Shown here one piece after another: positions 1-64,000 of a stretch of 64,000 nucleotides of DNA (the first letter of the stretch is position 1; every line of letters begins with the position of its first letter). A model generated the notes under the pieces. The model ran no database searches. It was not told the origin of the DNA and saw nothing but the letters and a program-made list of their open reading frames with translations. Source of the stretch: Dysidea avara (lineage: Eukaryota > Porifera > Demospongiae > Dictyoceratida > Dysideidae). A program made the position numbers and the translations under genes. The stretch is from positions 2,468,001 to 2,532,000 of the forward strand of contig NC_089274.1 in assembly GCF_963678975.1 (NCBI RefSeq), in the 5' to 3' direction.

Positions 1-905
1 CACTCAAATAGGTTTACAGTCCCCATATAACATTGTAGCTGTCTTGATAGCATCTGACGAGTCCACCTGTAAATATGAGTATTGGTGGGTGGTGGACGTG
101 GTATAGAATTTGCATTCTGCACACACTCTGAGAATACTAATAGTTGATTGTTAAACACCAGTGAAAACTGTATACACAAACACTAAACTGCTCTATAATT
201 TAACCTAGCCAGTCAACAGTACATGTGATGATCATGGTAACAAACAATTAAACCTTTCCTGCAGGTTAACACAAATCAAAAGCTACACAAAAGAATTCCC
301 AGAATTTATGGGAGGGGACCAAAGATATTAATATTAATGATACAAAGCAGAGTGCAAGTATCTCAGCCAATAAGAGAACCAACACTCCATGCAGTTATGA
401 TGAATGATCCGCTGTTGACCTTTAGTTTGACACCTACACTTGCCCTATATGATGAAGTTGAGCCAGCTCTTCCCCATATATGCATGACAAAAGAGAATAT
501 GCTTTCTCTATTACTATTAAACTGCATAACAGAACTTTGATGGTCCCTTTAATTTCTGTGTGCAACTACAATCCTACCAGCTCTAAATCTCACCAAATCA
601 CAGTAGATCTCATAAATGATTTTGAACTTCTCCTTCATTTCTTTTGGTCAATAGTCACACAATAAGCGAAGTCAGAATTGTATCCAATATTCTATATGAC
701 AACAAAAGCATCATTACAGGTTAATGAGGGGTGACCTCAAATATGCTCAAACTCACCATCAATGGCATGAGCAAAGAACCTTATAACAGGATACAGCCAA
801 CAAGGAGAGTGCAAAAATTCATGGAGTCGGGAGTACGGGTACATCGTAAGTAGCACCATAGATGGTGTGTGCTCTAATATCTATGGTAGCACCACCAGTA
901 GCCAT
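1..905 (-). pseudogene. Copy E: broken BART-like (CFAP36-like) gene, 5' part
   Basis: Fifth member of the family, on the minus strand and running off the left edge. Exon 1 matches 905-757, exon 2 about 692-597, exon 3 about 72-1. It is broken. Exon 1 carries an insertion after the first codons and an 8-base deletion near 819 that shifts the frame inside the FCEFLHSP segment. Exon 2 has an extra T and a missing A. Exon 3 has lost its first 39 bases and has a TGA where intact copies read Gly in PIGVRQ. Intron 2 is recognisable by its paralogous sequence (301-480). Exons 4-7 would lie outside the window. A MITE (950-1257) separates exon 1 from its promoter. Lesions are seen directly; loss of function is inferred. 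Confidence 0.75.
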
Positions 906-949
906 CTCTACTGATGAACTGAGTATGTGGTCTGTAAGGTCTAGAAGTT

Positions 950-1257
950 GTTATAATAACCGGAACCGGTATGAGGAATGGAACGGAACGGAACGACTAA
1001 ACCAGGTGAAGAAGAAACCAAAGCTGAACCCAACCCTAACCTGTTAAGCATTATGATGTATTTCACTGTCTGTATGAAGATAAGTTTTTGGTGAGTTCGG
1101 GGCGAGCTAGGGTTGGCCCGGCTTCGCCGGGACGCTCGCTCCAACCCTAGCTCGCCTCGAACTCACTAAAAACTTACCCTAGTGCAGCACTGTGTGCTTG
1201 ATAGTGGAGTTAGCAGAGTGACCGTTCCGTTCCATTCCTGATTCCGGTTATTATAAC
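950..1257. mobile_element. MITE between promoter and exon 1 of copy E
   Basis: Ends are inverted: GTTATAATAACCGGAA at 950 and its complement ending at 1257, followed inwards by GGAATGGAACGG-type sequence on both sides. The centre has a hairpin (about 1090-1175) whose arms read GCGAGCTAGGGTTGG and complement. About 308 bp with no coding capacity. Compared with copies C and D it interrupts the short 5' flank of copy E. Confidence 0.7.
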
Positions 1258-1288
1258 TCAGATTACTTAATAACTTGCCAGTTTTTAT

Positions 1289-1330
1289 TTGTGCAGTCAC
1301 GTGCAATATAATGACATCACTATTATCTGC
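1289..1330 (-). promoter_or_regulatory. Displaced, decayed promoter block of copy E
   Basis: Read on the minus strand, this matches the block upstream of copy D: a CRE-like site, then CACGTG, then ACTGCACAAATAAAAACTG. CACGTG (1298-1303) is kept, but the CRE-like site has become TGATGTCAT, a CpG-to-TpG change. The block now lies about 390 bp from exon 1 because of the MITE insertion. Confidence 0.55.
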
Positions 1331-1470
1331 AAGCCACGTGACTAATCCAGTATGCAACTGTTTACTGGGACGTCTTTCCCGTTGGTAGCTACGTGGAAGA
1401 GCAAGAAAGGAGTAGCAGTTAAGTGTGTGAGCGCGACCTTTTCGTCACGTAAAAGTTGTGGAGCACTTTA

Positions 1471-1570
1471 GCTACGAGGACACGTGCCGGCTCAACTATT
1501 CTACGTCATCAAATTACACGTGACTGGGTAAATTGCCACACTCAGTTTACAGTTGATATTTTTGATAGAG
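1471..1570 (+). promoter_or_regulatory. Proximal promoter of copy A: two E-boxes and a CRE-like site
   Basis: CACGTG at 1481-1486, TACGTCATCA at 1502-1511 and CACGTG at 1517-1522 lie within 90 bp of the start codon. The same order and spacing occur upstream of copy B, and the inner pair upstream of copy D. CACGTG is the core site of bHLH factors and TACGTCA of CREB/ATF-type bZIP factors. Conservation among paralogues is seen; binding is inferred. Confidence 0.6.
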
Positions 1571-4500
1571 ATGGCTACTGGTGGTGCAGTTCACGGTGTA
1601 CCCATACTCCCGACTCCAGGGTTTTGTGAATTTTTACACTCTCCTTGTTGGCTGTATCCTGTTATAAGCTTCTTTTCTCGTGCCATTGATGGTGAGTTCT
1701 GTCGGGTGAGTTTGAGGTTACCCCTTACTTACGCTTTAAATTCGTTGTGTAGAATATGGATACAGTGCTGTCTTCGGTGATCCTGTTTTGGACCGAAAGC
1801 AAATAAAACAGGAAATATACAAAATTCTTTACGAGACCTACTGTGATTTGGTGAGGTCATGAGGTCACACATTGTGGAATGCTCGCGAATAGCTGTATGC
1901 AGAGATTGTGATAAAAATGCATTTGTGTATAGAGTTACCAGTTGAGTCAATAGTAGCGAATCCGGAAGAATTTTAACATTAATGGAAATAGTTTTCAAAA
2001 CCTTGTGTAATACTCTGTGAGGATCTCATAGCTATATAAACACTTAGTTTTTAAAAATCCGTCATAGGATGGTGGAGTTATAAGCAATTTTGTCCCTTAA
2101 AATATGCTAAAATTTGTCCATATCTTTCCATTGAAAAAGGTCACAAAAAAATGGCACAATTGAACAAAAAACAATTAATCACCTTTGCAATAACATTTTG
2201 AACTTCTGTTTAAATACCTTAGTACATCGACCACAGTGTAGCCTTACTTGTAAAACCCTCTGAATAAAGGTCACTTCCATAGAAGGCCACTAAATAGTTG
2301 CATGCATTTAGCATCTTACAGATGGCAAAATAGCATACGCATGGTGAAGTGCAACCACTCTGTACCAGTCATCTACACCCAAAAAGGATTGCGGACCCTA
2401 ACAAGGGCTGAAGTTTCATCTAGCTATTCAGTGAAGTCATGTGAAACTGTCAACCAGTCTTAATGCTAAGTTTAGCTTTGGTTCAATTGTCAGCTGATAT
2501 TAATTGAGCAATGGTGATTGTTGTTTCAATATAGTCACCAGGCCATGCAACCATTCAAATAACCATTCTGTATTTCCTCGTATAAAAGCCGCATTCAATT
2601 AAACGCCTGTCTTGATTATAATCGGGGGGTTTCCAGCACCTTTGGAAAATAAATGCCTGGTCTCAAATAGAGGCCTAGGCTGTTACCTGAGTCCATTAAT
2701 GACTTTCATTGTTTCCCTTGTTGCTGCTGTTTCTTCATACTTAGTTTAGAGCCTTCTGAAGGATGAAGGTTACTACTAATAATCATGTGAGTAGTCCGGA
2801 TGAGTCTGAGTGCATGCAGATATGTATGATAAAACTCTTTTGTATATAATAAAACTATTTTCCAATCAATTTAAACCTTTACTACACATGTTTATATAGT
2901 CAACACACTGTATCACTGTTTTCTATGCTTACCATTACAGTGATTCTGTTCTACCACCACCCAAATTCGATTAAACACTGGACATTGGTTGAACAATCCA
3001 AAATAAACACCCAGTCTCAAATAAAGGCCCTACAGTTGGACCTCTCTTAACGAACTCCCTGAATTAAGGACACAATAGAAAAAAACCTCCATGATAAGGA
3101 CAGAAATTTTGGTCCCAACAGGTCTGGTTAATACATTTTTTACCTCTGAAAGAGGAAAACCTTTATGCAAAAAGTGGCCAAAAATTCTGGGTCCCAAAAT
3201 GTCCAGTCCATAATAGAGAGGTTCCATTGTATTCGTTTACAGGCTGGGTCAAAAATGCTGAGAAGGAAACAAAAGCCCCAGGCTTTTATACAAGGAAATA
3301 TGGTATACTGTGGTGTTGATATTGGCTTAGCTAGCCCGTCACTAAATTTTGGAAATTATATCAGTAGACATGAGTTATGCACCTTTTAAGTGATACTAAG
3401 CTAAAGGAAAGGCTTAATAGTTCAAGTTAATTCTGTTGACAGTCATTAAACATTAGCAGTATAGTTTTCAATAGTTTATTAAACAGCTGATAGATTCCTA
3501 GCAGAACACAAAACTTCTATACTGCTTTCTGTAATACACATTTACCATTTGCAGGTTGGTTGTATTCTTGTGGCATATCACAAAGACCAACAGGTGAACT
3601 TGTCAGATGTTGTCAAGACAGCTGCAATGTTATGTGGGGAATATAAACCTATTGGATTGAGACAGGTAATAATAGTGAATATGTCACATCCCATAACTTA
3701 ATGTTTTGTAGGATGTCGTCAACTTCATACAAGCTACTCTCAACATGGAATATTTCAGTTACTCTATGATGTGCTACATCAACATATTTAAGATATTGTG
3801 TTGTCATGATATGAAGAGGGATATAATACAAAGAGATTATGAAGTTAGTGTACTACATGTTACATAGAAACAACTGACTTGTCATTATATTACTATAGGC
3901 AAAAGAGATGAAAAACTTGTTGAAGTATTTGCATGATCAGATGGAGCTCATATTTGAAGTAAGTGCAACTTGTTATTGTTGACCTTTACCATATATTGCT
4001 TGACCTGTCCACATGAAATATTCTAAATTAATAACAACAACTGATGACTTAGTAACCAAGTGTCTGTAAGGATATAGCTACGTCACTGAATCATTGTTGC
4101 AAAACCTAGTGTTGTTTTATAGACAATGTTGATATGTAACTGGCTATGGTTAACGTTTATACAAGCTAAGTAAAGTTCTCCAGTGGCAAGTTCCATGTTG
4201 TTACTAGTTGCATATCCATGCAGGAACACAAGAACGTTCAGAAGTATTTCATTGGGGTGAAGATGCCACCTGAACTACACAATGGACCATTTCTCTGTTG
4301 TTATGGAATTAGCTTGTGTGACCCTGATTGTGGCCATGAATCATTCCTTGGAACATTATTGTACTTGACAAATGAGATTTCCAAGTCATCAGTTGATAGA
4401 CCTCAAATGATTCAGCACATTGTAGAAATGCTTCGTACTGTTACGGTAAGTTGTATCATCACAATTGTGATATTTTGTGTGAGATAGGGTATACTATACT

Positions 4501-7500
4501 GTGATGATGTATTGTTAAATGGGGAAATTGTCTTTACCCTTGTCCAAAAAACCAAAACCATGATCGTTATGATTCAATATAATTGGCGAGCCATAGCGAG
4601 CATCCTATGGTAGTGTTTGTTCAACTGTACGTCCGACCCATATGACCATTCCCAAAAGTTTACGTAATGAATACGGACAGTCTCAAGCTAAGGCTTGCCC
4701 ATGATGCTGTGTAGCATCCGTATAGTTAAGTAATGGACCAATCAATGTATATTGCATCTAATTTATGTATGTATATGTATGTAATTGAATGGGTGTACAG
4801 GCTTCTAAGCCTCAACCCAAATCACATCATAATCACATCATAATCATGTATTGTTTACTGATAGTCCACTATAATTAGTCACTTACACATGATCATGACA
4901 AGTTGCAGTAACAGTGTATAGTTTAGCTAGACAGTTGTCTAGCCAAAACAACTTGCTGCCGGTACTATGTAGGTACAGATCATCCTAAAACCAACCTCAT
5001 TTTCCCTTACCAGGTTCAAATATTTCACACTTTATGTTAACCTGGTATATACATGTTCCAGCCTCTCCAGAAGTCATCAGCTTCTTCAGCAATCCCCCAA
5101 CACCCTGTATCTTGGCAAATGAATTCCAAGTATCCTGTGTACTAGCCTGACCCTTTGCTTAAAGTAAAGATCTGGTACACGACTTGTGTAGCCAGTTGGA
5201 AAATGACTGGTTGATCATATATTGAAGAATCCATTTTACATCATGGGGTCATTAATGTTTTAATATTCAGACTAGAAAATTTCAAAGATTCAGTGTTATA
5301 CTGAAAGACATGATACAATCAGTAATGTTGAAAGACTTCTACAAATATCAATCACACATGCTTGATTAGGTCCACTAAACTAACCTGGTCATCCAATCTC
5401 TTCTTAAAATGTACACCCTGCATGCACATTAATAGTGTAATAACCAGGACCAAATATTTTACACTTTTCTTTACATGATACAAGTGCCAGTTATTTCACT
5501 GAACTAGACTCTTCACTAATTGAATATCCCAAGTAAATTGAACACATTAACAGTGTAACAATCACCTTCACAGTTTTTCCAACCTGTTACAAGTGCCAGC
5601 TAATCCTACACAGCTTCTTCAGTAATCTCCCAACTTTCAGCGTGTCTCAGCCTCTTTATATATCACCTTGAGCAATTTCTCAACATCCTGTTGATCACCA
5701 AAGACAACACTCTAGTAATCTTTGGACATCATTCTAATAAATTCAAGCAACTCTGCATGTACTACATGTATAACAACCACAATGTATAACAACATTTCTA
5801 CATGTATAACAACCACAATCAAGTGTAGCTATAATATACTAATGTGATATGAGGTCATGAAATCTATTACATATTATGAGTGGAAAATCCCTTGGATATT
5901 ACTCATGGTGGGTGTAACTTTCAAAAAAAATTATATTGTTTGGAACATTGATGTAATGTGATTCAATCTCAATAGTTACAAAATAGAACAACATTATGGT
6001 GGATGTAGCATGTAGTAGATTGATTAAAATGTTCTAGAAAGTCATATGTTAAACATCATATTATTGTACAATTACATGTCACTATTTATGTTACATCTCC
6101 CTTGTTACAAAAAGGAGTGTGGTAAGTGGCTGTGCTACAATTGCAAAACTTAATTACAGTGCTTAGATCAACTAACAATGATAAATTGTGTGCAGTGTGA
6201 GCATGAGAGTCGCAGAAATTGGTCTGCATACCTAACTGGGGTCTTGGTAGTTCTTTGCGAGCATCTTAGTGCTGGGACCATTTAGCAGGTGGCCTAGGCT
6301 CATAAACTTCAGGGGATTCAATGACTGGTCCATTTGTATCACTATCTGGACTATATAATTGGTCATCAACACTTATGTCGATATTTGCATATGATGCTAA
6401 ATTCCTCAAATCTGATCTGTTTCTGTGATAATATTGTATGATAGTGTTGTCTTTGTGGTGTCACAATATTGTACAAGCGAGGGCCAGTAACACTGGAAAT
6501 CTTGGCTGGTTTCCATTTTGCTATCTTAGGCTGCCACGAGTACTGGCTCTCCAACACCAAGATGTTGTGATGGCTTTGCATGTTGGTGATCGTATAGTTT
6601 TTGTTGCTGTCAGCATTGGACAAGGTCTTTCTGAACCGTACATGGTGGGAATAATTGTTTTAAGCTGTAGTAAGGTGCTAATGGTGGGTAAAAGTGTCTT
6701 TTTTTTGCCTACCCATTAAGAATTGAACAGGTGAGCCAATAATATCTGACCGTGGAGTATTCTGATACTCCAACAATGCTAAATTTAAGTCCTTTCCATT
6801 GTGTAATGAATTGTTTGACAGTTTGCACAACTTTCTCAGCCATACCATTGGATTGGGGGTGGTATGGGCTGGAGGTGTGATGATCATTTTGATATTGCTG
6901 ATTGTAATGTATGGCTACAGAACATTGTCCATTATCAGGACATCCGGTATACCATGATGAGAAAACTGTGATTTAGTATGTGTTGCAAATACCACATGAT
7001 GAGATGATGGAGATGCCATGACTGGTCAGTACAGGACATCTCTGACTCATCGTTTTCACTCTTCTATTCCCATATGAGGTCTGTTAATTAATTGTAGCAT
7101 TTTTGGTTACGTTGCCTTTGGAATAATTATCTTTTCGCCCTTGAAAAATACTCCCATCATTGCAACATATTTGGTCATGGAATGTCCAGAATGATAAATA
7201 CTAGATAGGGACTTTTAATATGCAGTATCTGTGATCACTGATTGCTTTCCAGGATGATACACAAGATCGATTGGATACTTCTGAATTGACATAATCATCT
7301 TTTGAAATCTGGCAGGCCCTGGTAAAGCAGATTTTTTATAATGGCCTTTAAAGGCTTGCGATTGGGCATCCCCTAGATATACTCGCGAAACTTGTTACAG
7401 CAAAATACAGTGGTGAGCATTTCCTTCTCAATTCAAGCATAGTTTTACTGGCATGGTGTAAGCGCATATGCGATGGGGTGGTTATCTTGTAAGAGGACAG

Positions 7501-10500
7501 CTCCCAAATACTTACAGCTAGAATCAACTGGCAGTTTAGTGGGCTTCTTGGGGTTAAAGTACTTTAGCACTGCAGCTTCAGTGATTAATTCTTTCAGAGA
7601 TGTAAAACTCTTTTGCTGCTCATCTTGCCATTTACCCAAATAGGTTAACATACCTAAAAATATCTGGAGCTCTTCTCTGCTTGTGGGACAGGGCATGTCT
7701 GCTATAGCTCTAGTCTTTATAGGATCAGGCTTCAAACAATCCTTGCTGAATATATGGCCAATATAGTTGATTTTTTGCATTTTTAGTTGGCACTATAAGC
7801 TTGAGATTTCTATGCCTTGCCCTTTCCAAAACTTATTTCAATCGGTTGTCATGCTGTTCGTCATTTTCTCCCCATATCAACAACTTCAACTCCATTGATA
7901 TTATAAAGCATGTCTGACACAGAAAACCATCTTGGGACGATGGCAGTCCAAATGGAAGATATTTAAACATGTACCATCCAAATAGTGTTAAAGGTACATA
8001 GTTTGGCACTGCAAGAGTCAAGCTTAACTTGTCAGAAACCACTAGGATTGAAAACTCTGTGGCATTCAGCTGATCATTCCTCAATTGTACATCATGTATA
8101 AGGTTCATGCTAAAAGGCTGTATTCAGATCATTAAAGTCTGAAGATGTGTGACTAGACATGTTGAAACAGACCCAAGACAGCCAATCACAAGTGGTATAA
8201 TTTTAGCTCACACATTCCACATTCTTTGTATCTCTATCTTCAAGTCTGTGTATCTTTCACATTTCTCGTTAATTTTCTGAGTGAGTCGGCTATCACCAGG
8301 TATGGCAATGTCAATTATAAAGGCTGTCCTTTGGTGATGGTTGATATATACAATATCTAGCCTGTTATGAAATAAGCGTTGGTCAGTCTGGATGGTGATG
8401 GTAAATCCCAAGATCTTCATTGTAGAATTTTCCAGTACAGATGGGGGATCATGAAACCACTGTTTATCTTCAACTGGTAATTCCCTGAGTTTTGCAAGTT
8501 CATAGTGGATCAGCCTTACCACACTATCATGTCTTGATTTGCATTGTGTCTGGGCGATAACACTACAGCTGCTCAAGATATATGATCCACTGACTCAACA
8601 TGTAACCCATACAGACAACACTGGGCAGAGCCAGGCTGGTGAAAAGTGTTTATTTTGATGCAGTCCATTGTTGTGAAACATCAATGCAGCCATCAATGTC
8701 CCTGGCAAACTGACCATGCATGGTTTAGCTTTCCAACTATCATAGTGGTGTTGTTTCCTCTGTGCCTTAAACTTAGATGGAGATTCTAAAGGAGAAGACC
8801 TCTCAGCACACTGGATGAATTGCTTGCAACAAAGGCTCTTCACTGCTAGCCAAATACTTAGCCCAAGTGTGGTACACTGTGTCTTCCACTGAAAGCAATC
8901 CGCAACCACCATTTTGTCTTGATACATACAATCTGTCAATGTCATCATTTTATATATAGGCAAGGAGCTTTCGAGTGGAAATGTCCAGCTGTTGCAGGTA
9001 TGTTACAGATCCAATTTTGGAAACTAATTGACTGCTCAGAAATTACCAAAAGTGGCAATTTCTGGCAACCAAAAGTAGTTTTTGGCAACTTTTGATGGTT
9101 CAAAAAGTTTGGGCAGTGGAGGAAAGATGCCAATTCTGGCAAGTTTCTAGTTGCCCATAATTGCCACCTTTGGCATTTATTAGCAGTTCAAAAGTTGCCA
9201 AAACTGAAAGTTTCCAAAATTGGCAAGTATTGTTTTGCTTTGAGCAACCACAAAAAATGGTGCTCCAAAGCTACCAAATCTGGCAGTAATTGTATTTTTA
9301 CTTATAAAGGACAATAAACCCATTGATTGTGGGATTTGGTTTGCCAAAAATTACCAGAAGTGGCAACTTTTGGATGCTGAGAAATTAGTGAGCAGTTCAA
9401 AAGTTGCCAAACTTGGCAACTTTTGGTTGCCAGAAATTACCAATTTTTGGCAATTTAGCTATTTCTGGCAACTAAGCATATCACTTTTTATGCAATGCAA
9501 AGTTGGAAATTTTTGCGACCAAATTGGAACATTCTTAACCACACAGAATTATCATAGCTATTAGACACTTTTCAAGCTGGACAAAAGTTGCCAAAACTGA
9601 AATTGTTCCAAAATTGGCATTGTCTGTGTTGCTTTGAACAACAAGTAGATGGTGCTTAAGTGCTATCCCACTTTAATTATAATATGCAATAAATGGGCTG
9701 ATTTAGTAAATGTAAGTTAATCAGTTTCTACAATGTGGAAGATTTGAAGTTAAGATTGTCTATATCACATCCACTTCTTAATGACCCTTTTACACCTATG
9801 CTTGGCCAAGGGTGTAAATTCCTTGCATCACGGGTTATTGTTTTCTTCTTCTTGTACAATTTCCAAGACTTCTTCTTCCACAGAATTGCCATTGGAGTTA
9901 CCAACTCGATTGCCATTGCCATCGAGTTGTACTTTTATATAATAAACATATTATTGTTCAGTTATTCATAAATTTTAACTGCTTAAAATATGAGTGTGAT
10001 CAACAAGCTACCAATAAAATGTACATACCTTATTTACTAGTAGTTGCACTTGAGTAGTTCCACAATCAATTTTAAAAACTTAAACAAAGTTCTATGAGTA
10101 GCGATAGATTTTGAATAATTGCCACATCAATTTGAAAACCAAGGTAATGAACACTGTGGTATTTAACCATGTAAATACGGAACTTATTTAAGGGATAAGT
10201 ATAATTTCGTTCTTTTTAATATCAGTCAGGTTGCTGGAATCTAGTACAGTCACAACGCCTTATTACTTTTGGCAGGTTAATATGTTCACTTTCAAAAGTA
10301 ATCTTTTTTTGCCAAAAATGGCAATTTTCCACCTACAACACAGACTGAAAGACACCTTCTTACCCGCATAAAATTCCACTCATTTTTTGTTATTCTTCTT
10401 TTTGCAACACTGTAGAAAAATCACTATAACTCACTCATGCTTTAGTCGATTTTCTTCAAATTGAAGGGCAGTTGAAACTGATTGCCCGATGAGATATAAT

Positions 10501-13500
10501 AATTGCAACCTAGCTGTGTGAGTGAATAGACTATTTACGTGGTATAATAAGCATATTTTTAAAGCATCGACTTCTTATTTGAAGTGATTTTAGTCACTCT
10601 GAAGACACTTTTCAGTTTGATTCTACTTAACCAAAACTGCCAAGGTGCCATGAAGGGATTGTGAAGCTGATTTCTGGTCATATTATTTTTTTGTGTGAAT
10701 TTTTATGATTCCTATTATACAATCCTACTGTATTGTATGATGTACCTTCAATAAAATTATTAATATATATATATGCAGAAATTTCCCAAAATGGAAATTG
10801 TGAGCACCTCAAAAGTTGCCTAAAGTGGTAACTTTTTTGTTGCCAGATATGGCAATTATATAAATTGACACTTTGGGTATCAAAATATTTTTTGGCAAAC
10901 TAAATCCCACAATCAATTAGTTCATCATCCTTTATAAAAGGAGTAGTACACTTATTGCCAGAATTAGTAGCTTTGAACACCATCTTGTGGTTGTTCAAAG
11001 CAAAAAAACAGAAGTTGCCAATTTTGAAAACTGTAAGTAGTTTCCAGTTTTGTCAATTTTGGCCTGCTCGTGTTAAAAAGTTGCCAAAAGTGGCAACTTT
11101 TGCTGCTCAAAAATTGTGAGCAGTTGCCAAACTTAGCAAGTTTTGGTTGCCAGAAATTGCCGTTTTTGGTAATTTCTGAGCAGGTTTAAAGTTGCCATAA
11201 TTGGTTTGTAACATACCTCGCTGTTATAGTTCTAGTGGTGACCACTTCAATATTCCAACAGTATAACGTATTAGTGGCAGTGCCTACATGTTGAGGCCGA
11301 GATTAAATTCTGTCCATTTAGAGCTGATATTAACAATAATTATTATTATGTTTAAATAATACCATATATATATATACTTGAAAGCATATGTACAGGAGAT
11401 TTGACAAGTTTAACTTGAACTTTAGAGTGAAAGATGTCTCCTTAACATCTTATCAGTCCTTAGCAACACTGTCTTCTGTAATTGATGAACAATGATTTCA
11501 GTTATTTGGAGGAATTCAACAGTTTTTTCATGTAGGGAACCCAAACCACCAAAGACCAACTCAACATTGGTGTTCCATAATAGCTGAAGCTCCATTTCCA
11601 AGTCCAAATACTTCTTAATTTTTTCTCCATGCTTGTCAACCACGTGACGGTCCATCACACAAGCTACGTCAATAATTTTGGTACACCTGGACACCTTATC
11701 TATCAAAACTAAATCAGGTCGTCTAGCAGCAATACCATGATCAGTAAAAATATTAAAATTGTAGAGCAGCTTATAGCTGGAATTGTCTAAAACAGGTTAT
11801 GCTTTTACAGTGCATGGCTACAAAATTGTGTGTACAAAAAATAAGAACTAAATTAGAATCCAGCAAATACCACTGATGGCCTAATACTCACAAAACTAAT
11901 TAAGTGCACTTAACTACTTACTTATAAATTTGTAGGTGCGGGGTTACAAGAACAATTATTACACGGAAAATTATATGGGTATTTGCAAAGTGTGAAGCTA
12001 CCATTAGGCTTAACAACAGTAACCATGCTATTCAACCAGTGATTGGGTTCTTCAACCTTTCAAGTTACACCTAGCTTTTCCATTTGGATTACCGTATTTG
12101 ACCGGTTAATAGCCGTGGCTACTATAACTTTCAGCAAGCAAAACCCTGTGGCTACTATCCGAGGGCAGCTACTATGAGCTTGTGTGGCAGCAGCCTGCAG
12201 CATTTATATGGATTCATGAGTGGCTGACCTTGTTTAATCATCTGTGAATACTGTCATTAATTTTAACTTCTCTCAAAAATGCTATTCCTGGCTTAAAACA
12301 ACTCCTTTTCCTGGTTTCTGCTTCAAACATGTCTAGTCAACACTTGCAACAGTATGTTCAGATACAAGCAGTGGCTCTTATCTGAGGGTGGCTCTTATGA
12401 CAATGATTCTAGGCTGTGGAGTGGCTACTATCCGGGGGCAGATATTATATGAGCCACGGCTATTAACCGGTCAAATACAGTAGTTCCTCTTGGATATTGG
12501 GTCGCAAAGTGACTGGGACTCTTCTAGGTGGTCAGCAAAAACTTTTGTCAACTTTGATATGATAGTTATGCAACCAATCCTTCAAAAACAGCTGTATGAG
12601 TTAAACAAATCAGTGGTGTTATGTTGATGGCGTCTAAGCGTTAAGAGGCATGTATTTAAATCAGTGGCTATAAATATAGCTGGGCATGTCCCTCAATCTG
12701 TTGATTTAGATTGTGAAAGGTTGCTCAATTGTTATTGTCCAGACAGTTCGTGAAAGGCCATATCATGCAGGTACAGTGTCTCCAACTGTCTACCAGTAAT
12801 ACCTTGTAATGCAGCTGAGCACTGCTTTAAATGGTGGCTAATATAGAAGGTGTTGATACAGAAAATTAATGCCTTGATACGGTTTCGTTTCATGAAGAAG
12901 AAGTCAACCAGCATGATTGAAGATTAAAGTAAAGGCAAGATGCAGAAGGAAGACACTTGCCAGAACCCCATAAAGGTACATGCCACACATGAGCCAAGTA
13001 TTGTGATGAAAAATGATGGTGGCATGGGTTTAGCAATTTTTAAAAATTCAATATTGGTGTATGTATGCATTTCAGCCATACACAGCCTGTGATATAACTG
13101 AAGTTGGGATTAAATGTCCACTAGTGTATTTAATGAAGTAGGGATACAAGTGGTGAAACAAGAGATGAATGATGCTATTACAGGATAGCTCCGTGAAGAT
13201 CGTTTATTATATGCTGAGCTGACATACCAGCAGTCAAGGAAGACCAGCTAAACTGTGATAGTCGTCGATTACATTTATTTAGAATTTGATTATTATAAAT
13301 GTTGCACACTTTAAGGATGCTGAAGGTCCACCAGTATCCTGCATGTAGCTACCAGTGGCCAAGTTAATCACATCAATGCATCGATGTGTCAAAAAAAAAA
13401 AATTCTAACGAAACTATCCCTACCACACTTCCCTTTTCTTACCACTTTGGGTGGACGGTGTTAATGTATGGTACTATTGTTAGCACATTCAGTTCTACAA

Positions 13501-16500
13501 TAGCATAGTAGACGGTAAGTGAACTATATGGGGAGCTAATATGCCAGGAAGGCCAACGAAGATCATCAATTACATGCTGAGTTAACGTGCCAGCAGTCGA
13601 AGAATGCCAGCTAAACTGGGAAGTGATAAACGGCGTGGGTGATGAGAATCCAACCTAGTCTCATCCGAGATCCTTATACGGTCACTAATCAGTTGTAAAC
13701 ACCTGACAACAAGTATTCGATATATTTCATGTGAGAAAAGGTCACCTTCCTTTCATCATCTGGCTTATGTACTGGTGACGTGACATCGCTCGCCAACTAA
13801 AGCAGTGACCTATCATGCTAAAAGGGGTCACACACTGTGATTTGTAATGAATGTCATGAAGGTTACAAGGCATTGCACGATGCAGCCATGTGTTTCTATT
13901 GTGTAGTGCTACACCCTAGCATCAACTGCCCCGGAAATCTCCAATTATTAGACCTGGTAAAGGGGTTGGAAGTTCCAATAGTCCAAAAGCATACTAACAT
14001 GAGTAAATTCAGTGTTTACATTCACGTGTGTGACAGCGAGCTATATAGTAATCACCTACAGTTCATCAAAATGTGTAAATCACTTAGGTGCAAGCAGAGC
14101 AGATGAGCTCCCAGGACGATATGGTAATGCCACATTCCCCCCTGGGTAGTTGTTTCGTGATCCCAATTTTGGCCATCCAGTAGATTGAAAGTAGATACAG
14201 TAGCTGTTCACTGTGTCAGTAACACTCAAAAGCTGCACAGTGCCTGGTTGGCATGTAACTTAAACCTGCCCTCATTGCTAGGGTCAGCACTCATCTGGAC
14301 AGAAATTGGTCGATGTATGTTGCACTTATAGGACAACTTACCTACCATGTATGTCAGTTATTGGGGGCGAGCCCCACACTAACGAAAGAGCCATAAGTCA
14401 TCGTCAATTACACAGCAACTTCATGATTAAATACAAAAAACAAACCTGACAAGTTCTTTAGTGTCACACAAGGACGCAATAATATACAAAGTAGTGTCAG
14501 TCATCGTCAATGTCACAGATGTAATTAACGGTGTAGATTACTGGACTTTCTTATTGGTTCTGGTAATTGTGGAAGTCACGGCAAAGTTAAACAGCGTAGG
14601 TTACTGAGCTTATTTGTACTGTTAGTCATTGTTCATTACACGGAAGTTAAATGGCATGGATTACTGAACCTCCAGTTTTGCTGTCAGTCATTGACTCATC
14701 ATCAATGTCATGGCGATTCTTCAAGACTTGTTGTAGTACAATGGATAGAGATTACTTCCTTCGAATGAATACCAGCTAAGAGGCTGCCCGCATGTTTTTG
14801 GATCTTCAATAGCAGCGGAAGCGCAAACATGCAACTACAAGATAATGCGCACTTTCACAGTGATAATCCAGACTATTTACAACTAGATGATGACATTGAT
14901 AGCACCTAGTGACAACAGTGATGAAGAGTCACCAGATTACTCACCATTTGAACTGAATGCACAGTCTCCGACACTTCCAACCATAAAATGTGGTGGTATA
15001 TAAACAAAATTCAAATAGTTACATGGTAATATTGAGGTAGTTATTCATTACTTAAGGAACATGTTCCAATATATGTAATGACTGCCACTGCTTCACTACC
15101 TACATAACAGAAACAATGCCATAGTCACCAGATCATATACAGCACAATTACAACTACACAGGCTCACCCCATGATGCTGATAGCATCTGTCTAGTCAAGC
15201 AGATGGTGTAAATGGAGGTAGGCTCAATGTGTAACGTCACATCATCACTACAATTTCAGCACAGTTATTACATCGATAAACACCCCTCCCCTTTTAGCCA
15301 TTATGTGCTAGGTCAAGCCCACTCACTATTTACTGGCGCATGCAATCCCAGCTCTTGACGGGGCAATCAAGGGTTAGTTTGGGGTCATTGACATGAGCTG
15401 AAAGTAATTCGGGACAGGATAAATGGAGTGCTAGAGAGAGGTAGCAATCTAGGTGAGAGGTGCGAAACAAGTTAAAGCCATACGTGTATAGAAAATGCAA
15501 TACTGATCTTTGAAAGAGGGAAGTCATTAAGTACACAACTGAGTTATCAGTGTTCTTAGTATAATGATGGTGGAGAACTAGGCTAGATAAAGCGATGTAT
15601 TGAGCCATATAACACATACAAGTTAATGAAACATACCACAAAAGAATGTGCAAGGAGCAAAAGTATTGGGAAGTACCAATACAGGTTACACTGAATTACG
15701 AGACACAACAAAGTGTATATACATACAATGGTCAGGTTAGACCCCAGTATGTCATGGGCAGAAGCACCCAGGACTGTTTACTGAGAATCTACAGCGACAA
15801 ACCTAATGAGTTTGAGCAAGACGAGATTACCTTGGTGCCAGTGGAGTACCATCAAATTTCTTCGCTTTGACATTCAGAGCACTGGGCAGTTGCGGTAACA
15901 TGATCATTGGACACCACCATGGACTCTACAAGGGACTCTGACATTGGTACAGGTGTACGGTGACAATACAATTAGTACAGTACGGTAGAAAAGGTAATGA
16001 ACCAGTTGCACTGAGGAGTGCTTGTGTATCAAACAGTACGGTTGTATTGTTTAGGTAGGGATCGTGGTGAATGTTTCATGTGCCGCCCAAAATTCCGCCT
16101 TTAAAAATCATCCTACAGACATTTTACACAGCGAAAATAAGCATTGAGATAAAAGTGACAGGGATGGATTACAGTATGTTAAATGATGGCACTTCATTTA
16201 TACAATAGTTTACCAGTACGGTACATGTGTCGCAAAAAGTCTTTTACTCAGAAGGCTATTTCCAAATATCAACGGGTATGTTAGGGTTAATTGGTAAATG
16301 GTATATGGATGTTGTTAATTACACGATATGATAAAAAGGGGGTGTATATAGACAGCAGAGTTGATTGTTTAGTCTTGGCAGCTCCTGCGTTGTTGAAAAG
16401 TTGCTAATAGCATGCTAAGCACAGTGGGACAAAATGGTGGTGCATGCATATGGTTAAGTGAGGTGAGTGTTTGACAGGACCCTAATCCAGAACGCATATG

Positions 16501-17493
16501 ATTGAGGGGTCAAAGCAAAGGGTAAGCAAACAAACAAACTAAAACAAATTAAAGAAACCCCCGTTGCTTGGGTGAGGCCTGGATTGCATAGCAACCCAGC
16601 CTCTGGGTACAGTGGGCACTGATGCCCACGTGTCTCACCCAAGCCTACTGAGGTCACGTGAGCCGTTGGGAAGGCCGTGGGCGTGCAGTAACGAGCAATC
16701 CCTTACCCAGCACGGGGGGCAAACCTAGGTAGGTATTAGAATGTCGTCGTACTGTGTAATCGTAGCCAGTTAAATGTTTGTAATTTTATATCACAACATA
16801 TTTGTATCATGGGTATGATGTCTCATAATATCTCTACTGTGTTGTTATTGCATACAGGTTGATGAAGAAAAGGTGGACAAGCATATCAAGGAAATAACAT
16901 CAGAAATACCAACCACTTCAACTGATGTCAAGTCTGAAGTCAGGAGGGTTAAAGCATCACTTCTTAAGTCCTCATTAGATCAAAAACTAACAGTATCTGA
17001 TAAAATATTAACCATCACTCATGACCGCAAACTTCAGCAGGCTGTGCTTGATATATCCAAACAGAAGGTGTTATCTTCAGATAAATCAATGGCAGGAAAG
17101 TCCAAACCAACAAAAGAGCTGAAGCTTCCAGAGGAAAAGGTTGCTGTATCACAAAATCCTTCACCAGACCCTAATTTCATGAGAGGAGTTTGGTCTCGTG
17201 ATACACCAGCCAATATGCAAATAAAACACCTGTATTTAGAATTTAACTACAGAAATACTAAGAACCTTGCTTACTTATCTGAACCATGGATAATACAAAC
17301 AAGTGTAGAAAACATGTGTCAACTGAAGGCTGTGGTGGAAAAATATGCCAAAAGGTTTGAAGATAAGTGGCCACGTACAGTTAGTAAGGAGGGTGAACGT
17401 CGATTAAGTTATTCACGTTCTCAACCAGACAAAGTTCTGAAAGAATCACGGCATGCTATTACGATGCTCAAATATTCCAGTGAACTATACTAA
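1571..17493 (+). CDS. Copy A: BART-domain (CFAP36-like) protein, 7 exons, ~459 aa
   Basis: Exons: 1571-1691, 1753-1850, 3555-3665, 3712-3843, 3899-3958, 4224-4445, 16858-17493. All introns are GT/AG and frame and phase hold throughout. The start ATG opens MATGGAVHG, as in copies B and D. Exon 1 carries FLHSPCWLYPVISFF and exon 4 LNMEYFSYSMMCY. These fit the FLxxPxWxxPxxxF and AEDFxxFKxMM patterns of the BART domain in CFAP36/CCDC104, a cilium-linked binder of GTP-bound ARL3. Residues 1 to about 155 would be BART; exon 5 is a 20-residue helix-like piece. Exon 6 has GPFLCCYGISLCDPD. The exon 7 product (211 aa) is charged, with LRGVWS/MRGVWS-like and NYRNTKNLAYL motifs and no domain I recognise. 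Intron 6 is 12.4 kb and packed with transposons, so splicing to exon 7 is inferred from homology with B and D. Confidence 0.75.
2568..3303. mobile_element. MITE in intron 2 of copy A
   Basis: Ends are inverted: CTGTATTTCCTCGTATAAAAGCC at 2568 (first 20 bases key) and GGCTTTTATACAAGGAAATATGG ending near 3303, next to TA. Intron 2 of copy B lacks it: there the flanks (about 46930) join directly, giving an empty site. A second MITE (3033-3229) is nested inside. Likely a Tc1/mariner-type derivative, judged by the TA target. Confidence 0.65.
3033..3229. mobile_element. Pogo/Tigger-like MITE, TA target duplication
   Basis: 197 bp with termini CAGTTGGACCTCTCT and AGAGAGGTTCCATTG, flanked on both sides by TA. 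Termini starting CAGTTGRACCTC and a TA duplication are typical of the pogo/Tigger branch of Tc1/mariner. Nested in the MITE at 2568-3303, so it is the younger of the two. Confidence 0.7.
4446..6239 (+). other. Intron 6 of copy A, 5' part (paralogous to intron 6 of B)
   Basis: No gene. The stretch shares blocks with intron 6 of copy B: 4900-5010 matches 45475-45600 inverted, and 5330-5600 matches about 42290-42450 inverted. Two segments absent from B look like insertions: about 4583-4722, and about 4750-4853, which ends in TATGTATG repeats and resembles a retrotransposon tail. Confidence 0.5.
6240..8110 (-). mobile_element. Ty3/Gypsy LTR-retrotransposon pol remnant
   Basis: Minus-strand fragments in pol order. 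An RT piece lies at 8108-7833 (MFKYLPFGLPSSQDGFL, the usual FGL-P-S segment). The RT end and RNase H start lie at 7780-7445 (INYIGHIFSKDCLKPDPIK, FLGMLTYLGK, LPVDSSCKYLGAVLLQ). The integrase end lies near 6990-6678 (SPYHPQSNGMAE, ALLEYQNTPRSD). A downstream tail lies at 6623-6366 (WKPAKISSVTGPRLYNI). Frameshifts and stops separate the pieces, the RT catalytic segment is not readable, and I found no LTRs, gag or protease. Dead element in intron 6 of copy A, antisense to the gene. Confidence 0.85.
8208..8993 (-). mobile_element. LINE ORF 3' part (C-terminal region), truncated
   Basis: Minus-strand reading from 8993 downwards gives a post-RT LINE region: LDISTRKLLAY, then DRLYVSRQNGGCGL, then a region across a frameshift (8963-8595), then ARDI-type and CCLYGLHVESVDH-like segments. 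It ends in an open stretch (8576-8208) with FTITIQTDQRLFHNRLDIVY, AFIIDIAIPGDSRL and EKCERYTDLKIEIQRMW. The D-(about 12)-IDIA pattern is the PD-(D/E)xK-like tail seen in many invertebrate LINE proteins often labelled R2-like. Its upstream part continues at 11221-11310 across an inserted transposon. Confidence 0.75.
8994..11220. mobile_element. 2.2-kb non-autonomous DNA transposon inside the LINE, 5-bp TSD
   Basis: The ends are inverted: GCAGGTATGTTACAGATCCA at 8994 and a matching TGGTTTGTAACATACCTCG ending at 11220. Similarity continues inwards for about 250-400 bp. CTGTT lies directly outside both ends (8989-8993, 11221-11225). The LINE reading frame resumes on the other side, so the limits are well fixed. 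The arms (about 9000-9640 and 10790-11210) consist of degenerate copies of a short unit such as TTGCCAAAAGTGGCAACTTT, itself partly palindromic. The middle (9700-10780) is unique AT-rich sequence. I see no transposase. Confidence 0.75.
11221..11310 (-). mobile_element. LINE fragment, other side of the inserted transposon
   Basis: Minus-strand reading gives ALPLIRYTVGILKWSPLEL, a typical LINE segment that directly precedes the LDxxTRKLL segment resuming at 8993. This shows that 8208-8993 and 11221-11310 were one element before the 2.2-kb insertion. Confidence 0.7.
11422..11770 (-). mobile_element. Second LINE C-terminal fragment
   Basis: Minus-strand reading gives ARRPDLVLIDK, TKIIDVACVMDRHV, EKIKKYLDLEMELQLLWN and VELVFGGLGSL. 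This is the same PD-(D/E)xK-like LINE tail as at 8208-8576 but a different copy. No upstream RT is readable. 11311-11421 is a short AT-rich joint. Confidence 0.7.
11771..12091. other. Non-coding stretch in intron 6 of copy A
   Basis: No open frame, repeat boundary or motif recognised between the LINE fragment and the next MITE. Confidence 0.4.
12092..12480. mobile_element. TA-flanked MITE (Tc1/mariner type)
   Basis: 389 bp with near-identical inverted ends of about 28 bp: CCGTATTTGACCGGTTAATA at the left and its complement ending in TCAAATACAG at the right. TA on both outer sides. Subterminal GGCTACTATCCGxGGGCAG occurs on both arms. No coding capacity. Confidence 0.8.
12481..13836. other. 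Non-coding stretch with two related repeats
   Basis: No gene supported. About 13130-13270 and 13520-13640 share sequence (GCTGAGxTxACxTGCCAGCAGTC-type), a diverged repeat pair. 13131-13190 matches one end of the MITE at 62179-62352 (GAAGTAGGGATxCAAG), so a MITE remnant is likely. 12840-12960 is related to 21700-21790 (ATGAAGAAG...GATTGAAGAT). Confidence 0.4.
13837..14106 (+). other. 89-codon open frame, unrecognised
   Basis: Opens with CNEC and has CFYC 18 residues later, which could be a small zinc-binding knuckle. Nothing else resembles a known family. It lies within intron 6 of copy A in the same direction and shows no splice or repeat context. It may be chance or a transposon fragment. 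Confidence 0.2.
14390..14715 (+). repeat. Degenerate ~63-bp tandem repeat
   Basis: Three to four diverged units, each with AGTCATxGTCAxT, then a GAAGTxAAxGGCxTxGxTTACTGxxCTT core. Unit starts are near 14500, 14563, 14624 and 14686. No coding role seen. Confidence 0.5.
14716..16857 (+). other. Intron 6 of copy A, 3' part; one short open frame
   Basis: No gene supported. A 74-codon plus-strand frame (15646-15870) has no family I recognise, and the antisense frame at 15330-15653 looks like chance. GC is locally higher at 16560-16730. The last bases form a good acceptor (GCATACAG) before exon 7 at 16858. Confidence 0.35.
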
Positions 17494-19314
17494 TGACCTC
17501 ATCAATCTTGTACTGGACTGTCCTATGGTTATCTGTTGTGTTGCACACATCCTAACATGTTGTAATGTGTCACTTGTTATATCAATATTATTACTTGTAA
17601 TCTGTCTTGTCATACAATTATCATAAGTTATATGATACAAATACAGAGGGTTAGGTTACACTATATATCAGCATGCTAACATACACAGAAAGCACTGGAA
17701 TTTTTGACATATTTTATATAGTTGTACATAGTTTTAATTCACATCTGCAAAAAGTTAAAGGAAAGTGAAGTTACCTTTAAAGAGAATTAACCAAGCTTGT
17801 AAATAGCTACGTGTATGAGAGCATCACTTGATGATAAAGATTCATAGCTAGTTACAATGCACCCCAGCATATCCCCTACAAGAAGAATTGCAAAACTGGA
17901 CTCATGCCAAATTAGTGTGGAGATAAGTTGTGCTGCAACCTTTACATTACCACAGATTAACACTTGGGTCAATTATCTGAATGTCAAATAATTGTTCTAT
18001 TAGAGCATTTTATTCACAGGTATATAATTTATTAGTTGTTTGGTGTCACATATTAAGGTACGTATACAAATACCCCTCTGCCATATTTGTTTACATAATT
18101 GACTCTCCACTGTTATTGGTAATCCCATACAGAAACAGCATGGCTGTGTTTGTGTAACTGGCAACTACAGGGACTAATGTAGCAAGACTTAACATAGAAC
18201 ACAAACCAATAATCTCTGTTATTAACTTGCATGTACGAATATTCATTCTTGGCCACACCAGTTCTTAGTAAATTCTAATAAGTGATTTTTTCTACCACTA
18301 CTAGCCAATTTTAGAAGGAATTGATTAGAGGCTGGATGTAGCACACAAGTCAATGACAATAATATTATTTGCATTGACATTCATTCTCAGGTATCAGTTG
18401 TATTATCACACAGTTGCAATGTGTACTATCCCAGATAAGTTATTTTTGTACAGTTGAGTTAATTTTGCATGATTTTTTAAATCAAATGCTAAACTAATGT
18501 ATTTTTAAGTATGTGATTTTTAACAATTTGTGTAAACAGCAGGATCTCTATTACCTGAGCACTTTTCTGCTATCATATGCTTGCACTGAGCTGGTTCCTG
18601 AGAAACAGTAAAAAGGAAAGCAACATTTAATTGCAAGAGAATAAATATTTCATGATTTAGTGATGAGTCTGCAAAGGTGTGAATAGTAGACCATAGCTCC
18701 TGTGACAAGTTTGGAGAATATTCATACCACACCACACACTTTTAGCATAGGAAATGTATGGTGTAGAGTCATAATAAAATGTCAGACATTTGAATGAAAA
18801 GAATTAGTCATCAAGCATTACTACAAATGAATGGGCCAAATTTCAAGATCCTGCTCATTTAATTTTGTAGGCAGCTATCCACAGCACTAAAGTTCACACA
18901 CATACACATGCAAATTTGCAATACGTTACAATAGATTACAATAGATTACAATACGTTACAATACAATTATTTGGCTCAAGCTTAATATATGAAAACTATT
19001 CCAAGGAATTTGATTAGACCTAATTTTCCCAAAATGCTTTCAGAAATTTCCTAAAATTTTCATTTATTATGCTGTTCCTATTATGCTTGTATTATGCTTT
19101 TAGGTTAGTAATATTTCTTACAATTATCTTGTATTTCAAAGTGACTGTTCTATTAGAGAGAATTGATCTAAAGAACTTAGCTTTGTATAATACATCTGAG
19201 TGCTTGGTTGTAGTTTGCAGCTTCCACTCACTGCTCTGTTAGGGAGTATTAATCTATTTTCATGGAATTAAGCTCCATAGTTTAAAATATTCATCTAATA
19301 ATAATGCTGGCATA
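17494..19314. other. 3' flank of copy A, shared with copy B (inverted)
   Basis: Directly after the stop, TGACCTCATCAATCTTGTAC is shared with copies B (39905 downwards) and D (61985). Homology to the B flank continues in blocks: 18500-18800 matches 38945-39235 inverted, and 18990-19300 matches about 38400-38760 inverted. No AATAAA close to the stop was spotted. 18921-18965 holds a short TTACAATAGA repeat. Confidence 0.6.
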
Positions 19315-19651
19315 CACTGTGAAAAAGGTGGGATATAATATGGTATTTCCAGTGGCTTATTGAATACAAATAAGCCTCGATATAAACCCTGTATTATACT
19401 CATGTTATACTTTAGTATAATGCATACTATACTATTACATATATGGTTTCAGTTTATTTACCACAATACCTAAAATAGCTTATATCAAATATAATTCCCA
19501 CACTATACCATCACATATATGGTTTCAGTATGTTTAACACATTAACTAAAGCCTTACATGTGATTGTTAGTATACTACAGGTTATATCAGGCTTTTTTGT
19601 ATTCAATAAGCCACTGGATATACCATCTTATATCCCTCTTTTTTCATAGTG
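19315..19651. mobile_element. MITE with 3-bp ATA duplication
   Basis: 337 bp. Both ends read CACTxTGAAAAA-x-GGGATATAA inwards, and the inverted match (TCCAGTGGCTTATTGAATAC) continues for about 85 bp. Flanks are CTGGCATA on the left and ATAGCACTCC on the right. The paralogous B flank near 38387-38402 has the joined sequence with a single ATA, which is an empty site. Confidence 0.8.
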
Positions 19652-20130
19652 ATAGCACTCCAGCCTATTACGCTTTTATTAAGTTGGCATATTGAATTGG
19701 AAGTGCATGTGGTTACTAAACTGAGAGGTTTTTATTTTTGCATATAGTAGTAAGTATTAGGCAACACTTGATAGTTTTGATAGCAATTGGCAATGGTGAT
19801 CAATTTTCTAGTACCACGTCTCCTTTGTATACAGATTAAATTTTAATAAGTATATTCACTCATTTCCTAAAAGATCTTGCTTGCTAAAACGGTTTGTAGG
19901 ATCAGTGCATCAGAAAATTTGTCTTTAATGCTTTGCAAGAATTGTCATAATTTTTTAGTACTTATTAGCAGCTCACTTTTATCTGCAAATAACAAAGAAC
20001 GACTTTTATTGAGATCACTTACAGCCAGTGTAAATGTCACTTACTGTTGCAGTATGTACACTGATCACTCTAGTTCTGTAGTCACAAACATAATTATATA
20101 GTTCTTAATTACTTTTATGTATATGACTTA
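19652..20130. other. Intergenic, nothing recognised
   Basis: AT-rich sequence; a 74-codon frame at 19877-20101 looks like chance. Confidence 0.35.
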
Positions 20131-20829
20131 TATAGTGCGGGACATCATAAACGTCTGTGACAATAGTCATTTTTATAAAAATCATAACTCACAAATACTT
20201 CCAGATAATTAGATGAAATTTTTACTGCATACTCCATGATACTTTCTTCACACATTTTGAATGTTACACTATAAAGGTTGAATATATGTTTTCACACCAA
20301 TTTTATTGAATATTGGAAAAAACGGACATTTCTTAGAGATGCCTTACTACATTAACCTATAAATTTTTATAAAGGTATGTAGTACCATTGTTGTTAAAAT
20401 GTATTGAGTAGTTTTTTGATAAATTATTTCTTCTAACATTTATTTCGATTTTTGTAAATTTCAGATGATATTTGTAAAATAGACATTTACATAACCTCAT
20501 TCAGACAATTTTCACAAAGCTTTGGACCAATATAGCCAAAAAATTTCTCTACAAAATGTATTGAAGAGATTTTAAATATCTTGTTTTATCAAAAAGGTAT
20601 GATGCCTACAACAGATTTGTAGAATTTTGCACACCACTATATTTGTATTTCTTCAAAATTCCCTAATCCCTTTATTACTGTAATTACATTAATTTTTCTA
20701 TAAGCCCTGTGATACTTTCTTGTGTTTCTAAAAATATTTTTCTTATAAGATGTAATCCAGCATAATTTTTAAGTGTGGAGAATTTATGGATAAATGCTAA
20801 TACAGACATTTATGATGTCCCGCACTATA
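20131..20829. mobile_element. MITE with TATAGTGCGGGACATCATAAA ends
   Basis: About 0.7 kb. TATAGTGCGGGACATCATAA at the left (first 20 bases) and its complement at 20805-20829, with GTCTG following inwards on both sides. TA at the borders suits Tc1/mariner-type insertion. The interior is very AT-rich and non-coding. Confidence 0.75.
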
Positions 20830-21275
20830 GAGATGATGTTTAAACCCCAACAGAGAGACAAAACATGCAAAGCTTAAGCTACTGTGTAATCTGATGTCCT
20901 TGCTATCTTTTATAAGTAAGAATGGACCTAATTTGGCCATGCATTGTACCATGGTGCCTGCAATCCTGCATGTAATTATAACCAGCAAAGGAGATGACTA
21001 ACTATAGTTTCATTTAACCTTAGGGCTCAAGTGAAGAAAAGTAGTGAAACAAGATACAGTTTATGCACAGTACTGTAAAAACGATTTTGTTAATTATTGT
21101 TGTCACCATTTTGTAATTGCTTGTTTGGACAATTTTTTGCATCCGAACAAGAAATAACGAATGGTGGTAACAAACAATTTGTTAAAATGACAAATTGTTT
21201 TACACTGACCATAGCTATGTGAAAACATTGGCATGTTACTAAATGTGTGGCTGTAAACTGCTTTATTAGAGTATC

Positions 21276-21602
21276 TCAATCTATCAATGTATTAAGGGCA
21301 CAGTTTGCCATGAGTAGTGTTTGATTTCTACAGCAAAACTGCAGCTTATTGCAGCTATTATATATAGATTTAAAAGAGCTTTGCCCTGAGAGCACAATAA
21401 AAATTGCATCATACCAAATAATTTTTAAAAATTCTTTCACAGTTTTAGCATTGTACAGTGCTTTAGGTAATCTGTTCCAAATGGCCGTGACCCTGTATGC
21501 CAATGACTCTTTTTCATAATCAGTTCTAACACTGGGAACAAGACTTGTGTTTAGTGATGTGTTTTTATCATTTATGGGGTGTAGTCTAGTTGATCCATAC
21601 AA
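21276..21602 (-). mobile_element. LINE C-terminal fragment
   Basis: Minus-strand frame with STRLHPINDKNTSLNTSLVP, YEKESLAYRVTAIWNRLPK and AKTVKEFLKII. The R(L/V)xxIWNRLP...AxxVxxFK pattern is the conserved end of LINE reverse-transcriptase ORFs (Jockey/CR1 group). No RT core is attached. Confidence 0.7.
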
Positions 21603-22003
21603 TCATTTTATAAGCATGTATCAACTCCACTTAAAGTCTTCATTAACACTTCAAATAGTTTTGTGGCTTCTGAATACTTTTAAGTATAAAAGTGTCAATG
21701 CGGAAAGTTGATGCCTTGATGTGGTTTACTTGCATGAAGAAGATGTCATGTGATTGAAGATAAAAGGAAAAGCACAAGCACAGAAAGTAGACACTCATCA
21801 GAATCATGCAGAAAGGAAGAGGCTATTCATCTGGTTCTGTACATGATAAAAACACTTAGACACTGAAATGGTTAACTTAATATGGCTTAGAAATAATTAT
21901 GAAATACATCATTTATAAATAAATATTATTTAATTGTACTTAGTTTGTTAACTTTTTGTTATAGCAAGTTATGACATACATATGTGGCTTTAGTATCTTG
22001 ATT
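21603..22003. other. Intergenic, one repeat trace
   Basis: 21690-21790 matches 12840-12960 (GATGCCTTGAT, CATGAAGAAG). No gene. Confidence 0.35.
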
Positions 22004-22018
22004 GATTGATTGATTGAT

Positions 22019-22059
<41 letters not shown>

Positions 22060-22061
22060 AT
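22004..22061. repeat. (TTGA)n microsatellite at the LINE 3' end
   Basis: About 14 TTGA units. It directly abuts the 3' end of the minus-strand LINE, so it is probably that element's simple-repeat tail, as is usual for CR1/L2-type LINEs. Confidence 0.75.
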
Positions 22062-22217
22062 AACTTTACAGTACTGCATACAAGTATAGAATAAGGGATG
22101 TACAATTAATAAAATCTTTAGGGTACAGCACTAGTCTGATGGTCCGCTCGCTCAAGGCTACCGGCCATTAAAATTCAAAAATTTACTTACCGTATTACAT
22201 TACTTATACTTAAAGAG

Positions 22218-23660
22218 TTACATTAAAGGGGGACGGGGTGTGTTGGAACATCTACTACATGGGCATAAAAAATGAAATGTACAAGGGTTGTCATGTCTAA
22301 AGTTTGATAAAAAATGTGACCATAGAAACTTATATATCCTTGTCTTGTTCATTTTAATAGATAAAGATAAGTCAATAGGGGGTAGGGCATTCCACAATCG
22401 AGGGATTCTATAGAAGAAAAAATGTCTACCTGCATTATTATTGTTTCTAACATGGATCATTTTACCACTTGAGGAGGACCTGGTATTTCCATCAGCAAAA
22501 GTTATGTAGTCTGTGATATTAAAAGAGGGAGAGGGATACTTGAGTGACTTTAGTGTAAACACTATTTCGTTAAGCTCAAAGGTGTACATTAAAGGTAATA
22601 GGTTAAGTTGTTTGAGTCTATCAGAGTAATCAGAACTGTAGTCATTTAAAATAAACTTTGTTGCTCTCCTCTGGATCTGTTCAATAAGTGTGATGTCCTT
22701 GATAAGGTTAGGCCTCCAAATCACTGAACAGTATGTAACTTGTGACCTCACTAAAGAAATATACAAAGTTCTCTTGGCTGTCACTGTTTGATGCCTGCTG
22801 AAGCTGCGACGGAGCAGTCCTAGCATTCTGTAGGTCTTAGGGATTATGTTTTTGTAGTGTTGATCCCAAGATAGGTCTGATGGTATTACAATACCAAGAT
22901 CTTTATGTGAACTATTTGTTAAAACCTGTGTGTCAGCTATTTTGTAATTAGTGATGACTTGCACTAATACTGAGGTGGACACTTTTTTTTTGAACATATT
23001 ATATCTCGTACTCCACAAAGTTGCTGAGTCAAAATCGTTTTGAAATGCTGAACTATCTCCAGGACTACAAACAGTATTGTAAATCTTGATGTCGTCAATG
23101 AATAATAAAGTTTTACTGATGGTAACACAAGATGGTAAATCATTCATGTAAATAATGAAGAGTAGGGGTCCCAAAATACTCCCTTGAGGAACCCAGATAG
23201 AACGGCAAGAGGGCAGATAATGACTGATACAAACATGTTGAATTCTACCAAATAAGTAGCTCCTGAACCACTTCCACAATTTGCCCTGAATGCCAAAACT
23301 ATATAGCTTGCAAAGTAACTTGTCATGGGGAATACTGTCAAAAGCTTTCTTTATATCCAAATAGATAACATCAATTTGTTGGTTATGGTCGTTGTGCACA
23401 AAGTTAAAAAATATTAGCAATTGCTGAAGAGTTGACCTGCCCCTGAGGACACCAAATTGCACTAAAGAAATAGATTCAGATATAAAATTGATAATTTTAT
23501 CATATACAAGTTTTTCAAGTACTTTAGATACATTGCATAAAAGTGAAATAGGCCTATAGTTATTGACTAAGTTCTTTTCTCCAGATTTGAATACTGGAAT
23601 AATTATGTAAGTTGCCCATTCAATTGGTATTACACATTGCTTCAGACACTTTTTAAACAA
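22218..23660 (-). pseudogene. LINE reverse transcriptase part, 480 codons open
   Basis: RT motifs in order: NNYRPISLL (about residue 33), IYLDIKKAFDSIPHDKL (about 100), VPQGSILGPLLFIIYMND (about 157) and LLFIDDIKIY (about 187). Then come the thumb (HKDLGIVI, MLGLLRRSF, LVRSQVTYCSVIW) and the end segment (FFFYRIPRLWNALP). The catalytic box reads FIDD rather than the usual [FY]ADD, so activity is doubtful. It is joined upstream to the linker/EN frame by one TGA near 23703. Confidence 0.85.
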
Positions 23661-23705
23661 CAGGTGGAGGGGGAAACATAGTGACAGAGCACAATTCTTG
23701 AGTAT

Positions 23706-24618
23706 TCATGGCCCTATTCCATCTATCCCCATGGCTTTTGTGACATCTAAACTGGCAAGGATGCTGTAAACTTCATACTGGGCAAAATCCAGTTCTGTAA
23801 GTGGTGTAGGCACATCAGAAGTAAGGTTGTCAATATTATTTGGGTCAATGGAGCTTTGAGTAAAGACTGAATAAAAGAACTCATTAAACAAGTTGGCATT
23901 CTCCTCATCACAACTCCCACATTGGGTGTTGAAAAACAGTAATTCAGGTATGGATCTTGTTTTTGTGGTGTTACAAATGTATCGATATATCATGTAGTTT
24001 TTCCGTTTTGAAAAATCATTAATCAGTTTATTTTCAAAGTCAACTCGAGCCATGATAATGGAACTCTGGAGTTTGTCTTTAGCCTCTTGCAAGCGCTTCA
24101 ATTTTTCCAGGTTGAACCGCTGCTTAGTCTTTCTTCTCAAAGTTCTTAGGCATTTTATTTGGTGTCTTATAGTATTATTAAACCAGATTGGTTGGGTGTT
24201 ATGCATAGCTGTTTTGGTTTTGGGAACAAATAAATCAATGGCACCTAAAATCGTGTTTTTAATTGCGAGCCATGACAGTTCTACATCTAGAGAGTTGAGA
24301 TAGGAAAAGTCAGTATCTAATAAGTAAGCACACATCTCGATGTAGTTTCCTTTGGTAAAGTTGTATGTGTATTGCAAGCCTGCTCTCTCCTCTCTAGGCT
24401 TCAAAGAAGTACACACCTCAAATGTGATTGCATAATGGTCACTATGTATTAATGGTTTAGAAGTGTCAACTGAAAGAGAATGTACCAAATGTTCCGCATT
24501 GGTTAATACCAGGTCGAGTATATTTCCCTATATATGTGTCAGTTTATCAACTAACTGGTTCATGTTTAAATCAAAAACTTGCTCACAAAATTGGTTGGAA
24601 ATAGTGGTACCTCCTGAT
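23706..24618 (-). pseudogene. LINE endonuclease C-terminus and EN-RT linker
   Basis: Continuation of the EN frame after the MITE. It includes NILDLVLTN, then HSDHYAITFEV, the SDH motif that carries the catalytic His of AP-type endonucleases. A charged linker follows, with VTKAMGIDGIGP just before RT. One in-frame TAG near 24527 breaks the otherwise open frame (24488-23706 is fully open). Confidence 0.75.
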
Positions 24619-25142
24619 CAGTGTTGGGAATAACGCGTTACATAAGTAACGCGTTACGTAATATTATTACTTTTGTGGTAACTAAGTAATATAACGAAAT
24701 ACGCTAGAAAAATGGGTAATATAACTCGATTTACTTTACTTACAAAATGTAACGCGTTACCTAAGTAATATAGTTACTGTAACGAGTCTAATATTACGTA
24801 ATATTATTACTACAAGTAACGAAGTTACTAATCTCGTTAGTTAACTTCTGAGTAACGACTAGCCAAAACGAAGTAACGAAGCCTACTGAATGAAGCTTAT
24901 TCACCAGCTTCTTACTTATAACCAAGATTTGCACATTGTCCAACAACACAATCATGTCATGTGATAAAGTGGTAGTTTCACACGTGACAGTTTAAGGCTG
25001 TGGACACAAAGTAATATAATATGTAATATTATTATAGTTACTTTATTTTATGGGTAATATGTAACTGTAACTAAATAGTTCAGTTGCAAGTAATATGTAA
25101 TATGTAACTAGTTACTTTTACAAAGTAACTTGCCCAACACTG
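24619..25142. mobile_element. hAT-type MITE with perfect 8-bp TSD
   Basis: 524 bp with termini CAGTGTTGGG and CCCAACACTG. CTCCTGAT lies immediately outside both ends (24611-24618 and 25143-25150). An 8-bp duplication is diagnostic of hAT. Inside are many TAACGCGTTAC and AAGTAATAT blocks in inverted order. No transposase. Removing it restores the EN frame of the LINE. Confidence 0.92.
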
Positions 25143-25575
25143 CTCCTGATAATGTTTCCCAGTTAATGTCACGGAGATTGAAGTCACCCACAACAATAAT
25201 GGTAAGGCAGGTGTCAGATAAGTTGGATAACTGTTTGCAGCAGTTGTTGACATAGCTTATAGAAGATTGAGGAGTGGCATATATAACACTAATAATAACG
25301 GGATTCATGTGGTTTATTTCTACAGTTATTCCTTCAATGTCAGATAATGTATCAAGCATTTTACTAGATATGTCATTCTTTACAGCTAACAGAACACCAC
25401 CTCCATGAGAATTTCTATCCCTTTGATAAATGGTAAAGTCCACTGCTAAAATTTCATTATCCCAGTAGTCAGATGATAGCCAAGTCTCTATGTCAGTAGA
25501 TGAACCATAAACTATTGCTTATAGTTCCTTAAGCTTATTACAAATACTACAGGCATTAAAATATAAAATTTTGAG
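25143..25575 (-). pseudogene. LINE endonuclease N-terminal part
   Basis: Minus-strand reading shows KILYFNACSICNKLKEL, the usual start of LINE EN domains. It continues with TWLSSDYWDNEI, IYQRDRNSHGGGVLLAVKND (an RxxxxGGGV motif) and IVVGDFNLRDINWE (the GDFN motif). A stop lies just after LKEL. The domain is cut by the hAT MITE after INWETLSG. Confidence 0.8.
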
Positions 25576-25639
25576 TTTGTTTAAGTTGAGCCACTTCACA
25601 GAGTTTTTAAGTTGAGCCACTTCACTTGATTGCTTCGAA

Positions 25640-25980
25640 AAGGCACAATATAGCTATACACAGAAATGGTGTTGAAGCATCCATGTTTGTGATATTTACA
25701 AACATAGACACCGTTAGACCAGCACATTGCCAATGTAGCCAGGTTTTACACTGACCCTCACAATACACTGCATCCTCACCGGGATTTTGAGCACATTGCT
25801 CAATAATTTTCTTAGTACACACCCCACAATTAACCTCAGACCCCGATAACTCATCTGTTATCTGATCCTCAGACTGTTGCTCTTTTTCTGGGTTGCTTCC
25901 TTTCTTGCTAGCCTTGTAGGGTCCTCGTTTTTTCTTTCCTTGTTGATACTCTGATATTGTGACTCTAATTGATGCTCACC
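25640..25980 (-). pseudogene. PHD-like zinc finger region of the LINE
   Basis: Minus-strand reading gives a basic stretch (GKKKRGPYKASKKG), an acidic stretch, then CGVCTKK, a Cys-x-Gly-x-Cys segment (VYCEGQCKTWLHWQCAGL) with W-x-H-x-x-C. This Cys/His spacing is that of a PHD finger. Such fingers are known in the N-terminal proteins of some CR1/L2-group LINEs. Whether it is ORF1 or the start of ORF2 cannot be told. Confidence 0.65.
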
Positions 25981-26030
25981 AGACGTTCTGTGGGCTAAGA
26001 CAGACAAAGACCAAATGGTAGAAGCTCACA

Positions 26031-26919
26031 AACCTTTTAAGGTACCGTTATCTTTAAGGGGTGCCACGGTACAACAGCGTTAAAAAGTTTCCGAAAGGAT
26101 TAAGATCTCTTGAAATCAAGCACGTATGATGATCACGTGAGTTTTTCTTGATCTCCCTGCTTGTCTCAAATGAGCTACGTAATAGAGTAAGCAGCATACT
26201 TTTCCATGTCTAGTTTTTCGACAGCAAAAAATCCAGTTGATCACAGCTAGATCATCAGTTAAGCATGGAATGCACTGATTGTTAAGTGTGAGTGATGTGT
26301 TCCAGTTGTTTAAAGGTGTGGTTGGATCAGCAATCGGTTTTATAAGTACAGTTACACATATCTACTCCACCTGCAGGACATTGAAACATGAGTTAAGAAC
26401 AATGCTTCAGTATGTGCTTTTCAAAACAATGCTAGTGCTAGCTAACTGCTATCTTTTTCTATTTAAAGTACTTTCAAGACCTTACCTCTTGTGACTACTG
26501 TATGGAATCAAAGTGCATCAAAAAGAAATCTAATGATTTTGAGAAATGAATTAACAAGATACAATTAAACAATCAACTGTACAATATCTTGAGTTATAAA
26601 CATGAAAATTTATTATTTCAAGAACTCATATAGTGCAAGAGTGTTGTGCAATGTCATTTAAGCATGCAAATGTATCATTAACATTCCAGAACTAGTGCAA
26701 TATTATATGGCCTCTTGGTATGAGTATGAAATAAAATACATATATACACAAGACCCTTATGTATATGTATAGCTAAGTACGTCTGTCATCAAACAACACA
26801 ACTACATGTGGTAACTGGTAAGCTACACAAGTACTACTATTGTGACACATCTCAGGACTGCACAGTTCCTCAGCTACATGAAAATTTCTCCAGCTACAAG
26901 TTATGCATACATACATGTG

Positions 26920-26923
<4 letters not shown>
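26031..26923. other. Intergenic, nothing recognised
   Basis: A 71-codon plus frame (26279-26494) resembles no family and is probably chance. Confidence 0.35.
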
Positions 26924-26959
<36 letters not shown>

Positions 26960-26983
26960 TTACATACACACACACACACACAC
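26924..26983. repeat. (ACAG)n and (CA)n microsatellites
   Basis: About nine ACAG units with one ACAA variant, then a run of ACACAC. The open frames across it on both strands are repeat artefacts. Confidence 0.9.
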
Positions 26984-28159
26984 GTGCATGTATACATAAA
27001 GCAGAAAAGCAAAGCCTACAGCAGCCATGTGAAACACAGTCAGTGAACTTCCTGTGTACCACTCAGGTGCTCGAGTCTTGTGCAGGCATACTCCCTGGGG
27101 CAGGGCTAGTAACCCACATCAGGTCTCATGGAGAGAGGTCTCAGAACCCAAAGCAACCTCAACACCATTAAATGAGACAATCACCAGGTACTCATTGATG
27201 TTACATCTGGGTGGGCTGCTTCCCCTGACATACAGGCAGTTTGTACCATTGGCACTGGAGATCACCATTATTGGAGCTGAGAGATCAGTACACACCAACT
27301 ACATGTAACAGTATACAAGGTATTGTATGTATCACTTTAATAATGAATCATATGGTTCTTCGAGAATATACAGGTCCACATAATGAGACAACTGCAATCA
27401 GTAAGTGATATAAAACACACGATCAGCCAATAAAACTAAATACCTGAAATGAATATATAATAGAGTCTAAACCATTATGTACACCACTGCATGTCATCAT
27501 AGTCTAGCATCCTATCCTCTTGATGTGGTTCACATCTGTATAGCAAAGAATTGCAAGCAGTAAAAGAACATGTGTCATGCACACACATATAATGCATTTA
27601 GTGTACTAATACCTTGATTCATCTCTAACAGGCATACATGAATTTGATTCAAGGGATACTATTCATCAATCTTTGCAATTTTTTAAACCAATCATTTCAA
27701 ACCAATCATATCTTTGAAAGCTGTGAAATGATCAGTTGGAAATGGAAGGCTATGCAGACACATGATAGAAATGATCGATGTTGTCGGCTATGAAATGTTA
27801 TTAAGAGTAGACCTATGCTATCTATAACTAAAAACTTGCAGCCTATATATATTATATATACATGCATTGATCATTGTTTCTAGAAAACGTAGGAGTCTGT
27901 GTGATATATATATATGTACCACTTTCACACCTCAGATCAAAGGAAAGCCAGTGCATATATATCACATATCGCACTGACTCAAAATGTTAACGAGATATAC
28001 GCAGTGCGTATATCTTGTTACACACTGCCTTAACGAGATATACGCACCACCAGTGCATATATCTCGTTAACTTGAGACATTGCACACCTAATAGGAGTGC
28101 ACACTATATCCAGAAATCATCAGATTTCTTTGATGTTATACTGTTATCTTCTTTTCTTA
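26984..28159. other. Intergenic, one fold-back block
   Basis: No gene. 27990-28070 contains three copies of AACGAGATATACGCA-like sequence in both orientations. 27915-27975 (CACCTCAGATCAAAGGAAA) is related to 55890-55950, so a dispersed repeat is present. Confidence 0.4.
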
Positions 28160-28431
28160 TATAGAGAATTATGAATCAAGCAAGCTGTGATTGTGGGATT
28201 GAATTCTGCCAAACAACCTGTGATTGTGGGATTCAATTTTAATACATCAACAGTAGTTTGTTTTTTACTTTTGTGTAAATGTAGCAATTAAATTAACACT
28301 AGTCTCTTAAAATTGCTATATTAGCAAAAATAAAATCAAACTACTGTTTGATGTATTAAAACTGAATCCTACAATCACAGTTTGTTTGGAAAACTTCAAT
28401 CCCACAATCACAGCTTACTTGGTTCCCTATA
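28160..28431. mobile_element. MITE with long inverted arms
   Basis: 272 bp. The arms (about 115 bp) begin TATAGRGAA and contain AGCTGTGATTGTGGGATTGA twice on the left, with the complement on the right. TA-rich borders. Same ACAATCACAG-type wording as the arms of the 2.2-kb transposon interior ends (10905-10925), possibly unrelated. Confidence 0.7.
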
Positions 28432-28500
28432 TAAGAGAAGGGTATAGCAACTAAAGATTTTGCCAATTAGGTGAGCCTACATGCTAAAGTAGAACATATT

Positions 28501-28614
28501 AGTTATACCATGGGCACTCGTGCTTTGCCTGTATATACGCACTCGCCCTTGGGCCTGTGGCCCTCAGGCTTGTGCGTATATATCAGGTGAAGCACTCTTG
28601 CCCATGGTATAACT
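28501..28614. repeat. Short palindrome (fold-back element)
   Basis: Arms of about 45 bp starting AGTTATACCATGGGCACTCG with the complement at the right end, around a GGGCCTGTGGCCC loop. Likely a small fold-back MITE. Confidence 0.75.
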
Positions 28615-30735
28615 ATTACATATATAACCAACTAGCAATTGTATCACCTTCATAGACCCTAACCCTGCCATAACCCCTAAAATAAGCTTATTCACTACAA
28701 TGTACAGGTGACTTTTGTGGGAGGTCCAGTGAAGTTGCCAGTGAAGCTGGAACCAATGTGGGCATTGGAAAGCTGCATGTACACGAGCCTGACACATCTG
28801 CAGGTTACGCTTAAACATGCCCAATCCCACAACAGTGATAAATGTACAGTTCCACCATTCCACAAAAGTGCCACATGAGGACATCTGCCATTGCTGATAT
28901 ACTTAGCCTCTTTAAGGGTTTAGGGTGGGTACCAACCTTATGCAGGATAGAGTATTTGTTTTCCTGGCTATATACTTCTTTTCTTTTCTTTTTTTTCTTT
29001 CCTTTTTCATATTTTCCATTTTTGACATTGAATGATGAGCTATAGATGCTAACAGTTAGAGAAGATGTCAATATCTTCTGTAGTTGTTGTAGCTGTAGTC
29101 ACTCCATGTCTATCTTGATTCCTAGAAATGCCAGGCAGGTATTGGACCCCCAATTAATTAATTCAACTGTGATTGGTCTAGCAGGATCAAGAGGCTGTAG
29201 ATTGTGGACATGCAGTAGTTTCTGGTCTTGCCTTGTGCAGGTCCCTTGCCACCAGCTGCTGTACAACATCATCAATGGTGTCCAGTCCTTTTGCTTAAAA
29301 TCCGAACACTAGGCCAGACATTTTAAGGGTAGCCAACCTTGTTCATATGGATTGATTCAATACCTAGCAAATACTGAGCTGCACAGCCTGGGATCATCTG
29401 CTTTTACTTAAAGAGACTCCAGGAGCTACTAGAACAGCCATGTCATTTCTCAATGTGCGTAAGACAGCTGCATTTCTACCATTTTTACTGCTTGAAATAA
29501 TGTTCCACAATCAGACAATTTCTGTTATTTTATTGCTGGAGAGCAGCCAGTAATATTTAATGTGGCATCTCAAGCCAACTTTTGAGGATTGTACACCAGC
29601 CTACTTGTACTTGTCAGCTATTAAACATGTTGAAGCTTAGCTCAAAGCACCAGCTTTCCTGCTTGGACTACAAACAGAATGTACATTATGTTATGACACT
29701 GTTATACCACTTTTGGCTTGCGCACTGAAAAACTCAGAACTGGTACTAGTACATTAGTACATTTTTGTGCCTTGTCCAGACCAAATCCATGTACTGACAG
29801 TTTGATAGTACGCTCAAAAATATATATATGCTATCGGGAGGCCCTGTTACTATACTCCAGCACAAGGAGGTCAGCATTCTTCTGGTTTACTTTTGCTTAG
29901 GTATTGGCCTCAAGGAGATAACCCTTTGGCATTGCATCCACAAAACACTTCTACCTTCTTTATAGTGCCACATGCACGTCTTGCTAGATAGCCAATCACT
30001 TTGCTTTGATATGTTGCAATCTATATTTGTGGTAGATGACTCTTGTGCATCCAAATAACCTTTATGACTACTGTCTGGGATATTATTAGCAACTGAGATA
30101 TCCATGATCTGATAGTTCCCATATCCACTGATCCAAACAGAGTGAGGGTATATAGACATCCCATGACATAGGGATCAGTGGCTGCAACCATGTTTACTGT
30201 CCAATACTCATAGGTTCATATACATTCCTTCTGATAGAATATGATGTCCCAGATAAGCAGGGAGAAGCCTGATAAATTACACACCATAAGGTGGAAAGAC
30301 AGGCCTCTCCCTAATACCGTATCCTACTAGTCCTGAAGATCCTCTCATCTGGTCTGGTAGCTAATAACCACCACATAGCTAATGGGTTTTTTGAAACAAA
30401 TGGACAGCCAGGACCAGTTGGGTATGGCATTATCTTGGGTAATCATACAATTGAAGCATAATTCCTTGAGACCTGAAGTACCCACCGACCTGCTAAGTGT
30501 CAATGAACATAGCAACCACTGAGATGGGGGTGGCTACTACTGATTTGTTGAGTCTGCTATTATGCAAAATTAAAGCTTGCAGCAGCAGCAGAAGTTGAAC
30601 TGAGATTGTTGATAACCCCAACAGCAGGTTGGTGGCACCACCTGTATGTGTTGACTGAGAACATCAGTATTTGTTGTAGCCAACTTACCATTCATGAATG
30701 ATATAGCTTGCTACAAGCCCCTAACTGCCAGGCAA
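28615..30735. other. Intergenic, unassigned; weak minus-strand coding look
   Basis: A 90-codon minus frame (30159-29887) and neighbouring short frames on the same strand (29071-28564) look more protein-like than the rest, with several Trp and Cys. I could not assign a family. A decayed retroelement is the likeliest explanation. Confidence 0.25.
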
Positions 30736-31045
30736 CACTATGGGTACACCCCTACAAGCTGGTAGGTACACCCCTACCATACAGCAAGCCAGTAGGTACA
30801 CCCCTACCATATAGCAAGCTACCAGTTCTTACCATACAGCAGGCTGGTAGGTACACCCCTACCATACAGAAGGCCAGTAGGTACACCCCTACCATATAGC
30901 AAGCTACCATACAGCAGGCTGGTAGGTACACCCCTACCATACAGCAAGCTGGTAGGTACACCCCTACCATACACCAAGCTGATAGCTAGATACATCCTTA
31001 CTATACCTCAAGCCAATAGTTACACTCCTACCATAGAGCAGGTTA
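30736..31045. repeat. 30-bp minisatellite
   Basis: About ten units of a 30-bp repeat whose core is GGTAGGTACACCCCTACCAT followed by ACAGCAAGCT. The core is itself an imperfect palindrome (GGTAGG...CCTACC). Some units are shortened. Open frames on both strands here are artefacts of the period being a multiple of three. Confidence 0.9.
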
Positions 31046-31674
31046 TAAGTTGTACACTTGGTCAGTAATGTACTTTACTACTTGAACCCTGAAGGGCAAA
31101 CACTATAGTGCCTGAGGTGTTTACAACAAAATAATGTTGTTGACTAATACCTCCTATAAAAATTGCACTGGTCAAGGGTAAACAACACTTCTAATTCTAA
31201 GATGTAACACATTTACATTTAAAAAATACTTTATGCTTTAATTTCTGATAAAAACTTTCAATAATTCTTAGCATTCTAAGCCAACTATTAATGTTTCATG
31301 TCCATAAATCACGGCTTTCATTCCGTGATTATTATGTGAAATTGACACTACACTAACTATGTTTGGAAACAATAATACAGTGAAAACCCCAACATACTTA
31401 AATGTGTGTGTAAATGTGAAATGTGTTTAAAACAAAATTCTATAATTCCCACAGTTTAAGAGTGTGTACTAGCTAGCCTCAGGCTGTTTAATCTACTTGG
31501 TAGAGTGGCAGAAATATTCATTTGCTGCTCCATCCAATTTTCTTCTTTAAATGTAAAGTTATCCTGATGTTCTGCAACTTAAAACAAATATAAGATATAC
31601 AATTCTGTGTTTACCATGAGTCTAGGTTTACCCCTGATCACCAGGAAGGTATAGTACCACCTCTACATACAGTA
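31046..31674. other. Intergenic, nothing recognised
   Basis: AT-rich, no open frame of note between the two minisatellite blocks. Confidence 0.4.
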
Positions 31675-31790
31675 TCTCTGTAGGTACACCCGTACCATAC
31701 AACAAATTAATCAGTAGATACATCCCTACAAATTAATCAGTAGGTACATCCCTACCATACAGCAAATTTATCAGTAGGTACATTTCTCTA
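31675..31790. repeat. Diverged second block of the minisatellite
   Basis: Four units with GTAGGTACATCCCTACCATA and an altered joint AACAAATTAATCA. Related to 30736-31045. Confidence 0.75.
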
Positions 31791-32216
31791 GCATCAAGGG
31801 AAAACTATGACACCAGGAGAGATGTCGCTTAACTGACCTCACTTCAAATCCTAAACCAAGTATACCTACTTCCAGAAATTTAATTATCACATCACAGTAC
31901 TAACCATCCTGTTAACCACATCATTGCCTTAAACAGGAAGTGAGGTACTATCTCAGCCAGTGCCATACCCATCTACAGAATGTATTTCTTATGCCATCTT
32001 CCACGCCGTGTCCAGGTGCATTACCAGTCTGCTGGTTCCCCTATGCTGGATCCCCTTGGCTTATGCAAAACAACAAGCATGTGGCTGCAGCGTGCCAAGC
32101 CTTGTAACTAACTATAAGAGCTTAATAGTACCCTGCTTACCTGCATTAGCGTACATACATGACTGTCAGCTGTGGAGCCAAACAAACTGCTGTAGTTGTG
32201 ACTCAGAAATAAGATA
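31791..32216. other. Intergenic, nothing recognised
   Basis: An 89-codon plus frame (31960-32229) runs into the next MITE and is probably chance. Confidence 0.35.
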
Positions 32217-32413
32217 CCGTATAGCCTAAATATTTCGAGGGGCAAATATTTCAAGGTTGAGCAATGTTGCTAAAAATAAAATTTTCGCGGATTTGCAAAC
32301 ACTCCCAAAATGTATTAGATTATATGGAGGTCAAGGCTACAATTTTCACCGATAACCCCCAAAACCTCGAAATCAGTGAAAATTTTCCCCCTCGAAATAT
32401 TTAGGCTATACGG
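32217..32413. mobile_element. TA-flanked MITE (CCGTATAGCC family)
   Basis: 197 bp with inverted ends CCGTATAGCCTAAATATTTC and complement, TA on both sides. A second copy lies at 36097-37183, where it is interrupted by other elements. Confidence 0.85.
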
Positions 32414-33233
32414 TATGCTTGGTGCCACAATAGCATCTAAATGGCTAGCTGAAAGTGCATGCATGCCTACTTTAGCCACATTATCTCCGTGATGTCATCC
32501 TGGGGTGGATGGTCTCATTGGAGATTGATGATAATGTTGTAGTAATATTCTGCTGCTCCCATACTTGATAAGTTCCTGTATTAATACCATACCTGTTTCA
32601 CTGCCCATACAAAAGTCTCAATAGTAGCAGTGAAATTTATCCCGTATTTCACTGGTAGCAGTGAAAAAGTTGTAATTGCAATTTCATTGGCTAGAATTTA
32701 TGTTAACAATGTAGCGCCAATTAGTGTTTACGCGTGTTTAGTATACGTACATAGTGACAAATTGTGTACATAGCAACGCTAATGCACAGCATGCGTATAT
32801 GCAGCGAGTATGGTATTAACTGGGAATAGCATGGGTATAGCAGTGAAATTTTGGGATAAATACCACTCTTGTTGTATTGAAAATGGTAAATTTCCAATAC
32901 AACACTCGTGGTATTTATCCCAAATTTCACTGCTACCCATGCTATTACTAGTACTAATATCAACTCAATAAAGCTTTTCCAGCACTGCAAACAATTAGTG
33001 ATACTGCTACTCCTTAGCTGCCACTGCTGCCCTGCTGTAGCATAGAATGATCTAGAACAGGCTAGCTGCTACACATGCTACCACCTCAAACCTGTTGTTG
33101 ATACCTTCTAATGCATACCACAATGCATAGTGATCAAGCTAACCCTATTGTTAGTTTACTGACACTTTGCCTGTATAGTATTCCCATAGACTAATGTTGC
33201 TATGGCCGCCTTCAAGTTAACACTGTTTAACCT
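32414..33233. repeat. Intergenic stretch with a palindrome at 32825-32945
   Basis: The palindrome has arms of about 58 bp (AATAGCATGGGTATAGCAGT and complement) meeting at AAAATGGTAAATTT. Related CAGTGAAATTTATCCC wording at 32625-32660 suggests a larger fold-back element from about 32580. No gene. Confidence 0.6.
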
Positions 33234-33485
33234 TCAATTAAACTTGTATTGAACTAATGTACTGAATAATTGTGCTAGCATGATAGGGTCAAGATAATCA
33301 AAATACTTTTTAATCAATCCAAGTACTCGGTTAGCTTTGGTGGTTACTTGAGTAGTGTGGCCATAAAATTTAAGCTGGCTGTCAAAAAGAATGCCAAGGT
33401 TACTGTGGGACGTATTGATTTTAATAGTAAGCATATTCTCTTTTGTCATGCATACATGGTGGCTCAGCGTCATCGTATAGGGCAA
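33234..33485 (-). mobile_element. LINE RT thumb fragment
   Basis: Minus-strand frame with HSNLGILFDSQLKFYGHTTQ and ANRVLGLIKKYFDYLDP, LAQLFSTLV. The DLGIxxDxxLxFxxH...ANRxLGLIKR pattern is the conserved post-catalytic region of Jockey/CR1-type LINE RTs. It sits next to sequence resembling intron 2 of the BART-like genes. Confidence 0.75.
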
Positions 33486-33555
33486 GTGTATGTGTCAAAC
33501 TATCTTATGTAAAGGTCAACTTTGGGTCAATGTGGTCAAATTGATCATTGAACAA

Positions 33556-34494
33556 TAACTGAAATGTTGACAACCATAGGCACAACTATTATAACTACAC
33601 AGGGTGATGATTCTCTTATTTTATTGGCTTAGATACTTGCACTCTGCTTTGTACCATTAATATTAATATTTCACATAAAATCTGGGAATTCCTTTGTGTA
33701 GCTTTTGATTCAGTATTGTAAGTACACGCTTATTCAATGCCCCTACCTTGTGGACAAATACTATACCCGACCTGGTAGTCGTGGACATACATATCACTTC
33801 CCTGCATACAAGCCTGTACATCTTAGACTACTGGGACTTAAGGCTAAAGTGGGGTATGAAAATACAGTTAGTGCTAGTAGGTGTAAGCTTCAGTGGAGGG
33901 AATTGTGTGAACTACGGTCAAGGGTAGTCTTGTCCTCGCAGACCCATTCTCAGGGGTGGAGCTTATTGATTAGAGATTATATTTCGGGGTACTTATAATC
34001 TCTAATCGATAAGCGCCACAATGGGGCGCTTATAATCTCTAATCGATAAGCGCCACAATGGGGCGCTTATAATCTCTAATCGATAAGCGCCACCCCGGAG
34101 AATGGGTCTGCGAGGACAAGACTACCCTTGACCAAATATATGTAGTTCACACAATTCCCTCCACTGAAGCTTACACCCACTAGCACTAACTGTATTTTCA
34201 TACCCCACTTTAGCCTTAAGTCCCAGTAGTCTAAGATGTACAGGTTTGTATGCAGGGAGTGATATGTATGTCCACGACTACCAGGTCGGATACAGCATTT
34301 GTCCACAAGGTAGGGGCATTGAATAAGCGTGTACTTACATTACTGAATCAAAAGCTATGCAAAAGAATTCCCAGAATTTATGTGGATAATATTAATGGTA
34401 CAAAGCAGAGTGCAAGTATCTAAGCCTATAAAATAAGAGAATCATCACCCTGTGTAGTTGTAATAGTTGTGCCTATAGTTGTCAACATTTCAGT
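33556..34494. repeat. Large palindrome 1, arms ~465 bp
   Basis: Left arm 33556 to about 34020, right arm about 34030 to 34494. The outer arms match intron 2 of the BART-like genes (TTGCACTCTGCTTTGTACCA, AGCTTTTGATT). The centre (about 33914-34130) is a hairpin sequence: GTCTTGTCCTCGCAGACCCA, then GCGCTTATCGATTAGAGATT and complement. It holds tandem 45-bp units. The arms are only slightly diverged. Confidence 0.85.
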
Positions 34495-34565
34495 TGATAC
34501 TCCATAAGAAGAAATGGAATTGTTCTAATGACTCCCTTGACCTAGTCTCGTCCATTAATATTAAT

Positions 34566-35053
34566 CATTGGCGGATCTAGATGGGTTTCTGGGGTTTCGA
34601 CAGAAACCCCCTTTTAAATTTAGTTCAGTGGCATTATAAATACATAAACATTGTTGCATTGACAATTTGTCATAGCAAACAACTATATACCACTGTATTT
34701 CAGTAGCATGCATGCAGTTGCACTTAACTGACACCATTTATAGCTATTAAACCCTCAGCAACACTTCACTTTCATCTCCCACTGCATTAAAAACGATCGA
34801 GATACTCTAATAGAGCAATCATGTAACTACTCTAATAGAGCAATCAAAGCTACAGCCATATTTGCCCTATATTTAGTTATAGTATTTACAATTTAAAGCA
34901 TTGGTTTTATTGTTATTGGTAACTAAAAATAGCCTACATCCGATCTCAGAGCTTCTAAAATCTCAAAATTTTCTGGAGAAATGTCATCAGATGTCTTATT
35001 CAGCTATACCAACTTTCAGAAACCCCCGTTTAAAAATCCTAGATCTGCCACTG
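34566..35053. mobile_element. MITE with CAGTGGCRGATCTAG ends, 5-bp TSD
   Basis: 488 bp. Ends CATTGGCGGATCTAG and CTAGATCTGCCACTG, with AGAAACCCCC inside both. TTAAT occurs directly outside each end (34561-34565, 35054-35058). The uninterrupted equivalent is visible near 34393-34402. Confidence 0.75.
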
Positions 35054-35478
35054 TTAATGGTACAAAGCAGAGTGCAAGTATCTAAGCCAATAAAATAAGA
35101 GAATCATTACCCTGTGTAGTTGTAATAGTTGTGCCTATAGTTGTCAACATTTCGGTTGATACTCCATAAGAAGAAATGGAATTGTACTCCCTTGACCTAG
35201 TCTTGTCCTCGCAAACCCATTCTCGGGGGTGGTGCTTATCGATTAGAGATTTTTCAGGGTCGCTTATAACGATCTCTAATCGATAAGTGCCACCCCCGAG
35301 AATGGGTCTGCGAGGACGAGAGTAGGTCAAGGGAGTCATTAGAACAATTCCATTTCTTCTTATGGAGTATCAACTGAAATGTTGACAACTATAGGCACAA
35401 CTATTACAACCACACAGGGTAATGATTCTCTTATTTTATTGGCTTAGATACTTGCACTCTGCTTTGTACCATTAACAG
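35051..35478. repeat. Large palindrome 2, arms ~205 bp, same hairpin centre
   Basis: Begins CTGTTAATGGTACAAAGCAG and ends with the complement. The centre (about 35200-35325) is the same GTCCTCGCAGACCCATTCTC / TTATCGATTAGAGAT hairpin as palindrome 1. The arms again carry intron 2-like sequence. A further partial copy of one arm (35478-35531) follows. Confidence 0.85.
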
Positions 35479-35623
35479 TGGCACTAGGTCAAGGGAGTCA
35501 TTAGAATAATTCCATTTCTTCTTATGGAGTACAAAAGCAACAAAAAGCAATTATAAAGTAAAAGGCTTTAATAGTTAGTTATTATAAGTAATTAAGTACA
35601 TAGCTAATTTCAGGGTCTGGTAC

Positions 35624-36056
35624 TTGTTACCAGATTCCTTTAGTGCAACTTGCTCATGCAGCTATAACTACTGTTTATATCATTATGTATTTTTAACATT
35701 GCACTATAAAGCTTTTTACTACTACTTACTACTACTAAAAACAACTACTGGGGGAATGGGCCATGAAGCCAGTGTTTTTTACAAGCGATTGGCGAGTTTA
35801 TTGTCTGACAAATGGAATGACCCTTATGCCACAGTACTAGGATGGATTAGATGTAGATTGTCATTTTGTTTACTGCGTTCAGCAATCCAATGCATTAGAG
35901 GAGCACGATCTTCACAAGGTCGTTACATCAAAAGTGCTCCTGTGGCCTTGGTGCAATCAGAGACTCAGTTTTTGATTTAATTGTTTAACTGTTATTTGTA
36001 TGTTCTAATCTTATTTTCTTTATATCTTCAAAAAAAAAAAAAAAAAAAAAAAAAAA
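35624..36056 (+). mobile_element. LINE-like 3' end with poly(A) tail
   Basis: Plus frame to 35980 whose second half has GGMGHEASVFYKRLASLLSD, GWIRCRLSFCLLRSAI and CIRGARSS. I associate this pattern with the C-terminal end of a retrotransposon protein found in many cnidarian and sponge sequences. A stop, about 50 bases of AT-rich tail and 27 consecutive A (36030-36056) follow, as expected for a poly(A)-tailed LINE copy. The 5' limit is unknown. Confidence 0.55.
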
Positions 36057-36304
36057 CTAGCACAATAACAACAGAGGTACGACACAAGATACTGTACCGT
36101 ATAGCCTAAATATTTCTAGGGGCAAATAAAAATTTCGCGGATTTGCAAACACTCCCAAAATGTATTAGACTACTGTAGCTATATGGAGGTCTAACTAGTT
36201 CAAGGCTAAAATTTTCGCTGATAACCCCCAAAACCGCGAAAACTTTTCCCCCTCGAAACATTTATGCACCTATCAATGTAATGCCCGACTACCACTAATA
36301 CTAG

Positions 36305-36446
36305 TCCCGCGTTGCCAGACCCTATTTCTCCGCACGACGCTTATCGATTGGAAATTATAAGCGCCTGCTCCGCTTTCAGAGCAGGCGCTTATAATTTTTA
36401 ATCGATAAGCGCCGTGCGGAATAATAGGGTCTGGCAACGCAAGACT
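36305..36446. repeat. Hairpin element of the ATCGATAAGCGCC family
   Basis: Palindrome with arms GTTGCCAGACCCTAT-x-CGCACG-GCGCTTATCGATT and complement. The GCGCTTATCGATTxGAxATTATAAGCGCC core is shared with the centres of the two large palindromes. Here the flanks are not palindromic. Confidence 0.75.
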
Positions 36447-36598
36447 ACACTAATACGGGCTGAGGGTGGGGAAAGGTCGGGCATGGTGGGGGAATTGATC
36501 GCTAAATTTCGGGATTTGTCTTCACTAAAGAAATTCACTCAGATAGCAAAGGTGTGTGCTTTCAGTTTAGGAAGGAGTGTCTCGGGTGCTAGCTATTA

Positions 36599-36936
36599 TG
36601 CACCTATCAATGTATTGCCCCACTACCCCCCCCCCCCCCCCCCCCCCCTCGGGCATATATGGGGCTATAGTGGGGATTTGACACAGCCGAATGTCAAATG
36701 CCCCATAGTAGGGCAAATCTATCGTGTCAAATCCCCACCGCATTGGCCCCAGTTGCAATGCGGGATTTACTCGGGATTTGACATAGCGAAGGAAGTTACA
36801 ACGAAAAATATTTGGGCACTTACTGAACGATCGTCAAATGCACCATAGTGGGGCAGCAGTTTTGTGTCAATTCCCCCTGTAAAGCCCCACTTACGCCCGA
36901 GGGGGGGAGTGGTGGGGCAATACATTGATAGGTGCA
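36599..36936. mobile_element. Harbinger-like MITE, TTA TSD, inner copy
   Basis: 338 bp. Ends TGCACCTATCAATGTATTGC and complement, with TTA outside both (36596-36598, 36937-36939). Contains a run of about 30 C (36618-36648). Same family as the surrounding 900-bp element. Confidence 0.85.
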
Positions 36937-37183
36937 TTACGTTCATACTAGAATCCACTCGAACTAACTCATCACTAGACCAACGCCACACTACCGTACA
37001 AATCCCCTCCTAGCCCCAGTATTCCCGGGGCTTGCAGGTCGAGACTTGGTCAGGGTTTGTATCGCCAGTATTCCCCAGTAGGTGCGGGGGGGTTGTAATT
37101 TTCAGTTTTGCAAATCCCCACCTTAGCCCGTATTAGTGGTAGTCGGGGATTACTGATAGGTGCATTAGGCTAGGTCTATACGG

Positions 37184-39909
37184 TATTTAAGGAGGCACGT
37201 TAGTTTATCTATCAACTATGGAGCCATGATACACTGTGGTGTGCGTACACACAAACTGTTACAGGAGAAACGAGTTTACCTTCAACTGTCTATAGTCATA
37301 GAGAAGCGATTTTCTTGTTCCATCTTTTCTACTATTAACCTGTGGAATGGCTAAATAACGAGATTTTAGAAGTGCATAACTTAATTAAGCACAAGTCACG
37401 TGACCTCGTGGGATTGGGTGAAAATAAATTTTTTTTGGGAAGACTGCATCAGTAGAAAGCAGTGCCCATACATAACATACAATATAATTACATACACATT
37501 AACATACATGCAAGTAAAAATTAGCTAAAATGATATTTATATAAGTGTTTAAATTGTCCAAGAGTAGCTGCAGCATAAATTGAGGCATCCAATGAGTTCC
37601 AAATCTGTGTACCTTTATAGTAAAAACTATTCTTTCCATATGAAGTCCTGACTCTTGGTACAAAAAGGTGATGACTGTTTCTTCCAACATGGGAGGTAAT
37701 GAGAGATCGCTTCTCCTAAAGGATCAGTTACTCCAACAAATAATGATGATAATAGTATAATAATATGCTCTCTATATTATCTAGATATACCAGCAGCATT
37801 AATATCAATCAAGACATAGAGTGTCTGTTTGAAAAAATGTATGTGTAATTATACATGTCCCTAGCAGTTGTGGGCAGAGTTTGGAGAAACTTGGTAATTT
37901 ATCTTGCCTATAGCCAACTTCTTGGATATAAACCACTTCTACAGTTAGCAGTGATGAACAGATTAAAAGTTGAAGGTGTTTAATATCTCCTGTCAGTCTC
38001 TCTATGGTCTATTAGAACAATTATATTCAACAGAACTTCATGAACTCATTTATCAATGATATGATATGTTCACATTGAGCTGATTCCAAAATATTTTGTA
38101 ACTAGTGAGTAAACTGAAAGATTGACAACCTTTTACAAATCTGTTTATAACCTTGTAGTTCTAAACTGCATGAGATTCCATCTTATTACACCACTACTGT
38201 AACACCTATATACCACAACTTCACTATATTTCCTCCTCATCATCCACTGATTATGATCATACAAATTCTGTTACTTTCCTTGTACAATCTGATTGGAACA
38301 ATCTTCCTGAAAGTTTCTGTCAGAATTATTAAATCAAATTTAGGCCTGCATCAAATTAAATATGCCAGCATAATAGGCTGGTCCTGGAGTGCTATGCCAG
38401 CATAATGACTAGCATTTTAGATGGATATTTCAAACTATGGAGCTCAATTCCATGAAAATAGATTGATACTAGTATCCCTACAGAGCAGTGAGTGGAAGCT
38501 GCAAACTGCAATAGAGAACTCAAATGTATTGTACATATGTAGCTCATTAGATCAATACTTTCTAATAGAACAGTCACTTTGTAGTGAAATACTCTATTAG
38601 AGGATTCACTGGTCAAAATGTTCCAAGATAATTGTAAGAAATATTGCTAACTTAGGAGCATAATGCAAGTATAATGGGAACACAGGAGAGGAAAAATTTT
38701 GGGAAATTCCTAAACATATTTTGGGCAAATTCAGCTCAGGCCTTGGTGCTTAATACAACTCTACTGGTATGAGAGAACTGTTGATAGGTGATGAATATGG
38801 TGAAGCCTCTATTCTACATAACAGAGTGAGGTGTCGATGCTGTACTACTGGCAGTATTTTTGATAAATGCATCTCAGTTATTTACTCTCTCTTACTACTA
38901 TACATTATGAACACTTGGTAGGATCTTGAAATTTATTGGCGACGCTTGATGAACTAACATTTCTTTTCATTCAAATGTCTGACATTTTATTATGACTCTA
39001 CACCATACATTTTCTATGCTAAAAGTGTGTGGTGTGGTATGAATATTCTCCAAACTTGTCACAGGAGCTATGGTCTACTATTCACACCTTTGCAGACTCA
39101 TCACTAAATCATGAAATATTTATTCTCTTGTAATTAAATGTTGCTTTCCTTTTTACTATTACCAGCTCAGTGTGAGTATACAATAGCACATTAGTGCTCA
39201 GGTAAGTCTTTTTAAACACAAATTGTTAAAATCACATACTTTACAATACATTATAATAATTAGCTTAGCATTTGACTCACAAAAACACATGCAGAATTAG
39301 CTCAGCTGTACAAAAAGGACTTATCTGGGAAAGTAACCATGGCAACTACATAATAATAGAGCTGCATGATATCTGAGAATGATAACTGAATTAATAATTA
39401 ACATTGTCATTGACTCATGTGCTACATCCAGTCTCTAATCAATTCCTTCTAAAACTAGCTAGTAATGTGTCTGTAGTGGTAGAAAAATTACCTAATAGAA
39501 TTAACTAAGAAAGCGGCAAGGCTTAATGTAGAACACAAACCAATCCAATATTAAATCTCTGTTACTTGCAATTCTTTTTGTAAGATAGTTACATGTTGTG
39601 GTGTACTAATTAAGTGACACTCTCATACACTTAGCTATCTGCAATTCTCTTTATTCAGGTAATTTCACTGTCCTTTAATTTTTCCTTTAATTTTTTATAG
39701 ATGTGAATCAACTACATCTAGAATATGTCAAAAATTCTCTGTATATTAGCATGGTACTATGAAATGTAACCCAACCCTCTATTTGTATCATGTAATTGTA
39801 TCACAAGTCATACTACAAATAACAGTGATATAACATATTACAACATGTTAGGGTGTGCACAACACAACAGATAACCATAGGACAGTCCGGCACAAGATTG
39901 ATGAGGTCA
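37184..39909. other. 3' flank of copy B, shared with copy A; no gene
   Basis: 39905 downwards is the inverted equivalent of the flank after copy A. 38400-38760 and 38945-39235 match 18990-19300 and 18500-18800. The empty site for the 19315 MITE lies near 38390. CTAATAGAACAGTC and ACTCTATTAGAG motifs occur at 38567-38605. Confidence 0.55.
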
Positions 39910-42900
39910 TTAGTTCAGTTTAGTGGAAAATTTGAGCATTGTAATAACTTTCTGTCTCTCTCTCATAATATTGCATAGCACACGATGTGAATAACCAGCT
40001 GCCTCCTCCTCCATCTCCCTCTCTGTTATTGGTACTTGTCGAAATTTTTTATCATATATTTTCTCGACAGACCACAGTCCAGCCATGTATTCTTGACTTC
40101 TTTGTACTTTCCATGCCTCATATAAGTAAGCAAGGTTCTGAGTATTTCTGTAGCTATATTCTGAAATCAGGTGTGCCATTTGCAATTGGACTGGTGTATC
40201 TCGAGGAGGCCAAACTCCTCTTACAAAATTAGGGTCTGGTGGAGGACTCTGTGATACACCAACCTTTGCTAGTTTGAACTTTTCTGCTATCGATTTATCA
40301 GAAAATAACGCCTTCTGTTTGGGTTTACCACTCACAGCACTCTGAACTTTGGGGTCACAAGTGATCATGAAGATCCATATTTTATGAAATACTGTTTGTT
40401 TTGGATCTAATGAAGCCTTAAGAAGTGATGCCTTAACCTTCCCGACTTCAGACTGGGCCTCAATAGAAGTAGTTGGTGTATCTGATGTTAATTCCTTGAT
40501 ATGTTTGTCCACCTTTTCCTCATCAACCTGTACACAATAGCAACATAGTAGAGATGTAATAAAACATCATACATAATTTCCATGATACAAATATGTTGTG
40601 CATGATGTAAAATTTCAAACACCATATAGTAAAATAGTACTAAAGCACCGCCACATGTGTGTATGAAAAATAGGACAATACAACATGCCAAGTGCTGTAT
40701 TTGCCTCTAGACACCCCCAGAGCACTGTATTTTGCAGCAAGGCAGTGCTTTAAGTGGTATATTGTACTTCCTGGTCGTCCGTGGCTTGGAGCAATCTTCT
40801 CTAGTACTCAAACTTGCTGCAATTTTTGGTGATCAGAATATCAGTAAGTGTTTATATAACCTAGAAGTGCACAGAAAAATTTGGAATTTTCAACTAGAGT
40901 AGGGACCATAGCACATCGATAAAAATGCACAGTATAGGGATATAACACTTCTTATTGTTTTACTGTGATTTAGTATCGTGCCTACTCCAACTTGTTTCAG
41001 TACTTTTTATCGATGTGCTATGGTCCCTACTCTAGTTGAAAATTCCAAATTTTTCTGTGTACTTGTTTGTTAACTTTTTTTGTAAATAATTATTATGACT
41101 GGTGAACCCACGCACACCACATCTGAAATGGCACCGCGTGCCCCAGCTATATCAATTATTATCTAAAAAGTGAAGTATCCATTATGCTTCGTTGTCAGCT
41201 ATGTTCAACCCATTACACAGCATTCGGATCAAAACCTGTTTGAAAAGCACCTCTGCAATCCACGCATATACTAAAGGAAAGAAATACTGCCGCACGCCCC
41301 AGTTATATTAATTATCGTCTGAAAAGTGAAGTATCCATTACGCTTCGTTGTCTGCTATGTTCAATCCGTTACACAGCAGTACGAATCAAGAACTGTTCGA
41401 AAAGCACCTCTGCAATCAAAATAGCCACTACGAAAAATACGGATGATTTCCATTACGAAGGGAAACCATCACGTGCTACCACCAAATCGACCCTTTTTGC
41501 TGTCAGCAAAGATGAATGGGATACAAAGGAGGACACTGGTAAGTCCATGAAGAATGCATTGTACGTACTGCGGTATGCCAAAAGGCACCAGTCGGGCCGA
41601 GGCAACATCGAACAGTGAAAAAATCAAGCCCATAGCCTTAGCCGTTATCAAGTTACGCTTGTCTGAAGGCATCAGGCAGTCAGTCAGTCAGTCGAAAATT
41701 CCATAAAATAAATCATTTTTAAAATTCCGTAGCAACTTGTTGAAAGCGTTTCAGGTCGAGGTCGATCTGAAAATTAGTCAGTCAAGTCAATCAGTCAGTA
41801 GAAAATTCCGTTAAATAATTTCTTTTTAAAATTCCGTAGCAACTTGTTGAAAGCATTTCAGGTCGATCTGAAAGTTTGTTTGGGCTTAGTTTTACCCAAC
41901 CAATACTGCCTCATAGTCGTCAGTGAAAATTGAGGCTATTTTTGGGTGATATTAGTCCGTGGGCCAAACTTACTCCTTTGTCGTCCCTACTATACAGTAA
42001 CTATTGTACTGTATGATCTCTAGTCGATAAGTTTGGCTAGTTACATAGTCCATGCCAAAACAGCCAAGCTGTGAAGAAAGGGTGTGGCCTGAGGATGAAA
42101 AAGATGTGAAATAAAAGGTGGCAGCCAAGAAATGGTGGCAATGGTAGGTTAATGGCAAAAATATTAATTACGACAATTCAGGTGAATTTGGTGCCGAATC
42201 CTTGGCTGTTTTGGTACCCACCACAGGTTATATCCAAGGGATTTTCCACTCATAATATCTCGTATCATATTATGGTATATACCTACATTTGATTGACTGA
42301 AGAAGCCATGTAGGATTTGCTGGCACTTGTAACAGGTTGGAAAAACTGTGAAGGTGATTGTTACACTGTTAATGTGTTCAATTTACTTGAGATATTCAAT
42401 TAGTGAAGAGTCTAGTTCAGTGAAATAACCGGCACTTGTGTCAGGTGAAGAAAAGTGGTTTGATTCTGGTTGCTACTCTATTAATGTGCAGGGTATTCCA
42501 ATCATGTCAGGAGATTGTTCAAGAAGAGGCTGGTATAGAGGAGCAATTGCAGATCCAGGATGGGGCATTTGGGGCAAATTCCCCCCCCCTCGTGGAGCCA
42601 TACTTCTGATTAAAATACTAAACTTTATGCCAGGCCAAGATCAGCTTATAAAACTCACGAAAATATGCACATTTTACTAACATTTATTACGAATTCAAAG
42701 CATCAAACTAGCTATGAAACTGTCGCACAGCACCTTCGTGCGTACTAAGTGCCTCTAAAAATAATTATCGTGTTGATGTTTAAGACATTCAGAGCCTTTT
42801 AAACAGCTTTAAAGACTTCACACCCATCTGCAAAGGCCAAAATGGTAAAAACCAACAGTGAGATACTACTAAGAGGTGTATTATTTGTTGCTTCAAAAAT

Positions 42901-45900
42901 GCAGCAACTAACAAGAGGATCTGGCTCTCTCTAACCACCTACAACTTCCCTGTTTGTGCCCCTCCCCTTGGCAGGTACTGGATCCGCACCTGAGGAGGAC
43001 CAGGTTATTGTAGCAAGCCTAATCCAGGGCCTGGCAAGGGAAAAAGTATCCAATTGTATACCGAGTGCATCACGTATTTCAGTATAACCTTGAACCAAAT
43101 GTACAGGACACTTGGAATTTATTTAGTGGGATACAAGATGTTGGGGGAATGGTGAAGATGCTGGTGACTTCTGGAGCTTGTATCAAGAGGCTGGCATATG
43201 TACCAGGTTAACATTAAGTGTGAAATATTTCAAATATTTCAACCTGGTGATTACACAGTCCTTGACCACTGGAGGTGCTGGTGGAAGTCACTACCACACG
43301 TACCAAGTTAGGATAAGTTGTCCCTCTAAGTGTTGGGCTTGTTGCTCCATGTAGCCTGGTAGCTGTGTGAGGTGATGTCATATTATTACCTTCATATTTG
43401 TCTTTTTTTTCTTTGTTAATTGACATCCTTTCAATTGGCAGTTTGAAGTATAATTTGTTCAATTACATGTGTACAGGAAATTGTGTTGCGCTAAAGAGAT
43501 TGTGGTGACCAATAAATATCCCCATTTCCATTGCTTATGCTCTGAAAAAGTATTTCACTATCCTGGTATACATGTCAGCCATGTTTTTACACCTGTCACA
43601 AGCCTCTAGTAGGTTGACAATATCCTAATAAATAAATTCATGCACATATTACAAAGAAACATATTTTCTTGAAACTTTCACAGTGTACCGATATGATGAT
43701 ACTAACCATGTCCAGGTAGTTTTGATCAAAAGAATTGTTTGTGATAGGATTTCGAATTGTCAACTTCATGGAGGATTTGCCAAAACTCCACATATGACAT
43801 AGTATTAGTTTGCAATATATAATAGTTAGACATCAAGACCAAGGGAACTAAGCGATTTAGTAACCCTGATGGCCTGAGGCTGTAGCGTCTAGGGATTATG
43901 CTGGCATAATTATGAGCATAATAGGTGCCTGAAAGCATTGAGTAGTATAATAGGTAGAATATTTACGTAATAGTATGAATTCTTGCTTATAAAAATAGGT
44001 ATCACAGAAAGATTGATATATTCTAATAGAACAGTCAGTAACTCTAATAGAACAATCACATAGCTGACTGTTCTATTAGAGTATATTGATCTTTTCTGTG
44101 ATATACATTTTGACAAGTTTGTGCTTCAGCCACTTATTATTTATCCATAAACTGGAAATTATTAGCAGAGCATGAGAACTGAGGCATAAATAATTGGGCA
44201 TAATTTGAGCATAATAGGTAAGTATTGAGCATAACTTTAAGCATAATAGGTAAAATTTTGAGCAGTGCAGCATAGCATAATAGGTAAACTTATGCTGCAT
44301 AATAGGCGGGTCCCTAGTAGCATCCCTATCAAAGCGAGGGTGCTACTAAGGGCCTGAGGGGTTACTAAATCGCTTAGTTCCCATTGGTTGCAGTGTCTAA
44401 CTTATTTAGACTATGGTTTAAAGTACGTACCTTTGAAGTCCTTATAGTGCCCCAAAAAATTATTATTCGACCGGTAACCAGAGTAATGGCTAGAGCTACA
44501 GTGGATACACCACTTAGTCTACTATTTGTCCAGAATTATTTGCAGAACACGAAGAAGAAAAGTATTACAGTATTATCAAGTACTACAATGTGCCTATCGT
44601 GTTATAATCATTTATCATGTACAAAATTGCTTGAGGGCGGGTTACTAAGTGAACATTTGTAGGTGACTAAGTGAGCATGTCAGGTGACTAAGTGATTTTA
44701 GCTGTACAATAGTCTAAAATTATTGTAGTAATAGTAAATTAATAGCAAAAGAAAGAAAGCAAGAAATGTAATGTCTTCATAACCCAGATTGGGGGAAGAA
44801 GAAAACTTAACCAGCTAGACAGCACAAAATGCCCAACTTCCTTGGCACTGATTTACCTCATAATAGGCGAGTAACTTAGCATGGATACAAGTATTGTTTG
44901 TGTGTGATATCGGCTATCAATGTGGCCATTCCACTTCGCTTTCAGCTTTGTTTCGCTCATTGTGTAAAGAACGTACACTATGAGAAGCAATCGATTGAGT
45001 TACTATAGACTGAATGCACAATATCAATCACTGAGAAGTGAAATAGCCACTATACTTCTTTTTTGATCCATTATACAACATTACAAACAAAGAATAGTAC
45101 AAGAAGCACTTCTGCAATCAATCCAGTCACCATGGCGATTCTCACAATAGCCTCCTGGCACCAAAGCCATTACATGTTACCACAAATCAGTGCCTATGTA
45201 GCGGTGGAAAAATAAATGGGACACAAGGAGGACACAGGTCACTGTATGTAGCCCCTTGGCAAAAAGGCATGCCTTGGGCCAGAGCAATGTCAAACAGTAA
45301 AAAATTAATCTTGTAGCCTCAACTATTGTTGAGTTATGCTTGGCTGAAGGCGTCAGTTAGTTAGTCAGTTATTAAAATTTAGCTAAATAGAATTTTTTAC
45401 AAACTCCATAGAAACAAGTTTTCAACTACTCTGATTATACCTAACTAATACCTGTCAAGCTGTCATGAAGGGAAAATGAGGTTGGTTTTAGGGTGATCTG
45501 TACCTACATAGTACTGGCAGCAAGTTGTTTTGGCTAGACAACTGTCTAGCTAAACTATACACTGTTACTTGTCATGATCATGTGTAAGTGACTAATTATA
45601 GTGGACTATCAGTAAACAATACATTGATTGGTCATTAGGTTACTTAATTATGATGAATCATAACAATCATGTTTCTAATTTTCTGGACAGACAACAAGAC
45701 AACTTCCCCATTTAATAGTACATCATTACAGTACCTAAATAATTATCACACACAACTTACCGTAACAGTTCGAAACATTTCCACAAGGTGCTGAATCATT
45801 CGAGGTCTATGAGCTGATGACTCGAAAATCTCATTTGTCAAGTACAACAATTTTTCGAGAAATGAATCGTGGTCACAATCAGGGTCACACAAGGTAATTC

Positions 45901-47518
45901 CATAACAACAGAGAAATGGTCCATTGTGTAGTTGAAGTGGCAATTTACTGATACACTTCTGAACCTTCTCATGTTCCTGTGTGGGTATGCAGCTAGTAAC
46001 AACATGGAACTTGTCACCAGAGAACATTGCTTAGCTTGTAGTCAAACATTAACCATGGCCAGTTACATAATTAAACATTGTCTACAGTCCATAACACAAC
46101 ACTAGGTTTTGCAACAATGATTCAGGGATGTGACTATAACCTTACAGACACTTGGCTACCAAGTCAATCAGTTGTTGTTATTGGTTTAGATTTTTTAGAA
46201 TATTTCATGTGGACAGGTCAAGCAATATATGGTAAAGGTCAACAATAACAAGTTGCACTCACTTCAAATATGAGCTCCATTTCATCATGCAAAAACTTCA
46301 ACAAGTTTTTCATCTCTTTTGCCTATAGTAGTAATATAATGACAAGTCAGCTGTTTCTATGTAACATGTAGTACACTAACTTCATAATCTCTTTGTATTA
46401 TATCCCTCTTCATATCATGACAACACATTATCTTAAACATGGCATTGTAGCACATCATAGTGTAACTGAAATATTCCAAGTTGAGAGTAGCTCTTATGAA
46501 GTTGACAACATCCTACAAAACATTAAGTTATGGGATGTGACATAGTCACTATTATTACCTGTCTCACTCCAATAGGATTACAGTCTTCACATAACATTGC
46601 AGCTGTCTTGATAACATCTGACACGTCCACGTCTAGGTCTTTGTGATATGCCACAAGAAGACCACCAACCTGCAAATGGTACTATGTATTGGTGAAAGCA
46701 GTATAGCTAGAAATTTTATGCTCTGCTGGGAATCTATTAGTTGTTTAATAAACTACACCACTAATGTTTAACTTGATGGCTGTCAAAAAATCAATATAAA
46801 CAATTGAGCTTTTCCTACAGTTTAAAAGCTGCATAACTCATGTCTACTGATAGAATTTGCAAAATTTAGTGAGGGACAATAGCTAAGCCAATATCAACAC
46901 CACAGTATATGCTTCTTAGAATGGTTGGCCCGGTGACCTTATTGAAATAAAAATCACTATTTCAATTAATATCGCCAGCTGACAATTGAGCCAAAGCTGA
47001 GCTTTGTGTTAAGACTGGTTGGCAGTTTCCAGCACACACAGCTATATAACTCCGCTGAATAGCCATATGAAACCGGCTGAGCTCTTGGACTGCACTCTTC
47101 AGGCTTATTTCTATCATATGCGACAAAAGAAAAAAAATGTGAGTCTGACTACTGACTCAACTCACAAATACATTTTAAACACAACTTCTGCATGCAACTC
47201 AGTATTCGTGGGCATTCCATGATGTGTGACCTCATGACCTCACCAATTCACAGTAGGTATTATAAAGAGTTTCAAACCGCTCCTCCGTTTGCTCCCGGTC
47301 CGAAATAGGATAAGCGAAGAAAGCATCACGATATCCATGTTCTACACGACAACAAATTTAAAAGAGTAATAAGGGGTAACCTCAAACTTACCATCAATGC
47401 AATCTGAAAAGAACTTTATTACAGGATACAGCCAACAAGGAGAGTGTAAAAATTCACAAAACTTTTCAGTCAGAAGTACGGATACACCGTGAGCAGCAGC
47501 ACCACCACCAGTAGCCAT
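39910..47518 (-). CDS. Copy B: BART-domain (CFAP36-like) protein, 7 exons, ~453 aa
   Basis: Exons on the minus strand: 47518-47392, 47341-47244, 46669-46559, 46512-46381, 46322-46263, 45976-45761, 40527-39910. Every junction is GT/AG with the same phases as A and D and no internal stop. Exon 1 has CEFLHSPCWLYPVIKFF, exon 4 LNLEYFSYTMMCYNAMF: BART-like, as in copy A. Exon 2 is the most divergent exon (GYRDAFFAYPISDREQTEER). Exon 6 reads NGPFLCCYGITLCDPD and is two codons shorter. Exon 7 has FVRGVWPPRDTP, SYRNTQNLAYLYEAW. Likely partner by family: an ARL-type GTPase in cilia or cytosol. The start follows the same pre-ATG sequence (TATAGAG) as in D. Intron 6 (45760-40528) holds several repeats. 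Confidence 0.78.
40870..41060. repeat. Fold-back element in intron 6 of copy B
   Basis: Arms of about 54 bp: CACAGAAAAATTTGGAATTT onwards and complement, including GGGACCATAGCACATCGAT. A larger version, with longer arms, lies at the same place in intron 6 of copy D (59950-61052), so it predates the duplication. Confidence 0.8.
41100..41770 (+). repeat. Dispersed repeat R in intron 6 of copy B
   Basis: Contains two tandem ~170-bp blocks (GAAGTATCCATTA-GCTTCGTTGTC, about 41170 and 41325). A 58-codon open stretch (about 41440-41616) follows with DDFHYEGKPSRATTK and KDEWDTKEDTGKSMKNALYV. The end is CAGTCAGTCAGTC and CGAAAATTCC. Other copies lie at 59530-59930 (inverted) and about 44925-45425 (diverged). 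Confidence 0.65.
42055..42214. mobile_element. Small element with CCAAAACAGCCAAG ends
   Basis: Inverted 14-bp ends, CCAAAACAGCCAAG and CTTGGCTGTTTTGG. Contains GTGGCAGCCAAGAAATGG and GACAATTCAGGTGAATTTGG. A rearranged copy lies at 51413-51612, at the end of broken copy C. Confidence 0.6.
42535..43010. mobile_element. Probable MITE with GCAGATCCAGGA end
   Basis: Interrupts the block otherwise shared with intron 6 of A (5380-5600). One end has GCAGATCCAGGATGGGGCAT, the other GTACTGGATCCGCACCTGA, a weak inverted match. A related GGGGCAGATCCAGGATTTTG end occurs at 56095. Boundaries uncertain. Confidence 0.45.
43900..44310. repeat. GCATAATAGG repeats with CTCTAATAGAACAGTC motifs
   Basis: Several TTGAGCATAATAGGTAA-like units (44200-44300) and three CTAATAGAACAGTC / GACTGTTCTATTAGAGTAT motifs (44018-44090). 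The last two face each other. Same composite occurs at 54240-55600. Confidence 0.65.
44925..45425 (+). repeat. Diverged copy of repeat R
   Basis: Shares GAACGxGAAGCACTTCTGCAATC, GGACACAAGGAGGACAC and the CTGAAGGCGTCAGTTAGTTAG ending with 41100-41770. The open stretch is broken. Confidence 0.55.
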
Positions 47519-47702
47519 CTCTATAAATTGTGAACTGATTGTGTGCTCTGGAAGGTCGGGCAATTTTATTTGTGCAGTCACGTGTAATCTGATGACGTAA
47601 CTAATTACTGAGCCGACACGTGTCCTCGCACATTTAGCACATATTTTCGTAAATTCTCGACACGTGTCCTCGCACATTTAGCACATATTTTCGTAAATTC
47701 TC
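47519..47702 (-). promoter_or_regulatory. Promoter of copy B, with duplicated 44-bp E-box unit
   Basis: Minus-strand order towards the ATG: two perfect 44-bp direct repeats (47702-47659, 47658-47615), each with ACACGTGT, then TTACGTCATC (47600-47591), then CACGTG (47584-47579), ACTGCACAAATAAAA and the ATG at 47518. Same layout as copy A but with a duplicated distal E-box. Confidence 0.65.
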
Positions 47703-49624
47703 GTTTTGGTTGTGAGCTAGCTTAATCACCGCTTTCTAGGACATCTTGATCGCTTGATTCAGAGCTAATTTACCCCTTGATCGCTTGATTTGATTTTGAT
47801 ACCGGTCGTAGATGGTTCTACAGGACTATTGGTAGTGAATACCCCTTGACAATGGACGTATCGAGGGGACGTATAGGCTGGAGCGACTTTCCTGTTGGTC
47901 GTAGGGGTAGGCATGGAAGGAACTGTACATGTACTACTGTGGGAGGCCTGTGAGGGGTAAAAGGGGGCGCTATTTGTGGCTAAAAGGCTAGATGTAAGTA
48001 ACTTTGGCCGTTATAGTCAGTGTATAAACTTATGATAAAGCTAGTTGTATTAAATGACTTATAAATCTAGTATGGCAAACTGTACCACAGAATCAGGTAC
48101 TCAGGCCACGTTTTTACCGGTATTTAATAACACTAAATACCTCGCTAAATACTATAGTATAAAGTGGAAAAGTTGTGTTTGTGTGCATGCATGTATCATT
48201 GTGATTACATCAGTGACTACAAACAGAGACCTCAACCTGCCGGTAAAGTGCACTAGGAGTGAGGTAAAAATGAGTGAGATTTGCTTACTTATGCATGAGG
48301 TCTCGTCTTAGTAGAAAAATTCCCGTAAAAATTGCAAAATTTACAACTTTCTTTGGCTATTTTCAGTTATACTTCTCCATTTTTAGCCATTAGAGCACTG
48401 TTTAGTGCTTTTCCAAGAGGTTTGAAGTGAAATTAACTTACATGAGAGCTTAATTTTCCAGGCATTGCAATGCGTGAGATGGAAAACCATGCGTGAGATG
48501 GAAAACCATGCGTGAGACAACAATCCAATGAGTAGTTGAGTTGTCTGTACAAAGGCTTATGACACTGAAACTGCTCCCACTTATATGTATGACTTCATTG
48601 ACTTGGCTGACATCTTTTGTAAAATCAGCAAAGTGTCCATCAGAATTAAAGGTTCAACATCTTCAGATATGTGGAATTTACAGCTGGCCTCACTAGGTCA
48701 GCAGGTCGTAAACTGAGACATAAGACAGCATCTAAAAACAATGTGATGAACATACTTTTATTGTATACTCAGATTGGAATAGTTTACCAATAATCGATCT
48801 ATCTTACTCCCTTCAAACCATTGGATTTAAACTTTGGAATCATTTTATCAACAATTTGATAGCATGTAAGTCGCCAATTATTGGCAGATATTAATTATCG
48901 GCACTTCAACAATAGAAGTTACAAGGTATGTGGAGGCTACCAAGTTCCACAATGAGCTGATATATCCTTTAAAACATTTCTTACAATCATTTTCATTCGG
49001 TGATTATTGTTGTTAAAGCGCTATACAATCTATACTGGTTAAGCATGGAATTGCGTTAAAATAATTTTATATTGGAAACCAGTATGCTTTTACATCTAAC
49101 CTGAATCTCTTGAACAGCTGGCCTCATCATAAAAGTTATGTGAAATGGTATTCTCCAAGGACTACACCTCCCATAAAAACTTCACAAAGAATCAACAAGG
49201 CATCATGGAGTTACACACAAAATTACACATTGTGCCAATAATTGGCCAATCACGGAAGTACAGTTGCCAATAATAGGTACTCCTCATGCCAATAATTGGT
49301 GCACGATAGGCATTGTAATTTCTTATAACAAGATGTTCACTCACATGAGATAATTAAAATTTGGTGCAATATGATATGAAGGACTGCTCTGTCAAATGGT
49401 TCAAACTGGAAGTTCATACATCATTCATAATAACAAAAGTTGCCCCTAGCAACCTGAATTTTACAAGATTTGTAGGGGTAAATGTCTATAGTAACATCTC
49501 CAAATTAAAAAAAAAAAAAAAAAGGATAGCATATATAGGTCATGAGATATACCATTTTGAAGTTTGTTGTTTTTCCTATGAGAGGGGGAAACAGTTGCCC
49601 CTTCTGGGCAATCACATAAATAAG
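47703..49624. other. Head-to-head interval between B and C; GCCAATWATTGGC cluster
   Basis: No gene. 48473-48520 has three GCGTGAGATGGAAAACCAT units. 48870-49315 has about five GCCAATAATTGGC-like palindromes (near 48873, 49233, 49264 and 49291) bordered by inverted TATCGG/GATAGGCA sequence, possibly the termini of one element. 49507-49523 is poly(A). Confidence 0.45.
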
Positions 49625-49720
49625 TGACATCATCATATTGCACATGACTGCACAAATAAAAACTTTCCAACCTAGGTGACCTTCCAGACCACATACTTTG
49701 AGTATACTCAGTTCATAGAG
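49625..49720 (+). promoter_or_regulatory. Decayed promoter of copy C
   Basis: Alignable with the promoter of D (ACTGCACAAATAAAAACT, CAGACCACATACT). The CRE-like site reads TGACATCATC instead of TGACGTCATC and the E-box reads CACATG instead of CACGTG. Both changes are CpG to CpA. Confidence 0.6.
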
Positions 49721-51412
49721 ATGGTGCTGCTCGCAGTGACGTACCCGTACTCCCGACTCCAGAGTTTTGTGAATTTTTACACTCTCCTTGTTGGCTGTAT
49801 CCTGGAATAAGGTTCTTTACTTATGCCATTGATGGTGAGTTTGAGGTCACCCCTCATTAACCTGTAATGACGCTTTTGTTGTCATATAGAACATGGATAC
49901 AATTCTGACTTCGCTTATTCCGCGACTATTGACCAAAAGAAATTGAAGGAGAAGTTTAGAATCATTTAAGAGATTTAGAGCTGGTAGGATTGTAGTTGCA
50001 CACAGGAACCACTGGTAATAGAGAAAGCACATTCTGTATGGGTATGATCAAATAGTGCCCAGTCCAAGGGCTGGCACATGCATCATATCAGGAGCTCATA
50101 AGCACCACAAGGTACATATATAGGGCAAGTGCATGTGACAACCTGTCTTGCTTATGTAAAGGTGAAGTTTGGGTCAAATTGATCATTGAACATCAACTGA
50201 AATGTTGATTATTGTTTCAACTATAAGGTCAACTATTACAACTACAAAGATTAAGGGTGATGATTGTCTTACTTTATTGGATTAGACCCTTGGTACTCTG
50301 CTTTGTAACATTTGGTCCCCTCACATAAATTCTGGGAATTCTTTTGTATAACTTTTGATTTGTGTTAACCTGCAGGAAAGGTTTAATTGTTTGTTACCAT
50401 GATCATCACATGTGCTGTTTACTGGCTAGGTTAAACTTTAGCAGTTGTAGTGTTTGTGCATTGCTGTTCAGCAGAATGCAAATTCTTAGTATACCACATC
50501 CACCATCTACCAATATGTACCATTTGCAGGTTGGTTGTATTCTTGTGACATATCACAAAGACCAACAGGTGGACTTGTCAGATCTTATCAAGACAGCTGC
50601 AATGTTATGTGAAGACTGTAATCCTATTGGAGTGAGACAGGTAATGAGTGATTATGTCACATCCCATAACTTAATGTTTTGTAGGATGTTGTCAACTTCA
50701 TAAGAGCTACTCTCAACGTGGAATATTTCAGTTACACTATGATGTGCTACAACGACATGTTTGAGATAATGTGTTGTTATGATATGAAGAGTGAATAATA
50801 AAAAAGGGATCATGAAGTTAGTGTACTACATGTTACATAGAAACAGCTGACTTGTCATTATACTACTATAGGCAGAAGAGATGAAAATCTTGTTGAGGTT
50901 TTTGCAAGGAGTGATGGAGTTCACATTTGAAGTAAGTGTAACTAGTTATTGTTGACCTTTACCATATATGCATGTTGTTTGTGTTTCTTTTTACCTGTTT
51001 ACCGTGTAGAACAATTATTCTAAATCAATAACAACATCACTGAATCATTGACACAACACCTGTTTATTTATTATTGTTCAGTTATAGACTATAGTAGCAT
51101 GCTCTAACACAAAAGGGGTAAGGTGTAACTTACCATCTAGCTATAGACAGGGTTTGGTTACAAGTTCAGTAGGTCATGGCAATGACTCAAGTTCAATATT
51201 GTTATTATACCCATGCAGGAACACAAGAGAGTTGAGGAGTATTTCAGTGTGGTGAAGATGCCCATTCAACTACACATTGGACCATTTCTGTGTCATTATG
51301 GAATTAGTTTGTGTGATCCTATGATTTGAGCCTTAATAAAATAGTGTATTTGATGAATGAGATTTTCAAGTCAACAGTAGATAGATACCAACTAACTGAG
51401 TATATTTCACAA
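49721..51412 (+). pseudogene. Copy C: broken BART-like gene, exons 1-6 only
   Basis: Closest to copy D. Exon equivalents: 49721-49834, about 49890-49970, 50530-50640, 50685-50816, 50872-50931, 51219-51412. Lesions seen: the ATG is out of frame because of a 10-base deletion in exon 1. Exon 2 has lost its last third and its splice donor, and reads into a stop at ATTTAAG. Exon 4 has in-frame TAA TAA where others read Asp-Ile. Exon 6 has a 10-base deletion after DP and is cut off by repeat sequence. Exon 7 is missing. Exons 3 and 5 remain open (VGCILVTYHKDQQ, AEEMKILLRFLQ). Not expected to make a protein of family length. Confidence 0.85.
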
Positions 51413-51612
51413 AATTTTAATAATGACAATTCAGGTGAATTTTGTGCCAAGACCAAGCGGCACAAAAATTCACTTGAATTGTCGTTATTAAAATTTTTAC
51501 CATTAACCTACCATCACAGCCATTTCTTGGCCGCCACCTTGGATTTCACATCTTTTTTCACCATAGCCTTTTTGAGGGCCGCACACTTTTTTTACAGCTT
51601 GGCTGTTTTGGA
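51413..51612. repeat. Rearranged CCAAAACAGCCAAG element closing copy C
   Basis: Begins with a hairpin (AAATTTTAATAATGACAATT, complement ending near 51500) and ends CTTGGCTGTTTTGG. Related to 42055-42214. It sits exactly where homology of copy C to exon 6 stops. Confidence 0.6.
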
Positions 51613-51629
51613 TTAGATTTCCATTGTAC

Positions 51630-52810
51630 TAGCATTATATGAATACAGCTATACCAACAACAATGGGGTGTGTCATAATGTCATTGTGATCAAGTAAAGA
51701 GACTATTGATTGACTTGATTGTTGATTTAATCTCATGATAATCAACACAGGTTACACAACCATTCTTCTTTAATGGAGCATACACATTAACCAACAAAGG
51801 ACTAAGTATACAACAAAGAAAAACAAACTAAACAAGACATGATAAGCTGAATACAACTACTCATTATCATACAACAACAAATGTTCATAAATAGGGGCTG
51901 GCAAGTTGGAAGATGAAAAGAGGCATTGTCTTGGTGGTCAAGAGATAAGTGTGGTATCAAACCCATTGTGAAATTACAGGTATGTACCAAGTATAAGTTC
52001 ACAGCATCTAAATGTGCTGGAAGGATGAAGACCAGCCTGATTGAAGATAAAAGGTGCATCCCCATCCAACTGGTAAGTTTTTTATTGTAGCGTATAAATG
52101 ATGGCTGTGAGCTGCTTCATTTGGCCTCCAGCCTCCATGCAGGGAGGCAGAAAGGCGGATAGGCAGGCATTGCTAAATTAAGGTATTGATACCATATTAT
52201 GACATGCCTTCTATCCCACACTTCATAAAGAAGTACATACAATGAGGTTATAGTAAAGTTGTGTATGGTTTCAATTTTGCTGCTCTTGCAGCTATATAAT
52301 TATTATGATATGGCTTCAAGTTTCCTTTGATCCAACTGAATGTATTTTGATGGTGACCTGCTGGGGTTTAACTTCCATTCCTGAGGTTTAACTTCCATAT
52401 CCTCCTACATTTTTACTTAGATGTATAGTGTTTCAGTAGGATAGAATTGTTTTTAATGTTGTATTTGATGTTAGATGGACTATAATAGTATTGTTCATAA
52501 AGGAGATTTTCATTAGTGTAAGATGCTTTAAAGGTGGCATTTTAGGCAGTGTGTGTCATTTTGGGGGGATCTCTACTTAAACAGTACTACTGTACTATTT
52601 GATAAGTACCATCATACTGTTTGATACTGGTTATACATGTACAGCCTGAATAGTAATCTATACTGAGCTAATATGAGTTGAAGGGACAGGTTGGATGACA
52701 GATTAAAACTAGCTAACTATACATTACAAGGACAGAAAACCCAACAAAAATATTAAACTACATTACTGCACTACCTGTCTTACTGGTCAAGTGAGGAAGA
52801 TCAACTTCTG
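51630..52810 (+). repeat. Tract shared with the 3' flank of copy D
   Basis: Collinear with 62745-64000 (for example GCTATACCAACAA, TGTTGATTTAA, GAAGACCAGCCTGATTGAAG, CTTAAACAGTACTACTGT). It continues past the right edge of the window. No gene inside. It shows that C and D are tandem duplicates and that C has lost intron 6, exon 7 and the adjoining flank. Confidence 0.75.
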
Positions 52811-53717
52811 TGGTCTGACAGTTGTGCTACATCAAGACACATAGTAGTGTGTCATGCAGCCAAGAAAGTAGCACCTCACACTGTGTGCCGGTATATTGAA
52901 AGGAAGAAAGAAGACTTGTTCAATGGTGGCCCCCTCTCCAAAGCACATTATTTAAGAAGGCCGGCTGTGGGCGTGCGCCTGGTTTACTGAAATTGTCAAG
53001 AGAATTTGTGGGAAAAAACACGTTAGTTACACTATAAAACAATTTAGAAGATAGTTTTGTGTGTAATATGTTGGTAAAAGTGGTTTATTTAACAAACGCT
53101 TCCTTAGCAGTGCATAGCAACGTAATTGAACGAATTACGAATATTTCATGAATTACAAAATACGAGAAATAGCTAATTATATTATTGCACAACCCAAACT
53201 ACCCTATTGTAAAGTAGTAATACATAGTTGGTTAATTCATAGTAGCATATACTGTCTATAGTTATTCCAGATGAGTTAGCTAGCTGCATGGCGCCTGGTT
53301 TTTAGAAGTAGCACAACATCAACTTGTTTTCTTTGCTTTCTCTTCTTATAAGGGATCTATGGGGGCCTTTTTATACACTTTGCAAAAAGATTTATAAAAC
53401 CCAAGCACTTAACGCATGATTCGATTGCCTTGAAGTTTGGTACAGATAAAGAGCAAATGAGGGTAAATTCACATGCATACTAAGTTTATAAGGAATCTGA
53501 TATACATATATTATATTCATGGTGATATGATCATTTATTTGTGTCACACTTTAGTCACAGCTATGCAGGGTAAACCAATTATGTGAATAATTTGAAATTT
53601 GATGTGTACATAGGGCTATTGATGGTTTGAGTTAAAGAAGTAACAACTACAGAGTTACAAAGCAAAAATCAAACAACTGTAATTGGTGGGGTCAAGATAC
53701 TTGAATAGAACAGAAGG
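52811..53717. other. Intergenic, nothing recognised
   Basis: No open frame of note. Probably the continuation of the C/D duplicated flank, which cannot be compared beyond the window end. Confidence 0.35.
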
Positions 53718-53795
53718 AAAATTTACCAGAGTTCAAATCTGGGACCTCCATACTGACCACTAGTCACTGACCAATGCTATCACAGCTGTTCACCT
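53718..53795 (-). repeat. tRNA-derived SINE-like fragment
   Basis: On the minus strand TGATAGCATTGGTCAGTG resembles a pol III A box. About 45 bases later CCAGATTTGAACTCTGG forms a perfect 5-bp T-stem with a 7-base loop like a B box. The ends that would form the acceptor stem do not pair, so a functional tRNA is unlikely. A tRNA-derived SINE or a tRNA relic fits better. Confidence 0.45.
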
Positions 53796-54239
53796 CTACT
53801 TTATATGCAAATGAAAATTCTAGCTAATTCGTTGACCACCACATGCACCAGCTGGAGACAATCTGTCACAAACATTTCAATCATAACAGGTGTCATCCTG
53901 TATTCTCTATTACACTTATATATAACAGGCACTCATGAGGGACGTACTAAATGTGTGCCTGAATTGTCCATATTAAATGTATGGCTCACTAATCTTGTTA
54001 TTGCCCCTATCAAAGCACTTTTTTGATAAAAAATTCTGTCATTTAAAGGACTTCACAGAGCTACTAAATGTTTGGGAAGTTGGCCCTTGTAACAAGAAAC
54101 GAGGGCTCAGGTGAACGCAAACAGTAACTTTAGAATGAAATTACCTATTGGCTCCAAATAAAACCAAGTTGTTTCTTTCAACAAGACCTTTAATTTGAAA
54201 CCATGTTTAATGGTGTAAAACAATTAGGGATGCGGCGAT
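53796..54239. other. Intergenic, nothing recognised
   Basis: A 73-codon frame at 53805-54026 looks like chance. Confidence 0.35.
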
Positions 54240-55600
54240 TATGCTGGCATAATTTCGGGAATAATAGGTATGTGTGGGAATCAGGAATTATGCTAGCATT
54301 CTGAGGTGATTATAAAGCTTTAACAGTAGGAAAATATGCAAATTGCACAATTCCGTTAAAAAAAGATCGAGATACTCTAATAGAGCAGTCAGAAACTCTA
54401 ATAGAACAGTCCAGGGGCGGCGGAACCGGGTAGGAAGGGTAGGCAAATGCCTACCCAACTTTTAGTGGTAACTATTGAGCCATGTTCCAAGTCCATAGAA
54501 AGCAGTCTGGTTGCTCTGATTTTTTAGGATCGCTTTTGGTTATTATCACTCGAGATACTCTAATAGAACAGTCATCGATACCCTAATAGAGCAGTCAGTG
54601 ACTATTCATTCCATTAGACTATATTAGCTATGCATTATTTTATAGATGTGAAATTGTCTCCAGATTCAATCGCAGAAAGCAATTTTTCTAAAAATTTCTG
54701 GAGCTGGCCTAAGCATGTTGCAAATGCTGGTTGTGATTGCACAACTATGATGCTGGTGATGGTCATAGAAGTATGATCTTACAGTTGCCTACCCAACATG
54801 TAGACGTTTCCTCCGCCCCTGCAGTCACTGAATATTTACTGTAACAAAGCAGTCATACTGATACAAAATACTCTAATAAAACAACCAGCTAAAGAATGCA
54901 AGGTTAAACATCAATGAAAATGGTCTGATACAGCAATTAACTGGCATTATTAGCCAATTATAGTGGCTTAATTTTGGGAATAATGGGCAATTCTCAAAAG
55001 CATAATAGGTAATTTTTTGAGCACTGCTCAAAAGCATAATGCTCAATTTTTGGAGCATAATAGCCTCATGCCTAAAAACAATGCCCCAGGGAAATTAAAA
55101 CAAAAATGATGAATTTTCATTATAAAATGTCCATAAAGGTTGCCAAGGATTATATGCAATGGCACTATGGACAAAAACTGTCATTGGGAGCACATTTTAT
55201 GATGTGCTAAGTTTAAGTTTGATGCTTTTCTAACAAAGTGCACAAAATGATCATATTTATACACCATGCCACTCTATTATAGCTGATTATTCACATTTCC
55301 TGAAATCTAATAGAGCAGTCACTTACTCTAATACAGCAGTCAGGAAAGGCTGATATCATAGTCTAGCCAAGTCTAGAGCATAATCTCAACTTCAAAAGCA
55401 TAATTTTGAGCATTATGGACTGGATATATTTTTGAGCACTGCTCAAAAGCATAATAGACTATTTTCAAAGCATAATTGGTCAAGCCTACTTAAAAACTTA
55501 TATCTTGACTGCTTTATTATTGGATCTAAAACACCTGTGAACGTCCTACTAGGATATTTAAGCATGATTCAGTGACTGCTCTATTAGAGTATATAGTAAT
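54240..55600. repeat. GCATAATAGG / CTCTAATAGAGCAGTC repeat region
   Basis: At least seven CTCTAATAGAxCAGTC motifs in either orientation (54372-54410, 54550-54600, 55306-55342, 55568-55588), mixed with AAAAGCATAATAGGxxA units (54990-55070, 55375-55480). A MITE (54412-54821) sits in one of the motifs. No coding sequence. Confidence 0.65.
54412..54821. mobile_element. MITE with CAGGGGCGG ends and 5-bp TSD
   Basis: 410 bp. Ends CAGGGGCGGCGGAA and TTTCCTCCGCCCCTG; GTAGG-CCTACCCAAC words inside both ends. CAGTC lies directly outside each end (54407-54411, 54822-54826), splitting a CTAATAGAACAGTCACTG motif. Confidence 0.8.
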
Positions 55601-57017
55601 AAATCTGAACTTTTATTGTGTTTGTCTCTATCCCAACCTGTATCATGCAACATGTGCACAGTTTAAGCTTCTCTAATATAAAATGCACAAAACTGTACCT
55701 ACTATGCTGGAATTATGTTCAGTGCTATTGCCTACCATTAACTATGTCCATATAATTATGCTGGCATTGTTGACACTCAAAGTACACCTCATATGTATTA
55801 TACACACATCTTTGGGACCTACTTGACATTTATAATGAGGTAGTCTTATTAATGAAATCATCAAGTACACTTTAGCTATGTTTGAACCTATATATACCAC
55901 TTTGACACCTCAGATCAAAGGAAACCACAGGGTTATATTTCACATATTGTCCTGACCACATGGCGATATCATGATATAGCCCTGGCCACAATTGCCTTTG
56001 ATGCTGCATGAGGCAGTTACAAAGCATGAATTCCCTTTGATTATTTATATAGAGCTGCTTAAAGTTTTGCATTGTAAGTGAAATGGGAAGACAGGGGCAG
56101 ATCCAGGATTTTGCTAAGAGGGGGGCGGAAGCAAACAGGTAGAAGTCACTCCACAGTGTGCGAAGCACACTCTGCGAAATGCGAAGTATGAGCCTTCTAG
56201 GGGGTCTGAGGGCATTCCCCCCCCCCCCCCCCCCCATGAAAATTTGATGTTCTGAGATTGAATTTGGTGACAATTTTGACTGAAATTTGTTGATAGTTAC
56301 TGGAAGATACAGAGTTAAAAACTATGCAGAATTAGTTTAAACTGCTCCCTAATGAATTTTTGAAAACTTAACATTGTGAGATAATTTTAACTAAAATTTG
56401 TAAATGCTTATGAAAATTCAATGTTGGAAGCATGAATGCTACTGAGCTGTAGTAGCTATAAAGTCTATAAAGAAATTTTGAAAAATATTTACTTTATGAA
56501 AATGATTTTGGTGCTGATTTTGGCTGAAATAAAGTTGAAATTTTTAGAATTAGCATAAGGTCCCCTGCACAAGCATCACAAAAACTTTAAGCAAATAGAT
56601 AATCCTGGCATTTGGTGTGCAGCTGCATTCCCAGAAAATTTCTAGTCACTAGTGTGTGGATAGATCTAGAGTCATTAACTCAATTTAGAACAGGTGTTTT
56701 AGTTGTTTAAAATGACAAACAGTGTTTTATAATTGTGTTACTCTTGACTGTTTTATTAGAGTTAATGACTGTTCTATTAGAGTATCTTGATTTCTAAATG
56801 TAGAGGGTGCTCTATCCCACCTAGTTCCCCTTGTGTTATGTCAATATTGGTAACAATTTGCTATAGACACATTTATTATGTTACACATAGTCATAAACTG
56901 CATAAAAATGTTTGAATTATGTCAAAGGTGCCTAGCTATGTTCAATGAGCAACACCATAAAAAATTCTGAAGGAAGGGAGGCTGCCCTGGAAAAGGGATG
57001 CTTTCCATCAACCTCAA
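55601..57017. other. Intergenic; one probable repeat end
   Basis: 56095-56280 has GGGGCAGATCCAGGATTTTG, AGGGGGTCTGAGGGCATTCC and a run of about 20 C, likely a GCAGATCCAGGA-type element whose other end I could not place. 56745-56795 carries two more GACTGTTxTATTAGAGT motifs. No gene. Confidence 0.4.
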
Positions 57018-57598
57018 TCACTGGGTAACAAGCCCTCCAGTTACGGTAAATGATTCCAGTGTAACCAGGTCCTCAGCTGAAAGGCTATAATCAAACACAT
57101 CAACGTTAGCCTTGATCCTGTCAGGTGTTACGCTCTTTGGGATCACCACTACTTTACGTTCTACTTGAAACCTGATTAAAATTTGAGCTGCAGATTTGTT
57201 GTACTTCTTAGCAATCTCAACAATTTTGGGGTCATCTAGAAGTGATGACTCTCCATGGTCGGTCAGGTGAGCCCAATGGACTATAAGCAGTGGTGACAAT
57301 GTTGTGTTTGGCACTGTGAACAATCAGCTCCTTTTGTATGAGATAGGGGTGACACTCTACCTGTAATGCTGCTGGTTGTATCTTAGCCATCGCCATGATC
57401 TCGCCAATCTGTTTGCTATTGAAATTTGACTGACAATCTGATATGTTTGACCAATCCTTCTTCCACGAGTTTCTCCATAGCAGCCCATGTCTCACAGTAG
57501 TGAGTGTCAGAGTAAATCAAACTACCATCAGGGAACTTGTCATCTCCAGCTCTGAAGCCGATAAGCCACGTGGCTTGCAGATAGACTAGTGACGTCAT
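57018..57598 (-). pseudogene. Aldo-keto reductase fragment (AKR1A1-like), frameshifted
   Basis: Minus-strand reading from 57598 gives the C-terminal two-thirds of an NADPH aldo-keto reductase without introns: [118 protein letters not shown] and IPKS are hallmark AKR segments. A 4-base insertion near 57435 and a deletion near 57250 shift the frame. The N-terminal third with the catalytic Tyr and Asp is absent. It abuts the CRE-like site of copy D. A retrocopy or an exon-fused fragment are both possible. Confidence 0.85.
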
Positions 57599-57665
57599 CA
57601 CATTGCACGTGACTGCACAAATAAAAACTGCTTGACCTCCCAGACCACATACTCAGTTTATAGAG
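57590..57665 (+). promoter_or_regulatory. Promoter of copy D
   Basis: TGACGTCATCA (57590-57600, a full CRE palindrome), CACGTG (57606-57611), ACTGCACAAATAAAAACTG (a possible TATA-like AAATAAAA) and CAGACCACATACTCAG lead to the ATG at 57666. Another CACGTG (57567-57572) falls in the AKR fragment. Confidence 0.6.
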
Positions 57666-60600
57666 ATGGCTACTAGTGGTGCTGCTCGCGATGTACCCGT
57701 ACTCCCGACTCCAGAGTTTTGTGAATTTTTACACTCTCCTTGTTGGCTGTATCCTGTTATAAGGTTCTTTGCTCATGCCATTGATGGTGAGTCTGAGGTC
57801 ACCCCTCATTAACCTGTAATGACGCTTTTGTTGTCATATAGAATATGGATACAATTCTGACTTTGCTTATTCTGCGACTATTGACCAAAAGAAAATGAAG
57901 GAGAAGTTCAGAATCATTTATGAGACCTACTGTGATTTGGTGAGGTCATAGCTACATGATTGAAGCTTTTAGAGCTGGTAGGATTGTAGTTGTACACAGG
58001 AATTAAAGGGACCATCTGAAAGTTATCCAGTGTAATGATAATGAGAAAGCAAATTCCGTATGGGTATGATCAAATAGTGCTCAGTCCAAGGGCTGACTCA
58101 ACTTCATCATATAGGGCAAGTGCATGTGTCAAACTGCCAACCTGTCTTGCTTATGTAAAGGTCAAGTTTGGGTCAAATTGATGTGAACGTGGTCAAATTG
58201 ATCATTCCTATCAATTGAACATCAACTGAAATGTTGATTGTTGTTTCAACTATAAGGCCAACTATAACTGCACAGGATGTTACTTTGTTGGCTTAGATAC
58301 TTGCACTCTGCTTTGTACCATTTGGTTCCACCACATAAATTCTGTGAATTCTTTTGTGTAGCTTTTGATTTGTGTTAACCTGCAGGAAAGGTTTAATTGT
58401 TTGTTACCATGATCATCACATGTATTGTAGACAGCTAGGTTAACTTTAGCAGTTTAGTGTTTGTGTACAGTTTTCACTGGTATATTCTCAGAGTGTGTGC
58501 AGATTGTGATTTCTCAGTATACCACATCCACCGTCCATCAATACATATATACCATTTGCAGGTTGGTTGTATTCTTGTGGCATATCACAAAGACCAACAG
58601 GTGGACTTGTCAGATCTTATCAAGACAGCTGCAATGTTATGTGGGGAATATAAACCTATTGGAGTGAGACAGGTAATGAGTGATTATGTCACATCCCATA
58701 ACTTAATGTTTTGTAGGATGTTGTCAACTTCATACGAGCTACTCTCAATGTGGAATATTTCAGTTACTCTATGATGTGCTACAACGACATGTTTGAGATA
58801 ATGTGTTGTCATGATATGAAGAGGGATATAATACAAAGAGATTATGAAGTTAGTGTACTACATGTTACATAGAAACAGCTGACTTATCATTATACTACTA
58901 TAGGCAGAAGAGATGAAAATCTTGTTGAGGTTTTTGCAAGGAGTGATGGAGTTCACATTTGAAGTAAGTGTATCTAGTTATTGTTGACCTTTACCATATA
59001 TGCATGTTGTTTGTGTTTCTGTTGACCATGTAGAACAATCAATAACAACATTACTGAATTACTGACACAACACCTGTTTATTTATTATTGTTCAGTTATA
59101 GACTATAGTAGCATGCTCTAACACAAAAGGGGTAAGGTGTAACTTACCATCTAGCTATAGACAGGGTTTGGTTACAAGTTCAGCCGGTCATGGCAATGAC
59201 TCAAGTTCCATATTGTTATTATACCCATGCAGGAACACAAGAGAGTTGAGGAGTATTTCAGTGTGGTGAAGATGCCCATTCAACTACACATTGGACCATT
59301 TCTGTGTCATTATGGAATTAGTTTGTGTGATCCTGATTACGACTATGATTTGAGCCTTAATAAAATAGTGTATTTGATGAATGAGATTTTCAAGTCAACG
59401 GTAGATAGACACCAACTAACTGAGTATATTTCACAAGTGATGATTAATGTTAAGGTAAGGGAAGTTGTGTCATCATCAGGGTTGTGATATATACTAACTG
59501 TATTGGTGTGCCCTGTATATTATTACATTTGCAATGGACCTTATCCATGTTTACATCACAACATGGGGTATTTTGTACAGAGGGGTATTGGGAGAGGTGC
59601 CTTTTGACATACTGCAGTACATACAATGCATTCTTCATGGACTTACCAGTGTCCTCCTTTGTGTCCCATTCATCTTTGCCGACAGCAAAAAGTATCAATT
59701 TGGTGGTAGCATGTGATGGCTTCCCTTCATAATGGAAATCGTCCATGTTTTTCATAGTGGCTATTTTGATTGCCGAGGTGCTTTTCAAGTATTTCTTGAT
59801 TCAAAATGCTGTGTAATGGGTTGGACATAGCTGACAACGAAGCATAACTTCAGACAATAATTGATATAGCTGGGGAGCGTGGTGCCATTTCAGATGCAGT
59901 ATGCGTGGGTTCACCAGTCATAATAATTATTTACAAAAAAAGTTCAAACAAGTACACAAAAAAATTGGAATTTTCAACTAGAGTAGGGACCATAGCACAT
60001 CGATAAAAGTACTGAAACAAGCTTGAGTAGTGCACGATATTAAATCACAGTAAAAGAACAAGAAGTGTTATATTCAAACTGTGCTCCAAGATACCATAAC
60101 AGAAATGCACAGTAGGGATATAACACTTCTTATTGTTTTACTGTGATTTAATAACATGCACTACTCCAGCTTGTTCCAGTACTTTTTATCAATGTGTTCA
60201 GTGTTGGGGCAGTTACTTTTTAAAAGTAACTAGTTACATATTACATATTATTTACAACTGAACTATTTAGTTACAGTTACATATTACCCATATAATAAAG
60301 TAACTATAATAATATTACATATTATATTACTTTGTGTCCACAGCCTTAAGCTGTCACGTGTGAAACTATCACCTTATCACGTGACATGATTGCATTGTTG
60401 GACAATGTGCAAATCTTGGTTATAAGTAAGAAGCTGGTGAATAAGCTTCATTCTGGCTAGGTGTTACTCAGTGGATTACTATAATGAGATTAGTAACTTT
60501 GTTACTTGTAGCAAGAGTAAATAATAGAAGAGAGAGTATCTAACTGCCATATAGTGCATCAAAAATGAGCACACGTTAAGTAGAGAAGCCACCCTGTAGT

Positions 60601-61984
60601 GCTATCAAAGTAAGTGTTGAATGAAGCAATAAACACTTTCTACTTCAGACTGTTTGAGCCTGGGTACTTCAAACAGTCTGAGCTAGAAGTTGTTTATTGC
60701 TTCATTCAACACTTACTTTGATAGCACTACAGGATGGCTTCTCTACTTAACGTGCTCATTTTTGATGTACTATATGGCAGTTAGATACTCTCTCTTCTAT
60801 TATTTACTCTTGCTTGTAGTAGTAATATTAAACTCGTTACAGTAACTTCATTACTTAGGTAACCGTTACGTTTGTAAGTACAGTAAATTGAGTTATATTA
60901 CCAGTTTTTATAGCGTATTTCATTATATTACTTTATAACCACAAAAGTAATAATTATTACATAACGCATTAATAAGTAATGCATTATCCCCAACACTGGA
61001 TGTGCTATGGTCCTATTCTAGTTGAAAATGCCAATTTTTTTTGTGTACTTGTACTTATATTTACAATACAAATGCACGCTATTTTGATCCATATCAGAAG
61101 TCAGATCTGGTTTTGCCAGATGGGCCTATTTTACATCACCACAACACCATTATCGAATGGTTCCATGTTGTGAAACTGAGCTACAAGCACACTAGTTCAG
61201 TTTTTGTTACTGCGTGATGAAGTCACGGCCATTTTGGCAATTATGAAATCACAATTTGTCGATACAAATAAGATCCATTCTATGTCACAACTTGTTCATA
61301 TCATGGTGGCATGTCATAACACCTCTAATGTGTTGTTATTGTGTACAGATTGATGAGGAAAAGGTGGACAAGCATATCAAGGAATTAACATCAGAAACAC
61401 CAACTACAATTGATGTCAAGTCTGAAGTCAGGAGGGTTAAAGCATCGCTTCTTAAGGCCTCATTAGATCAAAAGCTAACAATATCTAATAAAATATTAAC
61501 CATCACTCGTGACCGCCAACTTAAGCAGGCTATGTTTGATATATATAAACAGGAGGCGTTAGTTTCAGATAAACCAATGACAGGAAAGTCCAAAGAACCA
61601 AAGCTTCCAGAAGAAAAGGTTGATGCACCACAGAATCCTCAACCAGACCCTAATCCTCGTCGTACACTGAGAGGTGTTTGGTCTCAAGATAAAACAGCTC
61701 AAATGGTACATCTTGTTCAAGAATACAACCACAGGATCACACAGAACCTTGCTTTCTTATCTGCAACATTTATGATACAAGCACGTGTAGAAGACTGGTG
61801 TCAGCTTAAGATTGTGGCAGAAAGATATGCTAAAACATTTGAAGATGAGTGGCCAGATACTGTTAGTAAAATAAAGTCAGGAGGCAAACGTCACAGAAGG
61901 TATTCACATCCTCCACCAGAGGAAGTTTTGGAAGAATCACGTCAAGTTATTAAAATGCTCAAGTCTTCCACTAAACTGAACTAA
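57666..61984 (+). CDS. Copy D: BART-domain (CFAP36-like) protein, 7 exons, ~459 aa
   Basis: Exons 57666-57786, 57842-57939, 58562-58672, 58717-58848, 58904-58963, 59233-59454, 61349-61984; all GT/AG, all in frame. Protein: MATSGAARDVPVLPTPEF, FLHSPCWLYPVIRFF (residues 21-35), KKMKEKFRIIYETYCDL (57-73), VGCILVAYHKDQQVDLSDLI (74-93), LNVEYFSYSMMCYNDMFEIM (120-139). The spacing of these fits a BART domain of about 120-150 residues as in CFAP36/CCDC104. AEEMKILLRFLQ in exon 5 is helix-like. The exon 7 product has KVDKHIKELTS, LRGVWSQDKTAQ, YNHRITQNLAFLS and a basic C-terminus (KSGGKRHRRYSHPPPEEVLEE). Role by family: effector of an ARL-type GTPase. Intron 6 holds repeat R and a nested fold-back/hAT insertion. 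The cleanest copy of the cluster. Confidence 0.85.
59530..59930 (-). repeat. Repeat R in intron 6 of copy D
   Basis: Minus-strand equivalent of 41100-41770. It keeps an open stretch with MDDFHYEGKPSHATTK and KDEWDTKEDTGKSMKNALYV; only one GCTTCGTTGTC block. It lies at the same position and orientation relative to the gene as in copy B, so it was present before duplication. The CAGTCAGT end is missing here. Confidence 0.65.
60199..60998. mobile_element. hAT-type MITE, second copy, with empty site in copy B
   Basis: Termini CAGTGTTGGGG and CCCCAACACTG. Same family as 24619-25142. Flanks are AATGTGTT (left) and GATGTGCT (right), an 8-bp duplication with two changes. The uninterrupted site TTTTTATCGATGTGCTATGG is present near 40997-41017. 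Length 800 bp because of a nested palindrome. Confidence 0.85.
60511..60813. mobile_element. Nested fold-back element inside the hAT MITE
   Basis: Near-perfect palindrome of about 303 bp: GCAAGAGTAAATAATAGAAG to the complement, arms of about 140 bp around GAGCCTGGGTAC. TTGTA appears on both outer sides, a possible 5-bp duplication. The youngest of three nested layers. Confidence 0.8.
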
Positions 61985-62178
61985 TGACCTCATCAATCTT
62001 GTACTGGACTGTCCTATGGTTATCTGTTGTGTTGCACACATCCTAACATGTTGTAATGTGTCACTTGTTATATCAATATTATTAGTTGTAATATGTCTTG
62101 TGCTACAATATTAATTTTTAGTATTATAATCACACAGATATAGTGGTTAACTAGTATATTAAAAATCATTAATTAAAT
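61985..62178 (+). other. 3' flank of copy D (conserved 110 bp)
   Basis: TGACCTCATCAATCTTGTAC to TATCAATATTATTA is nearly identical after copies A, B and D. This likely marks a conserved 3' UTR. No canonical AATAAA was spotted within it. Confidence 0.5.
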
Positions 62179-62352
62179 ATGAAGTAGGGATCCAAGCAAT
62201 AAAACAAGATATGAACAATGGTATTACAGCATAGCATGGTGGGAACATCCCTACAATGACATGTGTATATAATAATCAATGCCAATGTAGGGATTTTCTC
62301 ACCTAATATGCTGTAATACCACCTTGCTTCACTGCTTGGATCCCTACTTCAT
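62179..62352. mobile_element. MITE with ATGAAGTAGGGATCCAAGCA ends
   Basis: 174 bp. ATGAAGTAGGGATCCAAGCA at the left and its complement at the right. AT-rich borders. One end is related to 13131-13190. Confidence 0.7.
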
Positions 62353-62744
62353 TTTTATCGCTGCACTGATCTGCTTTCTCACCATAGCTTAGTAACTTAC
62401 AGCAGCATTCTGATCTGACATGGATTAGAAGCACATCGTCTTTCTGTTTACTGTAATCTGTCACAATGTACATCCAGGTAATGCGATCGATTTCCCATTG
62501 CTCCACAGATGCTTTCCCAGATATGAGCCATATTTCTGTCCTTATGGACTGCTAGATGTCCTCTTTTCTTGGGAATAGCTAATTGTTTTATTATATTTAT
62601 TAATTATTACCATTACAAAAACTTGTTATAGCATATATGTGACTGTTCTATTAGGGTGAGTGCTGTGTTAGAGTATCTCGAGTCAGCCTTTCACCTACTA
62701 CCAGAGGTCACTATTTCATATTTTCATTGTGTTAGCATTATGAA
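62353..62744. other. 3' flank of D, nothing recognised except one motif
   Basis: 62640-62690 carries GACTGTTCTATTAGGGTGAG and GAGTATCTCGAG, members of the dispersed CTCTAATAGAGCAGTC family. No gene. Confidence 0.4.
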
Positions 62745-64000
62745 TAGAGCTATACCAACAATAACGGGGTGTGTCACTGTGATCAAGTAAATACAATGCA
62801 TTTTAAAGAGATTATTGATTGATTTGATATGATTGTTGATTTAACCTCACAGTAATTGGCACAGCTGTTCTTCCTTACCGGAGTGAACACACTTACATAC
62901 ACATTACAAAAGCCAACAAAGATACAATTACAACTACAAAGAAAAACAAAACTAAACAATACATGCACATAACAAGCTGATTACAAAGTACAGCTACTGC
63001 TCATATAACAACAAATGATCATTAATAGTGACTGGAAAGTTGTAAGATGAAAAGAGATGTGGTCTTGGTGCTCCAGAGATAAGCATGATGTTGAACCTAC
63101 CGTGAAGTTACATATTTACTGAGTGTAAGTACCTAAATAAATCTGCGGCGTTTAAATATGCTGAAAGGACGAAGACCAGCCTGATTGAAGATAAAAGATG
63201 CACTTGTCAGAACCTCAAAAGGTACATCCCACTGGTGAGTTTGTTATTGTGGTGTGTTAAATGGTAGCTGTGTGCTGCTTCATTTGGCCTCCAGCCTTGC
63301 AACTGTGGTCAGGCAGAGGCAGGCAGGCATTGCTAAATTAAGGTATTGATAATGACATGCCTTCTATCCCACACTTCGAAGCATTTTACTTCATAGAGAA
63401 CTACATTGAGGCCAGTAAAGTTGTGTACGGTTTCAATTTTGCTGTGCTTGCAGCTATATATTATGATATGGCTTCACATTTCCTTTGATCCAACTGAATG
63501 TGCAAATCAGCTTGTCATTCATACTTAAGGATTTTGTACTGGAGTTTAACTTCCATTCCAAGGGTTTAACTACCATATCCCTCTATTTTGTTTACTTTGA
63601 TGTAGGGCTTCAGTAGGATAGAATTATTTTTAATGCTATATTGGACTAATATTGTTCCAGAAAGGTGATTTTCATCATGTAAGATGTTTCTAGGATGATT
63701 TTTAAAGGTGGCACTTTGGTGGTGCATGTCATTTTTGGGGGGATCCTTACTTAAACAGTACTACTGTGCTGTTTGATAATTAAGTAACATCATACTGTTT
63801 GATACTAGTTATACATGTATAGAAAGGAATCTACTTGCATGTACTGAGCTATTATGAGTTAAAGGGACAGCTGGAATGGTGACACTTGGATGACATAGAT
63901 TAAAATTAACTATACATTATAAGGACAGAAACCCCCAACAAAAATACGTTAAACTGCATTACTGCATTACCTGTCTTACTGGTCAAGTGTGGAAGATCAA
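62745..64000 (+). repeat. Tract shared with the flank of copy C
   Basis: Collinear with 51630-52810 with small indels, and runs to the window end. No open frame of note. Confidence 0.75.

Follow-up and report, generated by a model that had tools for sequence, protein, structure and literature searches.

BART-domain proteins are known as a small set of ciliary effectors of ARL2 and ARL3. In CFAP36 (CCDC104, BARTL1), an N-terminal BART domain is followed by a long C-terminal part, and the same order is found in the cluster of genes described here from Dysidea avara, which also have in common with CFAP36 a helix 1 pattern, FL-x-x-P-x-W-x-x-P-[VI]-[IL]-x-F. The second comparable system, ARL2BP (BART), shares with the cluster the BART domain. 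In the structure of the BARTL1-Arl3 complex, Glu44 and Glu45 are reported to touch the GTPase, and binding to be disrupted when both are mutated (E44/45R; PMC4635315).

Compared to these systems, the locus is a real but ordinary-sized expansion of a BART-like gene family carrying an unusual domain: seven related genes of one exon plan, which have spread by tandem and inverted duplication and were detected at no other place in the genome searched (550.8 Mb in 108 contigs). It differs from CFAP36 in having seven clustered copies, in matching it weakly in sequence (E 0.47), and in its C-terminal region without known relative. Five of the copies lie in the window (the whole stretch of 64,000 nucleotides analyzed, C3:2468001-2532000), where exon-by-exon tblastn and inspection of the splice borders located them as in the preliminary description.

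Three of these five are intact. Copy A (1571-17493, forward strand) encodes 459 aa in seven exons (1571-1691, 1753-1850, 3555-3665, 3712-3843, 3899-3958, 4224-4445, and 16858-17493), and so does copy D (57666-61984, forward strand; exons 57666-57786, 57842-57939, 58562-58672, 58717-58848, 58904-58963, 59233-59454, and 61349-61984). Copy B, on the reverse strand (39910-47518; exons 47518-47392, 47341-47244, 46669-46559, 46512-46381, 46322-46263, 45976-45761, and 40527-39910), encodes 453 aa in seven exons and gives the best match to the BART family of Pfam (PF11527). The models of all three were built by tblastn and splice inspection; their spliced frames are uninterrupted, with splice phases 1,0,0,0,0,0 and AG/GT borders throughout. 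The two other copies are broken by stops and frameshifts. In copy C (49720-51424, forward strand, tblastn), a stop interrupts exon 2, more than one interrupts exon 4, exon 6 is frameshifted, and exon 7 was looked for and not found; in copy E (1-905, reverse strand, continuing leftward to its exon 5 at C3:2467702), exons 1 and 2 are frameshifted and exon 3 contains a stop. Alignment of the flanks shows that the copies have both upstream blocks and 3' flanks in common, and blastn identities are well above chance (83% over 1316 bp for A-B, 83% over 1930 bp for C-D). The division into open and broken copies, the splice phases and the shared flanks had thus all been correctly recognized beforehand.

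The number of copies, given earlier as five, was understated, as the genome-wide count amounts to seven at a single locus. The two additional copies sit ∼54-69 kb left of the window on the same contig: copy F, intact and encoding 456 aa (C3:2411644-2399011, reverse strand), and copy G, broken (C3:2411969-2413550, forward strand). The cluster in total thus holds four intact (A, B, D, F) and three broken (C, E, G) copies in ∼131 kb (C3:2.399-2.530 Mb). With exons 3-6 as query, the whole genome returned 22 exon matches, all within C3:2409481-2527454, and exon 7 of D found four places at E ≤1, which are those of A, B, D, and F. These family counts are minima, obtained from genome-wide queries with exons 3-6 and with exon 7 and from a reading of the locus that skipped 2 kb (C3:2426001-2428000). 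As to the proposed lineage-specific expansion, its local character is confirmed by the seven copies at one locus, while lineage-specific signifies here only that relatives were confirmed neither for exon 7 in bacterial/archaeal contigs nor for the N-terminus in viral contigs.

The arrangement of the copies retains traces of how the cluster arose. Three head-to-head pairs each combine an intact and a broken copy (F/G, A/E, and B/C), and the units F/G and A/E are the arms of an inverted duplication (C3:2398033-2423116 versus window positions +18485 to -9636, the part inside the window being 1-18485). The match consists of 12 co-linear blocks, 83-98% identical and separated by unmatched stretches. 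As E and G share both the stop in exon 3 and the loss of the exon 3 start, the broken partner of this unit was most likely already dead before the unit was duplicated. Copies C and D have flanks in common on both sides, and the exon 7 stretch of D is missing in C; as the downstream flank of C (51617-52804) matches that of D (62720-64000), the exon 7 stretch of C looks deleted. Divergence is uneven along the genes: it amounts to 2-11% for the short introns 3 and 4 across six pairs of copies, and to 24-43% for introns 1 and 5 when D is compared with the other copies, a contrast for which gene conversion around exons 3-5 is the likely cause.

The intact copies also share a putative promoter. A composite element, ACGTCATCA-N5-CACGTGACTG, which resembles a CRE beside an E-box, occurs exactly four times in 551 Mb, once before each intact gene, and its reversed-pattern control occurs 0 times in the whole genome. 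It starts 68-80 bp upstream of the ATG in A, B, D, and F (in the window, 68 bp for A, at 1503-1526, forward strand; 80 bp for B, at 47575-47598, reverse strand; and 74 bp for D, at 57592-57615, forward strand). The pattern was chosen after inspection of these very copies, which are moreover related, so that its presence in four of them does not represent four independent events. The informative part is that the element is damaged in all three broken copies, none of which is preceded by a whole one. Before C it is altered to ACATCATCA...CACATGACTG, with both CpG cores changed (49627-49650, forward strand); before E and G the second half is kept and the exact first half is not, and in E the half that is left lies ∼390 bp away from the start codon, as if a piece had been inserted.

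The BART-like nature attributed to the N-terminus was upheld, as a remote match around the cut-off. PF11527 (curated cut-off 23 bits) matched the first 146-148 aa of all four intact copies, with 27.2 bits for B (E 4.8e-6), 23.9 for D, 23.0 for A (printed as 23, and hence equal to the cut-off), and 19.3 for F, which is thus the only one of these related, and therefore not independent, paralogues to fall below it. The alignments run nearly end to end, from profile positions 6-10 to 110-114 of 116, and one hand-reversed control gave no match. When the full-length proteins were used, B still passed (24.5 bits), A (20.7) and D (20.5) came out under the cut-off, and F had no match. No other family appeared in Pfam at E 10 for this part of the protein in any of the four intact copies. 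A remote BART assignment of the N-terminus is likely at the level of sequence profiles. A separate 17-bit PF11527 match on C2 was translated and taken as a chance hit.

Within the BART proteins, exons 1-4 would encode a BART-type helical bundle closer to CFAP36 than to ARL2BP, as weak but consistent profile evidence suggests. A phmmer search of PDB with the domain of B listed CFAP36 chains (4zi3) at a non-significant E of 0.47-0.52 among 12 weak matches, from which ARL2BP was absent, and a single CFAP36 fragment, run against the four copies together with 200 shuffled sequences, ranked B first, weakly (7.6 bits, E 0.061), with A and D among the shuffles. Further searches of PDB gave no match with full-length D (phmmer), and weak unrelated matches or none with the family profile, the N-terminal profile, and a 28-residue helix 1 piece. 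Clear ARL2BP-like genes exist separately in the genome, at three places on C8; one joined exon set of these reaches 93.1 bits with PF11527 and an E of 5e-27 with an ARL2BP chain (3doe_B), whereas the cluster copies score far lower on the same profile. The motif of the ARL2BP helix 2-3 loop, F-[DE]-D-E-E-E-N-K (searched as a 24-base pattern), occurs three times in the genome, always in the C8 genes, and is found 0 times in the cluster. A canonical CFAP36 was not found in this genome by searches that easily miss exon-split genes.

The cluster might consist of genuine CFAP36 paralogues with retained binding to GTP-ARL3 and a function in the cilium or flagellum, a reading in line with the BART profile match, with CFAP36 as a weak PDB match and the first rank of B for the CFAP36 fragment, and with the groove positions V61 and L65, which remain V and L in every one of the four intact copies according to a weak hhalign alignment (probability 1%) that was extended from the aligned sequences to the other copies. 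Yet in this same alignment L69 is replaced by H, and the positions of E44 and E45 are occupied by K,Q in A and F, by K,K in D, and by E,Q in B. If the weak alignment is right, the acidic ARL3-contact pair would be lost in three of the four copies (A, D, F) and changed in part in B, and the cluster would in this respect depart from CFAP36/BARTL1. Furthermore, exon 2, the putative carrier of the contact loop, shows the fastest residue change of all exons (odds 2.2 versus the rest, p=2e-4, A-F and B-D comparisons pooled). We regard conserved ARL3 binding by CFAP36 paralogues as doubtful.

The C-terminal part of the proteins sets the family further apart. The preliminary description had pointed to an unrecognized region of ∼285 residues encoded by exons 5-7; its size and lack of any matching family hold, and its borders had to be corrected to exons 6-7 (74 + 211 residues in D, versus 305 for exons 5-7). 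The larger portion is encoded by exon 7 (16858-17490 in A, forward strand; the matching stretches are 61349-61981 in D, forward strand, and 40527-39913 in B, reverse strand), a predicted helical region without known relative. Pfam returned for exons 6-7 only matches below the cut-off (E 0.07 or worse), and PDB searches with the family profile and with the exon 4-7 region of B found no solved relative of the C-terminal region. Structure models are helical for both exons, with low confidence (pLDDT 57 for exon 6 and 46 for exon 7), and Foldseek found nothing in PDB for the exon 6 model (best E 6.4).

Taken as a whole, the locus is best explained, and with reasonable probability, as a local cluster of putative remote-BART adaptor genes that would be in use under loose or shifting constraint. 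Their products would be soluble, intracellular, mostly helical adaptor proteins, in which the BART bundle may hold an amphipathic helix, an ARL-type small GTPase or a changed partner, and in which the tail encoded by exons 6-7 may provide a second binding part. Fast change, combined with a kept reading frame and a promoter that is whole in the intact copies only, would fit a family in use under such constraint, which is common in duplicated flagellar, reproductive or conflict genes. More tentatively, one may picture a lineage-specific family that combines a BART bundle deprived of its usual ARL3 contact with a new helical C-terminal module and a promoter of its own, and that has taken on a new role in the flagellum, in reproduction or in recognition; this goes considerably further, and we see it as possible rather than probable. 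If true, BART genes that are clustered, change fast, and carry both a new tail and an altered contact loop would exemplify recruitment of the fold to another purpose. Among the papers listed, we found no report of such a BART expansion, and the accession PF11527 in no full text, in a literature search whose scope excluded most subscription journals and all preprints.

Would the family rather be dying, its duplicates drifting toward pseudogenes and still open because they are recent? Three of the seven copies are indeed broken, and dN/dS (NG86) amounts to 0.75-0.98 in six pairs, in each of which the bootstrap range (60 replicates) extends to at least 1.00. Against such a decay stand the indels, which keep the frame: in coding sequence, their length is divisible by three in 8 of 8 cases for A-B, 7 of 7 for A-D, and 8 of 10 for B-D (the other two, of 10 and 2, sum to 12), versus 3 of 8, 2 of 10, and 7 of 20, respectively, in introns (comparison of A, B, and D only, introns of very unequal length being left out). 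Likewise, A, B, and D have diverged by 17-23% in nucleotides without a stop, while in a neutral simulation 8% change already brought, on average, 4.3-4.5 stops per gene and a probability of at most 0.0125 for having none. Constraint on the residues themselves is weak overall (pN 0.143 versus pS 0.175, p=0.07, pooled over the A-F and B-D comparisons, as are the following values), and exon 6 shows purifying constraint (pN 0.146, pS 0.272, p=0.006, uncorrected and for one of seven exons). The promoter element, whole in all four intact copies, also speaks for genes in use, and a family on its way to extinction seems rather unlikely to us.

Cluster genes in use could, conversely, form an arms-race family under positive selection, engaged in gamete interaction, self-recognition or immunity. 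By local blastn, A and F differ more in coding (95/1365, 7.0%) than in noncoding positions (320/7108, 4.5%; p=2e-4), especially in exons 1-2 (24/219 changed, p=1e-4), and YN00 places dN slightly above dS in three pairs (0.218/0.195 for A-B, 0.076/0.066 for A-F, and 0.223/0.207 for B-F). The local alignment keeps well-aligned pieces only, however (3714 of the 9834 bases of intron 6, with intron 3 dropped), and global alignment of nearby segments reverses the A-F contrast, with 346/2204 changes (15.7%) in noncoding segments versus 92/1368 (6.7%) in exons. Most of these noncoding changes (241 of 346) come from intron 2, whose copies in A and F are 700 bp apart in length, yet the reversal persists when this intron is left out (105/1207). 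Pooled pN is moreover below pS, and in none of the seven exons tested is it significantly above. As the noncoding yardstick varies with the alignment method, we do not claim positive selection, and we consider an arms race improbable.

Equally improbable is that the N-terminus belongs to an unrelated helical family matched by PF11527 by chance: scores lying only around the cut-off, a probability of 1% in hhalign comparisons of the copies with BART (shallow alignments, of which only a co-linear stretch was obtained), and a profile of four BART sequences that, with the N-terminal stretch left off, could not tell the copies from 200 shuffled sequences would all agree with it, but the profile is matched nearly end to end by all four paralogues (not independent of each other) and is the sole Pfam family at E 10.

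As a minor observation on another part of the assembly, the contig with the ARL2BP-like genes (C8) also carries a nuclear copy of COX1, demosponge-like in appearance, that is open, apart from one stop, when TGA is read as tryptophan (table 4).

A second BART family member also appears to have expanded in this genome, as ARL2BP-like genes lie on contig C8, where a clear minus-strand copy is found at three places within C8:29552994-29596330. The same contig carries a long nuclear copy of mitochondrial COX1 (C8:25954946-25956247), which is accompanied by fragments on several contigs, for a total of 21 COX1 matches in the genome.

Within the window, a minus-strand reverse transcriptase reading frame (window 22218-23705; PF00078, E 3.1e-26) is located in the interval between the intact BART-like genes A and B, and intron 6 of A houses an RNase H-like retroelement fragment, also on the minus strand (window 7445-7792; PF17919, E 1.2e-13). 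Nested, MITE-like inverted repeats (window 33557-35483) have segments in common with introns of the intact copy D and of the broken copies C and E. Between C and D sits an aldo/keto reductase fragment on the minus strand (window 57018-57323; PF00248, E 3.4e-9), corresponding to the enzyme's C-terminal part.
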